A stretch of DNA of 47,346 nucleotides from Lachnospiraceae bacterium (GTDB lineage Bacteria; Bacillota; Clostridia; Lachnospirales; Lachnospiraceae). The notes under the pieces were generated by a model that saw only the letters and a program-made list of their open reading frames with translations, did no database searches and was not told the origin of the DNA. The stretch lies in contig JAIDFQ010000032.1 in assembly GCA_029054245.1 (NCBI GenBank), positions 1 to 47,346 on the forward strand, written 5' to 3'. Below are positions 1 to 47,346 of this stretch, piece after piece. Each line of letters opens with the position of its first letter. Position 1 is the stretch's first letter. Made by a program: the position numbers and the translations under genes.

Positions 1-341
1 ATTCGTGCAAAATACGAATTCTTTCCTGTTTTGCTTCAAGATTGCGAACGAGCTTAGCGAGTTTCGCAATTACCTATGATATAATCTTATTATACCACAA
101 AGCGTACAAAAGCGCACGTATTATTTTCAAAAATTTGACAAAAGAATAAGCCATGACTGGCTTAAATAAAGGATTTTTGCGATATGATGTTAAAAAGAAG
201 TGTCAAACACCCGTTTGATACGGCAATTATTCATTACATCAGTTCCAGTAATGAGATACAGCTATGACAAACTACCGCAAACAACAACGTGGGCAGCGTA
301 ACTTTCAGAATCAAGTATACATGTTTCGGCAAAGTGACAAA
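1..341. other. Non-coding stretch upstream of first gene
   Basis: No convincing gene is visible. It contains an inverted repeat ATTGCGAA (41-48) / TTCGCAAT (63-70) and a smaller one, TCAAAC (203-208) / GTTTGA (213-218). An AT-rich block with TATAAT-like sequence follows the first repeat. Whether these belong to a gene left of the window is unknown. Confidence 0.5.
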
Positions 342-370
342 TTGATAAAGGAAGACATTTTGTGTATAAT
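342..370 (+). promoter_or_regulatory. Sigma-A promoter for the DUF4358-MBOAT-DHHW cluster
   Basis: TTGATA (342-347), a 17-base spacer and a perfect TATAAT (365-370). It lies 70 bp before the lipoprotein start, with a ribosome site AAAGGAGAG just before the ATG. Confidence 0.75.
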
Positions 371-439
371 AAATCCAATAAATGGATATGGAAATAACCG
401 GATATCTTTAAAAAGTATTTATTTAAAAGGAGAGCAATC

Positions 440-1021
440 ATGAAAAAAACAACAATACGATTATTGATGGCGATGATGATTTTTACCCTGTCTGGCTGTG
501 GCGGAAAGCAGAATGATTCTCAAGCAGATCAAAGCAGCACGGAATCTGAATATACGGACTCACTTGAAGTGCTTAACGAGGTGGTGAAAGCCTACAGTGA
601 GGATGAGCTGTTTGCTATGTATGGTGGGAATCAGGAAAATGCGGTAATGGATGCGCCAGGGGAGTTTGATATTAGCAAAACAGAGGAATTAGAATATACG
701 TATGGGCTGCCAAAGGAGCAGCTTTCCAATATTGAAGATGGTGCAACTATGGTGCATTTGATGAATGCAAATACATTTACCGGCGCGGCTTATCGTCTGA
801 AGGAGGGCGTGGATATGAATGCTTTTGCCGATTCCGTAAAAGCCGGCATTCTGGAGAAACAGTGGGTGTGTGGTCAGCCTGATACGCTGCTCATTATCGA
901 TGTGGATGGCAGATATGTCATAACTGCTTATGGCGCCGCGGAGTTGATGGAAGTTTTCAAAAATAATGCGTTATCTGTTCTTGGCAATGCACAGGTAATG
1001 ATTGAAGACCCAATTATGTGA
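440..1021 (+). CDS. DUF4358-type lipoprotein
   Basis: A 193-residue secreted lipoprotein. The N-terminus has two lysines, a hydrophobic stretch and a lipobox ending LSGC (Cys20), so it should be diacylated and anchored on the outer face of the membrane. The mature part is acidic and has no catalytic motif I recognise. Size, composition and position directly before MBOAT and DHHW genes match the DUF4358 family, which commonly occurs beside these in Lachnospiraceae (family knowledge, not searched). The ATG has an AAAGGAGAG ribosome site 6 bases upstream. I infer an accessory role in surface polymer acylation; the biochemical function is unknown. The lipoprotein call is firm, the family call fairly so. 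Confidence 0.8.
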   Translation: MKKTTIRLLMAMMIFTLSGCGGKQNDSQADQSSTESEYTDSLEVLNEVVKAYSEDELFAMYGGNQENAVMDAPGEFDISKTEELEYTYGLPKEQLSNIEDGATMVHLMNANTFTGAAYRLKEGVDMNAFADSVKAGILEKQWVCGQPDTLLIIDVDGRYVITAYGAAELMEVFKNNALSVLGNAQVMIEDPIM

Positions 1022-1120
1022 ACAAACTTTTAAACTACATGAGGATTAAAGCCAAAACGGTGTGACGCGAACGTAAAGAAATCAGCTTCATGCCGTTTAT
1101 CATTCGGAGAAAATGACATT

Positions 1121-2518
1121 ATGCTGTTTTCAAGTATTTCTTTTTTATACTATTTTTTGCCCTTAACGCTTGCTTTCTATTTTGTGGTTCCGAGGGCATT
1201 CAAGAATACCATTCTTCTTTTGGCCAGTCTTTTATTTTACGGATGGGGAGAGCCCAAATATTTAATGCTGATGGGGCTTTCCACTCTGCTTGGATATGGA
1301 TTTGGACTGTTGGTGGAAAAATACAGAGAAAAAAAGGCGGGAAAGGTGTTTTGTGTGTTTTCTGTGGGGATCAGTCTTTCTTTTTTGGTGTGTTTTAAAT
1401 ATGCAGATTTTTTTATCCAAAATGTAAATGCGATTACAGGATTACAGCTTTCCTTTTTGAGGCTGACCCTGCCCATTGGCATTAGTTTTTATACGTTTCA
1501 AATCATAAGCTATACCGTGGACGTGTATAAGGGAGAGAGGGCGCAAAAAAATTTGATTCACTTGGCGACTTATATTGCCATGTTTCCGCAGCTGATTGCA
1601 GGACCTATCGTGCGGTATTCTGATATTGCAGGGCAGCTCACCCATAGAGAATATTCCTGGCATGGGATAGCATGGGGGATACGGCGTTTTGTAATTGGGC
1701 TGGCAAAAAAAATTTTGCTTGCAAATCAGTTAGGAGAATTATGCAGCATATTCCGCGCATCACAGGATAGTTCGGTACTGTTTTGCTGGCTGTATGCCAT
1801 TGCGTTTACCCTGCATATTTACTTCGATTTCTCTGGATACAGTGATATGGCGATTGGACTTGGGAGCGTATTAGGATTTCGTTTTCAGGAGAACTTTAAT
1901 TATCCCTATATTTCTGCCAGCATAACGGAATTCTGGCGTCGGTGGCATATTTCTCTGGGCGCCTTTTTTCGGGATTATGTTTATATTCCTTTGGGAGGGA
2001 ACCGCAAGGGAAGAGGAAGACAGCTTTTTCATATTCTGGTGGTATGGATGCTTACCGGTTTGTGGCACGGGGCGGCTTGGAATTTTATTTTGTGGGGAGC
2101 TTTTTTTGCGGTACTGTTGACAGTGGAAAAACTGTGGCTGCTTAGGAAACTGGAAAAGAGCAGGCTGTTGTCCCGCATCTACACCTTGTTTTTTGTTATG
2201 TTGAGCTTTGTGATTTTTAATGGGGAGAATTTAGGGCAGGCATTTTCTGATATGGCTGGCCTTTTCGGAGGCGGAGGGATTCCCCTTGTTTCACAGGAAG
2301 CCTTATACTGCCTTTTGAGCTTTAAGATTGTCCTGTTGGTGGGAATCATAGGGGCAACTCCGGCCGCTTGTAATTGGGTAAGGAAGATATCAAAAAGTCC
2401 CACAGGCGGCAAGGTCTTAAATCTGCTGGAACCTGTTGTGTTGACGGTGTTGATGCTGGTTATGACAGCTTATCTGGTGGATGGCTCTTTTAACCCATTT
2501 TTGTACTTCCGATTTTAA
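1121..2518 (+). CDS. MBOAT family membrane O-acyltransferase (AlgI/PatA/DltB-like)
   Basis: A 465-residue multi-pass membrane protein. Family hallmarks are an FWRRWHISLG motif (His276), then RDYVYIPLGGN, and the invariant catalytic His316 in LTGLWHGAAWN. It should move an acyl group, usually acetyl, across the membrane for transfer to an extracellular polysaccharide or wall polymer. Length fits the 450-500 residue AlgI subfamily. A GGAGA ribosome site lies 10 bases before the ATG. It follows the lipoprotein by 99 bp and precedes the DHHW gene by 11 bp, so the two enzymes are almost certainly co-translated. The DHHW protein would be the extracellular partner, as AlgJ/AlgX are for AlgI. The acceptor polymer cannot be read from the sequence. 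Confidence 0.93.
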   Translation: MLFSSISFLYYFLPLTLAFYFVVPRAFKNTILLLASLLFYGWGEPKYLMLMGLSTLLGYGFGLLVEKYREKKAGKVFCVFSVGISLSFLVCFKYADFFIQNVNAITGLQLSFLRLTLPIGISFYTFQIISYTVDVYKGERAQKNLIHLATYIAMFPQLIAGPIVRYSDIAGQLTHREYSWHGIAWGIRRFVIGLAKKILLANQLGELCSIFRASQDSSVLFCWLYAIAFTLHIYFDFSGYSDMAIGLGSVLGFRFQENFNYPYISASITEFWRRWHISLGAFFRDYVYIPLGGNRKGRGRQLFHILVVWMLTGLWHGAAWNFILWGAFFAVLLTVEKLWLLRKLEKSRLLSRIYTLFFVMLSFVIFNGENLGQAFSDMAGLFGGGGIPLVSQEALYCLLSFKIVLLVGIIGATPAACNWVRKISKSPTGGKVLNLLEPVVLTVLMLVMTAYLVDGSFNPFLYFRF

Positions 2519-2529
2519 GGAGCGTGCCT

Positions 2530-3627
2530 ATGAATACAAAAAAGAAAGATATTACTCTGTGTACGATATTCCTGATTCTGTTTGCAGGCGGTTTTTTGCT
2601 CTGCCTGTTTTCGCCCAAAGAAAGATATTCGGACAGTGAACGGCGTATGCTTTCTCCTATGCCAAAGTGGTCGGCACAGGGATTATGGAGTGGTCGTTTT
2701 ATGGCTGAATTTGAAAGTTATGCGCAAGATGCCTTTCCATATCGTGATTCTTTTCGGGAGATAAAAGCGCTGACAGCGCTGAAGGTTTTTTCAAGGCAGG
2801 ATAATAATGGGATTTATGTGTCAGACGAATTTTTATCCGCGTTGGAATATCCCATGGATGAGGATTCCCTTGGACGGGCGATAGAGCGGTTTCGCTATGT
2901 CTGTGAGAAATATCTGACAGAGGAAAATAAAGTTTACCTTTCGGTTATTTCCGATAAAAATCGCTTTCTGGCAAAGGGGAGCGGACATCCATCCATGAAT
3001 TATGAAGAGTTTGAGAAGCAAATGGCAGAGAAAGCAGATTTTGCAGAATATATTTCTATATCTGATTTGTTGGAAAGAGATGACTATTATAAAACGGATA
3101 CCCACTGGCGGCAGGAGCGGATTACAGATGTAGCAGAAAGACTGGCGCTGGCAATGGGAACAACCCTTTCTCAGGATTATGAAATCCATACACTGGAATC
3201 AGATTTCTACGGTGTGTACTATGGACAGGCGGCGCTGCCTCTTGAACCAGAAAAGATACAGTATGTGACAGGGGCAGACATTGACTGCTGCATTGTTTAT
3301 GATTGGCAGAATGAAAGAAAGATACCGGTCTACGACATGGAGAAGGCAGTGGGAAGGGATCCTTATGAAATGTTTTTGTCGGGTTCTTTGTCTCTTCTTA
3401 CGATAAAGAATCCTAATGCAAGGACGGACAGAAAACTTGTCCTATTCAGGGACTCCTTTGGATCAAGTATTGCGCCTTTATTAATCAGTGGATATGCTCA
3501 GATTACGTTGGTGGATATTCGATATATTCACCCAGATCATCTGGAACAGTTTTTGGATTTTGATAACTGTGATGTGCTGTTTTTATACAGCACGCTTGTA
3601 CTAAATCACAGTGATACAATAAAATAG
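2530..3627 (+). CDS. DHHW family protein (SGNH/AlgX-like partner of MBOAT)
   Basis: A 365-residue protein with one N-terminal membrane segment (about residues 8-27) and an extracellular domain. It carries the family signature TDTHW (Asp190, His192, Trp193), analogous to the catalytic Asp-x-His of AlgJ/AlgX acetyltransferases, and an RDSFGSS block near the C-terminus that supplies the SGNH-type serine. Start choice: a GTG at 2524 lies one base after the AAGGAG site (2517-2522), which is too close; the ATG at 2530 has proper spacing and gives MNTKKKD. The ribosome site overlaps the MBOAT stop codon, so translation is coupled. I infer that it receives the acyl group exported by the MBOAT protein and places it on a surface polymer. 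Confidence 0.88.
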   Translation: MNTKKKDITLCTIFLILFAGGFLLCLFSPKERYSDSERRMLSPMPKWSAQGLWSGRFMAEFESYAQDAFPYRDSFREIKALTALKVFSRQDNNGIYVSDEFLSALEYPMDEDSLGRAIERFRYVCEKYLTEENKVYLSVISDKNRFLAKGSGHPSMNYEEFEKQMAEKADFAEYISISDLLERDDYYKTDTHWRQERITDVAERLALAMGTTLSQDYEIHTLESDFYGVYYGQAALPLEPEKIQYVTGADIDCCIVYDWQNERKIPVYDMEKAVGRDPYEMFLSGSLSLLTIKNPNARTDRKLVLFRDSFGSSIAPLLISGYAQITLVDIRYIHPDHLEQFLDFDNCDVLFLYSTLVLNHSDTIK

Positions 3628-3653
3628 GAGGGAAGAGTTCTATAAAATATTGT

Positions 3654-3682
3654 TTGACAGGAACCCTGATTTCTGATAAAGT
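3654..3682 (+). promoter_or_regulatory. Promoter for the riboswitch-exchanger transcript
   Basis: Consensus -35 TTGACA (3654-3659), 17-base spacer, -10 TAAAGT (3677-3682) preceded by an extended -10 TG at 3674-3675. The expected start, near 3689-3690, coincides with the first base of riboswitch helix P1. Confidence 0.75.
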
Positions 3683-3689
3683 TTTATTA

Positions 3690-3785
3690 GTTAAGAGGGA
3701 GTAGTAAAAAGGGTTCAGCCAACAATCCCCGGCATGAAGCTGTGGCTGTACACTTCTGCAGTTGTAGAAGTACGAGACTTTTGAC
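3690..3785 (+). promoter_or_regulatory. yybP-ykoY (Mn2+) riboswitch aptamer
   Basis: P1 pairs GTTAAGAG (3690-3697) with CTTTTGAC (3778-3785), 8 bp with two wobbles. The conserved GGAGTAG follows P1 on the 5' side (3698-3704) and ACGAGAC precedes it on the 3' side (3772-3778). Helix CAGCC (3716-3720) / GGCTG (3744-3748) and perfect hairpin ACTTCT (3752-3757) / AGAAGT (3766-3771) complete the layout. In known members this RNA binds Mn2+ and turns on export genes. Here it precedes a cation exchanger, a known partner class. The 3' strand of P1 is shared with the terminator, so ligand binding should prevent termination. Confidence 0.82.
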
Positions 3786-3816
3786 ACACTTGTTTGTGCG
3801 TCATAGGTCTTTTTTT
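3775..3816 (+). terminator. Riboswitch expression-platform terminator
   Basis: Stem AGAC...GACACAC (3775-3789) pairs with GTGCGTC...GTCT (3796-3810), followed by a run of seven T (3810-3816). It overlaps the 3' strand of riboswitch P1, as expected for transcriptional control. Confidence 0.8.
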
Positions 3817-3880
3817 ATGCCGCAGAGACGGTTTATATCAAAATAGAAAGTGGAATACTTAAGAAGAAAGGAAGAGAAAA

Positions 3881-4819
3881 ATGGTAAAAGCAATTATTTT
3901 ATTTGTTGTTGGTCTTATTTTGATATGTTTAGGCGGCGACCGGCTGGTGGACGCAGCGGTGGCGATTGCCAAGAAACTTGGCATTCCCCAGATTGTGGTA
4001 GGCGCAACCATTGTCAGTCTTGGCACCACGCTGCCAGAAATCCTGGTCTCCACCACGGCAGCTTTTAATGGTTCTGCGGCAATCGCGGCAGGAAATGCAT
4101 TTGGTTCCATCATCTGCAATACAGCTCTGATTGCAGGGCTGACGCAGACCATACGTCCTACGAAGCAGGTGGAGGCATCTTCTTTATCGTGGCGTGGCAT
4201 TTTCTTTTTTGTTGTGTTGATTGCACTCAATATATGCGGATTCCTGACAGGGGCATTTGGCAGACCTGTGGGGATCGCGCTGCTGGCACTGTTTATTGTG
4301 TATGCGTATTTGAATGTGATACGCGCTGCTGCGGAGGGCGGTGACGAGGAAAAGAAGGAAGATGCAAAGGGAATATCAATTCCGGTTCAGATCATCATAC
4401 TTGCAGTCTGCGCAGCATGTCTTTTTGTGGGGGCAAATCTTCTGGTAGACAACGGAATCTTCATTGCGGAAGCGTTGGGAGTACCGGAGCGCGTCATTGC
4501 GGTAACATTTATTGCCCTCGGAACTTCCCTGCCGGAGCTTATGACTTCGGTAATGTCTTTGATCAAAGGATATGGAAATGTAGGACTTGGAAATGTAATC
4601 GGTGCAAATCTGCTCAATATGCTTCTTGTAATAGGCATCCCATCAGCAATCGCCGGTATTCCTTTGGAACGATCAGCTGTAGTAGTTGATATGCCTCTTG
4701 CCTGTCTTGTCATGGCTGTCCTAATCGTACCGATTTTAATAAGAAAGAAATCCTCACGGATGCAGGGAATTGCCCTTCTTGGCATTTACGCTGTATATTG
4801 TATTGTGTCCTTTGTTTAA
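3881..4819 (+). CDS. Na+/Ca2+ exchanger family (CaCA, YrbG-like) cation antiporter
   Basis: A 312-residue membrane protein with two homologous halves. Each carries a CaCA alpha repeat: SLGTTLPEILVSTTAA and GNAFGSIICN in the first, ALGTSLPELMTSVMSL and GNVIGANLLN in the second, with the glutamates that bind the cation. Length matches bacterial YrbG-type proteins. An acidic cytosolic loop (EGGDEEKKEDAKG) joins the halves. The start has AAAGGAAGAG upstream. Family members exchange Na+ or H+ for Ca2+. The upstream yybP-ykoY riboswitch suggests that here the cell uses it to expel excess Mn2+, or Ca2+ under Mn2+ control; this is inference. The gene is followed 10 bp later by a large palindromic repeat. 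Confidence 0.92.
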   Translation: MVKAIILFVVGLILICLGGDRLVDAAVAIAKKLGIPQIVVGATIVSLGTTLPEILVSTTAAFNGSAAIAAGNAFGSIICNTALIAGLTQTIRPTKQVEASSLSWRGIFFFVVLIALNICGFLTGAFGRPVGIALLALFIVYAYLNVIRAAAEGGDEEKKEDAKGISIPVQIIILAVCAACLFVGANLLVDNGIFIAEALGVPERVIAVTFIALGTSLPELMTSVMSLIKGYGNVGLGNVIGANLLNMLLVIGIPSAIAGIPLERSAVVVDMPLACLVMAVLIVPILIRKKSSRMQGIALLGIYAVYCIVSFV

Positions 4820-4828
4820 GGGAACGTT

Positions 4829-5207
4829 GGTAACAGTTTCAACAGTTCAGCCCGCAGAGGCGGTGCAGTAGAGGCAATCGGACACCCACAGAAAAGAATT
4901 GCTGCCGCTGCATCCTCCCCTATCGTTTCAAGGCTCTGGCGAAAAATCGGCAATTTCACTTACAGAATGGGTCTATATCAGCGGAATCCAGCATGGATGC
5001 CGGATTAAGAGCCGTGCGGCACGGATGCCGCTTGGCTCTGTACGCGTCTGGTTTAAAGTATCTTGCCCCCATTCTGTTAGTGAAATCCGATTTGAAGACG
5101 AGACTTGAAACGATAGGGGAGGATGCAGCGGCAGCAATTCTTTTCTGTGGGTGTCCGATTGCCCCTACTGCACCGCCTCTGCGGGCTGAACTGTTGTAAC
5201 TGTTACC
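4829..5207. repeat. Large palindromic intergenic element, copy A
   Basis: A 379-bp near-perfect inverted repeat starting 10 bp after the exchanger stop codon. Outer arms run from GGTAACAGTT to AACTGTTACC. A looser symmetry (TTTAAGGGA / TCCCTAAA) reaches into the stop codon. The core contains CTTACAGAAT (left) and ATTCTGTTAG (right, from 5071) beside CGTTTCAAG / CTTGAAACG. Two inner hairpins sit near the centre. No open frame in it looks real. Core orientation is the same as copy B and opposite to copies C, D and E. There is no T-run. Confidence 0.9.
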
Positions 5208-5235
5208 GGCATCTCCCTAAAAATGGCAATGACTC

Positions 5236-5264
5236 TTGTCAGAAAAAATGGAATCTGCTATACT
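5236..5264 (+). promoter_or_regulatory. Promoter of PPi-phosphofructokinase gene
   Basis: TTGTCA (5236-5241), 17-base spacer, TATACT (5259-5264), 53 bp before the start codon. Confidence 0.75.
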
Positions 5265-5317
5265 TCTTATGGAATGAGCAAAAAATAAAATAAAATGAAT
5301 AAAAAGGAGAGATTGTA

Positions 5318-6547
5318 ATGAAGGGTAATATTGTTGTAGGACAGTCCGGCGGCCCCACAGCCGTAATCAACTCATCCGTAGCTGGTGTGTATGCAGCAGC
5401 CAAGAAATTGGGTGTTAAGAAAGTGTACGGTATGGTTCACGGTATCGAAGGATTTTTAGAGGACAAGATGATTGAGTTGGAAGAGTATCTTGATGATCCC
5501 ACGGGAATTGAATTGTTAAAGAGAACACCTTCCGCATTTTTAGGTTCCTGCCGTTTCAAAATGCCTAAGATTGAAGGACATGAGGATGTTTACGAAAAGG
5601 TTTTTGAAATCATGGAAAAGCATGACATTGAGTGTCTGTTCTATGCAGGCGGAAATGACTCTATGGATACCGTTAAGATGCTGTCCGATTATGCAGCAGC
5701 GCATGGGAAAACACAGAGATTCATGGGCGTACCTAAGACAATCGACAACGATCTTCCTGTTACCGATCACTGCCCCGGCTATGGATCAGCAGCAAAATAT
5801 ATTGCAGCAAGCTTAAAGGAAATCATCCGCGATAATGAATCCTTTGGCGCAAAGAAACCCACCATTTGTATCGTAGAAATCATGGGGCGTAATGCAGGAT
5901 GGCTGACTGCAGCAGCAGCGCTTGCAAAGGGAGATGACTGCACTGGTGCAGATGCAATCTACTTACCTGAAAAGGTATTTGACATGGATGCTTTCATGGA
6001 AAAAGTGAAACACCTTGCAGCAACCAAGTCTTCCGTTGTGATTGCCGTATCAGAAGGAATCCATATTGCAGATGGACGCTATGTATGCGAACTGGCAAAT
6101 GAAAATGTTGCAGTAGATGCGTTTGGACACAAGCAGATGTCAGGTACAGCTGCTTATCTTGCACAGGCAGTTGCTGCTGAAACAGGATTAAAGACCAGAG
6201 CGGTTGAGTTCTCAACCCTGCAGCGTGCCGCTACGCACCTTGCTTCCCTTACAGACATTAATGAGGCATTCCAGGTTGGTCATGACGCAGTTATGGCAGC
6301 AGAAGAAGGCAAGACAGGTATGATGATCACTTTGGATAGAAATGGTGATGACCCTTATCAGTGTGGGACAAGCGCATATGATATCCACGCAATCGCAAAT
6401 GTTGAGAGACCTGTTCCGGCAGAGTGGATCACAGAAGATGGATGCGGCTTAAATGACGGTTATGTAAAATATGCAAGACCCCTTATCATGGGTGAACTGA
6501 CTCCGCTTTTTGTAAACGGACTTCCCCGCCATCTGGTAAGAAAATAA
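5318..6547 (+). CDS. pfp: Diphosphate--fructose-6-phosphate 1-phosphotransferase
   Basis: A 409-residue cytosolic glycolytic enzyme of the phosphofructokinase fold. The phosphate-donor loop is AGGNDSMDT with Asp114 where ATP enzymes have Gly, and the next block is PKTIDND with Lys140 where ATP enzymes have Gly. This pair marks the PPi-dependent type. Asp143 is the expected base and MGRNAGW (189-195) contacts fructose 6-phosphate. It phosphorylates fructose 6-phosphate reversibly with pyrophosphate, which saves ATP in anaerobes. The gene is monocistronic: own promoter, AAAGGAGAG ribosome site, strong terminator 19 bp after the stop. The call is firm; only measured donor preference could alter it. 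Confidence 0.95.
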   Translation: MKGNIVVGQSGGPTAVINSSVAGVYAAAKKLGVKKVYGMVHGIEGFLEDKMIELEEYLDDPTGIELLKRTPSAFLGSCRFKMPKIEGHEDVYEKVFEIMEKHDIECLFYAGGNDSMDTVKMLSDYAAAHGKTQRFMGVPKTIDNDLPVTDHCPGYGSAAKYIAASLKEIIRDNESFGAKKPTICIVEIMGRNAGWLTAAAALAKGDDCTGADAIYLPEKVFDMDAFMEKVKHLAATKSSVVIAVSEGIHIADGRYVCELANENVAVDAFGHKQMSGTAAYLAQAVAAETGLKTRAVEFSTLQRAATHLASLTDINEAFQVGHDAVMAAEEGKTGMMITLDRNGDDPYQCGTSAYDIHAIANVERPVPAEWITEDGCGLNDGYVKYARPLIMGELTPLFVNGLPRHLVRK

Positions 6548-6565
6548 GCAATCAAAAGAACTGGG

Positions 6566-6594
6566 CGGCTGACCGTAATGGTCAGCCGTTTTTT
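6566..6594 (+). terminator. Intrinsic terminator after pfp
   Basis: CGGCTGACC (6566-6574), GTAAT loop, GGTCAGCCG (6580-6588) and six T (6589-6594). It ends the pfp transcript before palindromic copy B. Confidence 0.92.
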
Positions 6595-6650
6595 CTCCCT
6601 TGCGGTCTGAACGATAACTATCCGATATGTCTATCGTAACAATTTTTCCC

Positions 6651-6800
6651 TAGGGGCCACGCGGCACGGATGCCGCCGGCTCCGACCCGTACGCATGGAA
6701 ACACATAAATACATTCTGTTAGTGAAATCCGATTTTGTAGACGAGGCTTGAAACGATAGTGCGTGATGTCAGCGGCAGCGATTCCTTTCTGTGATGCGTT
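6651..6800. repeat. Palindromic intergenic element, copy B (half element)
   Basis: Only the centre and one arm survive. CGCGGCACGGATGCCG, GGCTCCGACCCG, ATTCTGTTAGTGAAATCC (from 6712) and CTTGAAACGATAG align with copy A and with the reverse complement of copy C. The outer arm resembles that of copy A (GATG, CAGCGGCAGC, TTTCTGTG). The matching left arm is missing. The right limit is approximate. It lies behind the pfp terminator, not at the stop codon. Confidence 0.8.
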
Positions 6801-6816
6801 GATAGTTGTTGAAAAT

Positions 6817-6856
6817 AAAAAAGGTAGCTGATTATCTGCTAAGATAAACCGCTACC
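6817..6856 (-). terminator. Terminator of the XRE membrane regulator gene
   Basis: Read on the minus strand, a 15-16 bp stem (GGTAGC with GCTACC at its base, 6823-6856) with a 3-base loop is followed by a T-run (A-run 6817-6822 on the plus strand), 31 bp past the stop codon. Confidence 0.85.
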
Positions 6857-6887
6857 ATAGGTAAGCAATATTAAATTTCATATATCT

Positions 6888-7865
6888 TTATACAATGCAC
6901 ATAAGTCCATACATTATCAAACATATAAATAAACTAATTATACTTGATTTCTTTGTTTTATACTTCTCATTTGCAGGATTCCATTTTTTTATATTGCTAT
7001 TTTCAAATAGCAAACCTATTGTTACACTCATTATGCCCAAAAGCAACAATCCACATATTTTCATTGCAGGCATAGTATTATTCTCAATCCCTTTTATTTC
7101 AAATACCATACCAGTTATTCCTATTCCCACACATAGCAACAGCGTAAATATTACAGTTATCGGAATACTATATCTTGCACGTTTCTTATCATCTTCTCTA
7201 CAATATATTTTGTCTATCATTTTATAATTGTTCATTACTATGCTTGCAATAAAGTTCAATAAATAGACAACAACCAGAATGCCATTAAACCATTTCATTT
7301 CCAAACTTATACTATTTATCACGCAAAACAGAAAAACATATACGGTAGAAAGGATTCCGATATGCAGGTCAATCTGTACCAGCAGTTTTTTCACTTCACA
7401 AATATTATATTCTGTCTTGTCGTCAAATCCTGCAATTCCACTAAAAGAATTATTTTTTATTGCAGTAGAAAAATAGATATGCAGGAATAATTGGATTGGA
7501 ACACATAGAATAAACATACAAATCAACATTCCAATACTAAAAGCATCTCTTACAGCACTGTTAACGATATATGCCAGTATACACAAAACAGATATGCCTA
7601 TAAAAATCCATGGCATTTTTCCTATTGATACTTCATCTTGGATTGATGAGTTTTCCTCCTTCCCATTGCCTAACAATGTATCAACATCAACTTCAAATAA
7701 TTGCGCTAACTTGATTAGATTATCAGAACTTGGTTTGGAGATATTAGCTTCCCACTTGGTCACTGCCTGACGGCTGATATTCATATATTCAGCAACTTTT
7801 TCCTGTGACATTCCTTTCTTTTTGCGGTAGTACATAAGATTTTCAGCTAATTGATTTTCATTCAT
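6888..7865 (-). CDS. XRE-family helix-turn-helix regulator with membrane domain
   Basis: A 325-residue protein. Residues 5-60 form a Cro/C1 helix-turn-helix (MSQEKVAEYMNISRQAVTKW), followed by an acidic linker and about six hydrophobic segments. Such one-protein membrane regulators are common in Firmicutes; the signal is usually unknown. Start choice: the open frame reaches a further 22 codons upstream, but a GGAGG site (7874-7878) lies 8 bases before the ATG at 7865, and the helix-turn-helix begins right after it. A promoter with direct repeats and a palindrome lies upstream, suggesting autoregulation. It is clearly more AT-rich than the core genes around it and opens the accessory patch, so it may have been acquired. 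Confidence 0.85.
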   Translation of the reverse strand: MNENQLAENLMYYRKKKGMSQEKVAEYMNISRQAVTKWEANISKPSSDNLIKLAQLFEVDVDTLLGNGKEENSSIQDEVSIGKMPWIFIGISVLCILAYIVNSAVRDAFSIGMLICMFILCVPIQLFLHIYFSTAIKNNSFSGIAGFDDKTEYNICEVKKLLVQIDLHIGILSTVYVFLFCVINSISLEMKWFNGILVVVYLLNFIASIVMNNYKMIDKIYCREDDKKRARYSIPITVIFTLLLCVGIGITGMVFEIKGIENNTMPAMKICGLLLLGIMSVTIGLLFENSNIKKWNPANEKYKTKKSSIISLFICLIMYGLMCIV

Positions 7866-7941
7866 ATTAGTAACCTCCGTTTTGATTTTGATAGCAATAA
7901 TATACCGATTTATCATGTTGCACTCTACCAACTATACGGAA

Positions 7942-7979
7942 ATTATAGGCAACTATATGGCAACTATCAGTTGCAACTG
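7942..7979 (-). promoter_or_regulatory. Promoter and putative autoregulatory operator of XRE gene
   Basis: Minus-strand -35 CTGATA (7970-7965), 17-base spacer and -10 TATAAT (7947-7942). The spacer holds two direct repeats GGCAACTAT (7948-7956 and 7959-7967, 11 bp apart, about one helical turn). The 12-bp palindrome CAGTTGCAACTG (7968-7979) overlaps the -35. This is typical geometry for repression by the adjacent regulator; binding is inferred. Confidence 0.6.
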
Positions 7980-8074
7980 CCATTATTTTTGCTATTATAC
8001 AATTTTTTCAGCTTTTCAAACTGCTCAGTAACACTATTTTATCATAAATACAGACGTACTTCCATTAAGTTTGC

Positions 8075-8215
8075 CTAAACTTTCTTTGTCTTATTTTTTG
8101 TAATCATCATCTGCCTTGCCCGTTCCCTCTGCTCTGCGCTGACTTCTCTCGGCTTGCGGTAACTGACGTATGATTTCGGAAAGGAATATGTTTGAGATAT
8201 TTCGTCCTGTTCCAT
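8075..8215 (-). pseudogene. Possible C-terminal remnant of an unrecognised gene
   Basis: A 46-codon frame reading MEQDEISQ then SYVSYRKPREVSAEQRERAR and a lysine-rich tail. The frame stays open about 25 codons further upstream. The hydrophilic, regular composition looks more like the end of a mobile-element protein than chance, but no ribosome site or family was identified. It lies in the 7866-8383 gap, which otherwise holds only the XRE promoter. It may simply be chance. Confidence 0.25.
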
Positions 8216-8383
8216 AAGGCTGTATGTATCAGGGAAGTCGGCAGCAAGACTGGACAGCAGAAAGTTGACAAGCGGAACAGAAAATAAGCGGAGGGAGGAA
8301 GAAATTTAATGAAAATTCGATAGAAATATGAGTGTGATTGTGGTATTCTGTTAGGAATACAAATTGGATTTGGGGGTATCAGC

Positions 8384-8818
8384 GTGAAAAAAATATATTG
8401 CATTATAGCACAGTTGATATTGTTGCTATGGTTTTTTTTGGATATGACAGGATTGTGTTTTGGAAATAACTGTTTAGTATCAAGGTCATATAAAGATGAT
8501 GGTATATTTTTTCTAATTTATTTAATAGTTGTGATATTATTCATTGTTAAAGAACAAATTGGTAAATGGTTTGTAATTGTATGGCTTTCAATGTGGTTTG
8601 TGATACAGTTTATCTGCCATGAATGGTACACTATTTTTAATGATGGATTTATGGGTACATTAGAAAGAAAAATTGAGTATTTTTCAGGCACAATACAGTG
8701 GTTACAAATAGATGGTAAATATATACCCGATGTATATCATACTATATTGCATATTCTCATATTATGCGCCTTAATCAGTACCATTGTATATTCCATAAAG
8801 ATTATAAAAAAGAAATAG
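8384..8818 (+). CDS. Small hypothetical membrane protein
   Basis: A 144-residue protein starting at GTG behind a GGGGGT site. About four hydrophobic segments (near residues 3-20, 35-55, 60-80 and 115-140) alternate with short hydrophilic loops. I recognise no family. It is AT-rich and sits in the accessory patch between the XRE gene and the broken nuclease gene. Its promoter is not clear and no terminator follows. A real gene is plausible because the frame is clean and the protein looks membrane-embedded. Function unknown. Confidence 0.6.
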   Translation: MKKIYCIIAQLILLLWFFLDMTGLCFGNNCLVSRSYKDDGIFFLIYLIVVILFIVKEQIGKWFVIVWLSMWFVIQFICHEWYTIFNDGFMGTLERKIEYFSGTIQWLQIDGKYIPDVYHTILHILILCALISTIVYSIKIIKKK

Positions 8819-8921
8819 ATATTCCCGTTTTGTCTAAACATCAATTACCACAATCACAACAGAATAAGAAACACAGCGTTAGAGCATATAGAAAACCGAG
8901 AAAACTTTACGGAAAATTCAA

Positions 8922-8950
8922 TTTTCAAAAAGCATTGTCGGATGTATAAT
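8922..8950 (+). promoter_or_regulatory. Putative promoter of the Rpn-type pseudogene
   Basis: TTTTCA (8922-8927), 17-base spacer and perfect TATAAT (8945-8950), 25 bp before the TTG start. The -35 is weak. Confidence 0.5.
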
Positions 8951-8975
8951 AAAAGCAGTAGAAGAAGGTGATATT

Positions 8976-9520
8976 TTGAATACAGCGGAGCAGGCACATC
9001 AACAGGACTTAGAACGTCTGAAATCACTCCGATATATGGACGATGATTTTATGACTATCTGTCTTGCAGATAATTTTGAGGGTGTGGAACTAATACTACG
9101 GATTATTTTAGGACGAGAAGATATAAAAATCAAGTCAGTTAGGACACAAGAACCGTTGAAGAATTTGCAAGGGCGTTCGGCTGTTTTGGATGTTCATGCG
9201 ATTGACAGCACCGATAAGGAATTTGATGTAGAAATTCAAAGGTCAGACGCAGGAGCAGGCGCAAAAAGGGCAAGGCATAACAGCAGTCTGTTGGACGCAC
9301 ACATATTAAAGTCGGTGATGATACAGAGGATATTCCCGACAGTTATGTTATTTTCATTACGGAAAACGATGTAATGAAAGGAAATCAACCGATATATCCA
9401 GTAGAGAGATATATCACTATCGGGGAAAATAAGGTATTGTTTGGCGACGGTTCGCATATTCTATATGTTAATGGGAAATATAGGGGCAACGATGAAATTG
9501 GAAAGCTAATGCACGATTAA
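8976..9520 (+). pseudogene. Frameshifted Rpn/PD-(D/E)XK nuclease-family transposase
   Basis: The first frame (TTG start, AAGGTG ribosome site) encodes RYMDDDFMTICLADN, an EDIKIKSVRTQ strand, AVLDVHAIDSTDKEFDVEIQ with the nuclease Asp and Glu-x-Gln, then NSSLLDAHILK. The family normally continues as VGDDTEDIPDSYVIFITEND. That sequence is present from about 9312 but one frame away, and runs through GDGSHILYVNGKYRGND to a stop at 9518-9520. Loss of one A in the AAA run near 9310 would explain it. The C-terminal third of the family is also missing after GKLMHD. Intact members (recombination-promoting nucleases) are linked to mobile DNA. Frameshift plus truncation point to decay, unless the first is a sequencing error. 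Confidence 0.8.
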
Positions 9521-9549
9521 TAGGGACTATACTATATCTTGTGTATTAG

Positions 9550-9608
9550 GGCGGCTTTCAAACTTGAAATTTCAGGCGGCTCCCAAGATTGAGACTGGTG
9601 GCTCTCAA
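9550..9608 (+). repeat. Three imperfect direct repeats at the broken left side of the IS element
   Basis: GGCGGCTTTCAA (9550-9561), GGCGGCTCCCAA (9575-9586) and GGTGGCTCTCAA (9597-9608), spaced 25 and 22 bp. They lie exactly where the IS3 element loses orfA. Origin unknown. Confidence 0.6.
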
Positions 9609-10465
9609 GAGCCGCTTACTATAAATGGCTGCATCGGGAAATTCCGAAGTGTGAGCTGGAAAATATACAGCTTGCAGAACTTATCAAAGAATATGATGAA
9701 CGATTTAGTCACATTTTAGGTTATCGGAGAATGACATCATGGATTAATCATTTTAACCATACGGATTATAGCCGTAAGCGAGTCCACAGGATTATGAAAA
9801 GGTTAGGCATTCATGCCTTGATTAGAAAAAAGAAGAAAAAATATACATTGTCTACGCCTGAGATTACCGCTGAGAACAAACTAAAACGTGATTTTAAGGC
9901 AAGTAAGCCGAATGAAAAGTGGGTAACGGACGTGACTGAATTCAAGGTGCCGCAAGAGAATAAGAAACTGTATTTGAGTGCAATTCTTGATTTGTATGAC
10001 CGATATCCGGTTGCATATGTTATAAGTACCAGAAATAACAACCGGCTTGTGTTCGAAACCTTTGATAAGGCGGTAGCCGCAAATCAAAATGCAAAACCGC
10101 TATTTCATAGTGACAGAGGTTTTCAATATACAAGCAGAGTATTTCAAAGAAAGCTAAAAGAACATGAAATGGAACAATCCATGTCACGAGTTGGTCATTG
10201 CATTGATAACGGACCAGCAGAGGGATTCTGGGGTATCATAAAATCAGAAATGTATCAGATATACAAAATCACGGACGAAGCATCACTTAGGTTTGCAATA
10301 AGTGATTACATTCGATTTTACAGCGAAGAAAGACCACAAGACAGATACTGCTGTAAAACACCAGCGGAAGTACGAAGAGAAGCTTTTTCTACGGACACTC
10401 CGGCAGAGTATTCGATTCCTATAAACAAACGAATTCAAAAGTACAAAGAGAAATGGTGTGCATAG
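9593..10465 (+). pseudogene. IS3-family transposase OrfB, N-terminally truncated
   Basis: The frame is open from 9593, just after an in-frame TGA, and reads SRAAYYKWLHRE like the N-terminal part of OrfB; the first ATG is only at 9731. The catalytic core is complete: WVTDVTEF (Asp), FHSDRGFQY (Asp) and DNGPAEGFWGIIKSEMY (Glu), then the closing ERPQDRY...KTPAEVRREAF. IS3 transposases are normally made as an OrfA-OrfB frameshift fusion. Here OrfA and the frameshift window are missing, so a functional transposase is unlikely, though the OrfB core itself is undamaged, suggesting recent truncation. A 10-bp hairpin follows the stop. Confidence 0.85.
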
Positions 10466-10468
10466 AAA

Positions 10469-10495
10469 AACGACCACACATTACATGTGGTCGTT
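10469..10495. terminator. Hairpin after the transposase gene
   Basis: AACGACCACA (10469-10478) and TGTGGTCGTT (10486-10495) form a perfect 10-bp stem with a 7-base loop, 4 bp past the stop. The T-run is poor (TTCATT). It may terminate transcription or block read-through in the IS. Confidence 0.6.
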
Positions 10496-10675
10496 CATTA
10501 GTACTTCATTTTAGATATTTAACCTGTCTACTTGACAGGGGGCATATCACTGTCATGGCCTTTTAAGGATTGAGGAAGTCCCTTTCTTATTTGTATTTGT
10601 TTGTCACCCCTCCGCACTATCCAACATCTGTGGGCAAAACTGCTACGTCTATTATTTGTTTCTGTTTGTTCTCCA

Positions 10676-10704
10676 TTGACTTCAACATCAAAATATATTA
10701 TTCT
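10676..10704 (+). promoter_or_regulatory. Promoter of the CheX-like/CheY operon
   Basis: TTGACT (10676-10681), 17-base spacer, TATTCT (10699-10704). A strong GGAAGGAGG ribosome site (10722-10730) follows, 6 bases before the ATG. Confidence 0.65.
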
Positions 10705-10736
10705 AATATTATGGCAGGAGGGGAAGGAGGTACAAT

Positions 10737-11633
10737 ATGGTTGCAATTATACTAGGTACGTATTTACAAAAAAAAGGACTTCTCACCTATGAGCAACTTG
10801 AGAATTTGCTTTTGCAACAGCGCAGGATTCATGTTAAACTTGGATTGATTGCGGTGTCAGAAGGCTTAATGATGCAGGAAGAGACCGATAAAATAAATGA
10901 GATGCAGGCAGCGATGGATAAGAAATTTGGAGATATTGCCATTGAACAGGGATATCTGACAGAAGGAGAAGTGGAAGCTCTCCTTAAGAAACAGGGAAAT
11001 GCTTATCTGAAATTTGCGCAGGCATTGGAGGATCAGCAGCTGATGACAGTAGAACAGTTAGAACAATATATGATGGATTTCCAGATGGAAAATCAGATGA
11101 CGTTCTCTGATATGGAAGACTTGAAAAGCGGTGATGTGGACAGGATCCTGCCGCTTTATATACCAGCAGGACAGGAAAAGTATCTAGATGCGATGGGCAC
11201 AGCATTGCGGACAATTATGCGTTGTGTGGATACGGAAATTTATTTTGAAAAAGCATATGTGGCATCACAGTGCGAGGGAGCATACGGCGCTATCCAATGT
11301 ATAGATGGAGAGCGAAGTCTAAGTTGTGGCATGATTGGGAAAGGACAGGCACTTTTGCCGGTTGCTTCTGCATTTGGAAAAGAAGAATTTGAAGAAATGA
11401 ATGAGGATGCTTTAGATGCAATCGGGGAACTGCTTAATTGTATCAGTGGGCTCTATGCAAGCGGTATAAGCCGGGGCGGAGTCTATGTGGAACTTTATCC
11501 TCCGGAATATTCGACGGATATATGTGGGATTTTTTGTGATGAAATGCTGGTGCTGCCTATATACATAAAAGGGCAAAAGATTCATTTTACAGTTGCGATA
11601 GGAAACAAAATTGAAATGAAGCAGGAGGCGTAG
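10737..11633 (+). CDS. Two MshEN-like repeats fused to a CheX/CheC-like phosphatase domain
   Basis: A 298-residue soluble protein. Residues 5-60 and 63-118 are two similar helical repeats: LGTYLQKKGLLTYEQLENLLLQQ, and FGDIAIEQGYLTEGEVEALL then KKQ. They resemble the N-terminal domain of GspE/MshE ATPases, which in some proteins binds cyclic-di-GMP. The C-terminal half resembles CheX/CheC: an EDALDAIGELLNCISGLYAS helix matches the E-x2-N phosphatase motif. CheX-type proteins dephosphorylate CheY-P. The next gene, 2 bp after the stop, is a stand-alone CheY-like receiver, which fits. I infer that the N-terminal part senses a ligand and tunes the phosphatase. Repeat 2 has Lys rather than the Arg of the canonical cyclic-di-GMP motif, so binding is uncertain. 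Confidence 0.72.
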   Translation: MVAIILGTYLQKKGLLTYEQLENLLLQQRRIHVKLGLIAVSEGLMMQEETDKINEMQAAMDKKFGDIAIEQGYLTEGEVEALLKKQGNAYLKFAQALEDQQLMTVEQLEQYMMDFQMENQMTFSDMEDLKSGDVDRILPLYIPAGQEKYLDAMGTALRTIMRCVDTEIYFEKAYVASQCEGAYGAIQCIDGERSLSCGMIGKGQALLPVASAFGKEEFEEMNEDALDAIGELLNCISGLYASGISRGGVYVELYPPEYSTDICGIFCDEMLVLPIYIKGQKIHFTVAIGNKIEMKQEA

Positions 11634-11635
11634 AG

Positions 11636-11998
11636 ATGGCAAATATATTGATTGTGGATGATTCTAGGACATCGCGCAAGGTTCTGAGGAAAATGGTAGA
11701 AGATGCCGGGCATACGGTAGTTGACGAATGCTCGAATGGTGAAGAAGGCTACCTAAAATACAAGGAGCTTAAGCCGGATCTCGTCACATTGGATATCACA
11801 ATGCCGAAACTGGATGGACTTGAAGCGCTTCAGCTAATCATAAAGAGTGATGAGGATGCCAAGGTCATTATGATTACAGCAGCCAGCCAGAAAGAAAAAA
11901 TGATACAGGCAATTAAATATGGTGCATCCGAATTTATTGCAAAGCCTTATGATAGCGAGGATGTAAAACAGGCTATCAGCAAAGTATTGAAATTGTAA
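11636..11998 (+). CDS. CheY-like single-domain response regulator
   Basis: A 120-residue receiver domain with no output domain. Key residues are the acidic pair Asp8-Asp9 (VDDS), phospho-acceptor Asp53 (TLDITMPKLDG), Thr81 (MITAA) and Lys103 (FIAKPY). It starts 2 bp after the CheX-like gene, with GGAGG within that gene's end, so both proteins are made together. The FIAKPYDSEDV end is typical of chemotaxis-type receivers. It likely signals to a flagellar switch or another effector, with the upstream protein as its phosphatase. No kinase is encoded nearby. A terminator follows at 12037. Confidence 0.9.
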   Translation: MANILIVDDSRTSRKVLRKMVEDAGHTVVDECSNGEEGYLKYKELKPDLVTLDITMPKLDGLEALQLIIKSDEDAKVIMITAASQKEKMIQAIKYGASEFIAKPYDSEDVKQAISKVLKL

Positions 11999-12036
11999 GG
12001 AATATATAATGTCTGGTACTTGCAGGCGTTTGCAGA

Positions 12037-12084
12037 TAAGCTGTCGCTATGACGATGAATAAGTCATAACGACAGCTTATTTTT
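12037..12084 (+). terminator. Terminator of the CheX/CheY operon
   Basis: ATAAGCTGTCG...ATGAC pairs with GTCAT...CGACAGCTTAT, followed by TTTTT. The stem is about 17 bp with a small internal bulge. Confidence 0.85.
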
Positions 12085-12107
12085 ATAACAAATTTCCCAT
12101 AAATTTC

Positions 12108-12136
12108 TTGCATTCTTTTAAGGGATTAGGTATGAT
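12108..12136 (+). promoter_or_regulatory. Promoter of the LacI-family regulator
   Basis: TTGCAT (12108-12113), 17-base spacer, TATGAT (12131-12136). Confidence 0.7.
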
Positions 12137-12142
12137 GAAAAA

Positions 12143-12156
12143 GGAAATCGTTTTCC
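12143..12156 (+). promoter_or_regulatory. LacI-family operator (autoregulation)
   Basis: GGAAATCGTTTTCC, a palindrome with one mismatch around the central CG, just after the -10 at the likely transcription start. It is nearly the same word as the operator before the glycogen phosphorylase gene (13212-13223), supporting control of both genes by this regulator. Confidence 0.7.
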
Positions 12157-12178
12157 ACTATATAACCGGAGGCGTCAA

Positions 12179-13168
12179 ATGGTATCGATCAAGGATGTGG
12201 CAAAGCACGCGGGCGTGGCAATTTCTACTGTTTCTAAGGTACTGAACAATTATCCAAATGTCAGTGAAGAAACAAAAATAAAAGTGAATAAGGCAGTGGA
12301 GGAACTGAATTTTGTTCCCAATTCTGTTGCTGCGGCGCTTTCCTCCAAGAAGGCAGGACGTGTTGCGCTGTTCGTAAACCTGAATGCGCAGACGCAGGCA
12401 ATCGACGAGATTGATATGCAGTATATACAGGGTGCTATTACGAAAGCAATGGAATTGAACTTAGATGTGATCACGTTGTTCTTTTCTATGTTTAAAGACC
12501 GTACCAGTGAAGAATTGACGAGATATCTGCAGTCCCAGAGTATTACAGGGATTATCATTTATGGTCTGTCAAAAGAGGACAAGACATTGCATAAATTGAT
12601 TGATGAACAGGAGTTTAAGTGTGTCGTGGTTGACGCACCAATTGTAAATGAAAACACGTCCTCCATCTGGATAGATAATCGGAAGGCTCAGTATGATGTG
12701 GCAAAAAAGACGGTGGAAGAGAATAACTGCAAGCGTATTTTATATATCTTGGGGAAGAAAAACGGTTATGTGACGGACGAGAGACTGCAGGGCATGGAAG
12801 ATCTTGTTAAGGAAATGGGGTTAACTATGATGGTCAGAAAAGGAGAGTTTTCTGAGCTGCAGGCCCGTAATATAACGATGAAATATGGAAAAAATAAAGA
12901 TGTAGTAATCTGTGCCTCGGATTTGATGGCAATTGGAGCAATGAAGGCTTTGACTGAGATGGATATTTTTAGACCGGTCTGCGGTTTTGATGGAATCGTA
13001 CTGATGGGATACGTGGGCAAGCAGATGAATACCGTGCGTCAGGATTTTGCGGGGATTTCGGCAAAGGCGATGGAGGAACTGCATCATTTGATGGAAGGGG
13101 CGCCGGGACGCAATGTCACGATGCCATATACTCTGGTGAGGATGAAGTATATGGATATTATTTGCTGA
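12179..13168 (+). CDS. LacI/GalR-family regulator (MalR/CcpA-like)
   Basis: A 329-residue DNA-binding repressor. Residues 2-23 are the helix-turn-helix (VSIKDVAKHAGVAISTVSKV), and residues 50-57 (VAAALSSK) the hinge helix. The rest is the periplasmic-binding-protein-like sugar-sensing domain, ending in the FDGI motif. GGAGG lies upstream of the ATG. A palindrome fitting this family (central CG) lies in its own promoter and in that of the next gene, glycogen phosphorylase, 148 bp downstream. It therefore probably controls alpha-glucan breakdown in response to sugar or a phosphorylated sugar. Effector unknown. Confidence 0.92.
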   Translation: MVSIKDVAKHAGVAISTVSKVLNNYPNVSEETKIKVNKAVEELNFVPNSVAAALSSKKAGRVALFVNLNAQTQAIDEIDMQYIQGAITKAMELNLDVITLFFSMFKDRTSEELTRYLQSQSITGIIIYGLSKEDKTLHKLIDEQEFKCVVVDAPIVNENTSSIWIDNRKAQYDVAKKTVEENNCKRILYILGKKNGYVTDERLQGMEDLVKEMGLTMMVRKGEFSELQARNITMKYGKNKDVVICASDLMAIGAMKALTEMDIFRPVCGFDGIVLMGYVGKQMNTVRQDFAGISAKAMEELHHLMEGAPGRNVTMPYTLVRMKYMDIIC

Positions 13169-13206
13169 CGATAATCAGAAAAATGAAAAGGATTTTAAAT
13201 TTGCTC

Positions 13207-13235
13207 TTGCGGAAAACGTTTTCTTGTGTTACACT
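13207..13235 (+). promoter_or_regulatory. Glycogen phosphorylase promoter with embedded LacI-type operator
   Basis: TTGCGG (13207-13212), 17-base spacer, TACACT (13230-13235). The perfect palindrome GAAAACGTTTTC (13212-13223) sits between -35 and -10, so a bound repressor would exclude RNA polymerase. Confidence 0.78.
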
Positions 13236-13316
13236 ACAGTATGTAAGCGGGAAAAATTTGGCATAATAGAGTGAAGATAATTGAAAATTAATATATTTTA
13301 AAATCAGGAGGAGAAT

Positions 13317-15626
13317 ATGGCAGCACAAACAAATTTACAAAAGGATGTATTGGTTTTGAACATGGAACAGCAGCTTGAAGAAGTTGCAAAGGAAATGTTC
13401 GGCAAGACTGTAGCCGAGCTTTCTGACCAGGAGACCTACTATGTAGTACTGGTTTATGCAAAGAGAATCATGGCTGTTTCAGACACGAACGAAGGAGAGA
13501 AGAAAATCTATTATATCTCCGCAGAGTTCCTGATTGGAAAGCTTTTATCCAATAATCTGATCAATCTGGGTATTTATGATAAGATTGACCAGATTTTAAA
13601 GAGCAAAGGAAAGAGTCTTTCTGTAATTGAAGAAATCGAGCCCGAACCTTCGCTTGGTAACGGCGGTTTAGGAAGACTGGCAGCATGTTTCTTGGATTCC
13701 ATCGCAACACTTGGACTTCCTGGAGAAGGTATTGGTCTTAACTATCATTACGGACTGTTCAAGCAGGTATTCAAGGATAAACTGCAGACAGCTGAAAAGA
13801 ATGACTGGATTGAAGAAAATTCATGGCTTACAAAGACTGATGTGACATTTGATGTATACTTCGGTAAGAGAAAAGTTACTTCACGCCTTTATGATATTGA
13901 TGTTGCTGGTTATGATAGCGGGGTCAATAAGCTGCGATTGTTTGATATCGAATCTCTTGATGAAAGCCTTGTTAAGGATGGAATCAGCTTTGATAAAGAG
14001 CAGATTGAAAAGAACCTTACTTTATTCTTATATCCTGATGACTCTGATGAGGCAGGTAACTTGCTTCGTATTTATCAGCAGTATTTCATGGTATGTAATG
14101 CAGCACAGTTGATTCTGCGTGAAATGAAAGAAAAGAAATATGACTTGCGCAAGATGTATGAGCATGCCGTTATCCAGATCAATGATACGCATCCGACCAT
14201 GGTCATTCCTGAATTGATTCGTGTTCTGGTTGAAGAAAAAGCATTTACCATGGATGAGGCGATTGATGTGGTAAGCAAGACATGTGCTTACACTAACCAT
14301 ACCATTCTTGCAGAAGCATTGGAGAAATGGCCTCTTGCATACCTTGAGAAGGTGGTTCCTCAGCTTGTTCCTTACATCAAAGAACTGGACAAGAGAATTG
14401 CTGCAAAATATGATGATCCGAAGGTACAGATCATCGACGAAAGCGGAAGAGTGCATATGGCTCATATTGATATCCATTACGGATTTTCTGTAAACGGCGT
14501 TGCAGCCATCCATACAGAAATCTTAAAGGACTCAGAGCTTAATGCGTTCTACAAGATTTATCCTGAGAAATTCAACAATAAGACGAACGGTATTACATTC
14601 AGAAGATGGCTTCTTAGCTGTAACCGTGAGCTCGCCGGCTTCCTGGCACAGACCATCGGTGATGGCTTCAAGAAAGACGCAGATAAGCTTGAAAAACTTC
14701 TTGAGCACAAAGATGACCAGGCTGTACTTGATCGTTTGGCAGAAATCAAGATGAATCGCAAGAAAGATTTGGCAGAATATGTAAAAGAGGCTGAAGGCGT
14801 TACCTTAAATCCTGAAGCAGTATTTGACATTCAGGTCAAGAGACTTCATGAGTACAAGCGTCAGCAGATGAATGCCCTTTACATCATCCATAAATACCTT
14901 GAAATCAAGAGCGGCAAGAAGCCTGCAAGACCCCTTACTTTTATTTTCGGTGCCAAGGCAGCGCCTGCTTACGTGATTGCACAGGATATCATTCACCTGC
15001 TTTTGGTATTGCAGGAGATCATCAACAATGATCCAGATGTAAGCCCGTACATGACCGTACTTATGGTAGAAAACTACAATGTAAGCTATGCAGAGAAACT
15101 GATTCCTGCCTGCGATATTTCCGAACAGATTTCCTTAGCTTCTAAGGAAGCATCCGGAACTGGAAACATGAAATTCATGTTAAACGGCGCTGTGACATTA
15201 GGAACATCCGACGGTGCAAATGTAGAAATCCATGAGCTGGTTGGTGATGATAATATCTATATCTTTGGTGAAAAGTCAGAGGCAGTCATTGCACATTACG
15301 AGAAGGCTGATTATGTTTCAAGAAACTTCTATGAAAAGAGTCCTGTCATCAAAGAGGCAGTAGATTTTATCGTAAGCGAACAGGTTCTGAAAACTGGACG
15401 TAAGGAAAACTTGGAGCGTCTTTACAATGAACTGATTAACAAGGACTGGTTCATGACATTGCTTGATTTAGAAGATTACATTGCAGCAAAGGATAGAGCA
15501 TTTGCAGATTATGAAGATCGTCAGAAGTGGAAAAAGATGATGCTTGTCAACATTGCGAAGGCTGGATTCTTCTCATCAGATAGAACCATTGCAGAGTACA
15601 ACAGAGACATCTGGAAATTGAAATAA
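13317..15626 (+). CDS. glgP: Glycogen/starch/alpha-glucan phosphorylase
   Basis: A 769-residue GT35 enzyme that cleaves alpha-1,4-glucans with phosphate to glucose 1-phosphate. The N-terminal half has [20 protein letters not shown] and the GLNYHYGLF glucan/phosphate site. The C-terminal half has [10 protein letters not shown] and [14 protein letters not shown] with the pyridoxal-phosphate lysine at Lys619. It is slightly shorter than E. coli GlgP (about 815 residues) but all core blocks are present. The start follows AGGAGGAGAAT. It has its own promoter with a LacI-type operator, and a strong bidirectional terminator after the stop. Expression should follow carbohydrate availability through the upstream regulator. 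Confidence 0.96.
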
Positions 15627-15640
15627 TTTAGCATAACCAA

Positions 15641-15668
15641 AAAGCAGGTTCGGCGGAACCTGCTTTTT
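15641..15668. terminator. Bidirectional terminator between glgP and the ABC-F gene
   Basis: GCAGGTTC (15644-15651), GGCG loop, GAACCTGC (15656-15663), flanked by A-run and T-run, so it can serve both converging genes. Confidence 0.9.
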
Positions 15669-15744
15669 GCTTTTAGGTTTGTTATAAGATTTGCTTGCTT
15701 TTTGCATCAATGCTTCATGCAACATTTGTGAAACGTTTATAGCA

Positions 15745-17301
15745 TTATACAAGCCGAGTAGTCCACTTGGTACAGTCCCACACATCTGTGGCAAGCCCCT
15801 CATAGAATAAGGGTTCATGACACACCATAAGAATGCTGCCCTTATATTCCCTCAGTGCACGCCGCAATTCCTCCTTCGCATCCACATCCAGATGATTGGT
15901 AGGTTCGTCCAGAAGCAGGATGTTGGTCTGGCGGTTAATCAGCTTACAAAGGCGTACCTTTGCCTGTTCACCGCCGCTTAGAACCTTTACCTTGCTTTCA
16001 ATGTGTTTGGTGGTAAGTCCGCACTTGGCGAGGGCGGAACGCACTTCATACTGGCTAAAGCCGGGAAATTCCTGCCAAATTTCTTCAATACAGGTGGTTG
16101 CGATGTTCTGGTCCATTTCCTGTTCAAAGTAGCCAATGCTTAAGTAATCCCCCTGTTCCACGCTTCCGCTAAGCGGTGGGATAAGCCCTAGGATGCTTTT
16201 TAATAGAGTGGTCTTTCCAATTCCGTTAGCGCCGGTCAGCACGATTTTTTCACCCCGCTCCATCTCCAGGTTTAGGGGGGAGGAAAGCGGTTCATCATAG
16301 CCGATTACCAACTCCTTTGTCTGGAAGATATAGCGTCCAGGTGTCCGGGCTTCCTTGAAATAAAATGCAGGCTTAGGCTTTTCAACGGCAAGCTCGATTA
16401 CATCCATCTTATCCAATTTTTTCTGACGGGACATAGCCATATTGCGGGTGGCGACTCTTGCTTTGTTCCTTGCGACAAAATCCTTCAAATCTGCAATTTC
16501 TTTCTGCTGCTTATTGTAGGCGGCAGAAAGCTGTGCTTTTTTCATGGCATAAACTTCCTGGAATTTATCATAATCTCCCGGATAGCGGTTAAGCTCCTGA
16601 TTATCCATATGGTAAATCAGATTTATGACGCTGTTTAAAAAAGGGATATCATGGGAAATAAGGATAAAAGCATTTTCATACTCGTTCAGATACCGTTTCA
16701 GCCATTCAATATGTTCTGCGTCCAGATAGTTAGTCGGTTCATCTAAAAGAAGGATATCAGGCTTTTCTAAAAGAAGCTTTCCAAGCAGTACCTTGGTACG
16801 CTGACCGCCGCTTAAGTCGGTTACATCCCTGTCAAGCCCTAGTTCTGTAAGCCCGAGAGCTCTTGCAACTTCATCCACCTTGGAGTCAAGGAGGTAAAAA
16901 TCGTGCATAGTCAGAAGGTCCTGTATAGTGCCCAGCTCTTCCATATATTCTTCCAGTTCCGTTTCGGAGGCATTCCCCATTTTATCGCAGATCTCGTTCA
17001 TTTGTGCTTCCAGTTCATACAGAAAGTCAAAAGCCGAGGACAGCACAGTTTTAATTGTCATGCCCTTTTCAAGAACGGTGTGCTGATCCAGATAACCTAC
17101 GCGGACATTTTTTGCCCATTCGATTTTTCCTTCATCGGGCATCAGCTTTCCGGTAATGATATTCATAAATGTGGATTTGCCTTCTCCGTTGGCGCCTACA
17201 AGACCAATATGCTCTCCTTTTAAAAGGCGGAAGGATACATCCTGAAAAATGGCTCTGTCACCAAAGCCGTGTGTTAAGTGCTCTACATTTAAAATACTCA
17301 T
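15745..17301 (-). CDS. ABC-F family ATPase (YbiT/YkpA-like)
   Basis: A 518-residue soluble protein with two ABC ATPase domains and no membrane segment. Domain 1 (about 1-250): Walker A GANGEGKST, signature LSGGQRTKVLL, Walker B LLLDEPTNYLD. A charged linker (about 240-310) matches the P-site tRNA interaction motif region. Domain 2 (about 325-518): GANGIGKTT, LSGGEQAKVRL, LLLDEPTNHLD. ABC-F proteins act on the ribosome as translation factors or antibiotic-protection proteins. The length and both complete ATPase sites fit the housekeeping YbiT/YkpA branch rather than a resistance factor, but the linker alone does not settle this. AGGAGA lies before the ATG, with a consensus promoter at 17371-17343. 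Confidence 0.92.
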   Translation of the reverse strand: MSILNVEHLTHGFGDRAIFQDVSFRLLKGEHIGLVGANGEGKSTFMNIITGKLMPDEGKIEWAKNVRVGYLDQHTVLEKGMTIKTVLSSAFDFLYELEAQMNEICDKMGNASETELEEYMEELGTIQDLLTMHDFYLLDSKVDEVARALGLTELGLDRDVTDLSGGQRTKVLLGKLLLEKPDILLLDEPTNYLDAEHIEWLKRYLNEYENAFILISHDIPFLNSVINLIYHMDNQELNRYPGDYDKFQEVYAMKKAQLSAAYNKQQKEIADLKDFVARNKARVATRNMAMSRQKKLDKMDVIELAVEKPKPAFYFKEARTPGRYIFQTKELVIGYDEPLSSPLNLEMERGEKIVLTGANGIGKTTLLKSILGLIPPLSGSVEQGDYLSIGYFEQEMDQNIATTCIEEIWQEFPGFSQYEVRSALAKCGLTTKHIESKVKVLSGGEQAKVRLCKLINRQTNILLLDEPTNHLDVDAKEELRRALREYKGSILMVCHEPLFYEGLATDVWDCTKWTTRLV

Positions 17302-17342
17302 ATTTTCTCCTGCTCGTGGAATAAATTTATATATACGCTAAG

Positions 17343-17371
17343 ATTATAATGGGAAATTCCATGAAAGTCAA
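17343..17371 (-). promoter_or_regulatory. Promoter of the ABC-F gene
   Basis: Minus strand: TTGACT (17371-17366), 17-base spacer, perfect TATAAT (17348-17343). Confidence 0.82.
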
Positions 17372-17440
17372 AAGTAAAAAGAATGGAAGAGGGCAAGGAT
17401 ACGTATTGTTTTCAATAAATAGGTGCATACTGAAATAGTA

Positions 17441-17469
17441 TTGACTTTTTCTGGAAATATGATTAGACT
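17441..17469 (+). promoter_or_regulatory. Promoter of the flavin reductase-rubredoxin gene
   Basis: TTGACT (17441-17446), 17-base spacer, TAGACT (17464-17469). It diverges from the ABC-F promoter about 70 bp away. Confidence 0.65.
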
Positions 17470-17473
17470 AAAA

Positions 17474-17488
17474 TAAGAATCATTCCTA
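17474..17488 (+). promoter_or_regulatory. Putative Fur/PerR-type operator
   Basis: TAAGAAT-C-ATTCCTA is a 7-1-7 inverted repeat with one mismatch, the geometry of Fur-family boxes, placed over the expected transcription start. Control by iron or peroxide would suit the redox protein encoded. This is inference from shape only. Confidence 0.45.
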
Positions 17489-17511
17489 ATATTAAAGAGA
17501 AGGAGAAAATC

Positions 17512-18153
17512 ATGAATCAGAGTGCATTTCACAAATTATCTTACGGCGTTTATGTCGTAAGCACATGGGATAACGGAAGACCCACAGGATGTACGGCAAA
17601 CAGCGCCATGCAGATAACATCTACTCCTGCGACGATTGCTGTCAGCATCAATCACAACAATTATACAAACAAATGCATCAATGAAACGGGTAAATTTGCT
17701 ATTTCCATTCTTGCGGAGGATTCCGACCCTTCTATCATTGGAACGTTTGGTTTCAAGACAGGAAAGGAAGCAGACAAATTTTCAGAAGTGAAGTACAGCG
17801 TGGAAGATCATATGCCGATAGTATCTGACAGCTGTGCATATATTGTATGTGATGTTATTGATAAAATGGAAACTGCAACCCATACGGTCTTTCTGGGCGA
17901 AGTAAAGGGAGCTGAGGTATTGGGAAATAGGGATGCTATGACCTATGCATATTATCACAAGGTAATTAAAGGCAAAAGTCCTAAGAATGCACCTACCTAT
18001 ATCCCGGAAGAAGATGAGAAGAAGCCGGAGGGCGAAAGGGGACGCAAATTTAAATGTGAGGTTTGCGGCTATATCTATGAGGGCGAAGAATTGCCGGTTG
18101 ACTATAAATGTCCTGTCTGCGGCATGGGGGCAGACAAATTCGTAGAAATATAG
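17512..18153 (+). CDS. Flavin reductase-rubredoxin fusion (high-molecular-weight rubredoxin, Hrb type)
   Basis: A 213-residue fusion. Residues 1-150 are a flavin reductase/flavoredoxin FMN-binding domain ([32 protein letters not shown]). After a charged linker, residues 179-213 form a short rubredoxin with CEVCG (Cys182, Cys185) and CPVCG (Cys200, Cys203) holding one iron. In Moorella, Hrb passes electrons from NADH to the flavodiiron protein FprA for O2 or NO reduction; the same role is likely here. The rubredoxin part is shorter than free rubredoxins, as in other Hrb proteins. The ribosome site is AAGGAG. A Fur-family-like box overlaps the promoter. Palindromic copy C starts 15 bp after the stop. 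Confidence 0.9.
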
Positions 18154-18168
18154 GATTGATTATACTGA

Positions 18169-18561
18169 TTACAGTCAAGACCCAATGTCAGTTAGTTATG
18201 GGGTGCGCCGGCAGTACAGCGGTGTCGTGTGGACAGAGAGCAGACTGCGCACAGGCGACAGCGTATAGTATCGTTTCTAGTCTCATCTCAAAATCGGATT
18301 TCACAAGCAGAATGTATATAGATGTTTCAAGGCGGCCGGGTCGGAGCCGGCGGCATCCGTGCCGCGAGGCTCCTAAAATCGCCATCCATGGCGATTTTTC
18401 CCTGGGGATTTAGCATTCTGCAAGTGAAATTGCCGATTTTTCGCAGAGACTAGAAACGATACTATATGCCGTCGCCTGTACGCAGTCTGCTCTCTGTCCG
18501 CACGGCGCCGCTGTACTGCCGGCGCACCCCATAACTAACTGACATTGGGTCTTGACTGTAA
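18169..18561. repeat. Large palindromic intergenic element, copy C
   Basis: A 393-bp inverted repeat from TTACAGTCAAGACCC to GGGTCTTGACTGTAA, starting 15 bp after the Hrb stop. The outer arms (about 110 bp each) differ from those of copies A, D and E but pair with each other almost throughout. The core is shared: AAATCGGATTTCAC (18291-18304) and GTGAAATTGCCGAT. Inner hairpins are GGAGCC/GGCTCC around CGGCATCCGTGCCG, and AAAATCGCCAT-CC-ATGGCGATTTT. There is no T-run and no credible open frame. Confidence 0.92.
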
Positions 18562-18615
18562 AACATGTTGCAAAAAATGTATATTTTGATATTCTTAAAG
18601 CAGGATAAAGTATGT

Positions 18616-18626
18616 TATACTATACT
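18616..18626 (+). promoter_or_regulatory. Possible -10 region for the S1-domain operon
   Basis: Two overlapping TATACT words (18616-18621 and 18621-18626). A convincing -35 at the right distance is lacking: TTGATA at 18586 is too far. The transcript would carry the tandem array in its leader. Confidence 0.35.
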
Positions 18627-18650
18627 CGTATGTGCATATGAAATATGATA

Positions 18651-18719
18651 CATACGAAGTATGATACATACGAAGTATGGTTCATACGGAGTATGGTTCA
18701 TACGAAGTATGGTTCATAC
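18651..18719 (+). repeat. 16-bp tandem array of CATACGAAGTATG palindromes
   Basis: Four units start at 18651, 18667, 18683 and 18699, and a half unit at 18715, all exactly 16 bp apart. Each is CATAC-GAA-GTATG (unit 3 has GGA in the centre), a 5-bp-arm inverted repeat. Spacers are ATA in the first half and GTT in the second. It lies between the possible -10 and the S1-domain start, so it is either an operator array or a leader able to form a chain of small RNA hairpins. Confidence 0.88.
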
Positions 18720-18763
18720 GATTAAAAACAGTCATATGGTAAAATGGCAGATGGGAGCAGGTT

Positions 18764-19669
18764 ATGGAAGAGACAATGAAGGACTATGAAAAGGAGCTGG
18801 AAGCATCTTTCCGCAAGATTCAAGAAGGGGATGTGATTCAGGGCACAGTAATCGATGTGAATGAGGAGGAAGTGACCTTAGACCTTAAGTACTATACCCA
18901 GGGGATCATCAAGGCAGCTGATATGAGCAGTGATCCCGGATTTTCAATTCTGACGGATGTACAGGCAGGGGATGTGGTGGAAGCTACTGTTATAAAGATG
19001 GACGACGGACAGGGCAATATTCTTCTTTCCAAAAAAGAAGCAAATGAAGTGCTCGCATGGGATGTGCTTGAGGGATACAAGGAAGAAAAGAAAAATCTTG
19101 CTGTCAAGGTAAGCGAGGTGGTAAATGCAGGTGTTGTTGCTTATCTGGAAGGCATCAGAGGATTTATTCCGGCGTCCCAGCTTGATCTTTCTTACGTGGA
19201 GGATTTAGAAGCATATAAAGGCAGGAACTTGACTGTGAGGGTCATAACAGTCGATCAGGAGAAGGAAAAACTGGTACTCTCAGCAAAGGAGATTTTAAAG
19301 GAACAGCAGAAGGAAGAACATGACCATAAGGTGGCGATGATTGTACCCGGAACAATTCTGGAAGGTACTGTTGAAAGCCTGCAGCCTTACGGCGCGTTTG
19401 TAGATTTGAAAGATGGTTTAAGCGGTCTGGTACACATTTCCCAGATTAGTCAGAAGAGAATCAAAAAGCCTTCTGAAGTGCTGAAGGTGGGAGATAAGGT
19501 CAAGGTGAAGGTTTTAAATACCAATGACGGAAAAATTTCTCTTAGTATGAAGGCAGCAGAAGAGCAGCAGCCAGAGGAAGTAGAAAGCTTTGATACAAAG
19601 CAGTTTGACTCGGGTGAGAGTGTGGGGACAAACCTTGGGGACTTGTTTGCAAAGCTGGGGCTGAAGTAG
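18764..19669 (+). CDS. S1-domain RNA-binding protein (RpsA-like, three S1 domains)
   Basis: A 301-residue cytosolic protein with three S1/OB folds at about residues 20-90, 107-175 and 192-265. The third is the most typical (GTVESLQPYGAFVDLKDGLS, GLVHISQIS). The C-terminal tail is acidic. Short S1 proteins of this kind in Firmicutes bind mRNA or the 30S subunit; the exact role is open. The first ATG (18764) follows a GGGAGCAGG site and is preferred over Met at 18776. It leads an apparent operon with a HAD phosphatase (21 bp gap) and a CPBP protease (24 bp gap). The leader carries the 16-bp tandem array, hinting at unusual control, possibly by the protein itself. Confidence 0.87.
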   Translation: MEETMKDYEKELEASFRKIQEGDVIQGTVIDVNEEEVTLDLKYYTQGIIKAADMSSDPGFSILTDVQAGDVVEATVIKMDDGQGNILLSKKEANEVLAWDVLEGYKEEKKNLAVKVSEVVNAGVVAYLEGIRGFIPASQLDLSYVEDLEAYKGRNLTVRVITVDQEKEKLVLSAKEILKEQQKEEHDHKVAMIVPGTILEGTVESLQPYGAFVDLKDGLSGLVHISQISQKRIKKPSEVLKVGDKVKVKVLNTNDGKISLSMKAAEEQQPEEVESFDTKQFDSGESVGTNLGDLFAKLGLK

Positions 19670-19690
19670 AAAAGGATAGGAGCGTTTGCG

Positions 19691-20356
19691 ATGTTTCAAT
19701 ATTGTTTATTTGATTTGGATGGCACCTTGACGGATTCTAAGGAAGGGATCACAAAGTCGGTACAATATGCGCTGCAGAAGTTTGGCATTAAAGAGCCTGA
19801 TCTGGACAAATTGGAGCCCTTTATAGGACCTCCCCTTAAGGATAGCTTCGTGGAATTCTATGGGCTTTCAGAGGGCGATGTGATTAAGGCAGTTGCATAT
19901 TACAGGGAGCGGTATGCGTCCAAAGGTGTGCTGGAAAACCAGATTTTTCCGGGGATGGCGCAGATGCTTGATATGCTTTGTGAGAAGGGGATACATCTGG
20001 CAGTGGCATCCAGCAAGCCTATAGAATTTGTTCGTCAGATTCTTGCCCACTTTGAAATCGAGCAATATTTTGAGGTGATTGTGGGCAGCGGACTGGACGG
20101 CAGCAGAGCCACCAAAGAGGAGGTGGTGGAGGAAGCCCTTTCTCAGCTTGGTCTGCTTTCCGTTCCCAAGGAAGAGAGAAAAGAAATCTGCGCTATGATC
20201 GGGGATAGAAAGTTTGACATTCAGGGCGCCAAAGCCTTTGGACTGACCGGAGTAGGGGTGAGATTTGGATTTGCCAGCGAGGGAGAACTTGAGGCGGAAG
20301 GGGCGGATTATATCATAAATTCGGTGGAAGAGCTGGGGCTTTTCCTGACACAGTAA
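19691..20356 (+). CDS. HAD-family hydrolase (phosphoglycolate phosphatase-like)
   Basis: A 221-residue cytosolic phosphatase. Motif I is FDLDGTLTDS (Asp8 nucleophile, Asp10 acid/base), followed by an alpha-helical cap. Motif II is ASSKP, and motifs III-IV are Lys in SRATKEE and GDRKFDIQGAKAFG. The layout matches the Gph/PpaX subfamily. These act on small phosphates such as phosphoglycolate or pyrophosphate; the substrate cannot be told. AGGAGCG precedes the ATG. It is the middle gene of the S1-HAD-CPBP operon. Confidence 0.9.
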   Translation: MFQYCLFDLDGTLTDSKEGITKSVQYALQKFGIKEPDLDKLEPFIGPPLKDSFVEFYGLSEGDVIKAVAYYRERYASKGVLENQIFPGMAQMLDMLCEKGIHLAVASSKPIEFVRQILAHFEIEQYFEVIVGSGLDGSRATKEEVVEEALSQLGLLSVPKEERKEICAMIGDRKFDIQGAKAFGLTGVGVRFGFASEGELEAEGADYIINSVEELGLFLTQ

Positions 20357-20380
20357 TCAGATTCAAAGGAAAGATGGCTT

Positions 20381-21244
20381 ATGAAAATGAATATATGGAA
20401 GACAGTTGGCCTTAGGTTGGAAAAAGAAGAACTACAAAAATGGTCTTCCCTTAAAAAGACAGCTTATTTACTGTTGCCGCTTTTTGTCTATTTTGCTGTG
20501 CATGATATTGCGGAAGTCCTGTTGTATTTTCTGCTAAATGTGCTGTTCACAGCAGGCGGGGAAGGAATCGTTTCATTTATCAGGCGGTATGAGTATACGA
20601 TGAGCGGTATTGTATATGGAGCAGCCTCCTTGATTGGTGTAGCAGCGATCCTACCGGTAGTTAAGGGAGAAATCGCTGTATCAGCGAAGCGACAGGCAGA
20701 TGGAAAAAAGGTGACTGCCTATTGCTTTCTTGCTGCTTTTGCCCTATGTATAGCGGCGGGCATCAACTTCCTTTTCTGTGGTGTAGGTTTTTCGGGCAGT
20801 TCCGAGACTTACAATGAAGTACATAAGATGCAGTACGGCGTACAGTTTGCCGCAGGCCTTATCTTGTATGGAATCATTTCTCCTTTGGCGGAGGAGGCTG
20901 TTTTCCGGGGCATTCTTTATAATCGGATGAAGCGCTGCTTCCATTATAAGATCGCGCTGGTGGTGTCTTCTCTCTTATTTGGCATTTATCACGGGAATTT
21001 GGTGCAGGCAGTATATGGAAGCATACTTGGCCTATTGATTGCCTATTTCTATGAGCAGTATAAGAGTTTTGCAGCGCCGGTGCTGTTTCACGCGGCGGCG
21101 AATATCAGTATGTTTGCCATGACCTATCAGGACAGGCTGGCTGATATAGGAAGAAACCGGGCGATGATTGCAGGAACAGGATTTATTGTGGCGGCGGCAG
21201 GAATCTTCTTTTATATGAAACGGTGTATTATTTTAGAAAAGTAG
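20381..21244 (+). CDS. CPBP family intramembrane glutamic metalloprotease
   Basis: A 287-residue membrane protein with about eight hydrophobic segments. The Abi/CPBP signatures are present in order: EEAVFRG (motif 1, about residue 173), FGIYHG (motif 2) and FHAAANIS (motif 3). These place the Glu pair and two His in the membrane, as in Rce1-like proteases. Bacterial members work in membrane protein processing, bacteriocin self-immunity or unknown roles. No bacteriocin gene is seen here. It is last in the operon after the S1 and HAD genes. Confidence 0.88.
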   Translation: MKMNIWKTVGLRLEKEELQKWSSLKKTAYLLLPLFVYFAVHDIAEVLLYFLLNVLFTAGGEGIVSFIRRYEYTMSGIVYGAASLIGVAAILPVVKGEIAVSAKRQADGKKVTAYCFLAAFALCIAAGINFLFCGVGFSGSSETYNEVHKMQYGVQFAAGLILYGIISPLAEEAVFRGILYNRMKRCFHYKIALVVSSLLFGIYHGNLVQAVYGSILGLLIAYFYEQYKSFAAPVLFHAAANISMFAMTYQDRLADIGRNRAMIAGTGFIVAAAGIFFYMKRCIILEK

Positions 21245-21254
21245 TTTTGAAAAA

Positions 21255-21287
21255 CAATACAATTAAAACAATATCAATACAATTAAA
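21255..21287. repeat. 13-bp direct repeats upstream of the gltB promoters
   Basis: CAATACAATTAAA occurs at 21255-21267 and again at 21275-21287, spaced 20 bp (two helical turns), ending 14 bp before the first -35. They could be an activator site or a simple AT-rich upstream element. Confidence 0.55.
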
Positions 21288-21301
21288 GAAAATAAATATA
21301 A

Positions 21302-21330
21302 TTGACAAATAATCTGACGATTTTTAAAAT
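21302..21330 (+). promoter_or_regulatory. gltBD promoter P1
   Basis: TTGACA (21302-21307), 17-base spacer, TAAAAT (21325-21330). Confidence 0.8.
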
Positions 21331-21338
21331 ATTCATTA

Positions 21339-21367
21339 TTTACAAATGAAGAAATCTGTTGTATATT
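21339..21367 (+). promoter_or_regulatory. gltBD promoter P2
   Basis: TTTACA (21339-21344), 17-base spacer, TATATT (21362-21367). Its start point would lie only a few bases before the leader terminator. Confidence 0.65.
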
Positions 21368-21376
21368 AAATCTACA

Positions 21377-21418
21377 GGTCGCAAAGGAGCGAGTTTAAAG
21401 CTCTTTGCGACCTTTTTT
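21377..21418 (+). terminator. Leader terminator (putative attenuator) of gltBD
   Basis: GGTCGCAAAGGAGC (21377-21390) pairs with GCTCTTTGCGACC (21400-21412) with one bulged G, followed by six T. It lies downstream of both promoters and 65 bp before the gltB start, so read-through must be allowed in some condition. No known riboswitch aptamer was recognised. Confidence 0.8.
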
Positions 21419-21482
21419 GTTATGCAGGAGCTTCTCAGTAGCCCTTCTGCAGGCAGACAATTTGTGGAAAAGGAGAAAAATC

Positions 21483-24400
21483 ATGTTTGATGTAAAGAAG
21501 ACCCAGCCGGAAGCGCCATTGTATCGCCCGGAATTTGAACACGATAACTGCGGTATCGGAGCCTGCGTCAACATTAAGGGCATTAAGAGCCGCGAAACGG
21601 TGGAAAACGCGCTCAAGATTGTGGAGAACTTAGAGCACAGAGCCGGAAAGGATGCGGAAGGAAAGACCGGCGATGGAGTAGGGATCCTGACGCAGATTCC
21701 CCACAGATTTTTTAAGAAGGTGACAAAACCCTTAGGTATTTCAATAGGAGAGGAAAGGGAATACGGCGTGGGCATGTTTTTTTTCCCGCAGGATGAGCTG
21801 CAGAAGAATCAGGCAAAGAAAATGTTTGAGATTATTGTTGAAAAGGAAGGACTGACCTTTTTAGGATGGAGGGAGGTTCCAACCAACCCTTCTGTGCTGG
21901 GGCATAAAGCAGTGGAATGCATGCCTCATATTATGCAGGCATTCGTCAAAAAGCCGGCAGGGGTGGCAAAGGGCGCAGCGTTTGACCGTCTTTTGTTTGT
22001 GGCAAGACGGGTATTTGAGCAGTCCTCTGACAATACCTATGTGGTGTCCTTATCCAGCAGGACCATCGTATATAAGGGAATGTTTCTGGTAGATCAGCTT
22101 CGGACATTCTTTTCTGATCTGCAGGATGGAGACTATGAGTCAGCCATTGCTATGGTGCATTCCCGTTTTTCTACCAATACGAATCCCAGCTGGGAGCGTG
22201 CACATCCTAACCGCTTTATTGTACATAATGGTGAAATCAATACAATCAGGGGCAATGCGGATAAAATGCTGGCACGGGAAGAAAATATGGAATCCGAGCA
22301 TCTGCATGGGCTGCTGCACAAGGTTCTTCCGGTGGTGAATGCCTCCGGATCGGACTCCGCCATGCTGGATAATACCTTGGAATTTCTGGTTATGAGCGGC
22401 ATGGATCTGCCTCTTGCGGTGATGATCACGATTCCGGAACCTTGGGCAAACAATAAGACCATGTCCCAGAAGAAGAGGGACTTTTATCAGTATTATGCAA
22501 CCATGATGGAGCCGTGGGACGGTCCAGCATCTATTTTGTTCAGCGATGGCGATATGATGGGGGCTGTGCTGGACCGGAATGGTCTTCGTCCTTCCCGCTA
22601 TATGATCACGGATGACGACCAGCTGATCCTTTCTTCGGAAGTCGGTGTGCTGGATATCGACCCGGGAAAAATCCTTGTAAAGGAAAGGCTGCGGCCGGGC
22701 AAGATGCTTCTGGTAGATACCGTCAAGGGAAGAGTAATCGATGATGATGAATTGAAAGAGACCTATGCTTCCAGGGCGCCTTACGGGGAATGGCTGGATA
22801 GTAACCTGGTCAAGCTCCATGATTTGAAGATTCCAAATGAGAGAGTGCCGGAGTTTACGTATGAAGAGAGACAACGCATGCAGAAGGCGTTCGGATATGC
22901 TTATGAAGAACTGAAAAACAGCATTCTTCCCATGGCAAAGAACGGAAGCGAGGCGATTGCGGCGATGGGTGTGGACACACCGCTTCCGGTCTTAAGCAAA
23001 ACACATCATCCTCTCTTCCATTATTTTAAACAGCTGTTTGCACAGGTGACAAATCCACCTATTGATGCCATTAGGGAGGAAGTGGTCACATCCACCACCG
23101 TTTATATCGGCACGGATGGAAATATATTGGAAGAAATCCCGAAGAATTGCAATATGCTCCGGGTAAACAATCCCATTCTGACGAACACGGATCTGATGAA
23201 GATCAAGAGCATGAAAAAGGATGGTTTTAAGGTAGAAGTGATTCCGATTACTTACTACAAGAACACAAGCCTTGAACGCGCCATTGCCAGATTGTTCGTA
23301 GAAGTGGACAGAGCCTACAGGGATGGAGTTAATATTATGGTTTTATCCGATCGTGGAGTGGATGAAAATCATGTGGCGATTCCCTCTTTGCTTGCCGTCT
23401 CAGCGCTCAACCAGCATCTGGTGGTGACCAAGAAAAAGACTAGCGTAGCGTTGATCCTGGAATCGGGAGAGCCAAGGGAGGTACATCATTTTGCGACCTT
23501 GTTAGGCTACGGTGCCTGTGCAATCAATCCTTATCTGGCACAGGAATCCATTAAGGAGCTGATTGACAATCACATGTTGGATAAAGACTATTATGCGGCA
23601 GTGGAGGATTATAACAATGCCATCCTTCATGGAATCGTAAAGATTGCGTCCAAGATGGGCATCAGCACCATCCAATCCTATGAAGGTTCCCAGATCTTTG
23701 AGGCGATCGGCATGGATAAAGAAGTGATTAACAAATACTTCCCGCATACGGTCTGCCGGGTGGGCGGTATCACCATAAAGGATATCGAAGAGCAGGTAGA
23801 CAGACTCCATTCACAGGCGTTTGATCCTTTAGGACTTGCAAATGACTTGACACTTGACAGCCTTGGGCACCATAAGATGCGCAGTGGGGCGGATGAACAT
23901 CTATATAATCCGGCAACCATCCATCTGCTGCAGGAGTCTACCAGACGCGGGGATTATGAGATGTTCAAGGAATATACATCTCTTGTGAATGATGAGGAGT
24001 CGGTGAAGAATCTGCGAGGGCTGATGGATTTCAACTATCCCAAAAAAGGTGTTCCCATTGAAGAGGTGGAAAGTGTAGAATCCATTGTCACCAGATTCAA
24101 GACAGGCGCCATGTCCTATGGTTCCATTTCTAAGGAAGCGCATGAGACCATGGCGATTGCCATGAATCGAATCCACGGCAAATCCAATTCCGGTGAAGGG
24201 GGAGAGGATTTAGACAGACTTACGCCTGGTGCTGACGGCGTGAACAGATGCTCTGCCATCAAGCAGGTGGCATCAGGGCGTTTCGGCGTTACCAGCAGAT
24301 ATCTGGTAAGCGCCAATGAGATTCAGATTAAAATGGCACAGGGGGCAAAGCCCGGTGAGGGCGGTCATCTGCCCGGCGGTAAGGTTTATCCATGGATTGC

Positions 24401-26030
24401 CAAGACCAGGCATTCCACGCCGGGGGTGGGGTTGATCTCTCCTCCGCCGCATCATGATATTTATTCCATCGAAGACCTGGCGGAACTGATTTATGATTTG
24501 AAGAATGCAAATAAACAGGCACGGATCAGTGTCAAACTGGTTTCCGAAGCCGGCGTGGGAACGGTTGCTGCCGGCGTGGCAAAGGCAGGCGCACAGGTGA
24601 TTTTAGTGTCCGGCTATGACGGAGGTACAGGCGCAGCGCCCCGCAATTCCATTCACAACGCGGGACTTCCCTGGGAACTGGGGCTTGCAGAAACCCATCA
24701 GACGCTGATTATGAACGGGCTTAGGAATAAAGTAAGAATCGAGACCGATGGTAAGCTGATGAGTGGCAGGGATGTTGCCATTGCTGCCATCTTAGGAGCG
24801 GAGGAATTCGGCTTTGCCACAGCGCCCCTAGTTACCATGGGCTGCGTCATGATGCGTGTATGCAATCTGGATACCTGTCCAGTGGGCGTTGCCACCCAGA
24901 ATCCCGAGCTTCGCAAGAACTTTAAAGGAAAACCTGAATATGTGGTGAATTTCATGCATTTTATTGCCCAGGAACTGCGGGAATATATGGCGAAACTGGG
25001 GGTCCGCAGGGTAGACGAACTGGTGGGACACACGGAACTTTTGAAGGTTAAGGATCATTTGAGCGAGAGTCAGAAGCAAATCGATTTAAGCCTGATTCTC
25101 ACCAATCCCTATGTCGGCGGCAAAGAAAAGGTGACCTTTGACCCGAAAAAGGTCTATGACTTTAAGCTGGAAAATACCTTGGATGAAAAAATACTATTGA
25201 AACAGCTCAATAAGTCCATGAATGAAAAAAGCAAACGCAGTATCGAAGTGGATGTGAAGAATACAGACAGGGCATTTGGCACGATTTTAGGTTCGGAGAT
25301 TACCAGACGGCTGGGCGATGAATTAGAAGAGGATACCTACAGAGTATTGTGCACAGGTGCAGGGGGACAGAGTTTCGGTGCATTCATTCCGAAAGGACTT
25401 ACCCTGGAACTGGTTGGAGACAGTAATGACTACTTTGGAAAGGGGCTATCCGGCGGCAAGCTGATTGTATATCCACCCAAAGGAAGCCGGTTTAAGGCAG
25501 AAGAAAATATCATTATTGGCAATGTCGCATTGTACGGCGCTACCAGTGGCAAAGCATTCATTAACGGTGTTGCAGGAGAACGGTTCTGTGTGCGTAATTC
25601 CGGCGCTGTTGCAGTTGTGGAGGGCGTAGGCGATCATGGCTGCGAGTATATGACCGGCGGACGGGTGGTAGTGCTGGGAAGGACGGGCAAGAACTTTGCA
25701 GCTGGTATGAGCGGCGGTATTGCCTATGTACTGGATGAAGACAATGATCTTTATATCCGCTTAAATAAGGAAATGGTTTCCTCCTATGAGGTGACATCTA
25801 AATATGACGTCATAGAACTTAAGGAAATGATTAAAGAGCATGTGGCTCTGACCAATTCTGAAAAAGGAAAAATGGTGTTAGATAATTTTAAAGATTACCT
25901 GCCGAAGTTCAAGAAAATCATCCCTCATGACTATGAGAAGATGCAGGCTGCAATCGTGCAGATGGAGGAAAAAGGTTTAAGCGCGGAGCAGGCACAGATT
26001 GAAGCGTTTTATGCAGTCAAAAATGCATAA
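21483..26030 (+). CDS. gltB: Glutamate synthase, large (alpha) subunit
   Basis: A 1515-residue cytosolic enzyme making glutamate from glutamine and 2-oxoglutarate. Order: a 22-residue propeptide, then Cys23 (NCGIGACV), the class II glutaminase nucleophile; the central domain; the FMN/3Fe-4S synthase domain (about 840-1220) with SGEGGEDLDR, GAKPGEGGHLPGGK, SGYDGGTGAAP and the cluster cysteines in CVMMRVCNLDTCPVGVATQ; and the C-terminal GXGXG beta-helix domain. The frame is open 26 codons further upstream, but AAAGGAG lies before the ATG at 21483 and the propeptide length then fits the family. gltD follows after 46 bp. Control is likely through the leader terminator. Confidence 0.97.
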   Translation: MFDVKKTQPEAPLYRPEFEHDNCGIGACVNIKGIKSRETVENALKIVENLEHRAGKDAEGKTGDGVGILTQIPHRFFKKVTKPLGISIGEEREYGVGMFFFPQDELQKNQAKKMFEIIVEKEGLTFLGWREVPTNPSVLGHKAVECMPHIMQAFVKKPAGVAKGAAFDRLLFVARRVFEQSSDNTYVVSLSSRTIVYKGMFLVDQLRTFFSDLQDGDYESAIAMVHSRFSTNTNPSWERAHPNRFIVHNGEINTIRGNADKMLAREENMESEHLHGLLHKVLPVVNASGSDSAMLDNTLEFLVMSGMDLPLAVMITIPEPWANNKTMSQKKRDFYQYYATMMEPWDGPASILFSDGDMMGAVLDRNGLRPSRYMITDDDQLILSSEVGVLDIDPGKILVKERLRPGKMLLVDTVKGRVIDDDELKETYASRAPYGEWLDSNLVKLHDLKIPNERVPEFTYEERQRMQKAFGYAYEELKNSILPMAKNGSEAIAAMGVDTPLPVLSKTHHPLFHYFKQLFAQVTNPPIDAIREEVVTSTTVYIGTDGNILEEIPKNCNMLRVNNPILTNTDLMKIKSMKKDGFKVEVIPITYYKNTSLERAIARLFVEVDRAYRDGVNIMVLSDRGVDENHVAIPSLLAVSALNQHLVVTKKKTSVALILESGEPREVHHFATLLGYGACAINPYLAQESIKELIDNHMLDKDYYAAVEDYNNAILHGIVKIASKMGISTIQSYEGSQIFEAIGMDKEVINKYFPHTVCRVGGITIKDIEEQVDRLHSQAFDPLGLANDLTLDSLGHHKMRSGADEHLYNPATIHLLQESTRRGDYEMFKEYTSLVNDEESVKNLRGLMDFNYPKKGVPIEEVESVESIVTRFKTGAMSYGSISKEAHETMAIAMNRIHGKSNSGEGGEDLDRLTPGADGVNRCSAIKQVASGRFGVTSRYLVSANEIQIKMAQGAKPGEGGHLPGGKVYPWIAKTRHSTPGVGLISPPPHHDIYSIEDLAELIYDLKNANKQARISVKLVSEAGVGTVAAGVAKAGAQVILVSGYDGGTGAAPRNSIHNAGLPWELGLAETHQTLIMNGLRNKVRIETDGKLMSGRDVAIAAILGAEEFGFATAPLVTMGCVMMRVCNLDTCPVGVATQNPELRKNFKGKPEYVVNFMHFIAQELREYMAKLGVRRVDELVGHTELLKVKDHLSESQKQIDLSLILTNPYVGGKEKVTFDPKKVYDFKLENTLDEKILLKQLNKSMNEKSKRSIEVDVKNTDRAFGTILGSEITRRLGDELEEDTYRVLCTGAGGQSFGAFIPKGLTLELVGDSNDYFGKGLSGGKLIVYPPKGSRFKAEENIIIGNVALYGATSGKAFINGVAGERFCVRNSGAVAVVEGVGDHGCEYMTGGRVVVLGRTGKNFAAGMSGGIAYVLDEDNDLYIRLNKEMVSSYEVTSKYDVIELKEMIKEHVALTNSEKGKMVLDNFKDYLPKFKKIIPHDYEKMQAAIVQMEEKGLSAEQAQIEAFYAVKNA

Positions 26031-26076
26031 AGAAATTTGCATGATTGCCATATAAGTGGCGGAATGAGAGGTAACA

Positions 26077-27570
26077 ATGGGAAAACCAACTGGATTTATG
26101 GATTATAAAAGAGAAGTATCAAAGGATGTAAAGCCGAAGGAGAGAATTAAAAACTTTAACGAATTTCACCAGCATCTTCCAATGGACAGGCAAAAGCTCC
26201 AGGGCGCGCGCTGCATGGAATGCGGTGTTCCATTTTGTCAGGCGGGCATGAATCTGTGCGGCATGGTCAGCGGCTGCCCTCTGCACAATCTGATTCCCGA
26301 GTGGAATGATCTGGTCTATACAGGTAACTGGAAACAGGCGTATAATCGCCTTAAAAAGACCAATAGCTTTCCAGAGTTCACTTCCCGGGTATGTCCTGCC
26401 TTATGTGAGGCGGCATGCACCTGCGGTCTGAATGGAGAGCCGGTAGCCACGAAGGAAAACGAATATGCGATTATTGAGAATGCCTATGCGGAAGGCTATG
26501 CGGATCCCAAACCGCCCAAGGTAAGGACAGGGAAAAAAGTGGCAGTGGTGGGAAGCGGTCCTGCCGGTCTTGCCGTGGCGGATCAGCTTAATAAAAGGGG
26601 ACACAGCGTCACTGTGTTTGAGCGCTCTGACAGAATCGGAGGATTGCTTATGTATGGCATTCCCAATATGAAGCTGGAAAAGCATATCGTGGACCGTAAG
26701 GTGAAAGTTATGGAAGTGGAAGGTGTTGTTTTCGTGACAGGAGCGGATGTAGGTAAAGAGATGAAGGCGGAAAAACTGCTGAAGGATTTTGACAAGGTGG
26801 TGCTTGCCTGCGGCGCCTCTAATCCCCGCGATATCAATGCGCCCGGTAGAGATGCAAAGGGAATTTATTTTGCAGTGGATTTTTTGAAAGCAAATACGAA
26901 GAGTCTTCTTGATTCAAACTTTGAAGATGGAAACTTTATCAATACCAAAGATAAGAATGTAGTGATTATTGGGGGAGGAGACACTGGAAACGATTGCGTC
27001 GGTACCAGCATCCGCCACGGATGCAAGTCTGTGGTGCAGATTGAGATGATGCCGAAGGCGCCGGATGTAAGAGCAGAAAATAATCCATGGCCGGAGTGGC
27101 CGAAGGTCTGCAAGACAGATTACGGTCAGGAAGAAGCCATCACCGTTTTTGGTCACGACCCGAGAATCTACGAATCTACCGTAAAAGAATTTGTAAAGGA
27201 TAAGAACGGAAATCTGAAAGCAGTCAAGATTGTAAAGCTTTCCTTCGAAAAGAATCCTGATACGGGACGCATGGATATGAAGGAGGTTCCGGGATCTGAA
27301 CAGACCCTTCCTGCGGAAATCGTACTAATTGCAGCAGGATTTCTTGGAAGTCAGAAATATGTGACAGACGCCTTTAAGGTTGAACTGAACCAGCGCACCA
27401 ATGTAAACACAGCGCCGGGAAAGTATGAGACGAATGTCAAAAATGTCTTTACAGCAGGTGATATGCACAGAGGACAGTCTCTGGTGGTATGGGCGATCAG
27501 GGAAGGGCGGGAAGCAGCGAGAGCTGTGGATGAAAGCCTGATGGGTTATACGAATCTGGCGACCCAATAG
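26077..27570 (+). CDS. gltD: Glutamate synthase, small (beta) subunit, NAD(P)H-dependent
   Basis: A 497-residue partner of GltB that feeds electrons from NAD(P)H. N-terminal cysteine clusters for two 4Fe-4S centres are seen (CMECGVPFC, GCPLHN, SRVCPALCEAAC). Then comes the FAD-binding GSGPAGLAVADQLNKRGH with RIGGLLMYGIP, and the NAD(P)H-binding IIGGGDTGNDCVGTSIRHG. The closing GDMHRGQSLVVWAIREGR contacts FAD. Length and motifs match the GltD family throughout. It is co-transcribed with gltB. Its stop is followed by a hairpin that works mainly for the opposing gene. Confidence 0.96.
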   Translation: MGKPTGFMDYKREVSKDVKPKERIKNFNEFHQHLPMDRQKLQGARCMECGVPFCQAGMNLCGMVSGCPLHNLIPEWNDLVYTGNWKQAYNRLKKTNSFPEFTSRVCPALCEAACTCGLNGEPVATKENEYAIIENAYAEGYADPKPPKVRTGKKVAVVGSGPAGLAVADQLNKRGHSVTVFERSDRIGGLLMYGIPNMKLEKHIVDRKVKVMEVEGVVFVTGADVGKEMKAEKLLKDFDKVVLACGASNPRDINAPGRDAKGIYFAVDFLKANTKSLLDSNFEDGNFINTKDKNVVIIGGGDTGNDCVGTSIRHGCKSVVQIEMMPKAPDVRAENNPWPEWPKVCKTDYGQEEAITVFGHDPRIYESTVKEFVKDKNGNLKAVKIVKLSFEKNPDTGRMDMKEVPGSEQTLPAEIVLIAAGFLGSQKYVTDAFKVELNQRTNVNTAPGKYETNVKNVFTAGDMHRGQSLVVWAIREGREAARAVDESLMGYTNLATQ

Positions 27571-27598
27571 TGAAATTATGGGGACAAAGAAGGGGAAG

Positions 27599-27629
27599 AA
27601 AACGAAGCCCTGATTCATGAAGGGCTTCG
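27599..27629 (-). terminator. Terminator of the Na/Pi cotransporter gene
   Basis: CGAAGCCCT (27603-27611) / AGGGCTTCG (27621-27629), with TTTT on the minus strand (27602-27599). It may also stop gltD transcripts inefficiently from the other side. Confidence 0.75.
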
Positions 27630-27660
27630 GATCTTGCTTTAAATTGAGTGAGACGGCGTT

Positions 27661-29280
27661 TTAGTTTACCGTGTAGGCGATGTAAGTAAGATGATCCCCG
27701 AGCCGTTCAAGGTTGGATACGAGATTGATGAACACGCCGCTGCATTCAGGCTTGCATTTGCCTTGATTCAGCCGCGCTATATGATTATCGATAAGGTTTT
27801 TGCGGAAGGAATCGATGTCATTTTCCACCTGATCGATCTGTGTCAGCAGTCCACTTTCTTTTTCTGTGATTATCTGCCTGGTTAAACGATATAGATCTTC
27901 TATGCGCATTACCATCGCATGAATCTCCCGTTCTCCATCTAAAGAGAAGCAAAGATTTTCATCAATGGACTTTTGCGTATATTTGGTGAAATTATCGGCA
28001 ATTTCTGCAATCCTCATGATATCGCCTACATTGTTGTGAAGATTGGAAATACTACGCTCTTCAGGAAGGCTGCTCTGGGCGGACAGCCGGATTAAATAGT
28101 TTATGATAGAATGGTAAGTGCTGTTGGCATGACGGATCTGCTCCTTTGCAGGAGCAATCATGGATTTATCTTTCATTTTAAATGACTGATAGGCGGTCCG
28201 GAATGCCTGCATTGCGATATCAGATAATAAAAGCATTTCTCTTTCAAGCTGTGCAATTGCAAGGGAGGCGGAAGAAAGCATTCTTTCGTCAAGGTAAGTT
28301 GCAGGAAGGTCTGATTTCTTTTCCTTAATCAATAATTCAGATGCCTTTACAAAAATATTGGTAAATGGCAGGAAAAGCAAGGTGCATGTGACGTTAAAAA
28401 ATGTGTGGAACATGGCAATTTGTGTTGCAGCAGAAGAAAACCACTCGCGGAACGTGATATCCATGAAGGAAGGCAGGCAGATCAGCAGAATGAAAAATAG
28501 GATAGAGCCGAAAGCGTTGAACATGAAATGAATAAGTCCCGCTCGTCTGGCATTTGGTCCTGCTGTAACGGAGGACATCAGGGCAGTGACGCAGGAGCCG
28601 ATGTTGGTGCCGAGGATGATAAATAAAATCTCGTTCTGACCGGTGCCGATGGTAAGACCGGCTACCGACATGGCAATCATAACGGAAGTGGTCGCAGAAC
28701 TGGACTGAACCATAGCGGTGAGAAGGATACCAATTAAAAAAAGCAGCAGGGGATTGGTGACGGTCTCGAAAATCGTTTGTATCGCATCACGGTTAGCCTT
28801 CATAGCGTCAGACATAAGGGACAGACCGATGAAAATAAGACCCAGACCGGCTAGAATAAGACCGGTCTTTTTTGACGGATCTTTTTTGCATGCGATATTC
28901 ATCATGATCCCTATAAAAATCAGAATCTGAATATAAGTGGTGATGGGAAATGCACAAAGTGCAGCAATCTGGGCGGTAATTGTAGTACCGATGTTTGCAC
29001 CCATAATCATTGCCGCTGCCTGATATAGATTCATGATTCCCACATTGACGAAGCCTACAATCAGAACGGTGGTTACGCCGGAGCTTTGAATCAAAGCGGT
29101 GGAGGCAGCGCCGATTCCCATGTTGACAAACCGCCGGTTAGCGGTTTTGCCGAACAGACCTTTTATTTTTTCTGTGGCAAGCTGCTCGATATTGGAGGTC
29201 AGCAGATGGACGCCGACTAAGAACACACCTGTTCCGGCAAGCAGCCGGACTGTAAACATAATGAAATCTGAAAGAGCCAT
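27661..29280 (-). CDS. Na+/phosphate cotransporter family protein (NptA/YjbB-like)
   Basis: A 539-residue membrane protein. The first 310 residues hold two Na/Pi cotransporter repeats with the QSSG/QSSSATT signatures (ALIQSSGVTTVLIVG and MVQSSSATTSVMIAM). The C-terminal 200 residues are helical and PhoU-like, typical of this branch. It would take up or export phosphate with Na+. It faces gltD tail to tail. AGGAAAAAGAA precedes the ATG. No Pho-box-like site was recognised upstream, and the gap to the next gene (29281-29515) shows nothing else clear. Confidence 0.93.
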   Translation of the reverse strand: MALSDFIMFTVRLLAGTGVFLVGVHLLTSNIEQLATEKIKGLFGKTANRRFVNMGIGAASTALIQSSGVTTVLIVGFVNVGIMNLYQAAAMIMGANIGTTITAQIAALCAFPITTYIQILIFIGIMMNIACKKDPSKKTGLILAGLGLIFIGLSLMSDAMKANRDAIQTIFETVTNPLLLFLIGILLTAMVQSSSATTSVMIAMSVAGLTIGTGQNEILFIILGTNIGSCVTALMSSVTAGPNARRAGLIHFMFNAFGSILFFILLICLPSFMDITFREWFSSAATQIAMFHTFFNVTCTLLFLPFTNIFVKASELLIKEKKSDLPATYLDERMLSSASLAIAQLEREMLLLSDIAMQAFRTAYQSFKMKDKSMIAPAKEQIRHANSTYHSIINYLIRLSAQSSLPEERSISNLHNNVGDIMRIAEIADNFTKYTQKSIDENLCFSLDGEREIHAMVMRIEDLYRLTRQIITEKESGLLTQIDQVENDIDSFRKNLIDNHIARLNQGKCKPECSGVFINLVSNLERLGDHLTYIAYTVN

Positions 29281-29515
29281 TTCTTTTTCCTCGTAAATTA
29301 TTTCTTATCAGGATTCTTTAAATACAGTTTGGTCAAAATTTTGTGATGTTATTATATTTGTTGAAAAAAGAGCATATATAAATGGGAAGAAACAGCATGA
29401 TTTATCTAAAACGAAAAATAGATGATTTTAGAAGTTCCTTATAGACACGGGAAGAAGCGGAGAATTAGGGCAGGTTATTACGAACCGAGTATATTGAGAA
29501 CAATTGTACAAGACT

Positions 29516-29740
29516 TTAATCGAAGGTCAATGCAGTCAGTAATGAAAGATAGCGTTCCGTCCTATGTTCAATATCCTCGTTAGAGACACCAAAGTACAAA
29601 TAGATATCTTTTAAAATGGGGTTCATGATTTTTTTATTGCCGGAAAAGGAAACAGAAAGGCTGGCTTGGAGACTGTCTATTTCGACTTCCAATGAACCCT
29701 CTTCTTTGCTGCTGCCAACAAAGGAGCGCCTGCTTGTCAT
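29516..29740 (-). pseudogene. Out-of-frame C-terminal part of the IIGGADGP-type small gene
   Basis: A 74-codon frame reading KEEGSLEVEIDSLQASLSVS, SGNKKIMNPILKDIYLYFGV and HRTERYLSLLTALTFD, protein-like in composition. It overlaps the upstream frame (29634-30089) by 107 bp. The ATG at 29740 has no Shine-Dalgarno site, with pyrimidine-rich TTCCTCC in that place, and is preceded directly by an in-frame stop. I therefore read it as the true C-terminus of the same gene after a frameshift in roughly 29640-29740, not as an independent gene. Confidence 0.55.
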
Positions 29741-30089
29741 TTAAATCGGCAGGAGGAAAAAACTGCTTCTCTTCTCCAAGCAGTTCCGGGTGATTGCGCT
29801 GAATCAGCTGATATTTCATACTTCGCTTTCTGCTGTGATAGTAAGGATAGGACCCGTCTGCCTCAGCAGCGTGATAGCGCCGCTTTATATATTGTATGGT
29901 TTCATCTGTGGTATGCGCATTGGGGATAATTGATTTTTCTGCGCGAGCGCGTTTCCTTTTATACGTTCTATTAAAAAATGCAGCTTTTATGCGTTGTAAA
30001 AGAGTCATTTCTTTGCGCCCTACGATAAAGATAGAAGTAGGACCGTCGGCACCGCCAATAATACTAGTTTCAGAAACCGCTTTTTTCAT
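29634..30089 (-). CDS. Hypothetical protein with N-terminal IIGGADGPTSIF motif, probably frameshifted
   Basis: A 151-codon frame starting ATG behind TTGAGGTGTGTAA. The N-terminus MKKAVSETSIIGGADGPTSIF carries a short motif also found in sodium-pump decarboxylase beta subunits, but nothing else matches: there are no membrane segments and the rest is basic and hydrophilic (KRKRARAEKS, YIKRRYHAAEADGSYPYYHS). The motif recurs at the N-terminus of small Lachnospiraceae proteins of unknown role (family knowledge). The last part (CWQQQRRGFIGSRNRQSPSQ) looks like out-of-frame reading, while the other frame continues sensibly to 29516. Function unknown; it should not be called a decarboxylase. Confidence 0.6.
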   Translation of the reverse strand: MKKAVSETSIIGGADGPTSIFIVGRKEMTLLQRIKAAFFNRTYKRKRARAEKSIIPNAHTTDETIQYIKRRYHAAEADGSYPYYHSRKRSMKYQLIQRNHPELLGEEKQFFPPADLNDKQALLCWQQQRRGFIGSRNRQSPSQPFCFLFRQ

Positions 30090-30136
30090 TTACACACCTC
30101 AATTTCTGACAAGGATTCACATTATTTTCACAATGA

Positions 30137-30145
30137 ATTATAACA
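30137..30145 (-). promoter_or_regulatory. Extended -10 promoter of the IIGGADGP-type gene
   Basis: Minus strand TGT-TATAAT (30145-30137), an extended -10, 47 bp before the start. The -35 is not clear. Confidence 0.5.
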
Positions 30146-30228
30146 TCCTTCATCAAAATGGGAATCATTTTTATACCCAATGTACTTGTTCGAGCTATTT
30201 TTCGCAGGTCATCTCGGTTTGTGTATCC

Positions 30229-31092
30229 TCATTCCGTAAGGCGTCTTCCGCCGCCGTTCTCATTCCGCCATTGTCTCGGCGAAATCCCATATACGTTCTT
30301 AAATGCTCTGGAGAAGTGCAGTTGGTTTGGATAACCCACTGCATTTCCTATATCTCCAATAGAGAGTCCAGTCAGCTTCAAAAGTTCAGTTGCCTTGGTC
30401 ATACGATAGGAAATCAGAAATTCCTGGGGTGATTTTCCGGTGCTTTCATGAAAAATCTTCCCGAAATAGCTGCGGTTGAGTCCGCAAGAGGCAGAGATAT
30501 CCTCTACAGAGATATCGTTCTGGAAATTCTGCTCAATGAAAGAGAAGGCCTCTTTGATATAAAAATCCCGCAGGCTGTTTCCCTTGCTCAATTGGGTGGA
30601 GGCAGAGGAACGCAGGAGCCCGTCGATAAACAGATAGAGATGACCGATCAAGTGAAACGAAGATTCGTTTTTGTGGTTGACGATGTAGAGAAGCTCTTCC
30701 TTCATGATTTCGGCGATATCCTTATGATTTGCCCGATAGACTGGGTGGTCTAAATGAAAGCCCGCCAGTTCAACAGATTCCTTTGCGCGCAATCCGTCAA
30801 ATTCAACCCAGGCATATTCCCAGGGAATTTCCGCATCTGCAATGTAAGTGCAGATTTGATGGGGAAAAAGCATGAATCCCTGTCCGCTTTTGATCTGATA
30901 AGTGATGGTCTCGCCTTTGGCATTGTGGGCATACAAGGTGCCTGTACCGGATAGGCAAAGATGGAACAGGTAGTGGTTTCTGGCAGCAGGACCAAAAGAG
31001 TGGGAAGGATCGCACTGCTCCCAGCCAAATTGATACAGCCCCAGATCAACAAAATTTTCACTTGGAAAGACAGAAAAGATCACTTCACTCAT
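30229..31092 (-). CDS. AraC-family regulator of the adjacent sugar operon
   Basis: A 287-residue activator. The N-terminal part is a cupin-like AraC ligand domain (HYLFHLCLSGTGTLY, GQGFMLFPHQICTYIAD). The C-terminal 100 residues carry two helix-turn-helix motifs (DISVEDISASCGLNRSYFGK, and LSIGDIGNAVGYPNQLHFSR) and the closing FKNVYGISPRQWR. Start choice: the longer frame begins 20 codons upstream, but GGGGGA (31098-31102) sits just before the ATG at 31092 and the cupin starts there. It diverges from an ABC importer/alpha-galactosidase operon, with direct repeats between, so it very likely activates that operon upon binding an alpha-galactoside. Confidence 0.9.
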   Translation of the reverse strand: MSEVIFSVFPSENFVDLGLYQFGWEQCDPSHSFGPAARNHYLFHLCLSGTGTLYAHNAKGETITYQIKSGQGFMLFPHQICTYIADAEIPWEYAWVEFDGLRAKESVELAGFHLDHPVYRANHKDIAEIMKEELLYIVNHKNESSFHLIGHLYLFIDGLLRSSASTQLSKGNSLRDFYIKEAFSFIEQNFQNDISVEDISASCGLNRSYFGKIFHESTGKSPQEFLISYRMTKATELLKLTGLSIGDIGNAVGYPNQLHFSRAFKNVYGISPRQWRNENGGGRRLTE

Positions 31093-31122
31093 ATTTTCCC
31101 CCAAATTGGAATATTTTTTATT

Positions 31123-31152
31123 AGTATATACCAAAATGCTAGATGACTTCAA
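31123..31152 (-). promoter_or_regulatory. Promoter of the AraC-family gene
   Basis: Minus strand TTGAAG (31152-31147), 18-base spacer, TATACT (31128-31123). Confidence 0.65.
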
Positions 31153-31170
31153 GTATATGACATAAAAGTT

Positions 31171-31225
31171 GCATAATGATATAAAATACCTAAAATGACG
31201 GTATTTATTGATGGCATAATGGTAT
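31171..31225 (+). promoter_or_regulatory. Putative AraC binding repeats
   Basis: Direct repeats GCATAATGATAT (31171-31182) and GCATAATGGTAT (31214-31225), 43 bp apart (about four helical turns). Between them lies the inverted repeat AAATACC (31184-31190) / GGTATTT (31200-31206). The downstream copy reaches the -10 of the ABC operon promoter. Spaced direct repeats are typical AraC-family sites; binding is inferred. Confidence 0.55.
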
Positions 31226-31233
31226 GTTACAAT
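31204..31233 (+). promoter_or_regulatory. Promoter of the ABC importer/alpha-galactosidase operon
   Basis: Poor -35 TTTATT (31204-31209), 18-base spacer and extended -10 TGT-TACAAT (31225-31233). A weak -35 is usual for activator-dependent promoters. Confidence 0.55.
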
Positions 31234-31265
31234 CTAAGTATCAAAAAAAAGAAGGAGATAATGCT

Positions 31266-32555
31266 ATGAAAGGAAAGAGGATTAAGTATCTGGGGACAGC
31301 ATTATGTTGTATGTTGGCAGCGTTATCTGTCTGGGGATGCGGCACATCATCTGGAGATGAGAAGGTTGAAATTGAAATTGTTCAGTACAAGCCGGAAGCG
31401 GCAGCTTACTTTGCGGCGGTGGAAGAAGAGTTCAATGCCACTCATGATAATATTCAATTAAAGATCAGTTCTCCAAATGATGCAATGACAATACTTAAAA
31501 CCAGATTCATCAGGGAAGACTATCCCGACATTATAGGAATCGGCGGCGACATTAATTATTCCTATTTTGTAGATGCGCAGATTCTTGCAGATGTTTCAGA
31601 GTATGAAGGACTTAAGGAGATCAACCAGGGATATCTGGACATTGCAGAGTCATTGGAACTGGTTCCCACCCAGGGAACTTACATTGTGCCTTATGTGGCA
31701 AATGCGGCAGGCGTTCTGTACAACAGGGATATGTTTGAAGAACACGGCTGGAAGATTCCTGAAACGTGGGATGAGATGATGGCGCTGTGTGAAGAAATCA
31801 AAGCAGAAGGTATTTTACCCTTTTACTTCGGATTTAAGGACATATGGACCTGCCTTGCTCCGTGGAATGCCATGGCAGTAGAGCTTTCGCCGTCGGATAC
31901 GGCAAAGCAGGTGAATGCCGGAAAAACCACATTTACCAATGAGTACAGGGAATTATCAGAGAAATATTTAAAACTTCTGCCTTATGGGCCAAATGATCCG
32001 TTTGCGTATAACTATAATGATGCATGTACCGCTTTTGCAAGAGGAGAAGCGGCAATGTATCCAATCGGAAGCTATGCTACACCGCAGATTCTGTCAGTTA
32101 ATCCTGATCTGAATATTGATTCTTTTGTTATGCCGGCGAGCGATAATAAGGATGAACGTACCTTGAATTCAGGAATTGACCTAGGATTCTGCGTGACAGC
32201 GGATTGTAAGAACAAAGAGGCAGCATATGAGGTTTTAGATTTCCTTCTTGCAGACGAAAACCTGCAGAAGTATATTGACGCACAGAATGCAGTTCCCTGC
32301 AAGCAGGGAGAGTTTAGGCTTTCTACCATGTTGGATGGAATGCTTGAATTTATCGAATCAGGAAATATGACAGACTATCAGGATCACTATTATCCTTCAG
32401 AGATGGCAGTGGATGCACAGCTTCAGACCTTCCTCATCGAGCAGGATGTAGATGCTTTTTTAAGCAAATTTGATACAGACTGGCAGCGGTATAACAGAGA
32501 CATCATCCGTCTGGTGCAGGAATATGAAAAAGAGCATGGAAATGTGAAAGAGTAA
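31266..32555 (+). CDS. ABC sugar transporter substrate-binding lipoprotein (RafE/MsmE-like)
   Basis: A 429-residue extracellular binding protein. The signal peptide ends at a lipobox (SVWGC), so it is membrane-anchored. The mature part is a family 1 solute-binding fold: EYKPEAAAYF-like start, FNATHDNIQLKISS, YNRDMFEEHGWKIPETWDEM and AFARGEAAMYPIGSYATPQI. The longer frame starts 14 codons upstream, but AAGGAGATAATGCT precedes ATG 31266 and the signal peptide starts there. The two permeases and the alpha-galactosidase that follow point to raffinose, stachyose or melibiose as ligand. No ATPase gene is present; a shared MsmK/UgpC-type ATPase encoded elsewhere is probably used, as is common in Firmicutes. 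Confidence 0.92.
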   Translation: MKGKRIKYLGTALCCMLAALSVWGCGTSSGDEKVEIEIVQYKPEAAAYFAAVEEEFNATHDNIQLKISSPNDAMTILKTRFIREDYPDIIGIGGDINYSYFVDAQILADVSEYEGLKEINQGYLDIAESLELVPTQGTYIVPYVANAAGVLYNRDMFEEHGWKIPETWDEMMALCEEIKAEGILPFYFGFKDIWTCLAPWNAMAVELSPSDTAKQVNAGKTTFTNEYRELSEKYLKLLPYGPNDPFAYNYNDACTAFARGEAAMYPIGSYATPQILSVNPDLNIDSFVMPASDNKDERTLNSGIDLGFCVTADCKNKEAAYEVLDFLLADENLQKYIDAQNAVPCKQGEFRLSTMLDGMLEFIESGNMTDYQDHYYPSEMAVDAQLQTFLIEQDVDAFLSKFDTDWQRYNRDIIRLVQEYEKEHGNVKE

Positions 32556-32570
32556 AGGAGAGAAGAGACT

Positions 32571-33437
32571 ATGAAAAATGAGAGAAAAAGAACATTTTTA
32601 CTGATCACGATTCCGATACTGGCACTGTTTGTCTGTTTTAATACGATTCCCCTGATAAGAGGCGTTATTTACAGCTTCACCAATTTTAAAGGATTTGGAA
32701 GCTATGATTGGGTTGGTTTTAGAAATTATGTGGATTTATTTTCAGATGCACGTGTGGGAAAATCCTACCTGTTTACATTTAAACTGGCAATCGTGACAAC
32801 CGTTGTGGTAAATGTGATCTCGTTGCTTCTGGCATTGGCGCTGAACAGCAAAATCAGGGCAAAAAGCTTTTTCAGAGGCGCATACTTTCTGCCAAACATA
32901 TTAGGCGCGCTGGTTGTAGGTTATATCTTTAATTACTTTTTTACTTATATCCTTCCGGCAGTTGCTTCCATGATCGGAATCGATTCTTTAAGCTCTAGTA
33001 TTTTGTCCAGCCCTGATTCAGCATGGATTGGTATTATGATCGTGTGTGCATGGCAGGCAATTGCAATGAATACGATTATCTACATTTCAGGGCTGCAGAC
33101 CGTACCCGAAGATGTGTATGAGGCAGGAGGATTAGATGGAGCCACAGGATGGAAGCAGTTCCGTTATCTGACGTTTCCTCTTATCATTCCATTCTTTTCC
33201 ATCAATATGGTGCTCTGCGTGAAGAACTTCCTGATGGTATTCGACCAGATCATGGCGTTGACCAAAGGCGGACCGGCACAAAGTACAGAGTCCATTTCTT
33301 ACCTGATCTACAACAATGGTATGTCAGGCGGACAGTTTGGATTCCAAAGTGCCAATGCAGTCGTTTTCTTTATCGTGATTGTGTGTGTTTCTGTTGCACA
33401 GATGAAGTTTTCAGGTAAAAAGGAGGAACAGTTATGA
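32571..33437 (+). CDS. ABC sugar transporter permease (MalF/RafF-like)
   Basis: A 288-residue permease with six membrane segments. The cytosolic EAA loop that docks the ATPase is present (EDVYEAGGLDGATGWKQFRYLTFP). It belongs to the CUT1 class of sugar importers. It starts 15 bp after the binding protein gene with AAAGGAGAG and overlaps the next permease by 4 bp (ATGA), so the pair is translationally coupled and should form the membrane heterodimer. Confidence 0.93.
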   Translation: MKNERKRTFLLITIPILALFVCFNTIPLIRGVIYSFTNFKGFGSYDWVGFRNYVDLFSDARVGKSYLFTFKLAIVTTVVVNVISLLLALALNSKIRAKSFFRGAYFLPNILGALVVGYIFNYFFTYILPAVASMIGIDSLSSSILSSPDSAWIGIMIVCAWQAIAMNTIIYISGLQTVPEDVYEAGGLDGATGWKQFRYLTFPLIIPFFSINMVLCVKNFLMVFDQIMALTKGGPAQSTESISYLIYNNGMSGGQFGFQSANAVVFFIVIVCVSVAQMKFSGKKEEQL

Positions 33438-34267
33438 TAAGAAGAAAAGGCAACTGGCCAGCGATGATCCTTTTGATCCTTGGTCTATCCACCATTATTT
33501 TTCCGCTGTATATGACGATTATAATCGCATTCAAACAGCCTTCAGAAATGACCAACAGCATTGGCGGTATTTTAGCTTTGCCAAAAGTGTGGAATCTTGA
33601 CAACTTTAAAGAGGCGATGCGGGTGACGGATTTCTGGCGTTCCCTTAGAAACAGTCTTTTGATTACATTAGCATCGGTTGGTTTATCCCTTGTCATACAT
33701 TCCCTGATGGGGTATGCACTTGGGCGGAATAAAGCAGGCAGCAAGTTTTACAGTTTTGTTTATCTTTTTATTGTAAGCGGTATGTTCGTACCTTTTGCAA
33801 TTCTGATGATGCCTCTGGCAAAGCAGACTGCGGAAATGGGTCTTGCCAACTGGTTCGGGGTTATTATTCTGTATGTGGTATTTTACATGCCGATGAATAT
33901 CCTCTTATATTCGGGGTATCTTGTTAATATTCCGATGGCGCTGGAAGAAGCTGCCAAGGTGGATGGCGCATCTACCTGGACGACTTACTGGAAAATCATT
34001 TTCCCCATTATGAAGCCCATGCATGCAACGGTTGCAGTCCTTACGGCACTGTCAGTTTGGAATGATGTGATGACGCCCCTCGTCATCCTGGCAGGTTCTG
34101 GTCAGAACACGCTGCCTTTGGCACAGCTGAATTTCCAGACACAGTTTGGAACGAATTACAACCTGGCATTTGCATCTTACCTGCTGTCGCTGATACCGAT
34201 TCTGATTTTCTATATCATTTGTCAGAAGCAGATTTTAAATGGTGTTGTTAACGGAGCAGTTAAATAA
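33434..34267 (+). CDS. ABC sugar transporter permease (MalG/RafG-like)
   Basis: A 277-residue CUT1 permease with six membrane segments and the EAA loop EEAAKVDGASTWTTYWKIIFP. It ends NGVVNGAVK, typical of MalG-like subunits. Its start overlaps the previous stop (ATGA), with AAAAAGGAGG inside that gene. It pairs with the upstream permease. A strong hairpin without T-run follows, separating the transport genes from the enzyme gene. Confidence 0.93.
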   Translation: MIRRKGNWPAMILLILGLSTIIFPLYMTIIIAFKQPSEMTNSIGGILALPKVWNLDNFKEAMRVTDFWRSLRNSLLITLASVGLSLVIHSLMGYALGRNKAGSKFYSFVYLFIVSGMFVPFAILMMPLAKQTAEMGLANWFGVIILYVVFYMPMNILLYSGYLVNIPMALEEAAKVDGASTWTTYWKIIFPIMKPMHATVAVLTALSVWNDVMTPLVILAGSGQNTLPLAQLNFQTQFGTNYNLAFASYLLSLIPILIFYIICQKQILNGVVNGAVK

Positions 34268-34281
34268 AAGGAATGATTACA

Positions 34282-34320
34282 GTTGCGTTAAGGCGGCAAA
34301 GAACGCCGCCTTGACGTAAC
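34282..34320 (+). other. Intercistronic hairpin between permease and alpha-galactosidase genes
   Basis: A 16-bp stem (34282-34297 with 34305-34320, two wobble pairs) and a 7-base loop, GC-rich at the top (AAGGCGGC/GCCGCCTT), not followed by a T-run. It may protect the upstream transport mRNA or reduce read-through to the enzyme gene. Confidence 0.65.
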
Positions 34321-34356
34321 AATATCAATGATAAAGGAAATCGTGCGGCGATTTTT

Positions 34357-34400
34357 AGAAGGGATTCCAGAAGGAACTCCAGAAGGAACTCCAGAAGGGG
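34357..34400 (+). repeat. 12-bp tandem repeat AGAAGGAACTCC
   Basis: AGAAGGGATTCC (34357), AGAAGGAACTCC (34369), AGAAGGAACTCC (34381) and a partial AGAAGGGG (34393), exactly 12 bp apart. In one frame (ATG 34328 to TAG 34501, 57 codons) it reads PEGTPEGTPEG, but that frame has no ribosome site and overlaps the alpha-galactosidase start. Confidence 0.8.
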
Positions 34401-34445
34401 CGTATTTAGAATATGATATAAAAACGATAAGGATTGGTGTAAAGC

Positions 34446-36635
34446 ATGGCAATTGGTTTTCAGGAAGAAAAGAATATATTTACATTACAGACGACCCATA
34501 GCACCTATCAGATGAAGGTAGATGATTTTGGGTTTCTTGTGCATTTATATTACGGAGGAAAGACCGCTGGTGATATGGATTATCTGCTGACTTACTATGA
34601 CAGGGGATTTTCAGGAAATCCATCAGAAGTAAAAAATGACCGTACTTATTCTATGGATGCACTGCCACAGGAATATCCTGCCATGGGAATGGGGGATTAT
34701 CGAAGTAGCGCACTGATCATTCATAATGTGGATGGAACAGACTGTTGTAACCTGCGTTATGTAAGCCATGAAATCAAAAAAGGAAAGTATTGCCTGGAAG
34801 GGCTTCCGGCGGTATATGCAAAAGAGGAAGAGGCGGATACACTGGAGATTCTTTTGGAAGACGCGGTGAGCAGAGTGCAGGTTCTGCTTTTGTATGGCGT
34901 TCTGGAAAAAGAGGATATCATTACAAGAAGCGCTATAATCACCAATCAGGGTGATAATAGAATCATTGTTGAAAAAGCTGGCTCTGCCTGCCTGGATTTT
35001 GTAAATGGAAATTTCGATGTAATCAGTTTTTACGGCAGGCATGCTATGGAACGCAATTTTCAACGTACGGAAATCACGCATGGCAATTATGTCATTGGAA
35101 GCCGTAGAGGGACTTCCAGCCATCAATATAATCCAGCTGTCGTGATTGCAGAAAAGGGCGCCACAGAAGATGCAGGAAGATGTTATGGAATGCTGTTTGT
35201 ATATAGCGGCAACTTTATGTTTGAAGCTGAAAACGACCAGTATGGTCAAACTAGAGCGCTGATGGGGCTTCACAGCGACTTGTTTCATTATCCGCTTAAT
35301 ACGGGGCAGAATCTGGTGATTCCCGAGACGATTTTGAGCTATTCGGGACAGGGCTTTGGGAAGCTTTCTATGCAGTATCATAGGTGTATCAGGGAGCATA
35401 TCTTAAGGGGCAGATTTAAGGAACAAGTAAGACCGATTCTGCTAAATAGCTGGGAAGCCGCTTATTTTGATATTACCGGAGAGACAATCGTAAACCTTGC
35501 GAAGGAAGCGGCGGAGCTTGGAATTGACATGGTTGTCATGGATGATGGCTGGTTTGGTAAGCGGGATGATGACAACAGCGGCTTGGGAGACTGGCAGGTC
35601 AATGAAGAAAAACTGGGATACTCATTAAAAGAGTTAACTGAAAAGGTCAATTCGTATGGTGTGAAGTTTGGGATCTGGATTGAGCCGGAAATGGTGTCAG
35701 AGGACAGTGAACTTTACCGAACCCACCCCGATTATGCAATTCAGATTCCGGGGAGAAGACCCATACGGGGCAGGAATCAGCTGGTACTTGACTTTTCCAG
35801 AGAAGAAGTGAGAAATCATGTTTTTGAGCAGATCTGCGGTGTACTTGATCAGGGAAATATAGAATACATCAAGTGGGATATGAACAGAAGCCTTGCCGAT
35901 TTTTATTCTATGAAAATGACCCAGGGACAGGGACAGGTTACTTATGATTATGTACTCGGCGTATATGAGTTTCTGGACAAGCTGATAGAGAGATACCCTG
36001 ATATGCTGATAGAAGGATGCAGCGGGGGCGGCGGAAGGTTTGATGCGGGAATGCTGTATTATACGCCTCAGATATGGTGCAGTGACAACACTGATGCGGT
36101 GGATAGGGTGCGCATTCAATATGGAACGTCCTTCTTTTATCCTGCATCTTGCGTGGGTTCCCATGTATCGGCAGTGCCGAACCACCAGACAGGGCGCAGC
36201 GTGAGTCTTCACACGAGAGGGGTAGTGGCGATGGCAGGAACCTTTGGCTATGAACTGGATCTGGGGAAACTCACAAAGGAAGAAAAAGAAGAAATAAGAG
36301 GTCAAATCGGACGGTACAAGGAATATGCACAGCTGATTCAAAAAGGAAAATATTATCGTTTGTCTAATCCCTTTAGCGACAGCGTAGGAGCATGGATGTT
36401 CGTTTCAGAAGATGGAGAGCGGGCGGTGGTGAATGTGGTGATGCTAGAAATCCACGGAAATATGACCGTCAATTATGTGCGCATGAAGGGGCTGGAACCG
36501 GATGCGGTATATGAGGACGAAGATACCGGAAGATGCTACTACGGTTTGGCATTGATGGAAGCGGGGATTCCAATGCCTGTGGAGATGGGAGAATATCTGG
36601 CATATCAAATCGTACTTAAAAAGAAAAGAATATAA
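34446..36635 (+). CDS. GH36 alpha-galactosidase
   Basis: A 729-residue cytosolic glycoside hydrolase that removes terminal alpha-1,6-galactose from raffinose-family sugars and melibiose. The N-terminal beta-supersandwich domain runs to about residue 320. The catalytic barrel has LLNSWEAAYFD, DDGWFGKRDDD, WIEPEMVSEDS, the nucleophile Asp478 in YIKWDMNRSL and the acid/base Asp547 in IWCSDNTDAVDR. Length and both Asp positions match AgaA-type enzymes. It is the last gene of the importer operon, so sugars are taken up intact and cut inside. An AAGGATTGG site lies upstream. A bidirectional terminator follows directly. Confidence 0.95.
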   Translation: MAIGFQEEKNIFTLQTTHSTYQMKVDDFGFLVHLYYGGKTAGDMDYLLTYYDRGFSGNPSEVKNDRTYSMDALPQEYPAMGMGDYRSSALIIHNVDGTDCCNLRYVSHEIKKGKYCLEGLPAVYAKEEEADTLEILLEDAVSRVQVLLLYGVLEKEDIITRSAIITNQGDNRIIVEKAGSACLDFVNGNFDVISFYGRHAMERNFQRTEITHGNYVIGSRRGTSSHQYNPAVVIAEKGATEDAGRCYGMLFVYSGNFMFEAENDQYGQTRALMGLHSDLFHYPLNTGQNLVIPETILSYSGQGFGKLSMQYHRCIREHILRGRFKEQVRPILLNSWEAAYFDITGETIVNLAKEAAELGIDMVVMDDGWFGKRDDDNSGLGDWQVNEEKLGYSLKELTEKVNSYGVKFGIWIEPEMVSEDSELYRTHPDYAIQIPGRRPIRGRNQLVLDFSREEVRNHVFEQICGVLDQGNIEYIKWDMNRSLADFYSMKMTQGQGQVTYDYVLGVYEFLDKLIERYPDMLIEGCSGGGGRFDAGMLYYTPQIWCSDNTDAVDRVRIQYGTSFFYPASCVGSHVSAVPNHQTGRSVSLHTRGVVAMAGTFGYELDLGKLTKEEKEEIRGQIGRYKEYAQLIQKGKYYRLSNPFSDSVGAWMFVSEDGERAVVNVVMLEIHGNMTVNYVRMKGLEPDAVYEDEDTGRCYYGLALMEAGIPMPVEMGEYLAYQIVLKKKRI

Positions 36636-36678
36636 AAATAGACCTACAGGGAATCTTATCCCTGTGGGTCTATTTTTT
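36634..36678. terminator. Bidirectional terminator between alpha-galactosidase and PlsC genes
   Basis: TAGACCTACAGGGA (36639-36652) / TCCCTGTGGGTCTA (36659-36672), with TTTTTT on the plus side and TTTTT on the minus side. The stem contains the stop codon of the minus-strand gene. Confidence 0.92.
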
Positions 36679-37413
36679 ACAAGTTTCACTGCACACAGCT
36701 TTGATGGTTTCCACGATTTTGTTTTTGGTCAGTTCAGCGATTTCCTTTGAGGTTAATTCCTTGTAATCCTCATAATGGATGGGAGGAAGAAAGTACACTT
36801 GTGTGGTGACGGGCTTTATGGAGTTGATTTCAAAGGGTTTATAAGAATCGATCAGCGCTACCGGAACAATCGGGCTTTGCGCTTTGATAGCGCATTTAAA
36901 CGCACCAGGCAGAAAATCCTGCACTTCATTACGGTTGTGATAGTAACCGCCCTCCGGGAAAATAATGATTCTGCGTCCGCTTTTCACTTCTTCGATGACT
37001 TTCATAATGGCTTTCGTTTGAGCCTTCATATTGGTTTTATCCAGGCGGGTTCCCCTAAGCAGGGTGATGAACTGCGTCGTTATCGGTTTGTGGGAACGCT
37101 TATCGTCGATCATCACGGTACAGGGAGCTTTATGACCGGACATGATACCTAAGGCATCATATTTTCCCTGGTGATTGGCATACATGACATATCCGCCTTC
37201 GCTAGGGAGATTCTCCGTACCAAACACATCTGTATGAATCAAGCCGTTGCGCTGCAGAATGGCGATGGCGCGTCTGGCAATTATGTAACGGTCTGCTTCT
37301 GTATACTTATCATCGTGTCTTTCGATATAAAAGGCTTTTCCTAGATAAAAAAGTATAAAAGGCAATGAAATTAGGATCACATAACAAAATCTCAACATAA
37401 ATATCAACCTCAC
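36670..37413 (-). CDS. 1-acyl-sn-glycerol-3-phosphate acyltransferase (PlsC-like)
   Basis: A 247-residue membrane-bound acyltransferase with an N-terminal membrane segment (about 8-26). The HX4D motif is NHQGKYD and the substrate motif FPEGGYY; the PIVPVAL strand follows. It adds the second acyl chain in phosphatidic acid synthesis; some relatives act on other lipids, so the acceptor is not certain. GAGGT lies before the ATG. It is monocistronic and convergent with the alpha-galactosidase gene. Confidence 0.88.
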   Translation of the reverse strand: MRLIFMLRFCYVILISLPFILFYLGKAFYIERHDDKYTEADRYIIARRAIAILQRNGLIHTDVFGTENLPSEGGYVMYANHQGKYDALGIMSGHKAPCTVMIDDKRSHKPITTQFITLLRGTRLDKTNMKAQTKAIMKVIEEVKSGRRIIIFPEGGYYHNRNEVQDFLPGAFKCAIKAQSPIVPVALIDSYKPFEINSIKPVTTQVYFLPPIHYEDYKELTSKEIAELTKNKIVETIKAVCSETCKK

Positions 37414-37471
37414 ATCTTACATTAAAAATATACCAAATTCTGTTGAAACTGTAAATCTGAATTTTTAAAGG

Positions 37472-37500
37472 TTGACAAGTGTAACACAAATAGTTATCAT
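37472..37500 (+). promoter_or_regulatory. Promoter of the BlaI-M56 operon
   Basis: TTGACA (37472-37477), 17-base spacer, TATCAT (37495-37500). Confidence 0.8.
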
Positions 37501-37520
37501 AAAAAAGGGTTACAAGTGTA
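37474..37520 (+). promoter_or_regulatory. Two BlaI/MecI-type operators
   Basis: GACAAGTGTA (37474-37483, over the -35) and TACAAGTGTA (37511-37520, past the start). The second matches the BlaI/MecI consensus TACANNTGTA exactly; the first has one difference. Together they would block transcription when BlaI is bound. Confidence 0.82.
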
Positions 37521-37542
37521 AACCAGAATGGAGATGAAATTC

Positions 37543-37965
37543 ATGGAAAATAGGAATGGAAATATCAGTTTAAATCATTCAGAATGGTGTATCTTAGAGG
37601 CGTTATGGCAGGAGCAGCCAAAAACATTGATGCGGCTGGTTCGTGACATGAAAGACAAGCAGGGATGGAGCAAAAGCACCACCAATACCATGCTGCGCCG
37701 GATGCAGGAAAAAGCGTATATCCGATATGAAGAGGGGGAAAAGGCAAGGCTTTACTGCACGGATCTAAAGAGAGAGGAGGTCGTCTTAAAGGAGACGGAA
37801 TCCTTTTTAAAACGCACCTATGGTGGAAGTCTTGGGATGCTGGTAAATACGTTTGTGGAAAACAATCAGCTGACAGATAGAGACATAGAACAGTTGCAGG
37901 AAATTTTACATAGGGCGGAAGAAAAGAAGGGGTTATCTTCGGAACAGAAGAAAGAAGGGCGGTGA
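37543..37965 (+). CDS. BlaI/MecI-family transcriptional repressor
   Basis: A 140-residue winged-helix repressor: SLNHSEWCILEALWQEQPKT, then SKSTTNTMLRRMQEKAYI as recognition helix and wing, and a C-terminal dimerisation part. Family members are cut by their M56 partner when the signal is present. Start choice: ATG 37528 lacks a ribosome site, whereas GGAG (37531-37534) is 8 bases before ATG 37543. TACANNTGTA operators in its promoter indicate autoregulation. The M56 gene follows 7 bp later. No beta-lactamase gene is nearby, so the regulon may be cell-wall related rather than resistance. Confidence 0.92.
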   Translation: MENRNGNISLNHSEWCILEALWQEQPKTLMRLVRDMKDKQGWSKSTTNTMLRRMQEKAYIRYEEGEKARLYCTDLKREEVVLKETESFLKRTYGGSLGMLVNTFVENNQLTDRDIEQLQEILHRAEEKKGLSSEQKKEGR

Positions 37966-37972
37966 AATTTAA

Positions 37973-40513
37973 ATGACGAGAATCGTTGTATCCACCCTGT
38001 TGATTGCAGGGATTTTACTCCTAAGGGCAGTTTTCAGAAAAAAGATCAGTCCGTTAATCCTGTATCCAATCTGGCTTCTGGCAGCCTTCCGTCTTTTGAT
38101 GCCGGGGATGCTCTTTTACAGTCCTGTCAGTGTAATGAACACAGGGATTTGGAGCACGGGAAGCCGCATGCTTGTAGAAGAAGAAAATCGGCAGAATCGG
38201 GAGTATAAAATGTGGCAGTATCAAGCATATTATGACAATTTGGCAGCAGCAGATCTAAAAGCTGTTGAAGCGGCACGTCTAAAAGAGCGGGGGGAGGATG
38301 TCAGATTAGACATTACCACAGAAGGAGAGGATTCGGCAAGAATAACAGAGGATAATAAAGGCATACAGGAAGAAAACAAAAAAGTATGGACAACAGGAAT
38401 AAAAGAAGAAACTGGCATAGAAGCGCGGGAAAATGTGGATGTTGCGACAGAATCGATAGAGCTGAAGCGGCAGATGCCAGGAACGCTTTTGGGGAAGATG
38501 AGATTGACTGCACGCTTTGTATGGATTGCGGGAATGCTGGTGACTGCAGTAGCCTTTCTATGGCAAAATTTTTCATTTTATCATTATTTGCGGTCTGAGA
38601 GGAAGAAATTTGAAGAACCGCTGGCGGGTAAAAGCAGACTTCCTGTTTTTTTGACAGGGGACAGACTTTCCTCGCCCTGTTTGTTTGGACTTTTGCCAGC
38701 AGTTTATATCCCAGAGACATGTGTGGATGCGAAGAATGAAGAACAGCTTGCGTTTATTTTAGAGCATGAGCATATGCATTATAGGCATGGAGATCACATA
38801 TGGGCGCTTGTCAGAATCTTGTGCCTTGTCATAAATTGGTATAATCCGCTGGTATGGATTGCCGCAAAATTGTCTCTGCGGGACGGAGAGCTTGCCTGTG
38901 ATGCTGGATGCATCCGCAGGTTTGGTGAGGAAAAACGCTGTGCCTATGGGGAAGCTCTTCTTGCAATGATTATGCAGTCGAAAGAAAAGGAGCGGGTATT
39001 AAAGACGGCTACCATGATGACGGGAGGAAAGGCATTTATGAAAAGACGAATGGAAGAGATTGCACAGAAAAGAAAAACCAGTGTAACAGCGTTGTTTATT
39101 CTGTTTATTTCACTTTTCTTTATGATTGGATGCACATATACCGGAGCAAGAAGTGGGGAAGAAAGCGTTCCCGAGGACGATTCGACAACTGCAGAAACAA
39201 ATCCTATATGGGAAGGAGAAAATGATGGGGCAGAACCGGAGACGGCAGAAAAAGTTTCTTTTACCGGAGAGGTGGTGGCAGTGAAAGGAACAGGGGAAGG
39301 ACTGAATGGAAATCTGCAGGGAGCGGTGATTCTTCTGCTGCCTGGTCCTGATAAGGAGCATACAGATGAAAGATATGCAGTATTGCTTTCCGATGATTTA
39401 TATCTGCTGAATCTTGAGGGTGAGGGATGTACGCTTGAAAAAATATTGGAAGAATATACGGAGCAGGAAATTCTTGCGGTCCTGAATCAGAATCTGGCGC
39501 TGGATCTTGAAGAAATAGAGGTATGGGAATATAAGGAATTGATAGAAAAAGTGGAGGAAATCGGAGGAATCACAGTAGATGTGAAGGAGGAAGAAATCCA
39601 GCATATAAACAATTACCAGCTTATGATGACAGGTAAGGGTGAGCTTATGGAAAATCAGGTGACAGACAGCGGAGAACAGACTTTAAATGGAATACAGACA
39701 GCCGCCTACCTGCAGGTCCGATATTGGCCGGGAGGTTATTTCGGCAAGTTGGATAGATGGAATCAGGTAATCGGTACCCTGCTTCAAAAAAAGGGGCAGG
39801 AAATCATAGATTGTGACGCATTTATTTTGGAGGGATTGAGGCAGTCTGTTTATCTGGAAGGCAATGAACTAGGAGATGCCCTGTTGTGTCTGCAATGGGA
39901 AGAGGAACTTGCGCGTTTGCATGAACTGTATTATCCAGATAAAGAATATGTATCTCCTGCTTTTGTAAAGGAAACGGACCAGGCGATGAAAAACCAGGCA
40001 GCAAAAGTCATTGAAAAGGCAAGAACCAAAGCAGGATTGACAGAGTGGCTTTTTGCTCAACATTTTGGATCAAGTCCTTATATAATCTCACTTATTTCAA
40101 ACACATCTATGGATGCAGAAACACAAGACGCCTGGGGAACGGTAAAGGTATTCATATCGGGCAGGGAACTAGTGTTGGATGAAGAAGGTGGAAGAGCGGT
40201 TTTTTTGATAAACCTTGTGCTTGAGGACAGCGGCGTTTTGCGCCTGCCGGAGCAGACGGATGAAGGCAGAGCATCCGTGGAGCGGTTTCTTTATCTCAAA
40301 AAGGGGATTGACGGCTGGTATGTGGATGGTCTTTTGCACAACGACCTCCCCTCCGCACAGTGGTGGGACGGTGCACAGATACAGTGGGAAATATATGATT
40401 TTGGATTCAGCGATGAAGATGCAGTGGGAATCGTGACAACATCCCAGGAGGAATATGATTCCTTTGTGAAAAAAGCACAGGAAGCAGCCCAAAATAAAGA
40501 GCAAATGCGGTAG
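37973..40513 (+). CDS. M56 (BlaR1-family) sensor peptidase with LCP-like extracellular domain
   Basis: An 846-residue membrane protein. The N-terminal part has membrane segments near residues 5-22, 28-50 and 180-195, and a long charged stretch between about 70 and 160. The M56 zinc protease site is HEHMH (265-269), with a later DGELACD that supplies the third ligand. A further membrane segment (about 365-385) leads outside. The outer part, instead of a penicillin-binding domain, resembles LytR-CpsA-Psr: LAVLNQNLAL, EKVEEIGGITVDV, then GEQTLNGIQTAAYLQVRYW and FGKLDRWNQVIG. The last 170 residues are unrecognised. It likely senses a wall polymer intermediate and cleaves BlaI. One LCP arginine appears to be lysine, so the domain may bind rather than catalyse. 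Confidence 0.85.
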   Translation: MTRIVVSTLLIAGILLLRAVFRKKISPLILYPIWLLAAFRLLMPGMLFYSPVSVMNTGIWSTGSRMLVEEENRQNREYKMWQYQAYYDNLAAADLKAVEAARLKERGEDVRLDITTEGEDSARITEDNKGIQEENKKVWTTGIKEETGIEARENVDVATESIELKRQMPGTLLGKMRLTARFVWIAGMLVTAVAFLWQNFSFYHYLRSERKKFEEPLAGKSRLPVFLTGDRLSSPCLFGLLPAVYIPETCVDAKNEEQLAFILEHEHMHYRHGDHIWALVRILCLVINWYNPLVWIAAKLSLRDGELACDAGCIRRFGEEKRCAYGEALLAMIMQSKEKERVLKTATMMTGGKAFMKRRMEEIAQKRKTSVTALFILFISLFFMIGCTYTGARSGEESVPEDDSTTAETNPIWEGENDGAEPETAEKVSFTGEVVAVKGTGEGLNGNLQGAVILLLPGPDKEHTDERYAVLLSDDLYLLNLEGEGCTLEKILEEYTEQEILAVLNQNLALDLEEIEVWEYKELIEKVEEIGGITVDVKEEEIQHINNYQLMMTGKGELMENQVTDSGEQTLNGIQTAAYLQVRYWPGGYFGKLDRWNQVIGTLLQKKGQEIIDCDAFILEGLRQSVYLEGNELGDALLCLQWEEELARLHELYYPDKEYVSPAFVKETDQAMKNQAAKVIEKARTKAGLTEWLFAQHFGSSPYIISLISNTSMDAETQDAWGTVKVFISGRELVLDEEGGRAVFLINLVLEDSGVLRLPEQTDEGRASVERFLYLKKGIDGWYVDGLLHNDLPSAQWWDGAQIQWEIYDFGFSDEDAVGIVTTSQEEYDSFVKKAQEAAQNKEQMR

Positions 40514-40518
40514 CATCG

Positions 40519-40771
40519 CAGCTCAGCCTGCAAAGGCGGCACAGCAGAGGCGGCAGGACTCCCGAAGGTAAGAACCGCTGCAGCTGACCGCACATAGGTA
40601 TCGGAAAGTCTCGTCTGCAAATCGGATTCCCCTGATAAAGATCAATTCTGTAAGTGAAATTGCCGATTTTTCGCCAGAGACTTTTTCGATATCTATGTGC
40701 GGTCAACTGCAGCGGTTCTTACCTTCGGGAGTCCTGCCGCCTCTGCTGCGCCGCCCTTGCGGGCTGAGCTG
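40519..40771. repeat. Large palindromic intergenic element, copy D (internally deleted)
   Basis: A 253-bp inverted repeat beginning 5 bp after the M56 stop codon. Outer arms (CAGCTCAGCC to GGCTGAGCTG) resemble copy E. Compared with E it lacks about 98 bp between two CGGATT words (44641 and 44739 in E), which are fused here at 40623. The loss removes the two inner hairpins and one strand of the core stem. It keeps CAATTCTGTAAGTGAAATTG and the outer stem. Confidence 0.9.
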
Positions 40772-40806
40772 TTGCCAAAATAAAAAAGGAAATATTAATT
40801 TTTTAC

Positions 40807-40834
40807 TAAGTTTTTTTCCTTGGTATGCCGATAT
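40807..40834 (+). promoter_or_regulatory. Sigma-D (sigma-28) flagellar promoter
   Basis: TAAG (40807-40810), 16 bases, then GCCGATAT (40827-40834), an exact match to the Bacillus sigma-D -10. It directs the flagellin-type gene, 68 bp upstream of its start. Confidence 0.85.
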
Positions 40835-40901
40835 AAGAAATGTATTATAATTTTCTTTAGACGATGCTGCAAAATGATTGAAAAAACTGGAGGGCAAAGG
40901 A

Positions 40902-42758
40902 ATGCTATCTATTAGGAATAATATGCCTGCATGGAACGCGGGGAGACAGTTTGGTATCAATAATCGCAACAATGTAAAGACGATGGAGAAACTTTCCTCC
41001 GGTTATCGAATCAATCGTGGGGCAGATGATGCAGCAGGACTATCTATTTCAGAGAAGATGCGCAGGCAGATCCGGGGGTTGACTCAGGCGACGGCGAATG
41101 CGCAGGATGGTATATCTTTGGTGCAGTCGGCGGAGGGTGCATTGCAGGAAGTCCATGAGATGCTGCACCGTATCAATGAGCTTGCAATTAAGGCGGCAAA
41201 CGGGACTTTGTCGGATGATGACCGCGCTCTTGTGGACGATGAGATTCAGGAAATCAAGGCACAGATTGATGCCTCTGCGCATCATACCGTATTTAATGAG
41301 CGGAAGCTTTTCCCGGATGATGGGCTTTCCCCCAGATCGGGCGCTGTCATGAAAAGTTATAAATATGAGTTGATTTGTAATCTACAGGACGGAACCATAG
41401 CAGTGGAATCTGCGCAGGATGCCGGTGTTGTAGGGCACGCCAGCGTGGATGTGACCAGCGGCAGCGTACTAGCGGACAAAATTGCCAATGAGTTTGTTCC
41501 GAACGCGGTCAGGCAGATCTTTGATGCATTTCCGGCGTTGGAGCAGGCAACAGGAACTACGCCGATCAAGCTGGCTTTGAATGTTGCTTTTATAGATGGT
41601 CCTAATAATACACTGGCATATGCCCAGTATTCATACGGCGGGAGCGGAAGACCGGTATCTATGCTGATTAAAGTGGACTCTGCCGACTTTAATGATGCAG
41701 ATGCAGAAGGCACCGGTGCGAAGGCGGAGGTGTTGGAATCCACCATAGCCCATGAACTTATGCATACAGTCATGCAGTATAATCTGACGGATGGTATGAG
41801 CGGCAGAACGGGTGAAAAATACCCTACATGGTTCGTGGAAGGAACGGCGCAGCTTGCGGGAGGCGGTTTTACCACTGGCTGGAACGATACCTTACTTTAT
41901 TACGCAAAGCTGCTTCAAAGCGAGCAGGACGATAGTCAAGACAGCCATATAGCAGATTATCTGAAAAGGTTTACCATGAATGGAAGACCTTACGGGCATG
42001 GGTATCTGGGAGCAGCATACATTGGTTATCTTGCAAATGGAGGCGGGGATGTGACAGGCGACAACATTGCAAGTGGAATGAACAAGGTATTTACAGACCT
42101 TTTGGCAGGGAAGAGTCTTGCGGATGCGATTAAAGGACAAACCGGAAAATCTGAATCTGAAATTGCGAGAATGTTCAGCAGCGGGGATAAAGATTTGGTG
42201 GAATTTGTGAGAAAACTTGCCTATGCATCCAAAGATGGCGCAGGATCTGTAATAACCAATGATCTTTCTGAAGGCGGAACCAGTATTCTGGGCGCAACAG
42301 CGCCAGAACAGCTATTTGCTATTGACCCTTCTAAGATAGCGGTGGATTTAAGTGGGGGAGCGAAGTTAGGTATTTTGGTGGGAGCAGATGCATTTGAGGA
42401 TCAGTTTATCTACATTAACCTTTATCAGATGGACGCAGAGGCGCTTGGAATTGCGGAAACAAATGTGAAAACAATAGAAGATGCCGGGGATGCAGTAAAT
42501 GCGGTAAAGAGTGCGATTACCTATGTGAGCAACGTCAGGAGTCAATACGGCGCCATTCAGAACCGATTAGAGCATACTATGAAGAATTTGAACAACATCG
42601 TTGAGAATACGACTGCGGCAGAATCCCGTATCAGAGATACCGATATGGCAGAAGAAATGGTACGTTTTTCCAATTATCAGATTCTGCTCCAGGCTGGACA
42701 GTCTATGCTGGCACAGGCAAATCATCAGCCAGACATGTTGCTTAGTCTTCTGCAATAA
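40902..42758 (+). CDS. Flagellinolysin: flagellin with zinc-metallopeptidase domain
   Basis: A 618-residue secreted flagellar filament protein. The N-terminal D0/D1 domain (1-145) includes KLSSGYRINRGADDAAGLSI and NAQDGISLVQSAEGAL. The C-terminal D1/D0 (about 515-618) includes RSQYGAIQNRLEHTM and MLAQANHQPDMLLSLLQ. The hypervariable centre is replaced by a protease: HELMH (284-288) and downstream Glu313 in TWFVEGTAQ form a gluzincin-type zinc site. This matches flagellinolysin, described in Clostridium haemolyticum, whose filaments degrade proteins. Start choice: the frame opens at a TTG 24 bases earlier, but GGAGG (40889-40893) lies 8 bases before ATG 40902, where the flagellin motif starts. 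It has its own sigma-D promoter and no other flagellar gene beside it. Confidence 0.93.
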   Translation: MLSIRNNMPAWNAGRQFGINNRNNVKTMEKLSSGYRINRGADDAAGLSISEKMRRQIRGLTQATANAQDGISLVQSAEGALQEVHEMLHRINELAIKAANGTLSDDDRALVDDEIQEIKAQIDASAHHTVFNERKLFPDDGLSPRSGAVMKSYKYELICNLQDGTIAVESAQDAGVVGHASVDVTSGSVLADKIANEFVPNAVRQIFDAFPALEQATGTTPIKLALNVAFIDGPNNTLAYAQYSYGGSGRPVSMLIKVDSADFNDADAEGTGAKAEVLESTIAHELMHTVMQYNLTDGMSGRTGEKYPTWFVEGTAQLAGGGFTTGWNDTLLYYAKLLQSEQDDSQDSHIADYLKRFTMNGRPYGHGYLGAAYIGYLANGGGDVTGDNIASGMNKVFTDLLAGKSLADAIKGQTGKSESEIARMFSSGDKDLVEFVRKLAYASKDGAGSVITNDLSEGGTSILGATAPEQLFAIDPSKIAVDLSGGAKLGILVGADAFEDQFIYINLYQMDAEALGIAETNVKTIEDAGDAVNAVKSAITYVSNVRSQYGAIQNRLEHTMKNLNNIVENTTAAESRIRDTDMAEEMVRFSNYQILLQAGQSMLAQANHQPDMLLSLLQ

Positions 42759-42796
42759 GCAGCAGTTGGCGGTATTATAGAAAGGAGCATGATAAG

Positions 42797-43174
42797 GTGG
42801 GGGAATTAAAGAAAATCACCTGCAGGTCATGTGGGATAGAGTGGGAATGCAGAACCGGGTGCGGTATGATGCATGGAAGGCTTGAATGGGTTGCGGATTT
42901 ATTTCCGGAGGATCTGAAAAAGAAAATAAAAGATTACGTGGGGGGAAGGATATTTCTTCCCTTTACATTTTCTTATGAGTTATCTTATTGCAAGGAATGC
43001 CAGAGGATAGAGAGTGTTCCGGTCTTAAGGCTCTATGAGGATAGCAAGGAGTATGTAGGACCTTGCGGGCAGTGCGGACAAAAGACAGAATTGATAGAAG
43101 AGACAGGAAAGACGCAATGTCCGGTGTGCCGCTTGGCGTTTCTTGAGATAGAAGACATTGGTCAGTGGGATTGA
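42797..43174 (+). CDS. Zinc-ribbon protein of unknown function
   Basis: A 125-residue cytosolic protein starting at GTG (MGELKKITC) behind AAAGGAG; the nearby ATG is out of frame. It holds several cysteine pairs: CRSC, CKEC, CGQC and CPVC, with two more cysteines in ECRTGC, enough for two zinc ribbons. The first and last pairs resemble rubredoxin knuckles. No catalytic motif is seen. It lies 38 bp after the flagellinolysin gene and 23 bp before rarA, so it may be read with either. Function unknown. Confidence 0.75.
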   Translation: MGELKKITCRSCGIEWECRTGCGMMHGRLEWVADLFPEDLKKKIKDYVGGRIFLPFTFSYELSYCKECQRIESVPVLRLYEDSKEYVGPCGQCGQKTELIEETGKTQCPVCRLAFLEIEDIGQWD

Positions 43175-43197
43175 AAGCTTTTGGAAGGAATCGGTGT

Positions 43198-44520
43198 ATG
43201 GAACAGTTATCACTTTTTACACAGGAAATGAACCTAAGTGCGCCTTTGGCGAGCCGGCTTCGTCCCCAGATTCTTGATGACTATATTGGTCAGGAGCATC
43301 TGGTGGGCAAAGGAAAGGTGCTGCGCCAGATGCTGGAAAAGGATATGATTTCATCCATGATATTCTGGGGACCTCCGGGCGTGGGAAAAACCACGCTGGC
43401 GCGAATTATTGCACATACGACACGGGCGTCATTTATTGATTTCAGCGCTGTCACAAGCGGCATCAAGGAAATCAAGGAAGTGATGAAGCAGGCGGAAAGC
43501 GACCGCATGATGGGAATTAAGACGATTGTGTTCGTGGACGAGATTCATCGCTTCAATAAGGCGCAGCAGGATGCTTTCCTTCCCTATGTGGAAAAGGGAA
43601 GCATTATTTTAATTGGGGCTACCACGGAGAATCCTTCTTTTGAGATCAATTCCGCTCTTTTATCAAGATGTAAAGTTTTTGTGCTGCATGCGTTGACCAA
43701 GCTGGACATGCTAAAGCTTCTTCATAACGCGCTGAGCGATAAGCGCGGGCTCGGAAATAGCAGGATTAATATAGAAGAAAGATTGCTTAAAGCAATTGCC
43801 ATTTTTGCTGACGGAGATGCCAGAACTGCCCTTAATACGCTGGATATGGCAGTATTGAACGGAAGGATAGAGCAGGATGGCTCTATTACGGTGCAGGAAG
43901 AAATGCTAGAGCAGTGCACCGGCAAAAAGATGCTGTTGTATGACAAATCTGGGGAGGAACACTATAATCTGATTTCCGCACTGCACAAGTCAATGCGAAA
44001 CAGTGACCCGGATGCCGCCATTTATTGGCTGGCAAGGATGTTAGAAGCAGGGGAAGATCCTCTTTATGTGGCAAGACGTCTGGTACGGTTTGCCAGTGAA
44101 GATATAGGGATGGCGGATTCCCAGGCACTGCAGGTAGCAGTAGCCGCCTATCAGGCGTGCCATTTCAATGGGATGCCCGAATGTAATGTGAATCTGACCC
44201 ACGCGGTGGTCTACCTATCCATGGCGCCGAAATCAAATGCGCTGTATCTGGGATATGGAAGGGCAAAAAAAGATGCGGAAAAAATGCTCACCGAACCGGT
44301 ACCGCTTCAGATCAGAAACGGTGTGACCAGTCTGATGCAGGAGCTCTGCTATGGGGAAGGGTACCAGTATGCGCATGATACTGAGGAAAAATTAACTGAT
44401 ATGGAGTGCCTGCCAGAGTCCCTTAAAGGCAGGGAGTACTATATCCCTACCAGTCAGGGGAAAGAGGCAGAAATCAAAGAACGACTTCAAAAAATCAAAG
44501 AATTTAAGAACTCTCCTTAA
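43198..44520 (+). CDS. rarA: Replication-associated recombination protein RarA (MgsA)
   Basis: A 440-residue AAA+ ATPase acting at stalled replication forks, related to clamp loaders. Residues 3-7 are QLSLF, a match to the beta-clamp binding motif. Walker A is GPPGVGKTT, Walker B FVDEIHRF, sensor 1 GATTENPSFEI, and the arginine region SALLSRC. The C-terminal half carries the tetramerisation part (ALHKSMRNSDPDAAIYWLARM, EDIGMADSQAL). Start choice: the frame is open 11 codons earlier, but GGAAGGAA precedes ATG 43198 and the clamp motif starts there. Copy E of the palindromic element starts 8 bp after the stop. Confidence 0.95.
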   Translation: MEQLSLFTQEMNLSAPLASRLRPQILDDYIGQEHLVGKGKVLRQMLEKDMISSMIFWGPPGVGKTTLARIIAHTTRASFIDFSAVTSGIKEIKEVMKQAESDRMMGIKTIVFVDEIHRFNKAQQDAFLPYVEKGSIILIGATTENPSFEINSALLSRCKVFVLHALTKLDMLKLLHNALSDKRGLGNSRINIEERLLKAIAIFADGDARTALNTLDMAVLNGRIEQDGSITVQEEMLEQCTGKKMLLYDKSGEEHYNLISALHKSMRNSDPDAAIYWLARMLEAGEDPLYVARRLVRFASEDIGMADSQALQVAVAAYQACHFNGMPECNVNLTHAVVYLSMAPKSNALYLGYGRAKKDAEKMLTEPVPLQIRNGVTSLMQELCYGEGYQYAHDTEEKLTDMECLPESLKGREYYIPTSQGKEAEIKERLQKIKEFKNSP

Positions 44521-44528
44521 AGAGACGT

Positions 44529-44890
44529 AACAGTTCAGCCCGCAAGGGCGCCGCAGCAGAGGCGGCAGGACATCCGAAGGCAAGACCCGACCCGCTAAGC
44601 TGACCGCACATAGGTATCGTTTCAAGTCTCGTCTGCAAATCGGATTTCACTAACAGAATTGGGCATAGGTATCTCAAGGCGGACGGGGCGCAGCCCAGCG
44701 GCATCCGTGCCGCACGGCTGCTAATCCGGCATCCATGCCGGATTCCCCTGATAAAGACCAATTCTGTAAGTGAAATTGCCGATTCTTCGCCAGAGACTTG
44801 AAACGATATCTATGTGCGGTCAGCTTAGCGGGTCGGGTCTTGCCTTCGGATGTCCTGCCGCCTCTGCTGCTGCAAAGAGACGGGACTGTT
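44529..44890. repeat. Large palindromic intergenic element, copy E
   Basis: A 362-bp inverted repeat beginning 8 bp after the rarA stop. The arms pair from AACAGT (44529) to ACTGTT (44890), but the outermost right arm has diverged (AAGAGACGGG) and is followed directly by the convergent MATE gene. The core holds AAATCGGATTTCACTAACAG (from 44637) and ATTCTGTAAGTGAAATTGCC. Inner hairpins are GCAGCC/GGCTGC around GCGGCATCCGTGCCGC, and AATCCGGCAT-CC-ATGCCGGATT. It is the only visible candidate terminator between rarA and the MATE gene, yet lacks T-runs. Confidence 0.9.
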
Positions 44891-44906
44891 CCTAAAAGTT
44901 ATGTAA

Positions 44907-46226
44907 TCATTTTTTATCTCGGTGATCTGATAGGAGGAAGAAAATACTGATTGCAAAGGTTATCGCTTCTGTTACTGGCGCGGCAAGCCATATGCCTGTC
45001 ATGCCAAAAAAGGCGGGGAGGATGAAAATGCAGGCGAGAAGCACGATGAAGCCTCTTGATGAGGAAATCACTGCGGATGCGAGGGCTTTCCCGATAGAGG
45101 TAAAATAGAAGGAAGTAATTGCGTTTATGCCGGAGAAGAAAAAGGAAATCATAAAAATGATCATACCGGAGCGGACCATTTGTTCAATGATATCGCTTTT
45201 TATAAACAGGTGACTGTACCAGTCAGAGAAAAGGTTCAATAGTAAAAAAGTCACCATACCAATTATAAATACAAATCCATTTGTTTTCTGTCGTATTCTT
45301 CTGGCAAGTGCAGTCTCATTGGCACCGAAGGTGAAACTGATGAGGGGACTTGCGCCCTGTCCGAACCCAACAACAATCATACTAAATACATAGGATACAT
45401 ACCCTACGATGGTAAAGGCGGTCACGCCGTCAACGCCGATTCTTTGCATAATGACAAAGTTATATGCGAACATGGCAATCCCTGTTGACATTTCACCGAT
45501 AAATTCGGAGCTGCCGTTTGCCAGGGTTTCCTTTAACACTTTTGGGCTGAAAGAGAACGTACCTAGATGATAAATTCTTGCTTTTTTTAGGAAAAAGTAC
45601 AGAATCAGTAAAAGCGAGGTCAGTGCCGAAAGGAGAGATGCGGCTGCGATTCCGGCGATTCCAAAGTGAAGGAGTGCAGCAAAAATATAATCCAGAAGGA
45701 TGTTTAGTGTAACGCTTATGATATTGATCTCCATAAAAAAGGCTGGTGATCCTTCCCCTCTGATAAACATGCCAAAGGAAGAATTGACTACCATAATGAC
45801 CAGTTCGGGCAGCAGAATGCCATAGTAGATTTTGAAATATTCCCGCACCTGTCCTTCCGCCCCCAGAAGATTCAGCATTGGATTAAAAAATACCGACACG
45901 AATAGGCAGGTCATTATGGAAAAGGCAATGGTAGTTGCAATTGTCTGCCGGAAAACACAAGTGCACGCTGACAGATCTCCGCTGCCGAAGGTCATTCCTG
46001 CAATTGCGGCGCCGCCAACTGATACCATGAGCCCTATGGACAGAAACAAGTAAATAATGGGCAGACCTAAATTGACTGCGGCAATGCCGTCAGATCCGAT
46101 GTAATTTCCGATAAAAAATCCATCCGCGATAGTAATCAGTGAAGTCAGAACCATTGCAATGATAGAGGGAATCGAAAAACGCAAAATGGTTAAAGTAGTA
46201 TTTTGTCTGATCTTTTCTAAGTTCAT
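44907..46226 (-). CDS. MATE family efflux transporter
   Basis: A 439-residue membrane protein with about twelve hydrophobic segments in two similar halves. It has MATE features: a start PSIIAMVLTSLITIADGFFIG, IAAVNLGLPI, and a second-half GFGQGASPLISFTFGA. Members export drugs or metabolites against Na+ or H+; substrate unknown. GGAGGCG lies before the ATG. The next gene on the same strand upstream is an AraC/GyrI-like regulator, 82 bp away, which may control it. Confidence 0.92.
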   Translation of the reverse strand: MNLEKIRQNTTLTILRFSIPSIIAMVLTSLITIADGFFIGNYIGSDGIAAVNLGLPIIYLFLSIGLMVSVGGAAIAGMTFGSGDLSACTCVFRQTIATTIAFSIMTCLFVSVFFNPMLNLLGAEGQVREYFKIYYGILLPELVIMVVNSSFGMFIRGEGSPAFFMEINIISVTLNILLDYIFAALLHFGIAGIAAASLLSALTSLLLILYFFLKKARIYHLGTFSFSPKVLKETLANGSSEFIGEMSTGIAMFAYNFVIMQRIGVDGVTAFTIVGYVSYVFSMIVVGFGQGASPLISFTFGANETALARRIRQKTNGFVFIIGMVTFLLLNLFSDWYSHLFIKSDIIEQMVRSGMIIFMISFFFSGINAITSFYFTSIGKALASAVISSSRGFIVLLACIFILPAFFGMTGIWLAAPVTEAITFAISIFFLLSDHRDKK

Positions 46227-46308
46227 ATATAACGCCTCCTATAATAACTTTCTTTTTACATGCATCATAGCAGGAGGAGAAAATATAAACTTCTGAATTT
46301 GTGCTCTT

Positions 46309-47145
46309 TTAATTTCTAAGAGGTAGGCAGATGTCCAGTTCCATATAGCCGGAGTCATTGTCTATTTTTCGGTAAATATCAAATCCGCAGCGGTCATCAA
46401 GCATATAATCTGTCTGCGGCAGCCACACGGTAAAGAGTGTCTGATAAGCAGCATAAATGTGTTTTCCCAATCCCTTATAGGGGTAAACCGCACATTTCCC
46501 ACCGTGTATGACACAGGTATTCGGGAGGGGACAGCTTTGGTCTACACTCATACAGATATCGTAAAGGCAGCCGTCCAGATTCGTTATCGCTGGGTCATCA
46601 AAGGTGCGTTCCAGAAACAGCGTCTTTTCAGTAACATATTCTTGATACCGATTGATAAAATTGTGCCACTGACTGCTTAAATGATGGTAACTTCCAATCC
46701 TGCGCTCATATATTACAAAATAGTCTGGTATGGTCTTAACGGTGATTTTCTGGCGGCAGGCTTTTAAAGAATCCATGTGGATAAGGGTATCATGATAAAA
46801 AGGATGCTGTATGGATTCTTGTTTGATCTTCCTTCGGAAATCAATGGGGCTGGTCTGATACTGCCCTCTGAAAGTCCAGCTGTAGTTTGAAGGACTGTAT
46901 CCGAAAGCATAGCCGATATCGGTAATGGTACGCTTTGGCTCTGCTTTCAGCCGGAAGGCGCTTTGCTCCAGCCTTAGCCGCTTGATAAACGCATAAATGC
47001 TCTCGCCAGTTTCTTCCTTGAAGATCCGATTGAAGTAATATTTAGAAAAATGACATTGCGCCGCAACGTCATCCACTGACACATCTTCATTTAAATGCTG
47101 CAAGATATAGTCGATGGCGTGATTTACAGCCTCATTTGAAATCAT
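46309..47145 (-). CDS. AraC-family regulator with GyrI-like ligand domain
   Basis: A 278-residue regulator. The N-terminal 100 residues are an AraC DNA-binding domain (DVSVDDVAAQCHFSKYYFNR, RTITDIGYAFGYSPSNYSW). The C-terminal 150 are a GyrI-like small-molecule domain (YFVIYERRIGSYHHLSSQW, KCAVYPYKG). This layout matches Rob/BmrR-like multidrug regulators. Start choice: the frame is open 57 codons further, into and past the promoter, so that start is excluded. AGGAGT (47155-47160) abuts ATG 47154 and is best spaced for ATG 47145. It precedes the MATE gene on the same strand, suggesting a drug-responsive regulator-pump pair. Confidence 0.88.
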   Translation of the reverse strand: MISNEAVNHAIDYILQHLNEDVSVDDVAAQCHFSKYYFNRIFKEETGESIYAFIKRLRLEQSAFRLKAEPKRTITDIGYAFGYSPSNYSWTFRGQYQTSPIDFRRKIKQESIQHPFYHDTLIHMDSLKACRQKITVKTIPDYFVIYERRIGSYHHLSSQWHNFINRYQEYVTEKTLFLERTFDDPAITNLDGCLYDICMSVDQSCPLPNTCVIHGGKCAVYPYKGLGKHIYAAYQTLFTVWLPQTDYMLDDRCGFDIYRKIDNDSGYMELDICLPLRN

Positions 47146-47191
47146 AGTGGACATACTCCTTTGCATGCTGTTATGGTAAGTTTGTATGGTT

Positions 47192-47220
47192 ATTATAATG
47201 TCCTCGGAAGGATTTCGCAA
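47192..47220 (-). promoter_or_regulatory. Promoter of the AraC/GyrI-like gene
   Basis: Minus strand TTGCGA (47220-47215), 17-base spacer, perfect TATAAT (47197-47192). Confidence 0.82.
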
Positions 47221-47236
47221 TTGGGACTGAAAAAAG

Positions 47237-47265
47237 TTGCTTTTTGCAAAAATATATGGTAGTAT
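47237..47265 (+). promoter_or_regulatory. Possible plus-strand promoter at the window edge
   Basis: TTGCTT (47237-47242), 17-base spacer, TAGTAT (47260-47265), reading toward the terminator at 47306. Confidence 0.4.
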
Positions 47266-47305
47266 TATGCGGGAGTTTGACAGTTTAATAGAAGAAAAAT
47301 TTATC

Positions 47306-47334
47306 GCAGGCCGCATAAAGCCTGCTTTTCTTTT
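47306..47334 (+). terminator. Terminator hairpin at the window edge
   Basis: GCAGGC (47306-47311) / GCCTGC (47320-47325) followed by TTTTCTTTT. With the promoter before it, this could be a short leader or attenuator of a gene beyond the window, or a small RNA. Confidence 0.6.
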
Positions 47335-47346
47335 GTCAAATATTTC

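Follow-up and report, generated by a model that had tools for sequence, protein, structure and literature searches.

What are the large palindromic sequences that recur between the genes of this Lachnospiraceae genome, and what keeps their arms complementary? In the window (the whole stretch of 47,346 nt that was analysed), an initial annotation had recognized a family of five such copies and left three options for it, namely a structured RNA, a non-autonomous mobile element, or a DNA site for a protein. An inverted-repeat search of the window, together with the shared core, confirmed that all five places are related (Table 1), and the five noted intervals add up to 1537 of 47,346 bases (3.2%), in agreement with the share of more than 3% given before. 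The palindrome that had been ascribed to all five was found in four of them; the interval 6651-6800 is only a 3' half-core, whose best match (6651-6743) shows 92% identity to the core of another copy and in which one AYGGAY hairpin remains (by eye). Neither AYGGAY hairpin is left in the core-deleted copy at 40519-40771 (by eye), and the outer ends of element 5 appear decayed (also by eye). The unequal strands of the core, with an extra CA/TG and TCTGCAAAT opposite the TTTTCGCCAGA strand, are present in the window sequence as had been described.

Table 1. Copies of the palindromic element in the window
Feature	Position	Strand	Arms and core
Complete element 1	4815-5221	+	arms 4815-4936 / 5100-5221 (122 nt, 93% complementary); core 4937-5100
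Truncated copy	6651-6800	+	3' core half and right-hand sequence; left arm missing, no inverted pair
Complete element 3	18169-18561	-	arms 18169-18297 / 18433-18561 (129 nt, 92%); core 18284-18446
Core-deleted copy	40519-40771	-	arms 40519-40607 / 40683-40771 (89 nt, 93% complementary)
Complete element 5	44529-44890	-	arms 44550-44630 / 44793-44873 (81 nt, 98%); core 44630-44792

The initial annotation knew of no named element with this build and held that a match to a described family would speak against it. Such a match was found, as the core belongs to the catalogued family TwoAYGGAY (Rfam RF01731). The core also occurs elsewhere in the same genome, with 45 RF01731 matches (44 over the cut-off), so that the family is not a product of chance. 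Copies 1, 3, and 5 of the window score 80.4-84.3 bits against a gathering threshold of 43 bits for a model of the 168-position core, and contain the paired AYGGAY-loop hairpins; the other two copies are damaged, and a covariance-model search of the window gave no RF01731 match at 40519-40771. The likeness to TwoAYGGAY thus comprises the core, both CAYGGAUG hairpins, and the basal stem, whereas the Rfam model ends where the long arms of the elements start. A genome alignment of 44 copies, including copies 1, 3, and 5, was divided into subfamily B (33 copies, the window's own), most of which retain the unequal core strands, and subfamily A (11 copies), in which the unequal strands differ from those of subfamily B and the first loop reads AGGAN. 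Either subfamily has its own conserved loops and internal loops. The TwoAYGGAY motif stems from a screen of 2010, the table of which rates it a probable RNA that is probably without cis-regulatory function (PMC2864571); Rfam classes RF01731 as Cis-reg. Elsewhere, the external stem is described as poorly conserved, and binding of CsrA is proposed (PMC4333381). The passages on TwoAYGGAY consulted here, including those of PMC2864571 and PMC4333381, make no mention of long arms, mobility, or inversion.

The conserved core of about 165 nt is flanked by a pair of long arms that are complementary to each other. Of the 113 copies collected, 106 have arms that reach 40 nt or more; among these 106, the median arm length is 92.5 nt and the mean complementarity 95%. 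The arm sequence itself differs between copies: the left arms of 16 of the 44 aligned copies match those of no other copy, and the remaining ones match others over 17-108 nt. The arms are complementary despite this turnover.

Comparison of orthologous sites showed that the multi-copy element is present or absent between related species. The segment 4820-5216 of element 1 is missing in G007, G035, and G009; at the site of 40519-40771, G007 has no element and G035 a different full element; and the site of element 5 is empty in G035. Likewise, locus L040 is absent from the orthologous site in G007, G009, and G011, L017 from that in G035 and G007, and one G011 copy from its site in G009, G000, and G035. 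Of the three options mentioned above, the mobile element is therefore best supported by these empty sites, and the structured RNA receives no clear support from wobble pairing (see below). Two features expected of miniature inverted-repeat transposable elements (MITEs) were found, namely terminal inverted repeats and a dispersed distribution with empty sites, and the insert of element 1 is preceded by TTAA and followed by CTAA (YTAA on both sides). The elements could thus be MITE-like, a possible though doubtful explanation in which the arms would serve as terminal inverted repeats for a DDE or HUH transposase and would be equalized solely during the formation of a new copy. This explanation agrees with the dispersal, the empty sites, the YTAA, and some very similar same-site pairs with changes in one arm only, but mirrored changes between species at the same site (see below) speak against it. 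Moreover, inspection of the ends of 45 copies by eye revealed no general target-site duplication beside the arms, and none was obvious at L017 or L040.

A mobilizer was not found among Y1 transposases, PDDEXK_2 proteins, and flanking genes; this counts against the MITE-like as well as any other mobile reading, as does the lack of a general duplication. Y1 (HUH) transposases were rejected because they gave no match in G000, the genome with 45 copies; they are encoded in 21 of the 37 genomes of the genus, unrelated to element copy number (by inspection). PDDEXK_2 (Rpn-like) proteins, rejected as well, occur in 36 of the 37 genomes and do not follow copy number (by inspection); G015, for example, has 17 of them but a single element. 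Apart from ABC transporter genes and orthologous neighbors, no gene family was repeatedly encountered beside the copies, and a recurrent flanking gene was thus discarded (the largest cluster consists of the ABC transporter genes, assigned by eye from motifs). The same holds for a composite transposon in the genus, since the spacers between paired copies are shared only at orthologous sites. With the core of copy 5 (subfamily B) as query, no match to a plasmid or phage was obtained. As side observations, two inverted copies in G379 flank a PDDEXK_2 fragment, and one G035/G007 copy has in its vicinity the gene for a protein whose YhgA-like Pfam match stays below the cut-off (17.9 versus 21 bits). 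Judged by the SbcD component, the survival of such long palindromes is not explained by absence of SbcCD: of 37 genomes, 36 gave SbcD matches (34 above the cut-off), the present one among them.

How the arms stay complementary can be followed at sites occupied in two species. At four shared sites, alignment columns with mirrored changes outnumber those with a change in one arm by 16:4, 11:0, 23:5, and 8:1, so that mirrored multi-base changes, as expected from template switching, do occur at a shared site, and in one same-site pair the two genomes differ by 42-43 nt, which occur in each arm of the first and in neither arm of the second. Over 17 same-site pairs the ratio is 204:86, or 114:74 when two poorly aligned pairs and one repeated site are left out. 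In yeast, template switching has been described to homogenize arms and invert spacers of short repeats, whose arms measure 10-16 bp and whose spacers measure 2-5 bp (PMC8604942, Table 2), and in RNA genes it has been reported to create multi-base compensatory changes (PMC8794818). The present elements share the homogenized arms, the mirrored multi-base changes, and the spacer inversion with such quasi-palindromes but differ in their arms of about 90 nt, spacers of about 165 nt, and organization as a dispersed family. Template switching at a replication hairpin, by which one arm is copied from the other, may therefore keep the arms complementary. On the other hand, in the closest pairs (G007/G035), 14 and 7 columns are changed in one arm and no substitution is mirrored, and the ratios for L203/L222 and L218/L232 are 0:6 and 1:7, which speaks against this reading unless mirroring is slow compared with point mutation or happens elsewhere, for example at transposition. 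It is unlikely that complementarity is instead maintained through selection on pairing (whether of a DNA cruciform that a protein requires or of an RNA hairpin located at the 3' ends of genes) by compensatory mutations and without any copying. Many copies are located just behind stop codons with an antisense bias beside gene 3' ends, which would suit such selection; the mirrored 42-43-nt indel and the clustered multi-base changes, however, are hard to reach stepwise, a clear wobble bias is missing, and the copy that has lost its core is still 93% complementary.

At L203/L222 and L217/L239, the core is inverted in place, with cores that are 97.0% and 97.6% identical (the next best among the cores listed being 83% and 90%). 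This in-place inversion of the spacer is again expected from template switching, which may flip the core in the same event, but recombination between the arms could also give inversion, and an assembly error is still conceivable because the genomes compared are draft assemblies. That the inversions are nothing but such errors is very improbable: G009 and G011 are metagenome-assembled genomes (MAGs), and an inverted repeat of 80 nt can mislead an assembler, but both inverted elements span only about 326-337 nt, so that normal reads should link the core to arm and flank, and two further sites between G000 and G035 are inverted as well, although their cores are more divergent (89% and 77%).

A functional RNA should, on its transcribed strand, tolerate G·U pairs more readily than A·C, but no clear excess of this kind was observed in arms or core. 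Arm mismatches comprise 98 G·T and 135 A·C (A·C excess, p 0.018), or 61:61 if the arms are oriented like the adjacent gene. G·U versus A·C counts in the core are 25:20 (subfamily A) and 16:23 (B) on the Rfam strand and 19:21 (A) and 26:16 (B) when folded on the opposite strand; the control of 13 tRNAs, small and with the acceptor register picked by Watson-Crick pairs, gave 11:0. An A·C excess in the arms equals a G·U excess on the opposite strand, so that it and the 26:16 for subfamily B weakly hint at a transcript complementary to the Rfam strand, which counts against a purely DNA-based reading. No excess of promoters was found 5' of 110 copies (mean score 8.60 versus 8.48, p 0.40), and no T run follows the hairpins of the window copies, as would be typical of an intrinsic terminator (by eye). 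TwoAYGGAY may nevertheless be a functional structured RNA with the arms as its stem, for example a small RNA sequestering CsrA; the Rfam family with its covariation, the two hairpin loops bearing GGA, the conservation of loops and internal loops, and the proposed CsrA binding (PMC4333381) argue for it. We consider this improbable in view of the wobble and promoter results and of the copies lying in both orientations to the adjacent gene, with flips between species. The CsrA sponge in particular was set aside, as no association with CsrA was seen: CsrA is present in 33 of 37 genomes of the genus, in 15 of the 17 that carry the element and in 18 of the 20 that do not, and it was not found in the high-copy but incomplete genomes G005 (34 copies, 89% complete) and G035 (53 copies, 86% complete).

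The location and polarity of the copies are not random. Neighboring gene 3' ends lie within 60 nt of an arm in 66 of 97 cases, gene 5' ends in 19 of 118. Relative to the gene with the adjacent 3' end, 37 of 52 copies are antisense and 15 sense, and among unpaired copies the bias persists (30 versus 14, p 0.023); close pairs of copies are divergent in 23 of 24 cases. Insertion beside stop codons may be tolerated because no gene is disrupted there. ERIC and BIME/REP sequences are likewise multi-copy, intergenic, palindromic, non-coding, and often located beside gene 3' ends. The present elements differ from them by long copy-specific arms around a conserved asymmetric core, and from the REP type also because this genome lacks a Y1 (RAYT-type) enzyme.

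Taken together, the copies are probably non-autonomous, dispersed palindromic DNA elements of Lachnospiraceae, whose arms would be kept complementary by template switching and which a putative trans-acting enzyme, recognizing core or ends, may spread. The unequal core strands have escaped homogenization, so the core is under some selection, which counts against this reading. More tentatively, TwoAYGGAY as a whole might be a mobile, invertible DNA palindrome rather than an RNA, with covariation that stems from template switching and a core serving as a folded DNA site for a putative mobilizing protein that also imposes the divergent orientation of neighbors.

Covariation is a main computational argument that a sequence acts as RNA. 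If arms copy each other at the DNA level, it would largely be a product of replication and not of selection on RNA, and with a center that can be flipped, base pairing alone would not prove that such a family is an RNA. As mirrored changes at single loci come without a clear wobble signature, covariation alone may not separate an RNA stem from a self-repairing DNA palindrome, and families located inside palindromes would then have to be tested for covariation alongside a wobble or strand control. Through the dozens of marked copies that a genome contains, these elements would also offer a natural system in which template switching, palindrome stability in SbcD-positive cells, and core inversion can be measured.

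The initial annotation had described five related palindromic elements in the window, had pointed to conserved internal mismatches and knew of no named element of this build. That last statement does not stand, as the three full window cores belong to the Rfam family RF01731 (TwoAYGGAY) and score far above its cut-off of 43 bits. The mismatches are genuine and are shared by most copies of the subfamily to which the window copies belong. The kinship of the five places likewise holds for all of them, while long inverted arms are present at four, the remaining place being a half-core. The core also recurs elsewhere in the same genome, in which 45 RF01731 matches were counted, 44 of them exceeding the cut-off. 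The 44 copies that were aligned fall into two sequence subfamilies, A (n = 11), which comprises the top-scoring matches of the genome, and B (n = 33), which includes all three full window copies.

TwoAYGGAY-related features in the window
Feature	Position	Strand	Remark
RF01731 core, element 1	4937-5100	+	Rfam match, 80.4 bits
Half-core copy	6651-6800		Without inverted arm pair
RF01731 core, element 3	18284-18446	-	Rfam match, 84.3 bits
Core-damaged copy	40519-40771		Both AYGGAY hairpins lost; inverted arms present
RF01731 core, element 5	44630-44792	-	Rfam match, 81.5 bits

The element extends beyond the Rfam model, since long arms flank the core. Arms of at least 40 nt outside the core were found in 106 of the 113 collected copies, and in these 106 the arms have a median length of 92.5 nt (maximum 196) and a mean complementarity of 95%. 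The G+C content is 58% in the arms, 49% in the core, and 38% in the 100 nt upstream (98 copies). Across the same number of copies the 5' arm is purine-rich (59%), despite arm sequences that vary from copy to copy. At an E-value of 0.001, 16 of 44 left arms, including all 11 of subfamily A, are unmatched by the left arm of any other copy; the other 28 have at least one match of 17-108 nt with 69-100% identity, several solely next to the core.

Within the genus, the element was matched in 17 of 37 genomes with 1 to 53 copies each (at most the best 55 candidates per genome scored). The order-wide search, with stricter filters than the genus search and at most the best seven candidates per genome scored, gave at least one match in 34 of 392 sampled genomes (32 above the cut-off) and in 20 of 174 genera; 30 of the 34 positive genomes belong to the same family as the window's genome. 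The named relatives are Lachnospiraceae, including Lachnospiraceae bacterium IMSAGC_005 and three MAGs, which we take to be of animal-gut origin. Plasmid and phage collections held no match to the core of copy 5.

Comparison of orthologous sites shows occupancy differing between genomes. At element 1 the window carries 397 bp between TTAA and CTAA, and this site is empty in three other genomes (G007, G035, and G009), where the sequence is uninterrupted (CCTTTGTCTAAAAATGG in G007). In a fourth genome, G011, the orthologue of window positions 4819-5217 (locus L078) carries a 21-bp hairpin with CTAA on each side in place of the full element, which is perhaps a deletion footprint. The site of copy 5 is empty in G035; at that of copy 4, G007 has no element and G035 a different one. 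Further copies are missing from G007, G009, and G011 (locus L040), from G035 and G007 (locus L017), and, for one G011 copy, from G009, G035, and the window's genome. In the syntenic block, blastn with the cores of this genome found five copies in the window's genome (two partial), four in G035, two in G011, one in G007, none in G009 and G005, and one 42-nt match in G028. End-to-end coverage in this search is incomplete for some genomes, and divergent copies may escape it.

Open frames of at least 170 codons contain none of the 44 copies examined (shorter frames across the core were set aside). The arm is a median of 30 nt from a neighboring gene's 3' end and 120 nt from a 5' end. Copies adjoining a gene 3' end are antisense to that gene in 37 of 52 cases (30 antisense vs 14 among unpaired copies, p 0.023). 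In G009, the intergenic region orthologous to window positions 18153-18721 contains other palindrome-like sequences, which include CAACGTCG.CGCGCTC stretches and probably represent a distinct repeat family at this location. By eye, short tandem repeats of a ATACGAAGTATGGTTC-like unit are found at ~18640-18721, just 5' of the gene at 18764.

Copies occupying one site in two species were compared by aligning all four arms together, where a mirrored column is changed in both arms and the one-arm count also takes in mismatches common to both species. From 42 such rows (31 in the same orientation, 11 inverted), 17 were chosen by eye (12 same, five inverted); the other 25 were dropped because the site was repeated via a third genome, the match was distant from the element edge, or a copy was paired with the other's neighbor. 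Mirrored versus one-arm columns were 16:4 for L003/L143, 11:0 for L005/L129 (A) and 23:5 for L005/L129 (B), the latter with 42 columns that one genome has in both arms and the other lacks in both, and 8:1 for L045/L046, where a second element gave 0:1. All 17 pairs sum to 204:86, or to 114:74 without L033/L109 and L012/L117, whose arms barely align, and L229/L143, a site repeat. The very close genomes G007 and G035 count against mirroring with 0:14 and 0:7, i.e., no mirrored columns, as do L203/L222 (0:6), L218/L232 (1:7), and the second element of L045/L046. Mutations thus seem to begin as one-arm changes, which are later either mirrored or lost. Copies at different sites gave 831 mirrored versus 301 one-arm columns in 52 alignable pairs.

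In an RNA stem, the transcribed strand tolerates G·U and not A·C, and 13 tRNAs from the fetched loci, a small control, gave a G·U to A·C ratio of 11:0. On the Rfam strand the arms have 98 G·T versus 135 A·C (A·C excess, p 0.018), and when read along the direction of a single adjacent gene they have 61:61 (52 copies). The folded core gave 25:20 in subfamily A (33 sequences) and 16:23 in B (77 sequences) on the Rfam strand, and 19:21 and 26:16, respectively, on the opposite strand. Arms and core show no clear wobble signature, and the sole, slight bias in these counts favors the strand opposite to Rfam's. Two or more Watson-Crick types occur at 25 of 43 predicted core pairs in A and 11 of 37 in B, counts that, like those of the wobbles, are not independent because the copies share ancestry.

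As read from draft assemblies, the core appears to flip in place. Loci L203 (G009) and L222 (G011) have left and right flanks that agree to within 1 bp and carry the core in opposite orientation, with cores 97.0% and arms 94-98% identical; L217/L239 is inverted likewise (cores 97.6% identical, flanks agreeing to within 8 bp). The next-best cores among the matches listed in the 168-copy set are 83% and 90% identical, respectively. Error in the draft assemblies may also account for such inversions. The core orientation also differs in L043/L127, whose cores share 89% identity over 142 nt, and L205/L187 and L012/L117 may be independent insertions because their inverted cores are merely 77% identical.

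Neighboring copies in the fetched loci of the window's genome, G035, G009, G011, and other genera are mostly divergent. In the 168-copy set, of 24 pairs separated by under 1 kb, 23 are divergent and one is tandem, some pairs being the same site in two species; at 1-3 kb there are five divergent and four tandem pairs, and no convergent pair occurs in the set. In other genera, all eight pairs within ~1.3 kb among the matches listed are divergent. The genes surrounding close pairs are mixed. This divergent arrangement fits, oddly, poorly with a flippable core.

Genome G360 (L172, L173, L191-L200) has a ~630-bp repeat without long frames, with matches of at least 360 nt at 14 places; of the 12 fetched, five are bracketed by TwoAYGGAY copies (divergent at four, tandem at one), two have a copy on one side, and five have none. 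At L173 the bracketing copies form a 296-bp inverted repeat with 99% complementarity. In genome G379 (L174:1560-2980), the C-terminal portion of a transposase-like gene of the PD-(D/E)XK (PDDEXK_2) type lies between two inverted TwoAYGGAY copies (97% over 283 bp).

Long arms, mobility, and inversion of TwoAYGGAY go unmentioned in the accessible portions of the 2010 discovery table, Rfam 15, and the CsrA proposal. Searches mostly covering literature outside subscription found nothing on covariation with palindromes and transposition, Lachnospiraceae palindromic repeats, or long inverted repeats with MITEs. For yeast inverted repeats, template switching is described as giving multi-base changes and indels that are mirrored between the arms, together with inversion of the spacer (PMC8604942); the process has also been proposed for RNA genes (PMC8794818). 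TwoAYGGAY elements are alike in all three features. Homologous recombination between the arms would account for the inversion alone, and template switching between the arms is the likeliest process behind both the mirrored changes and the apparent core flips.
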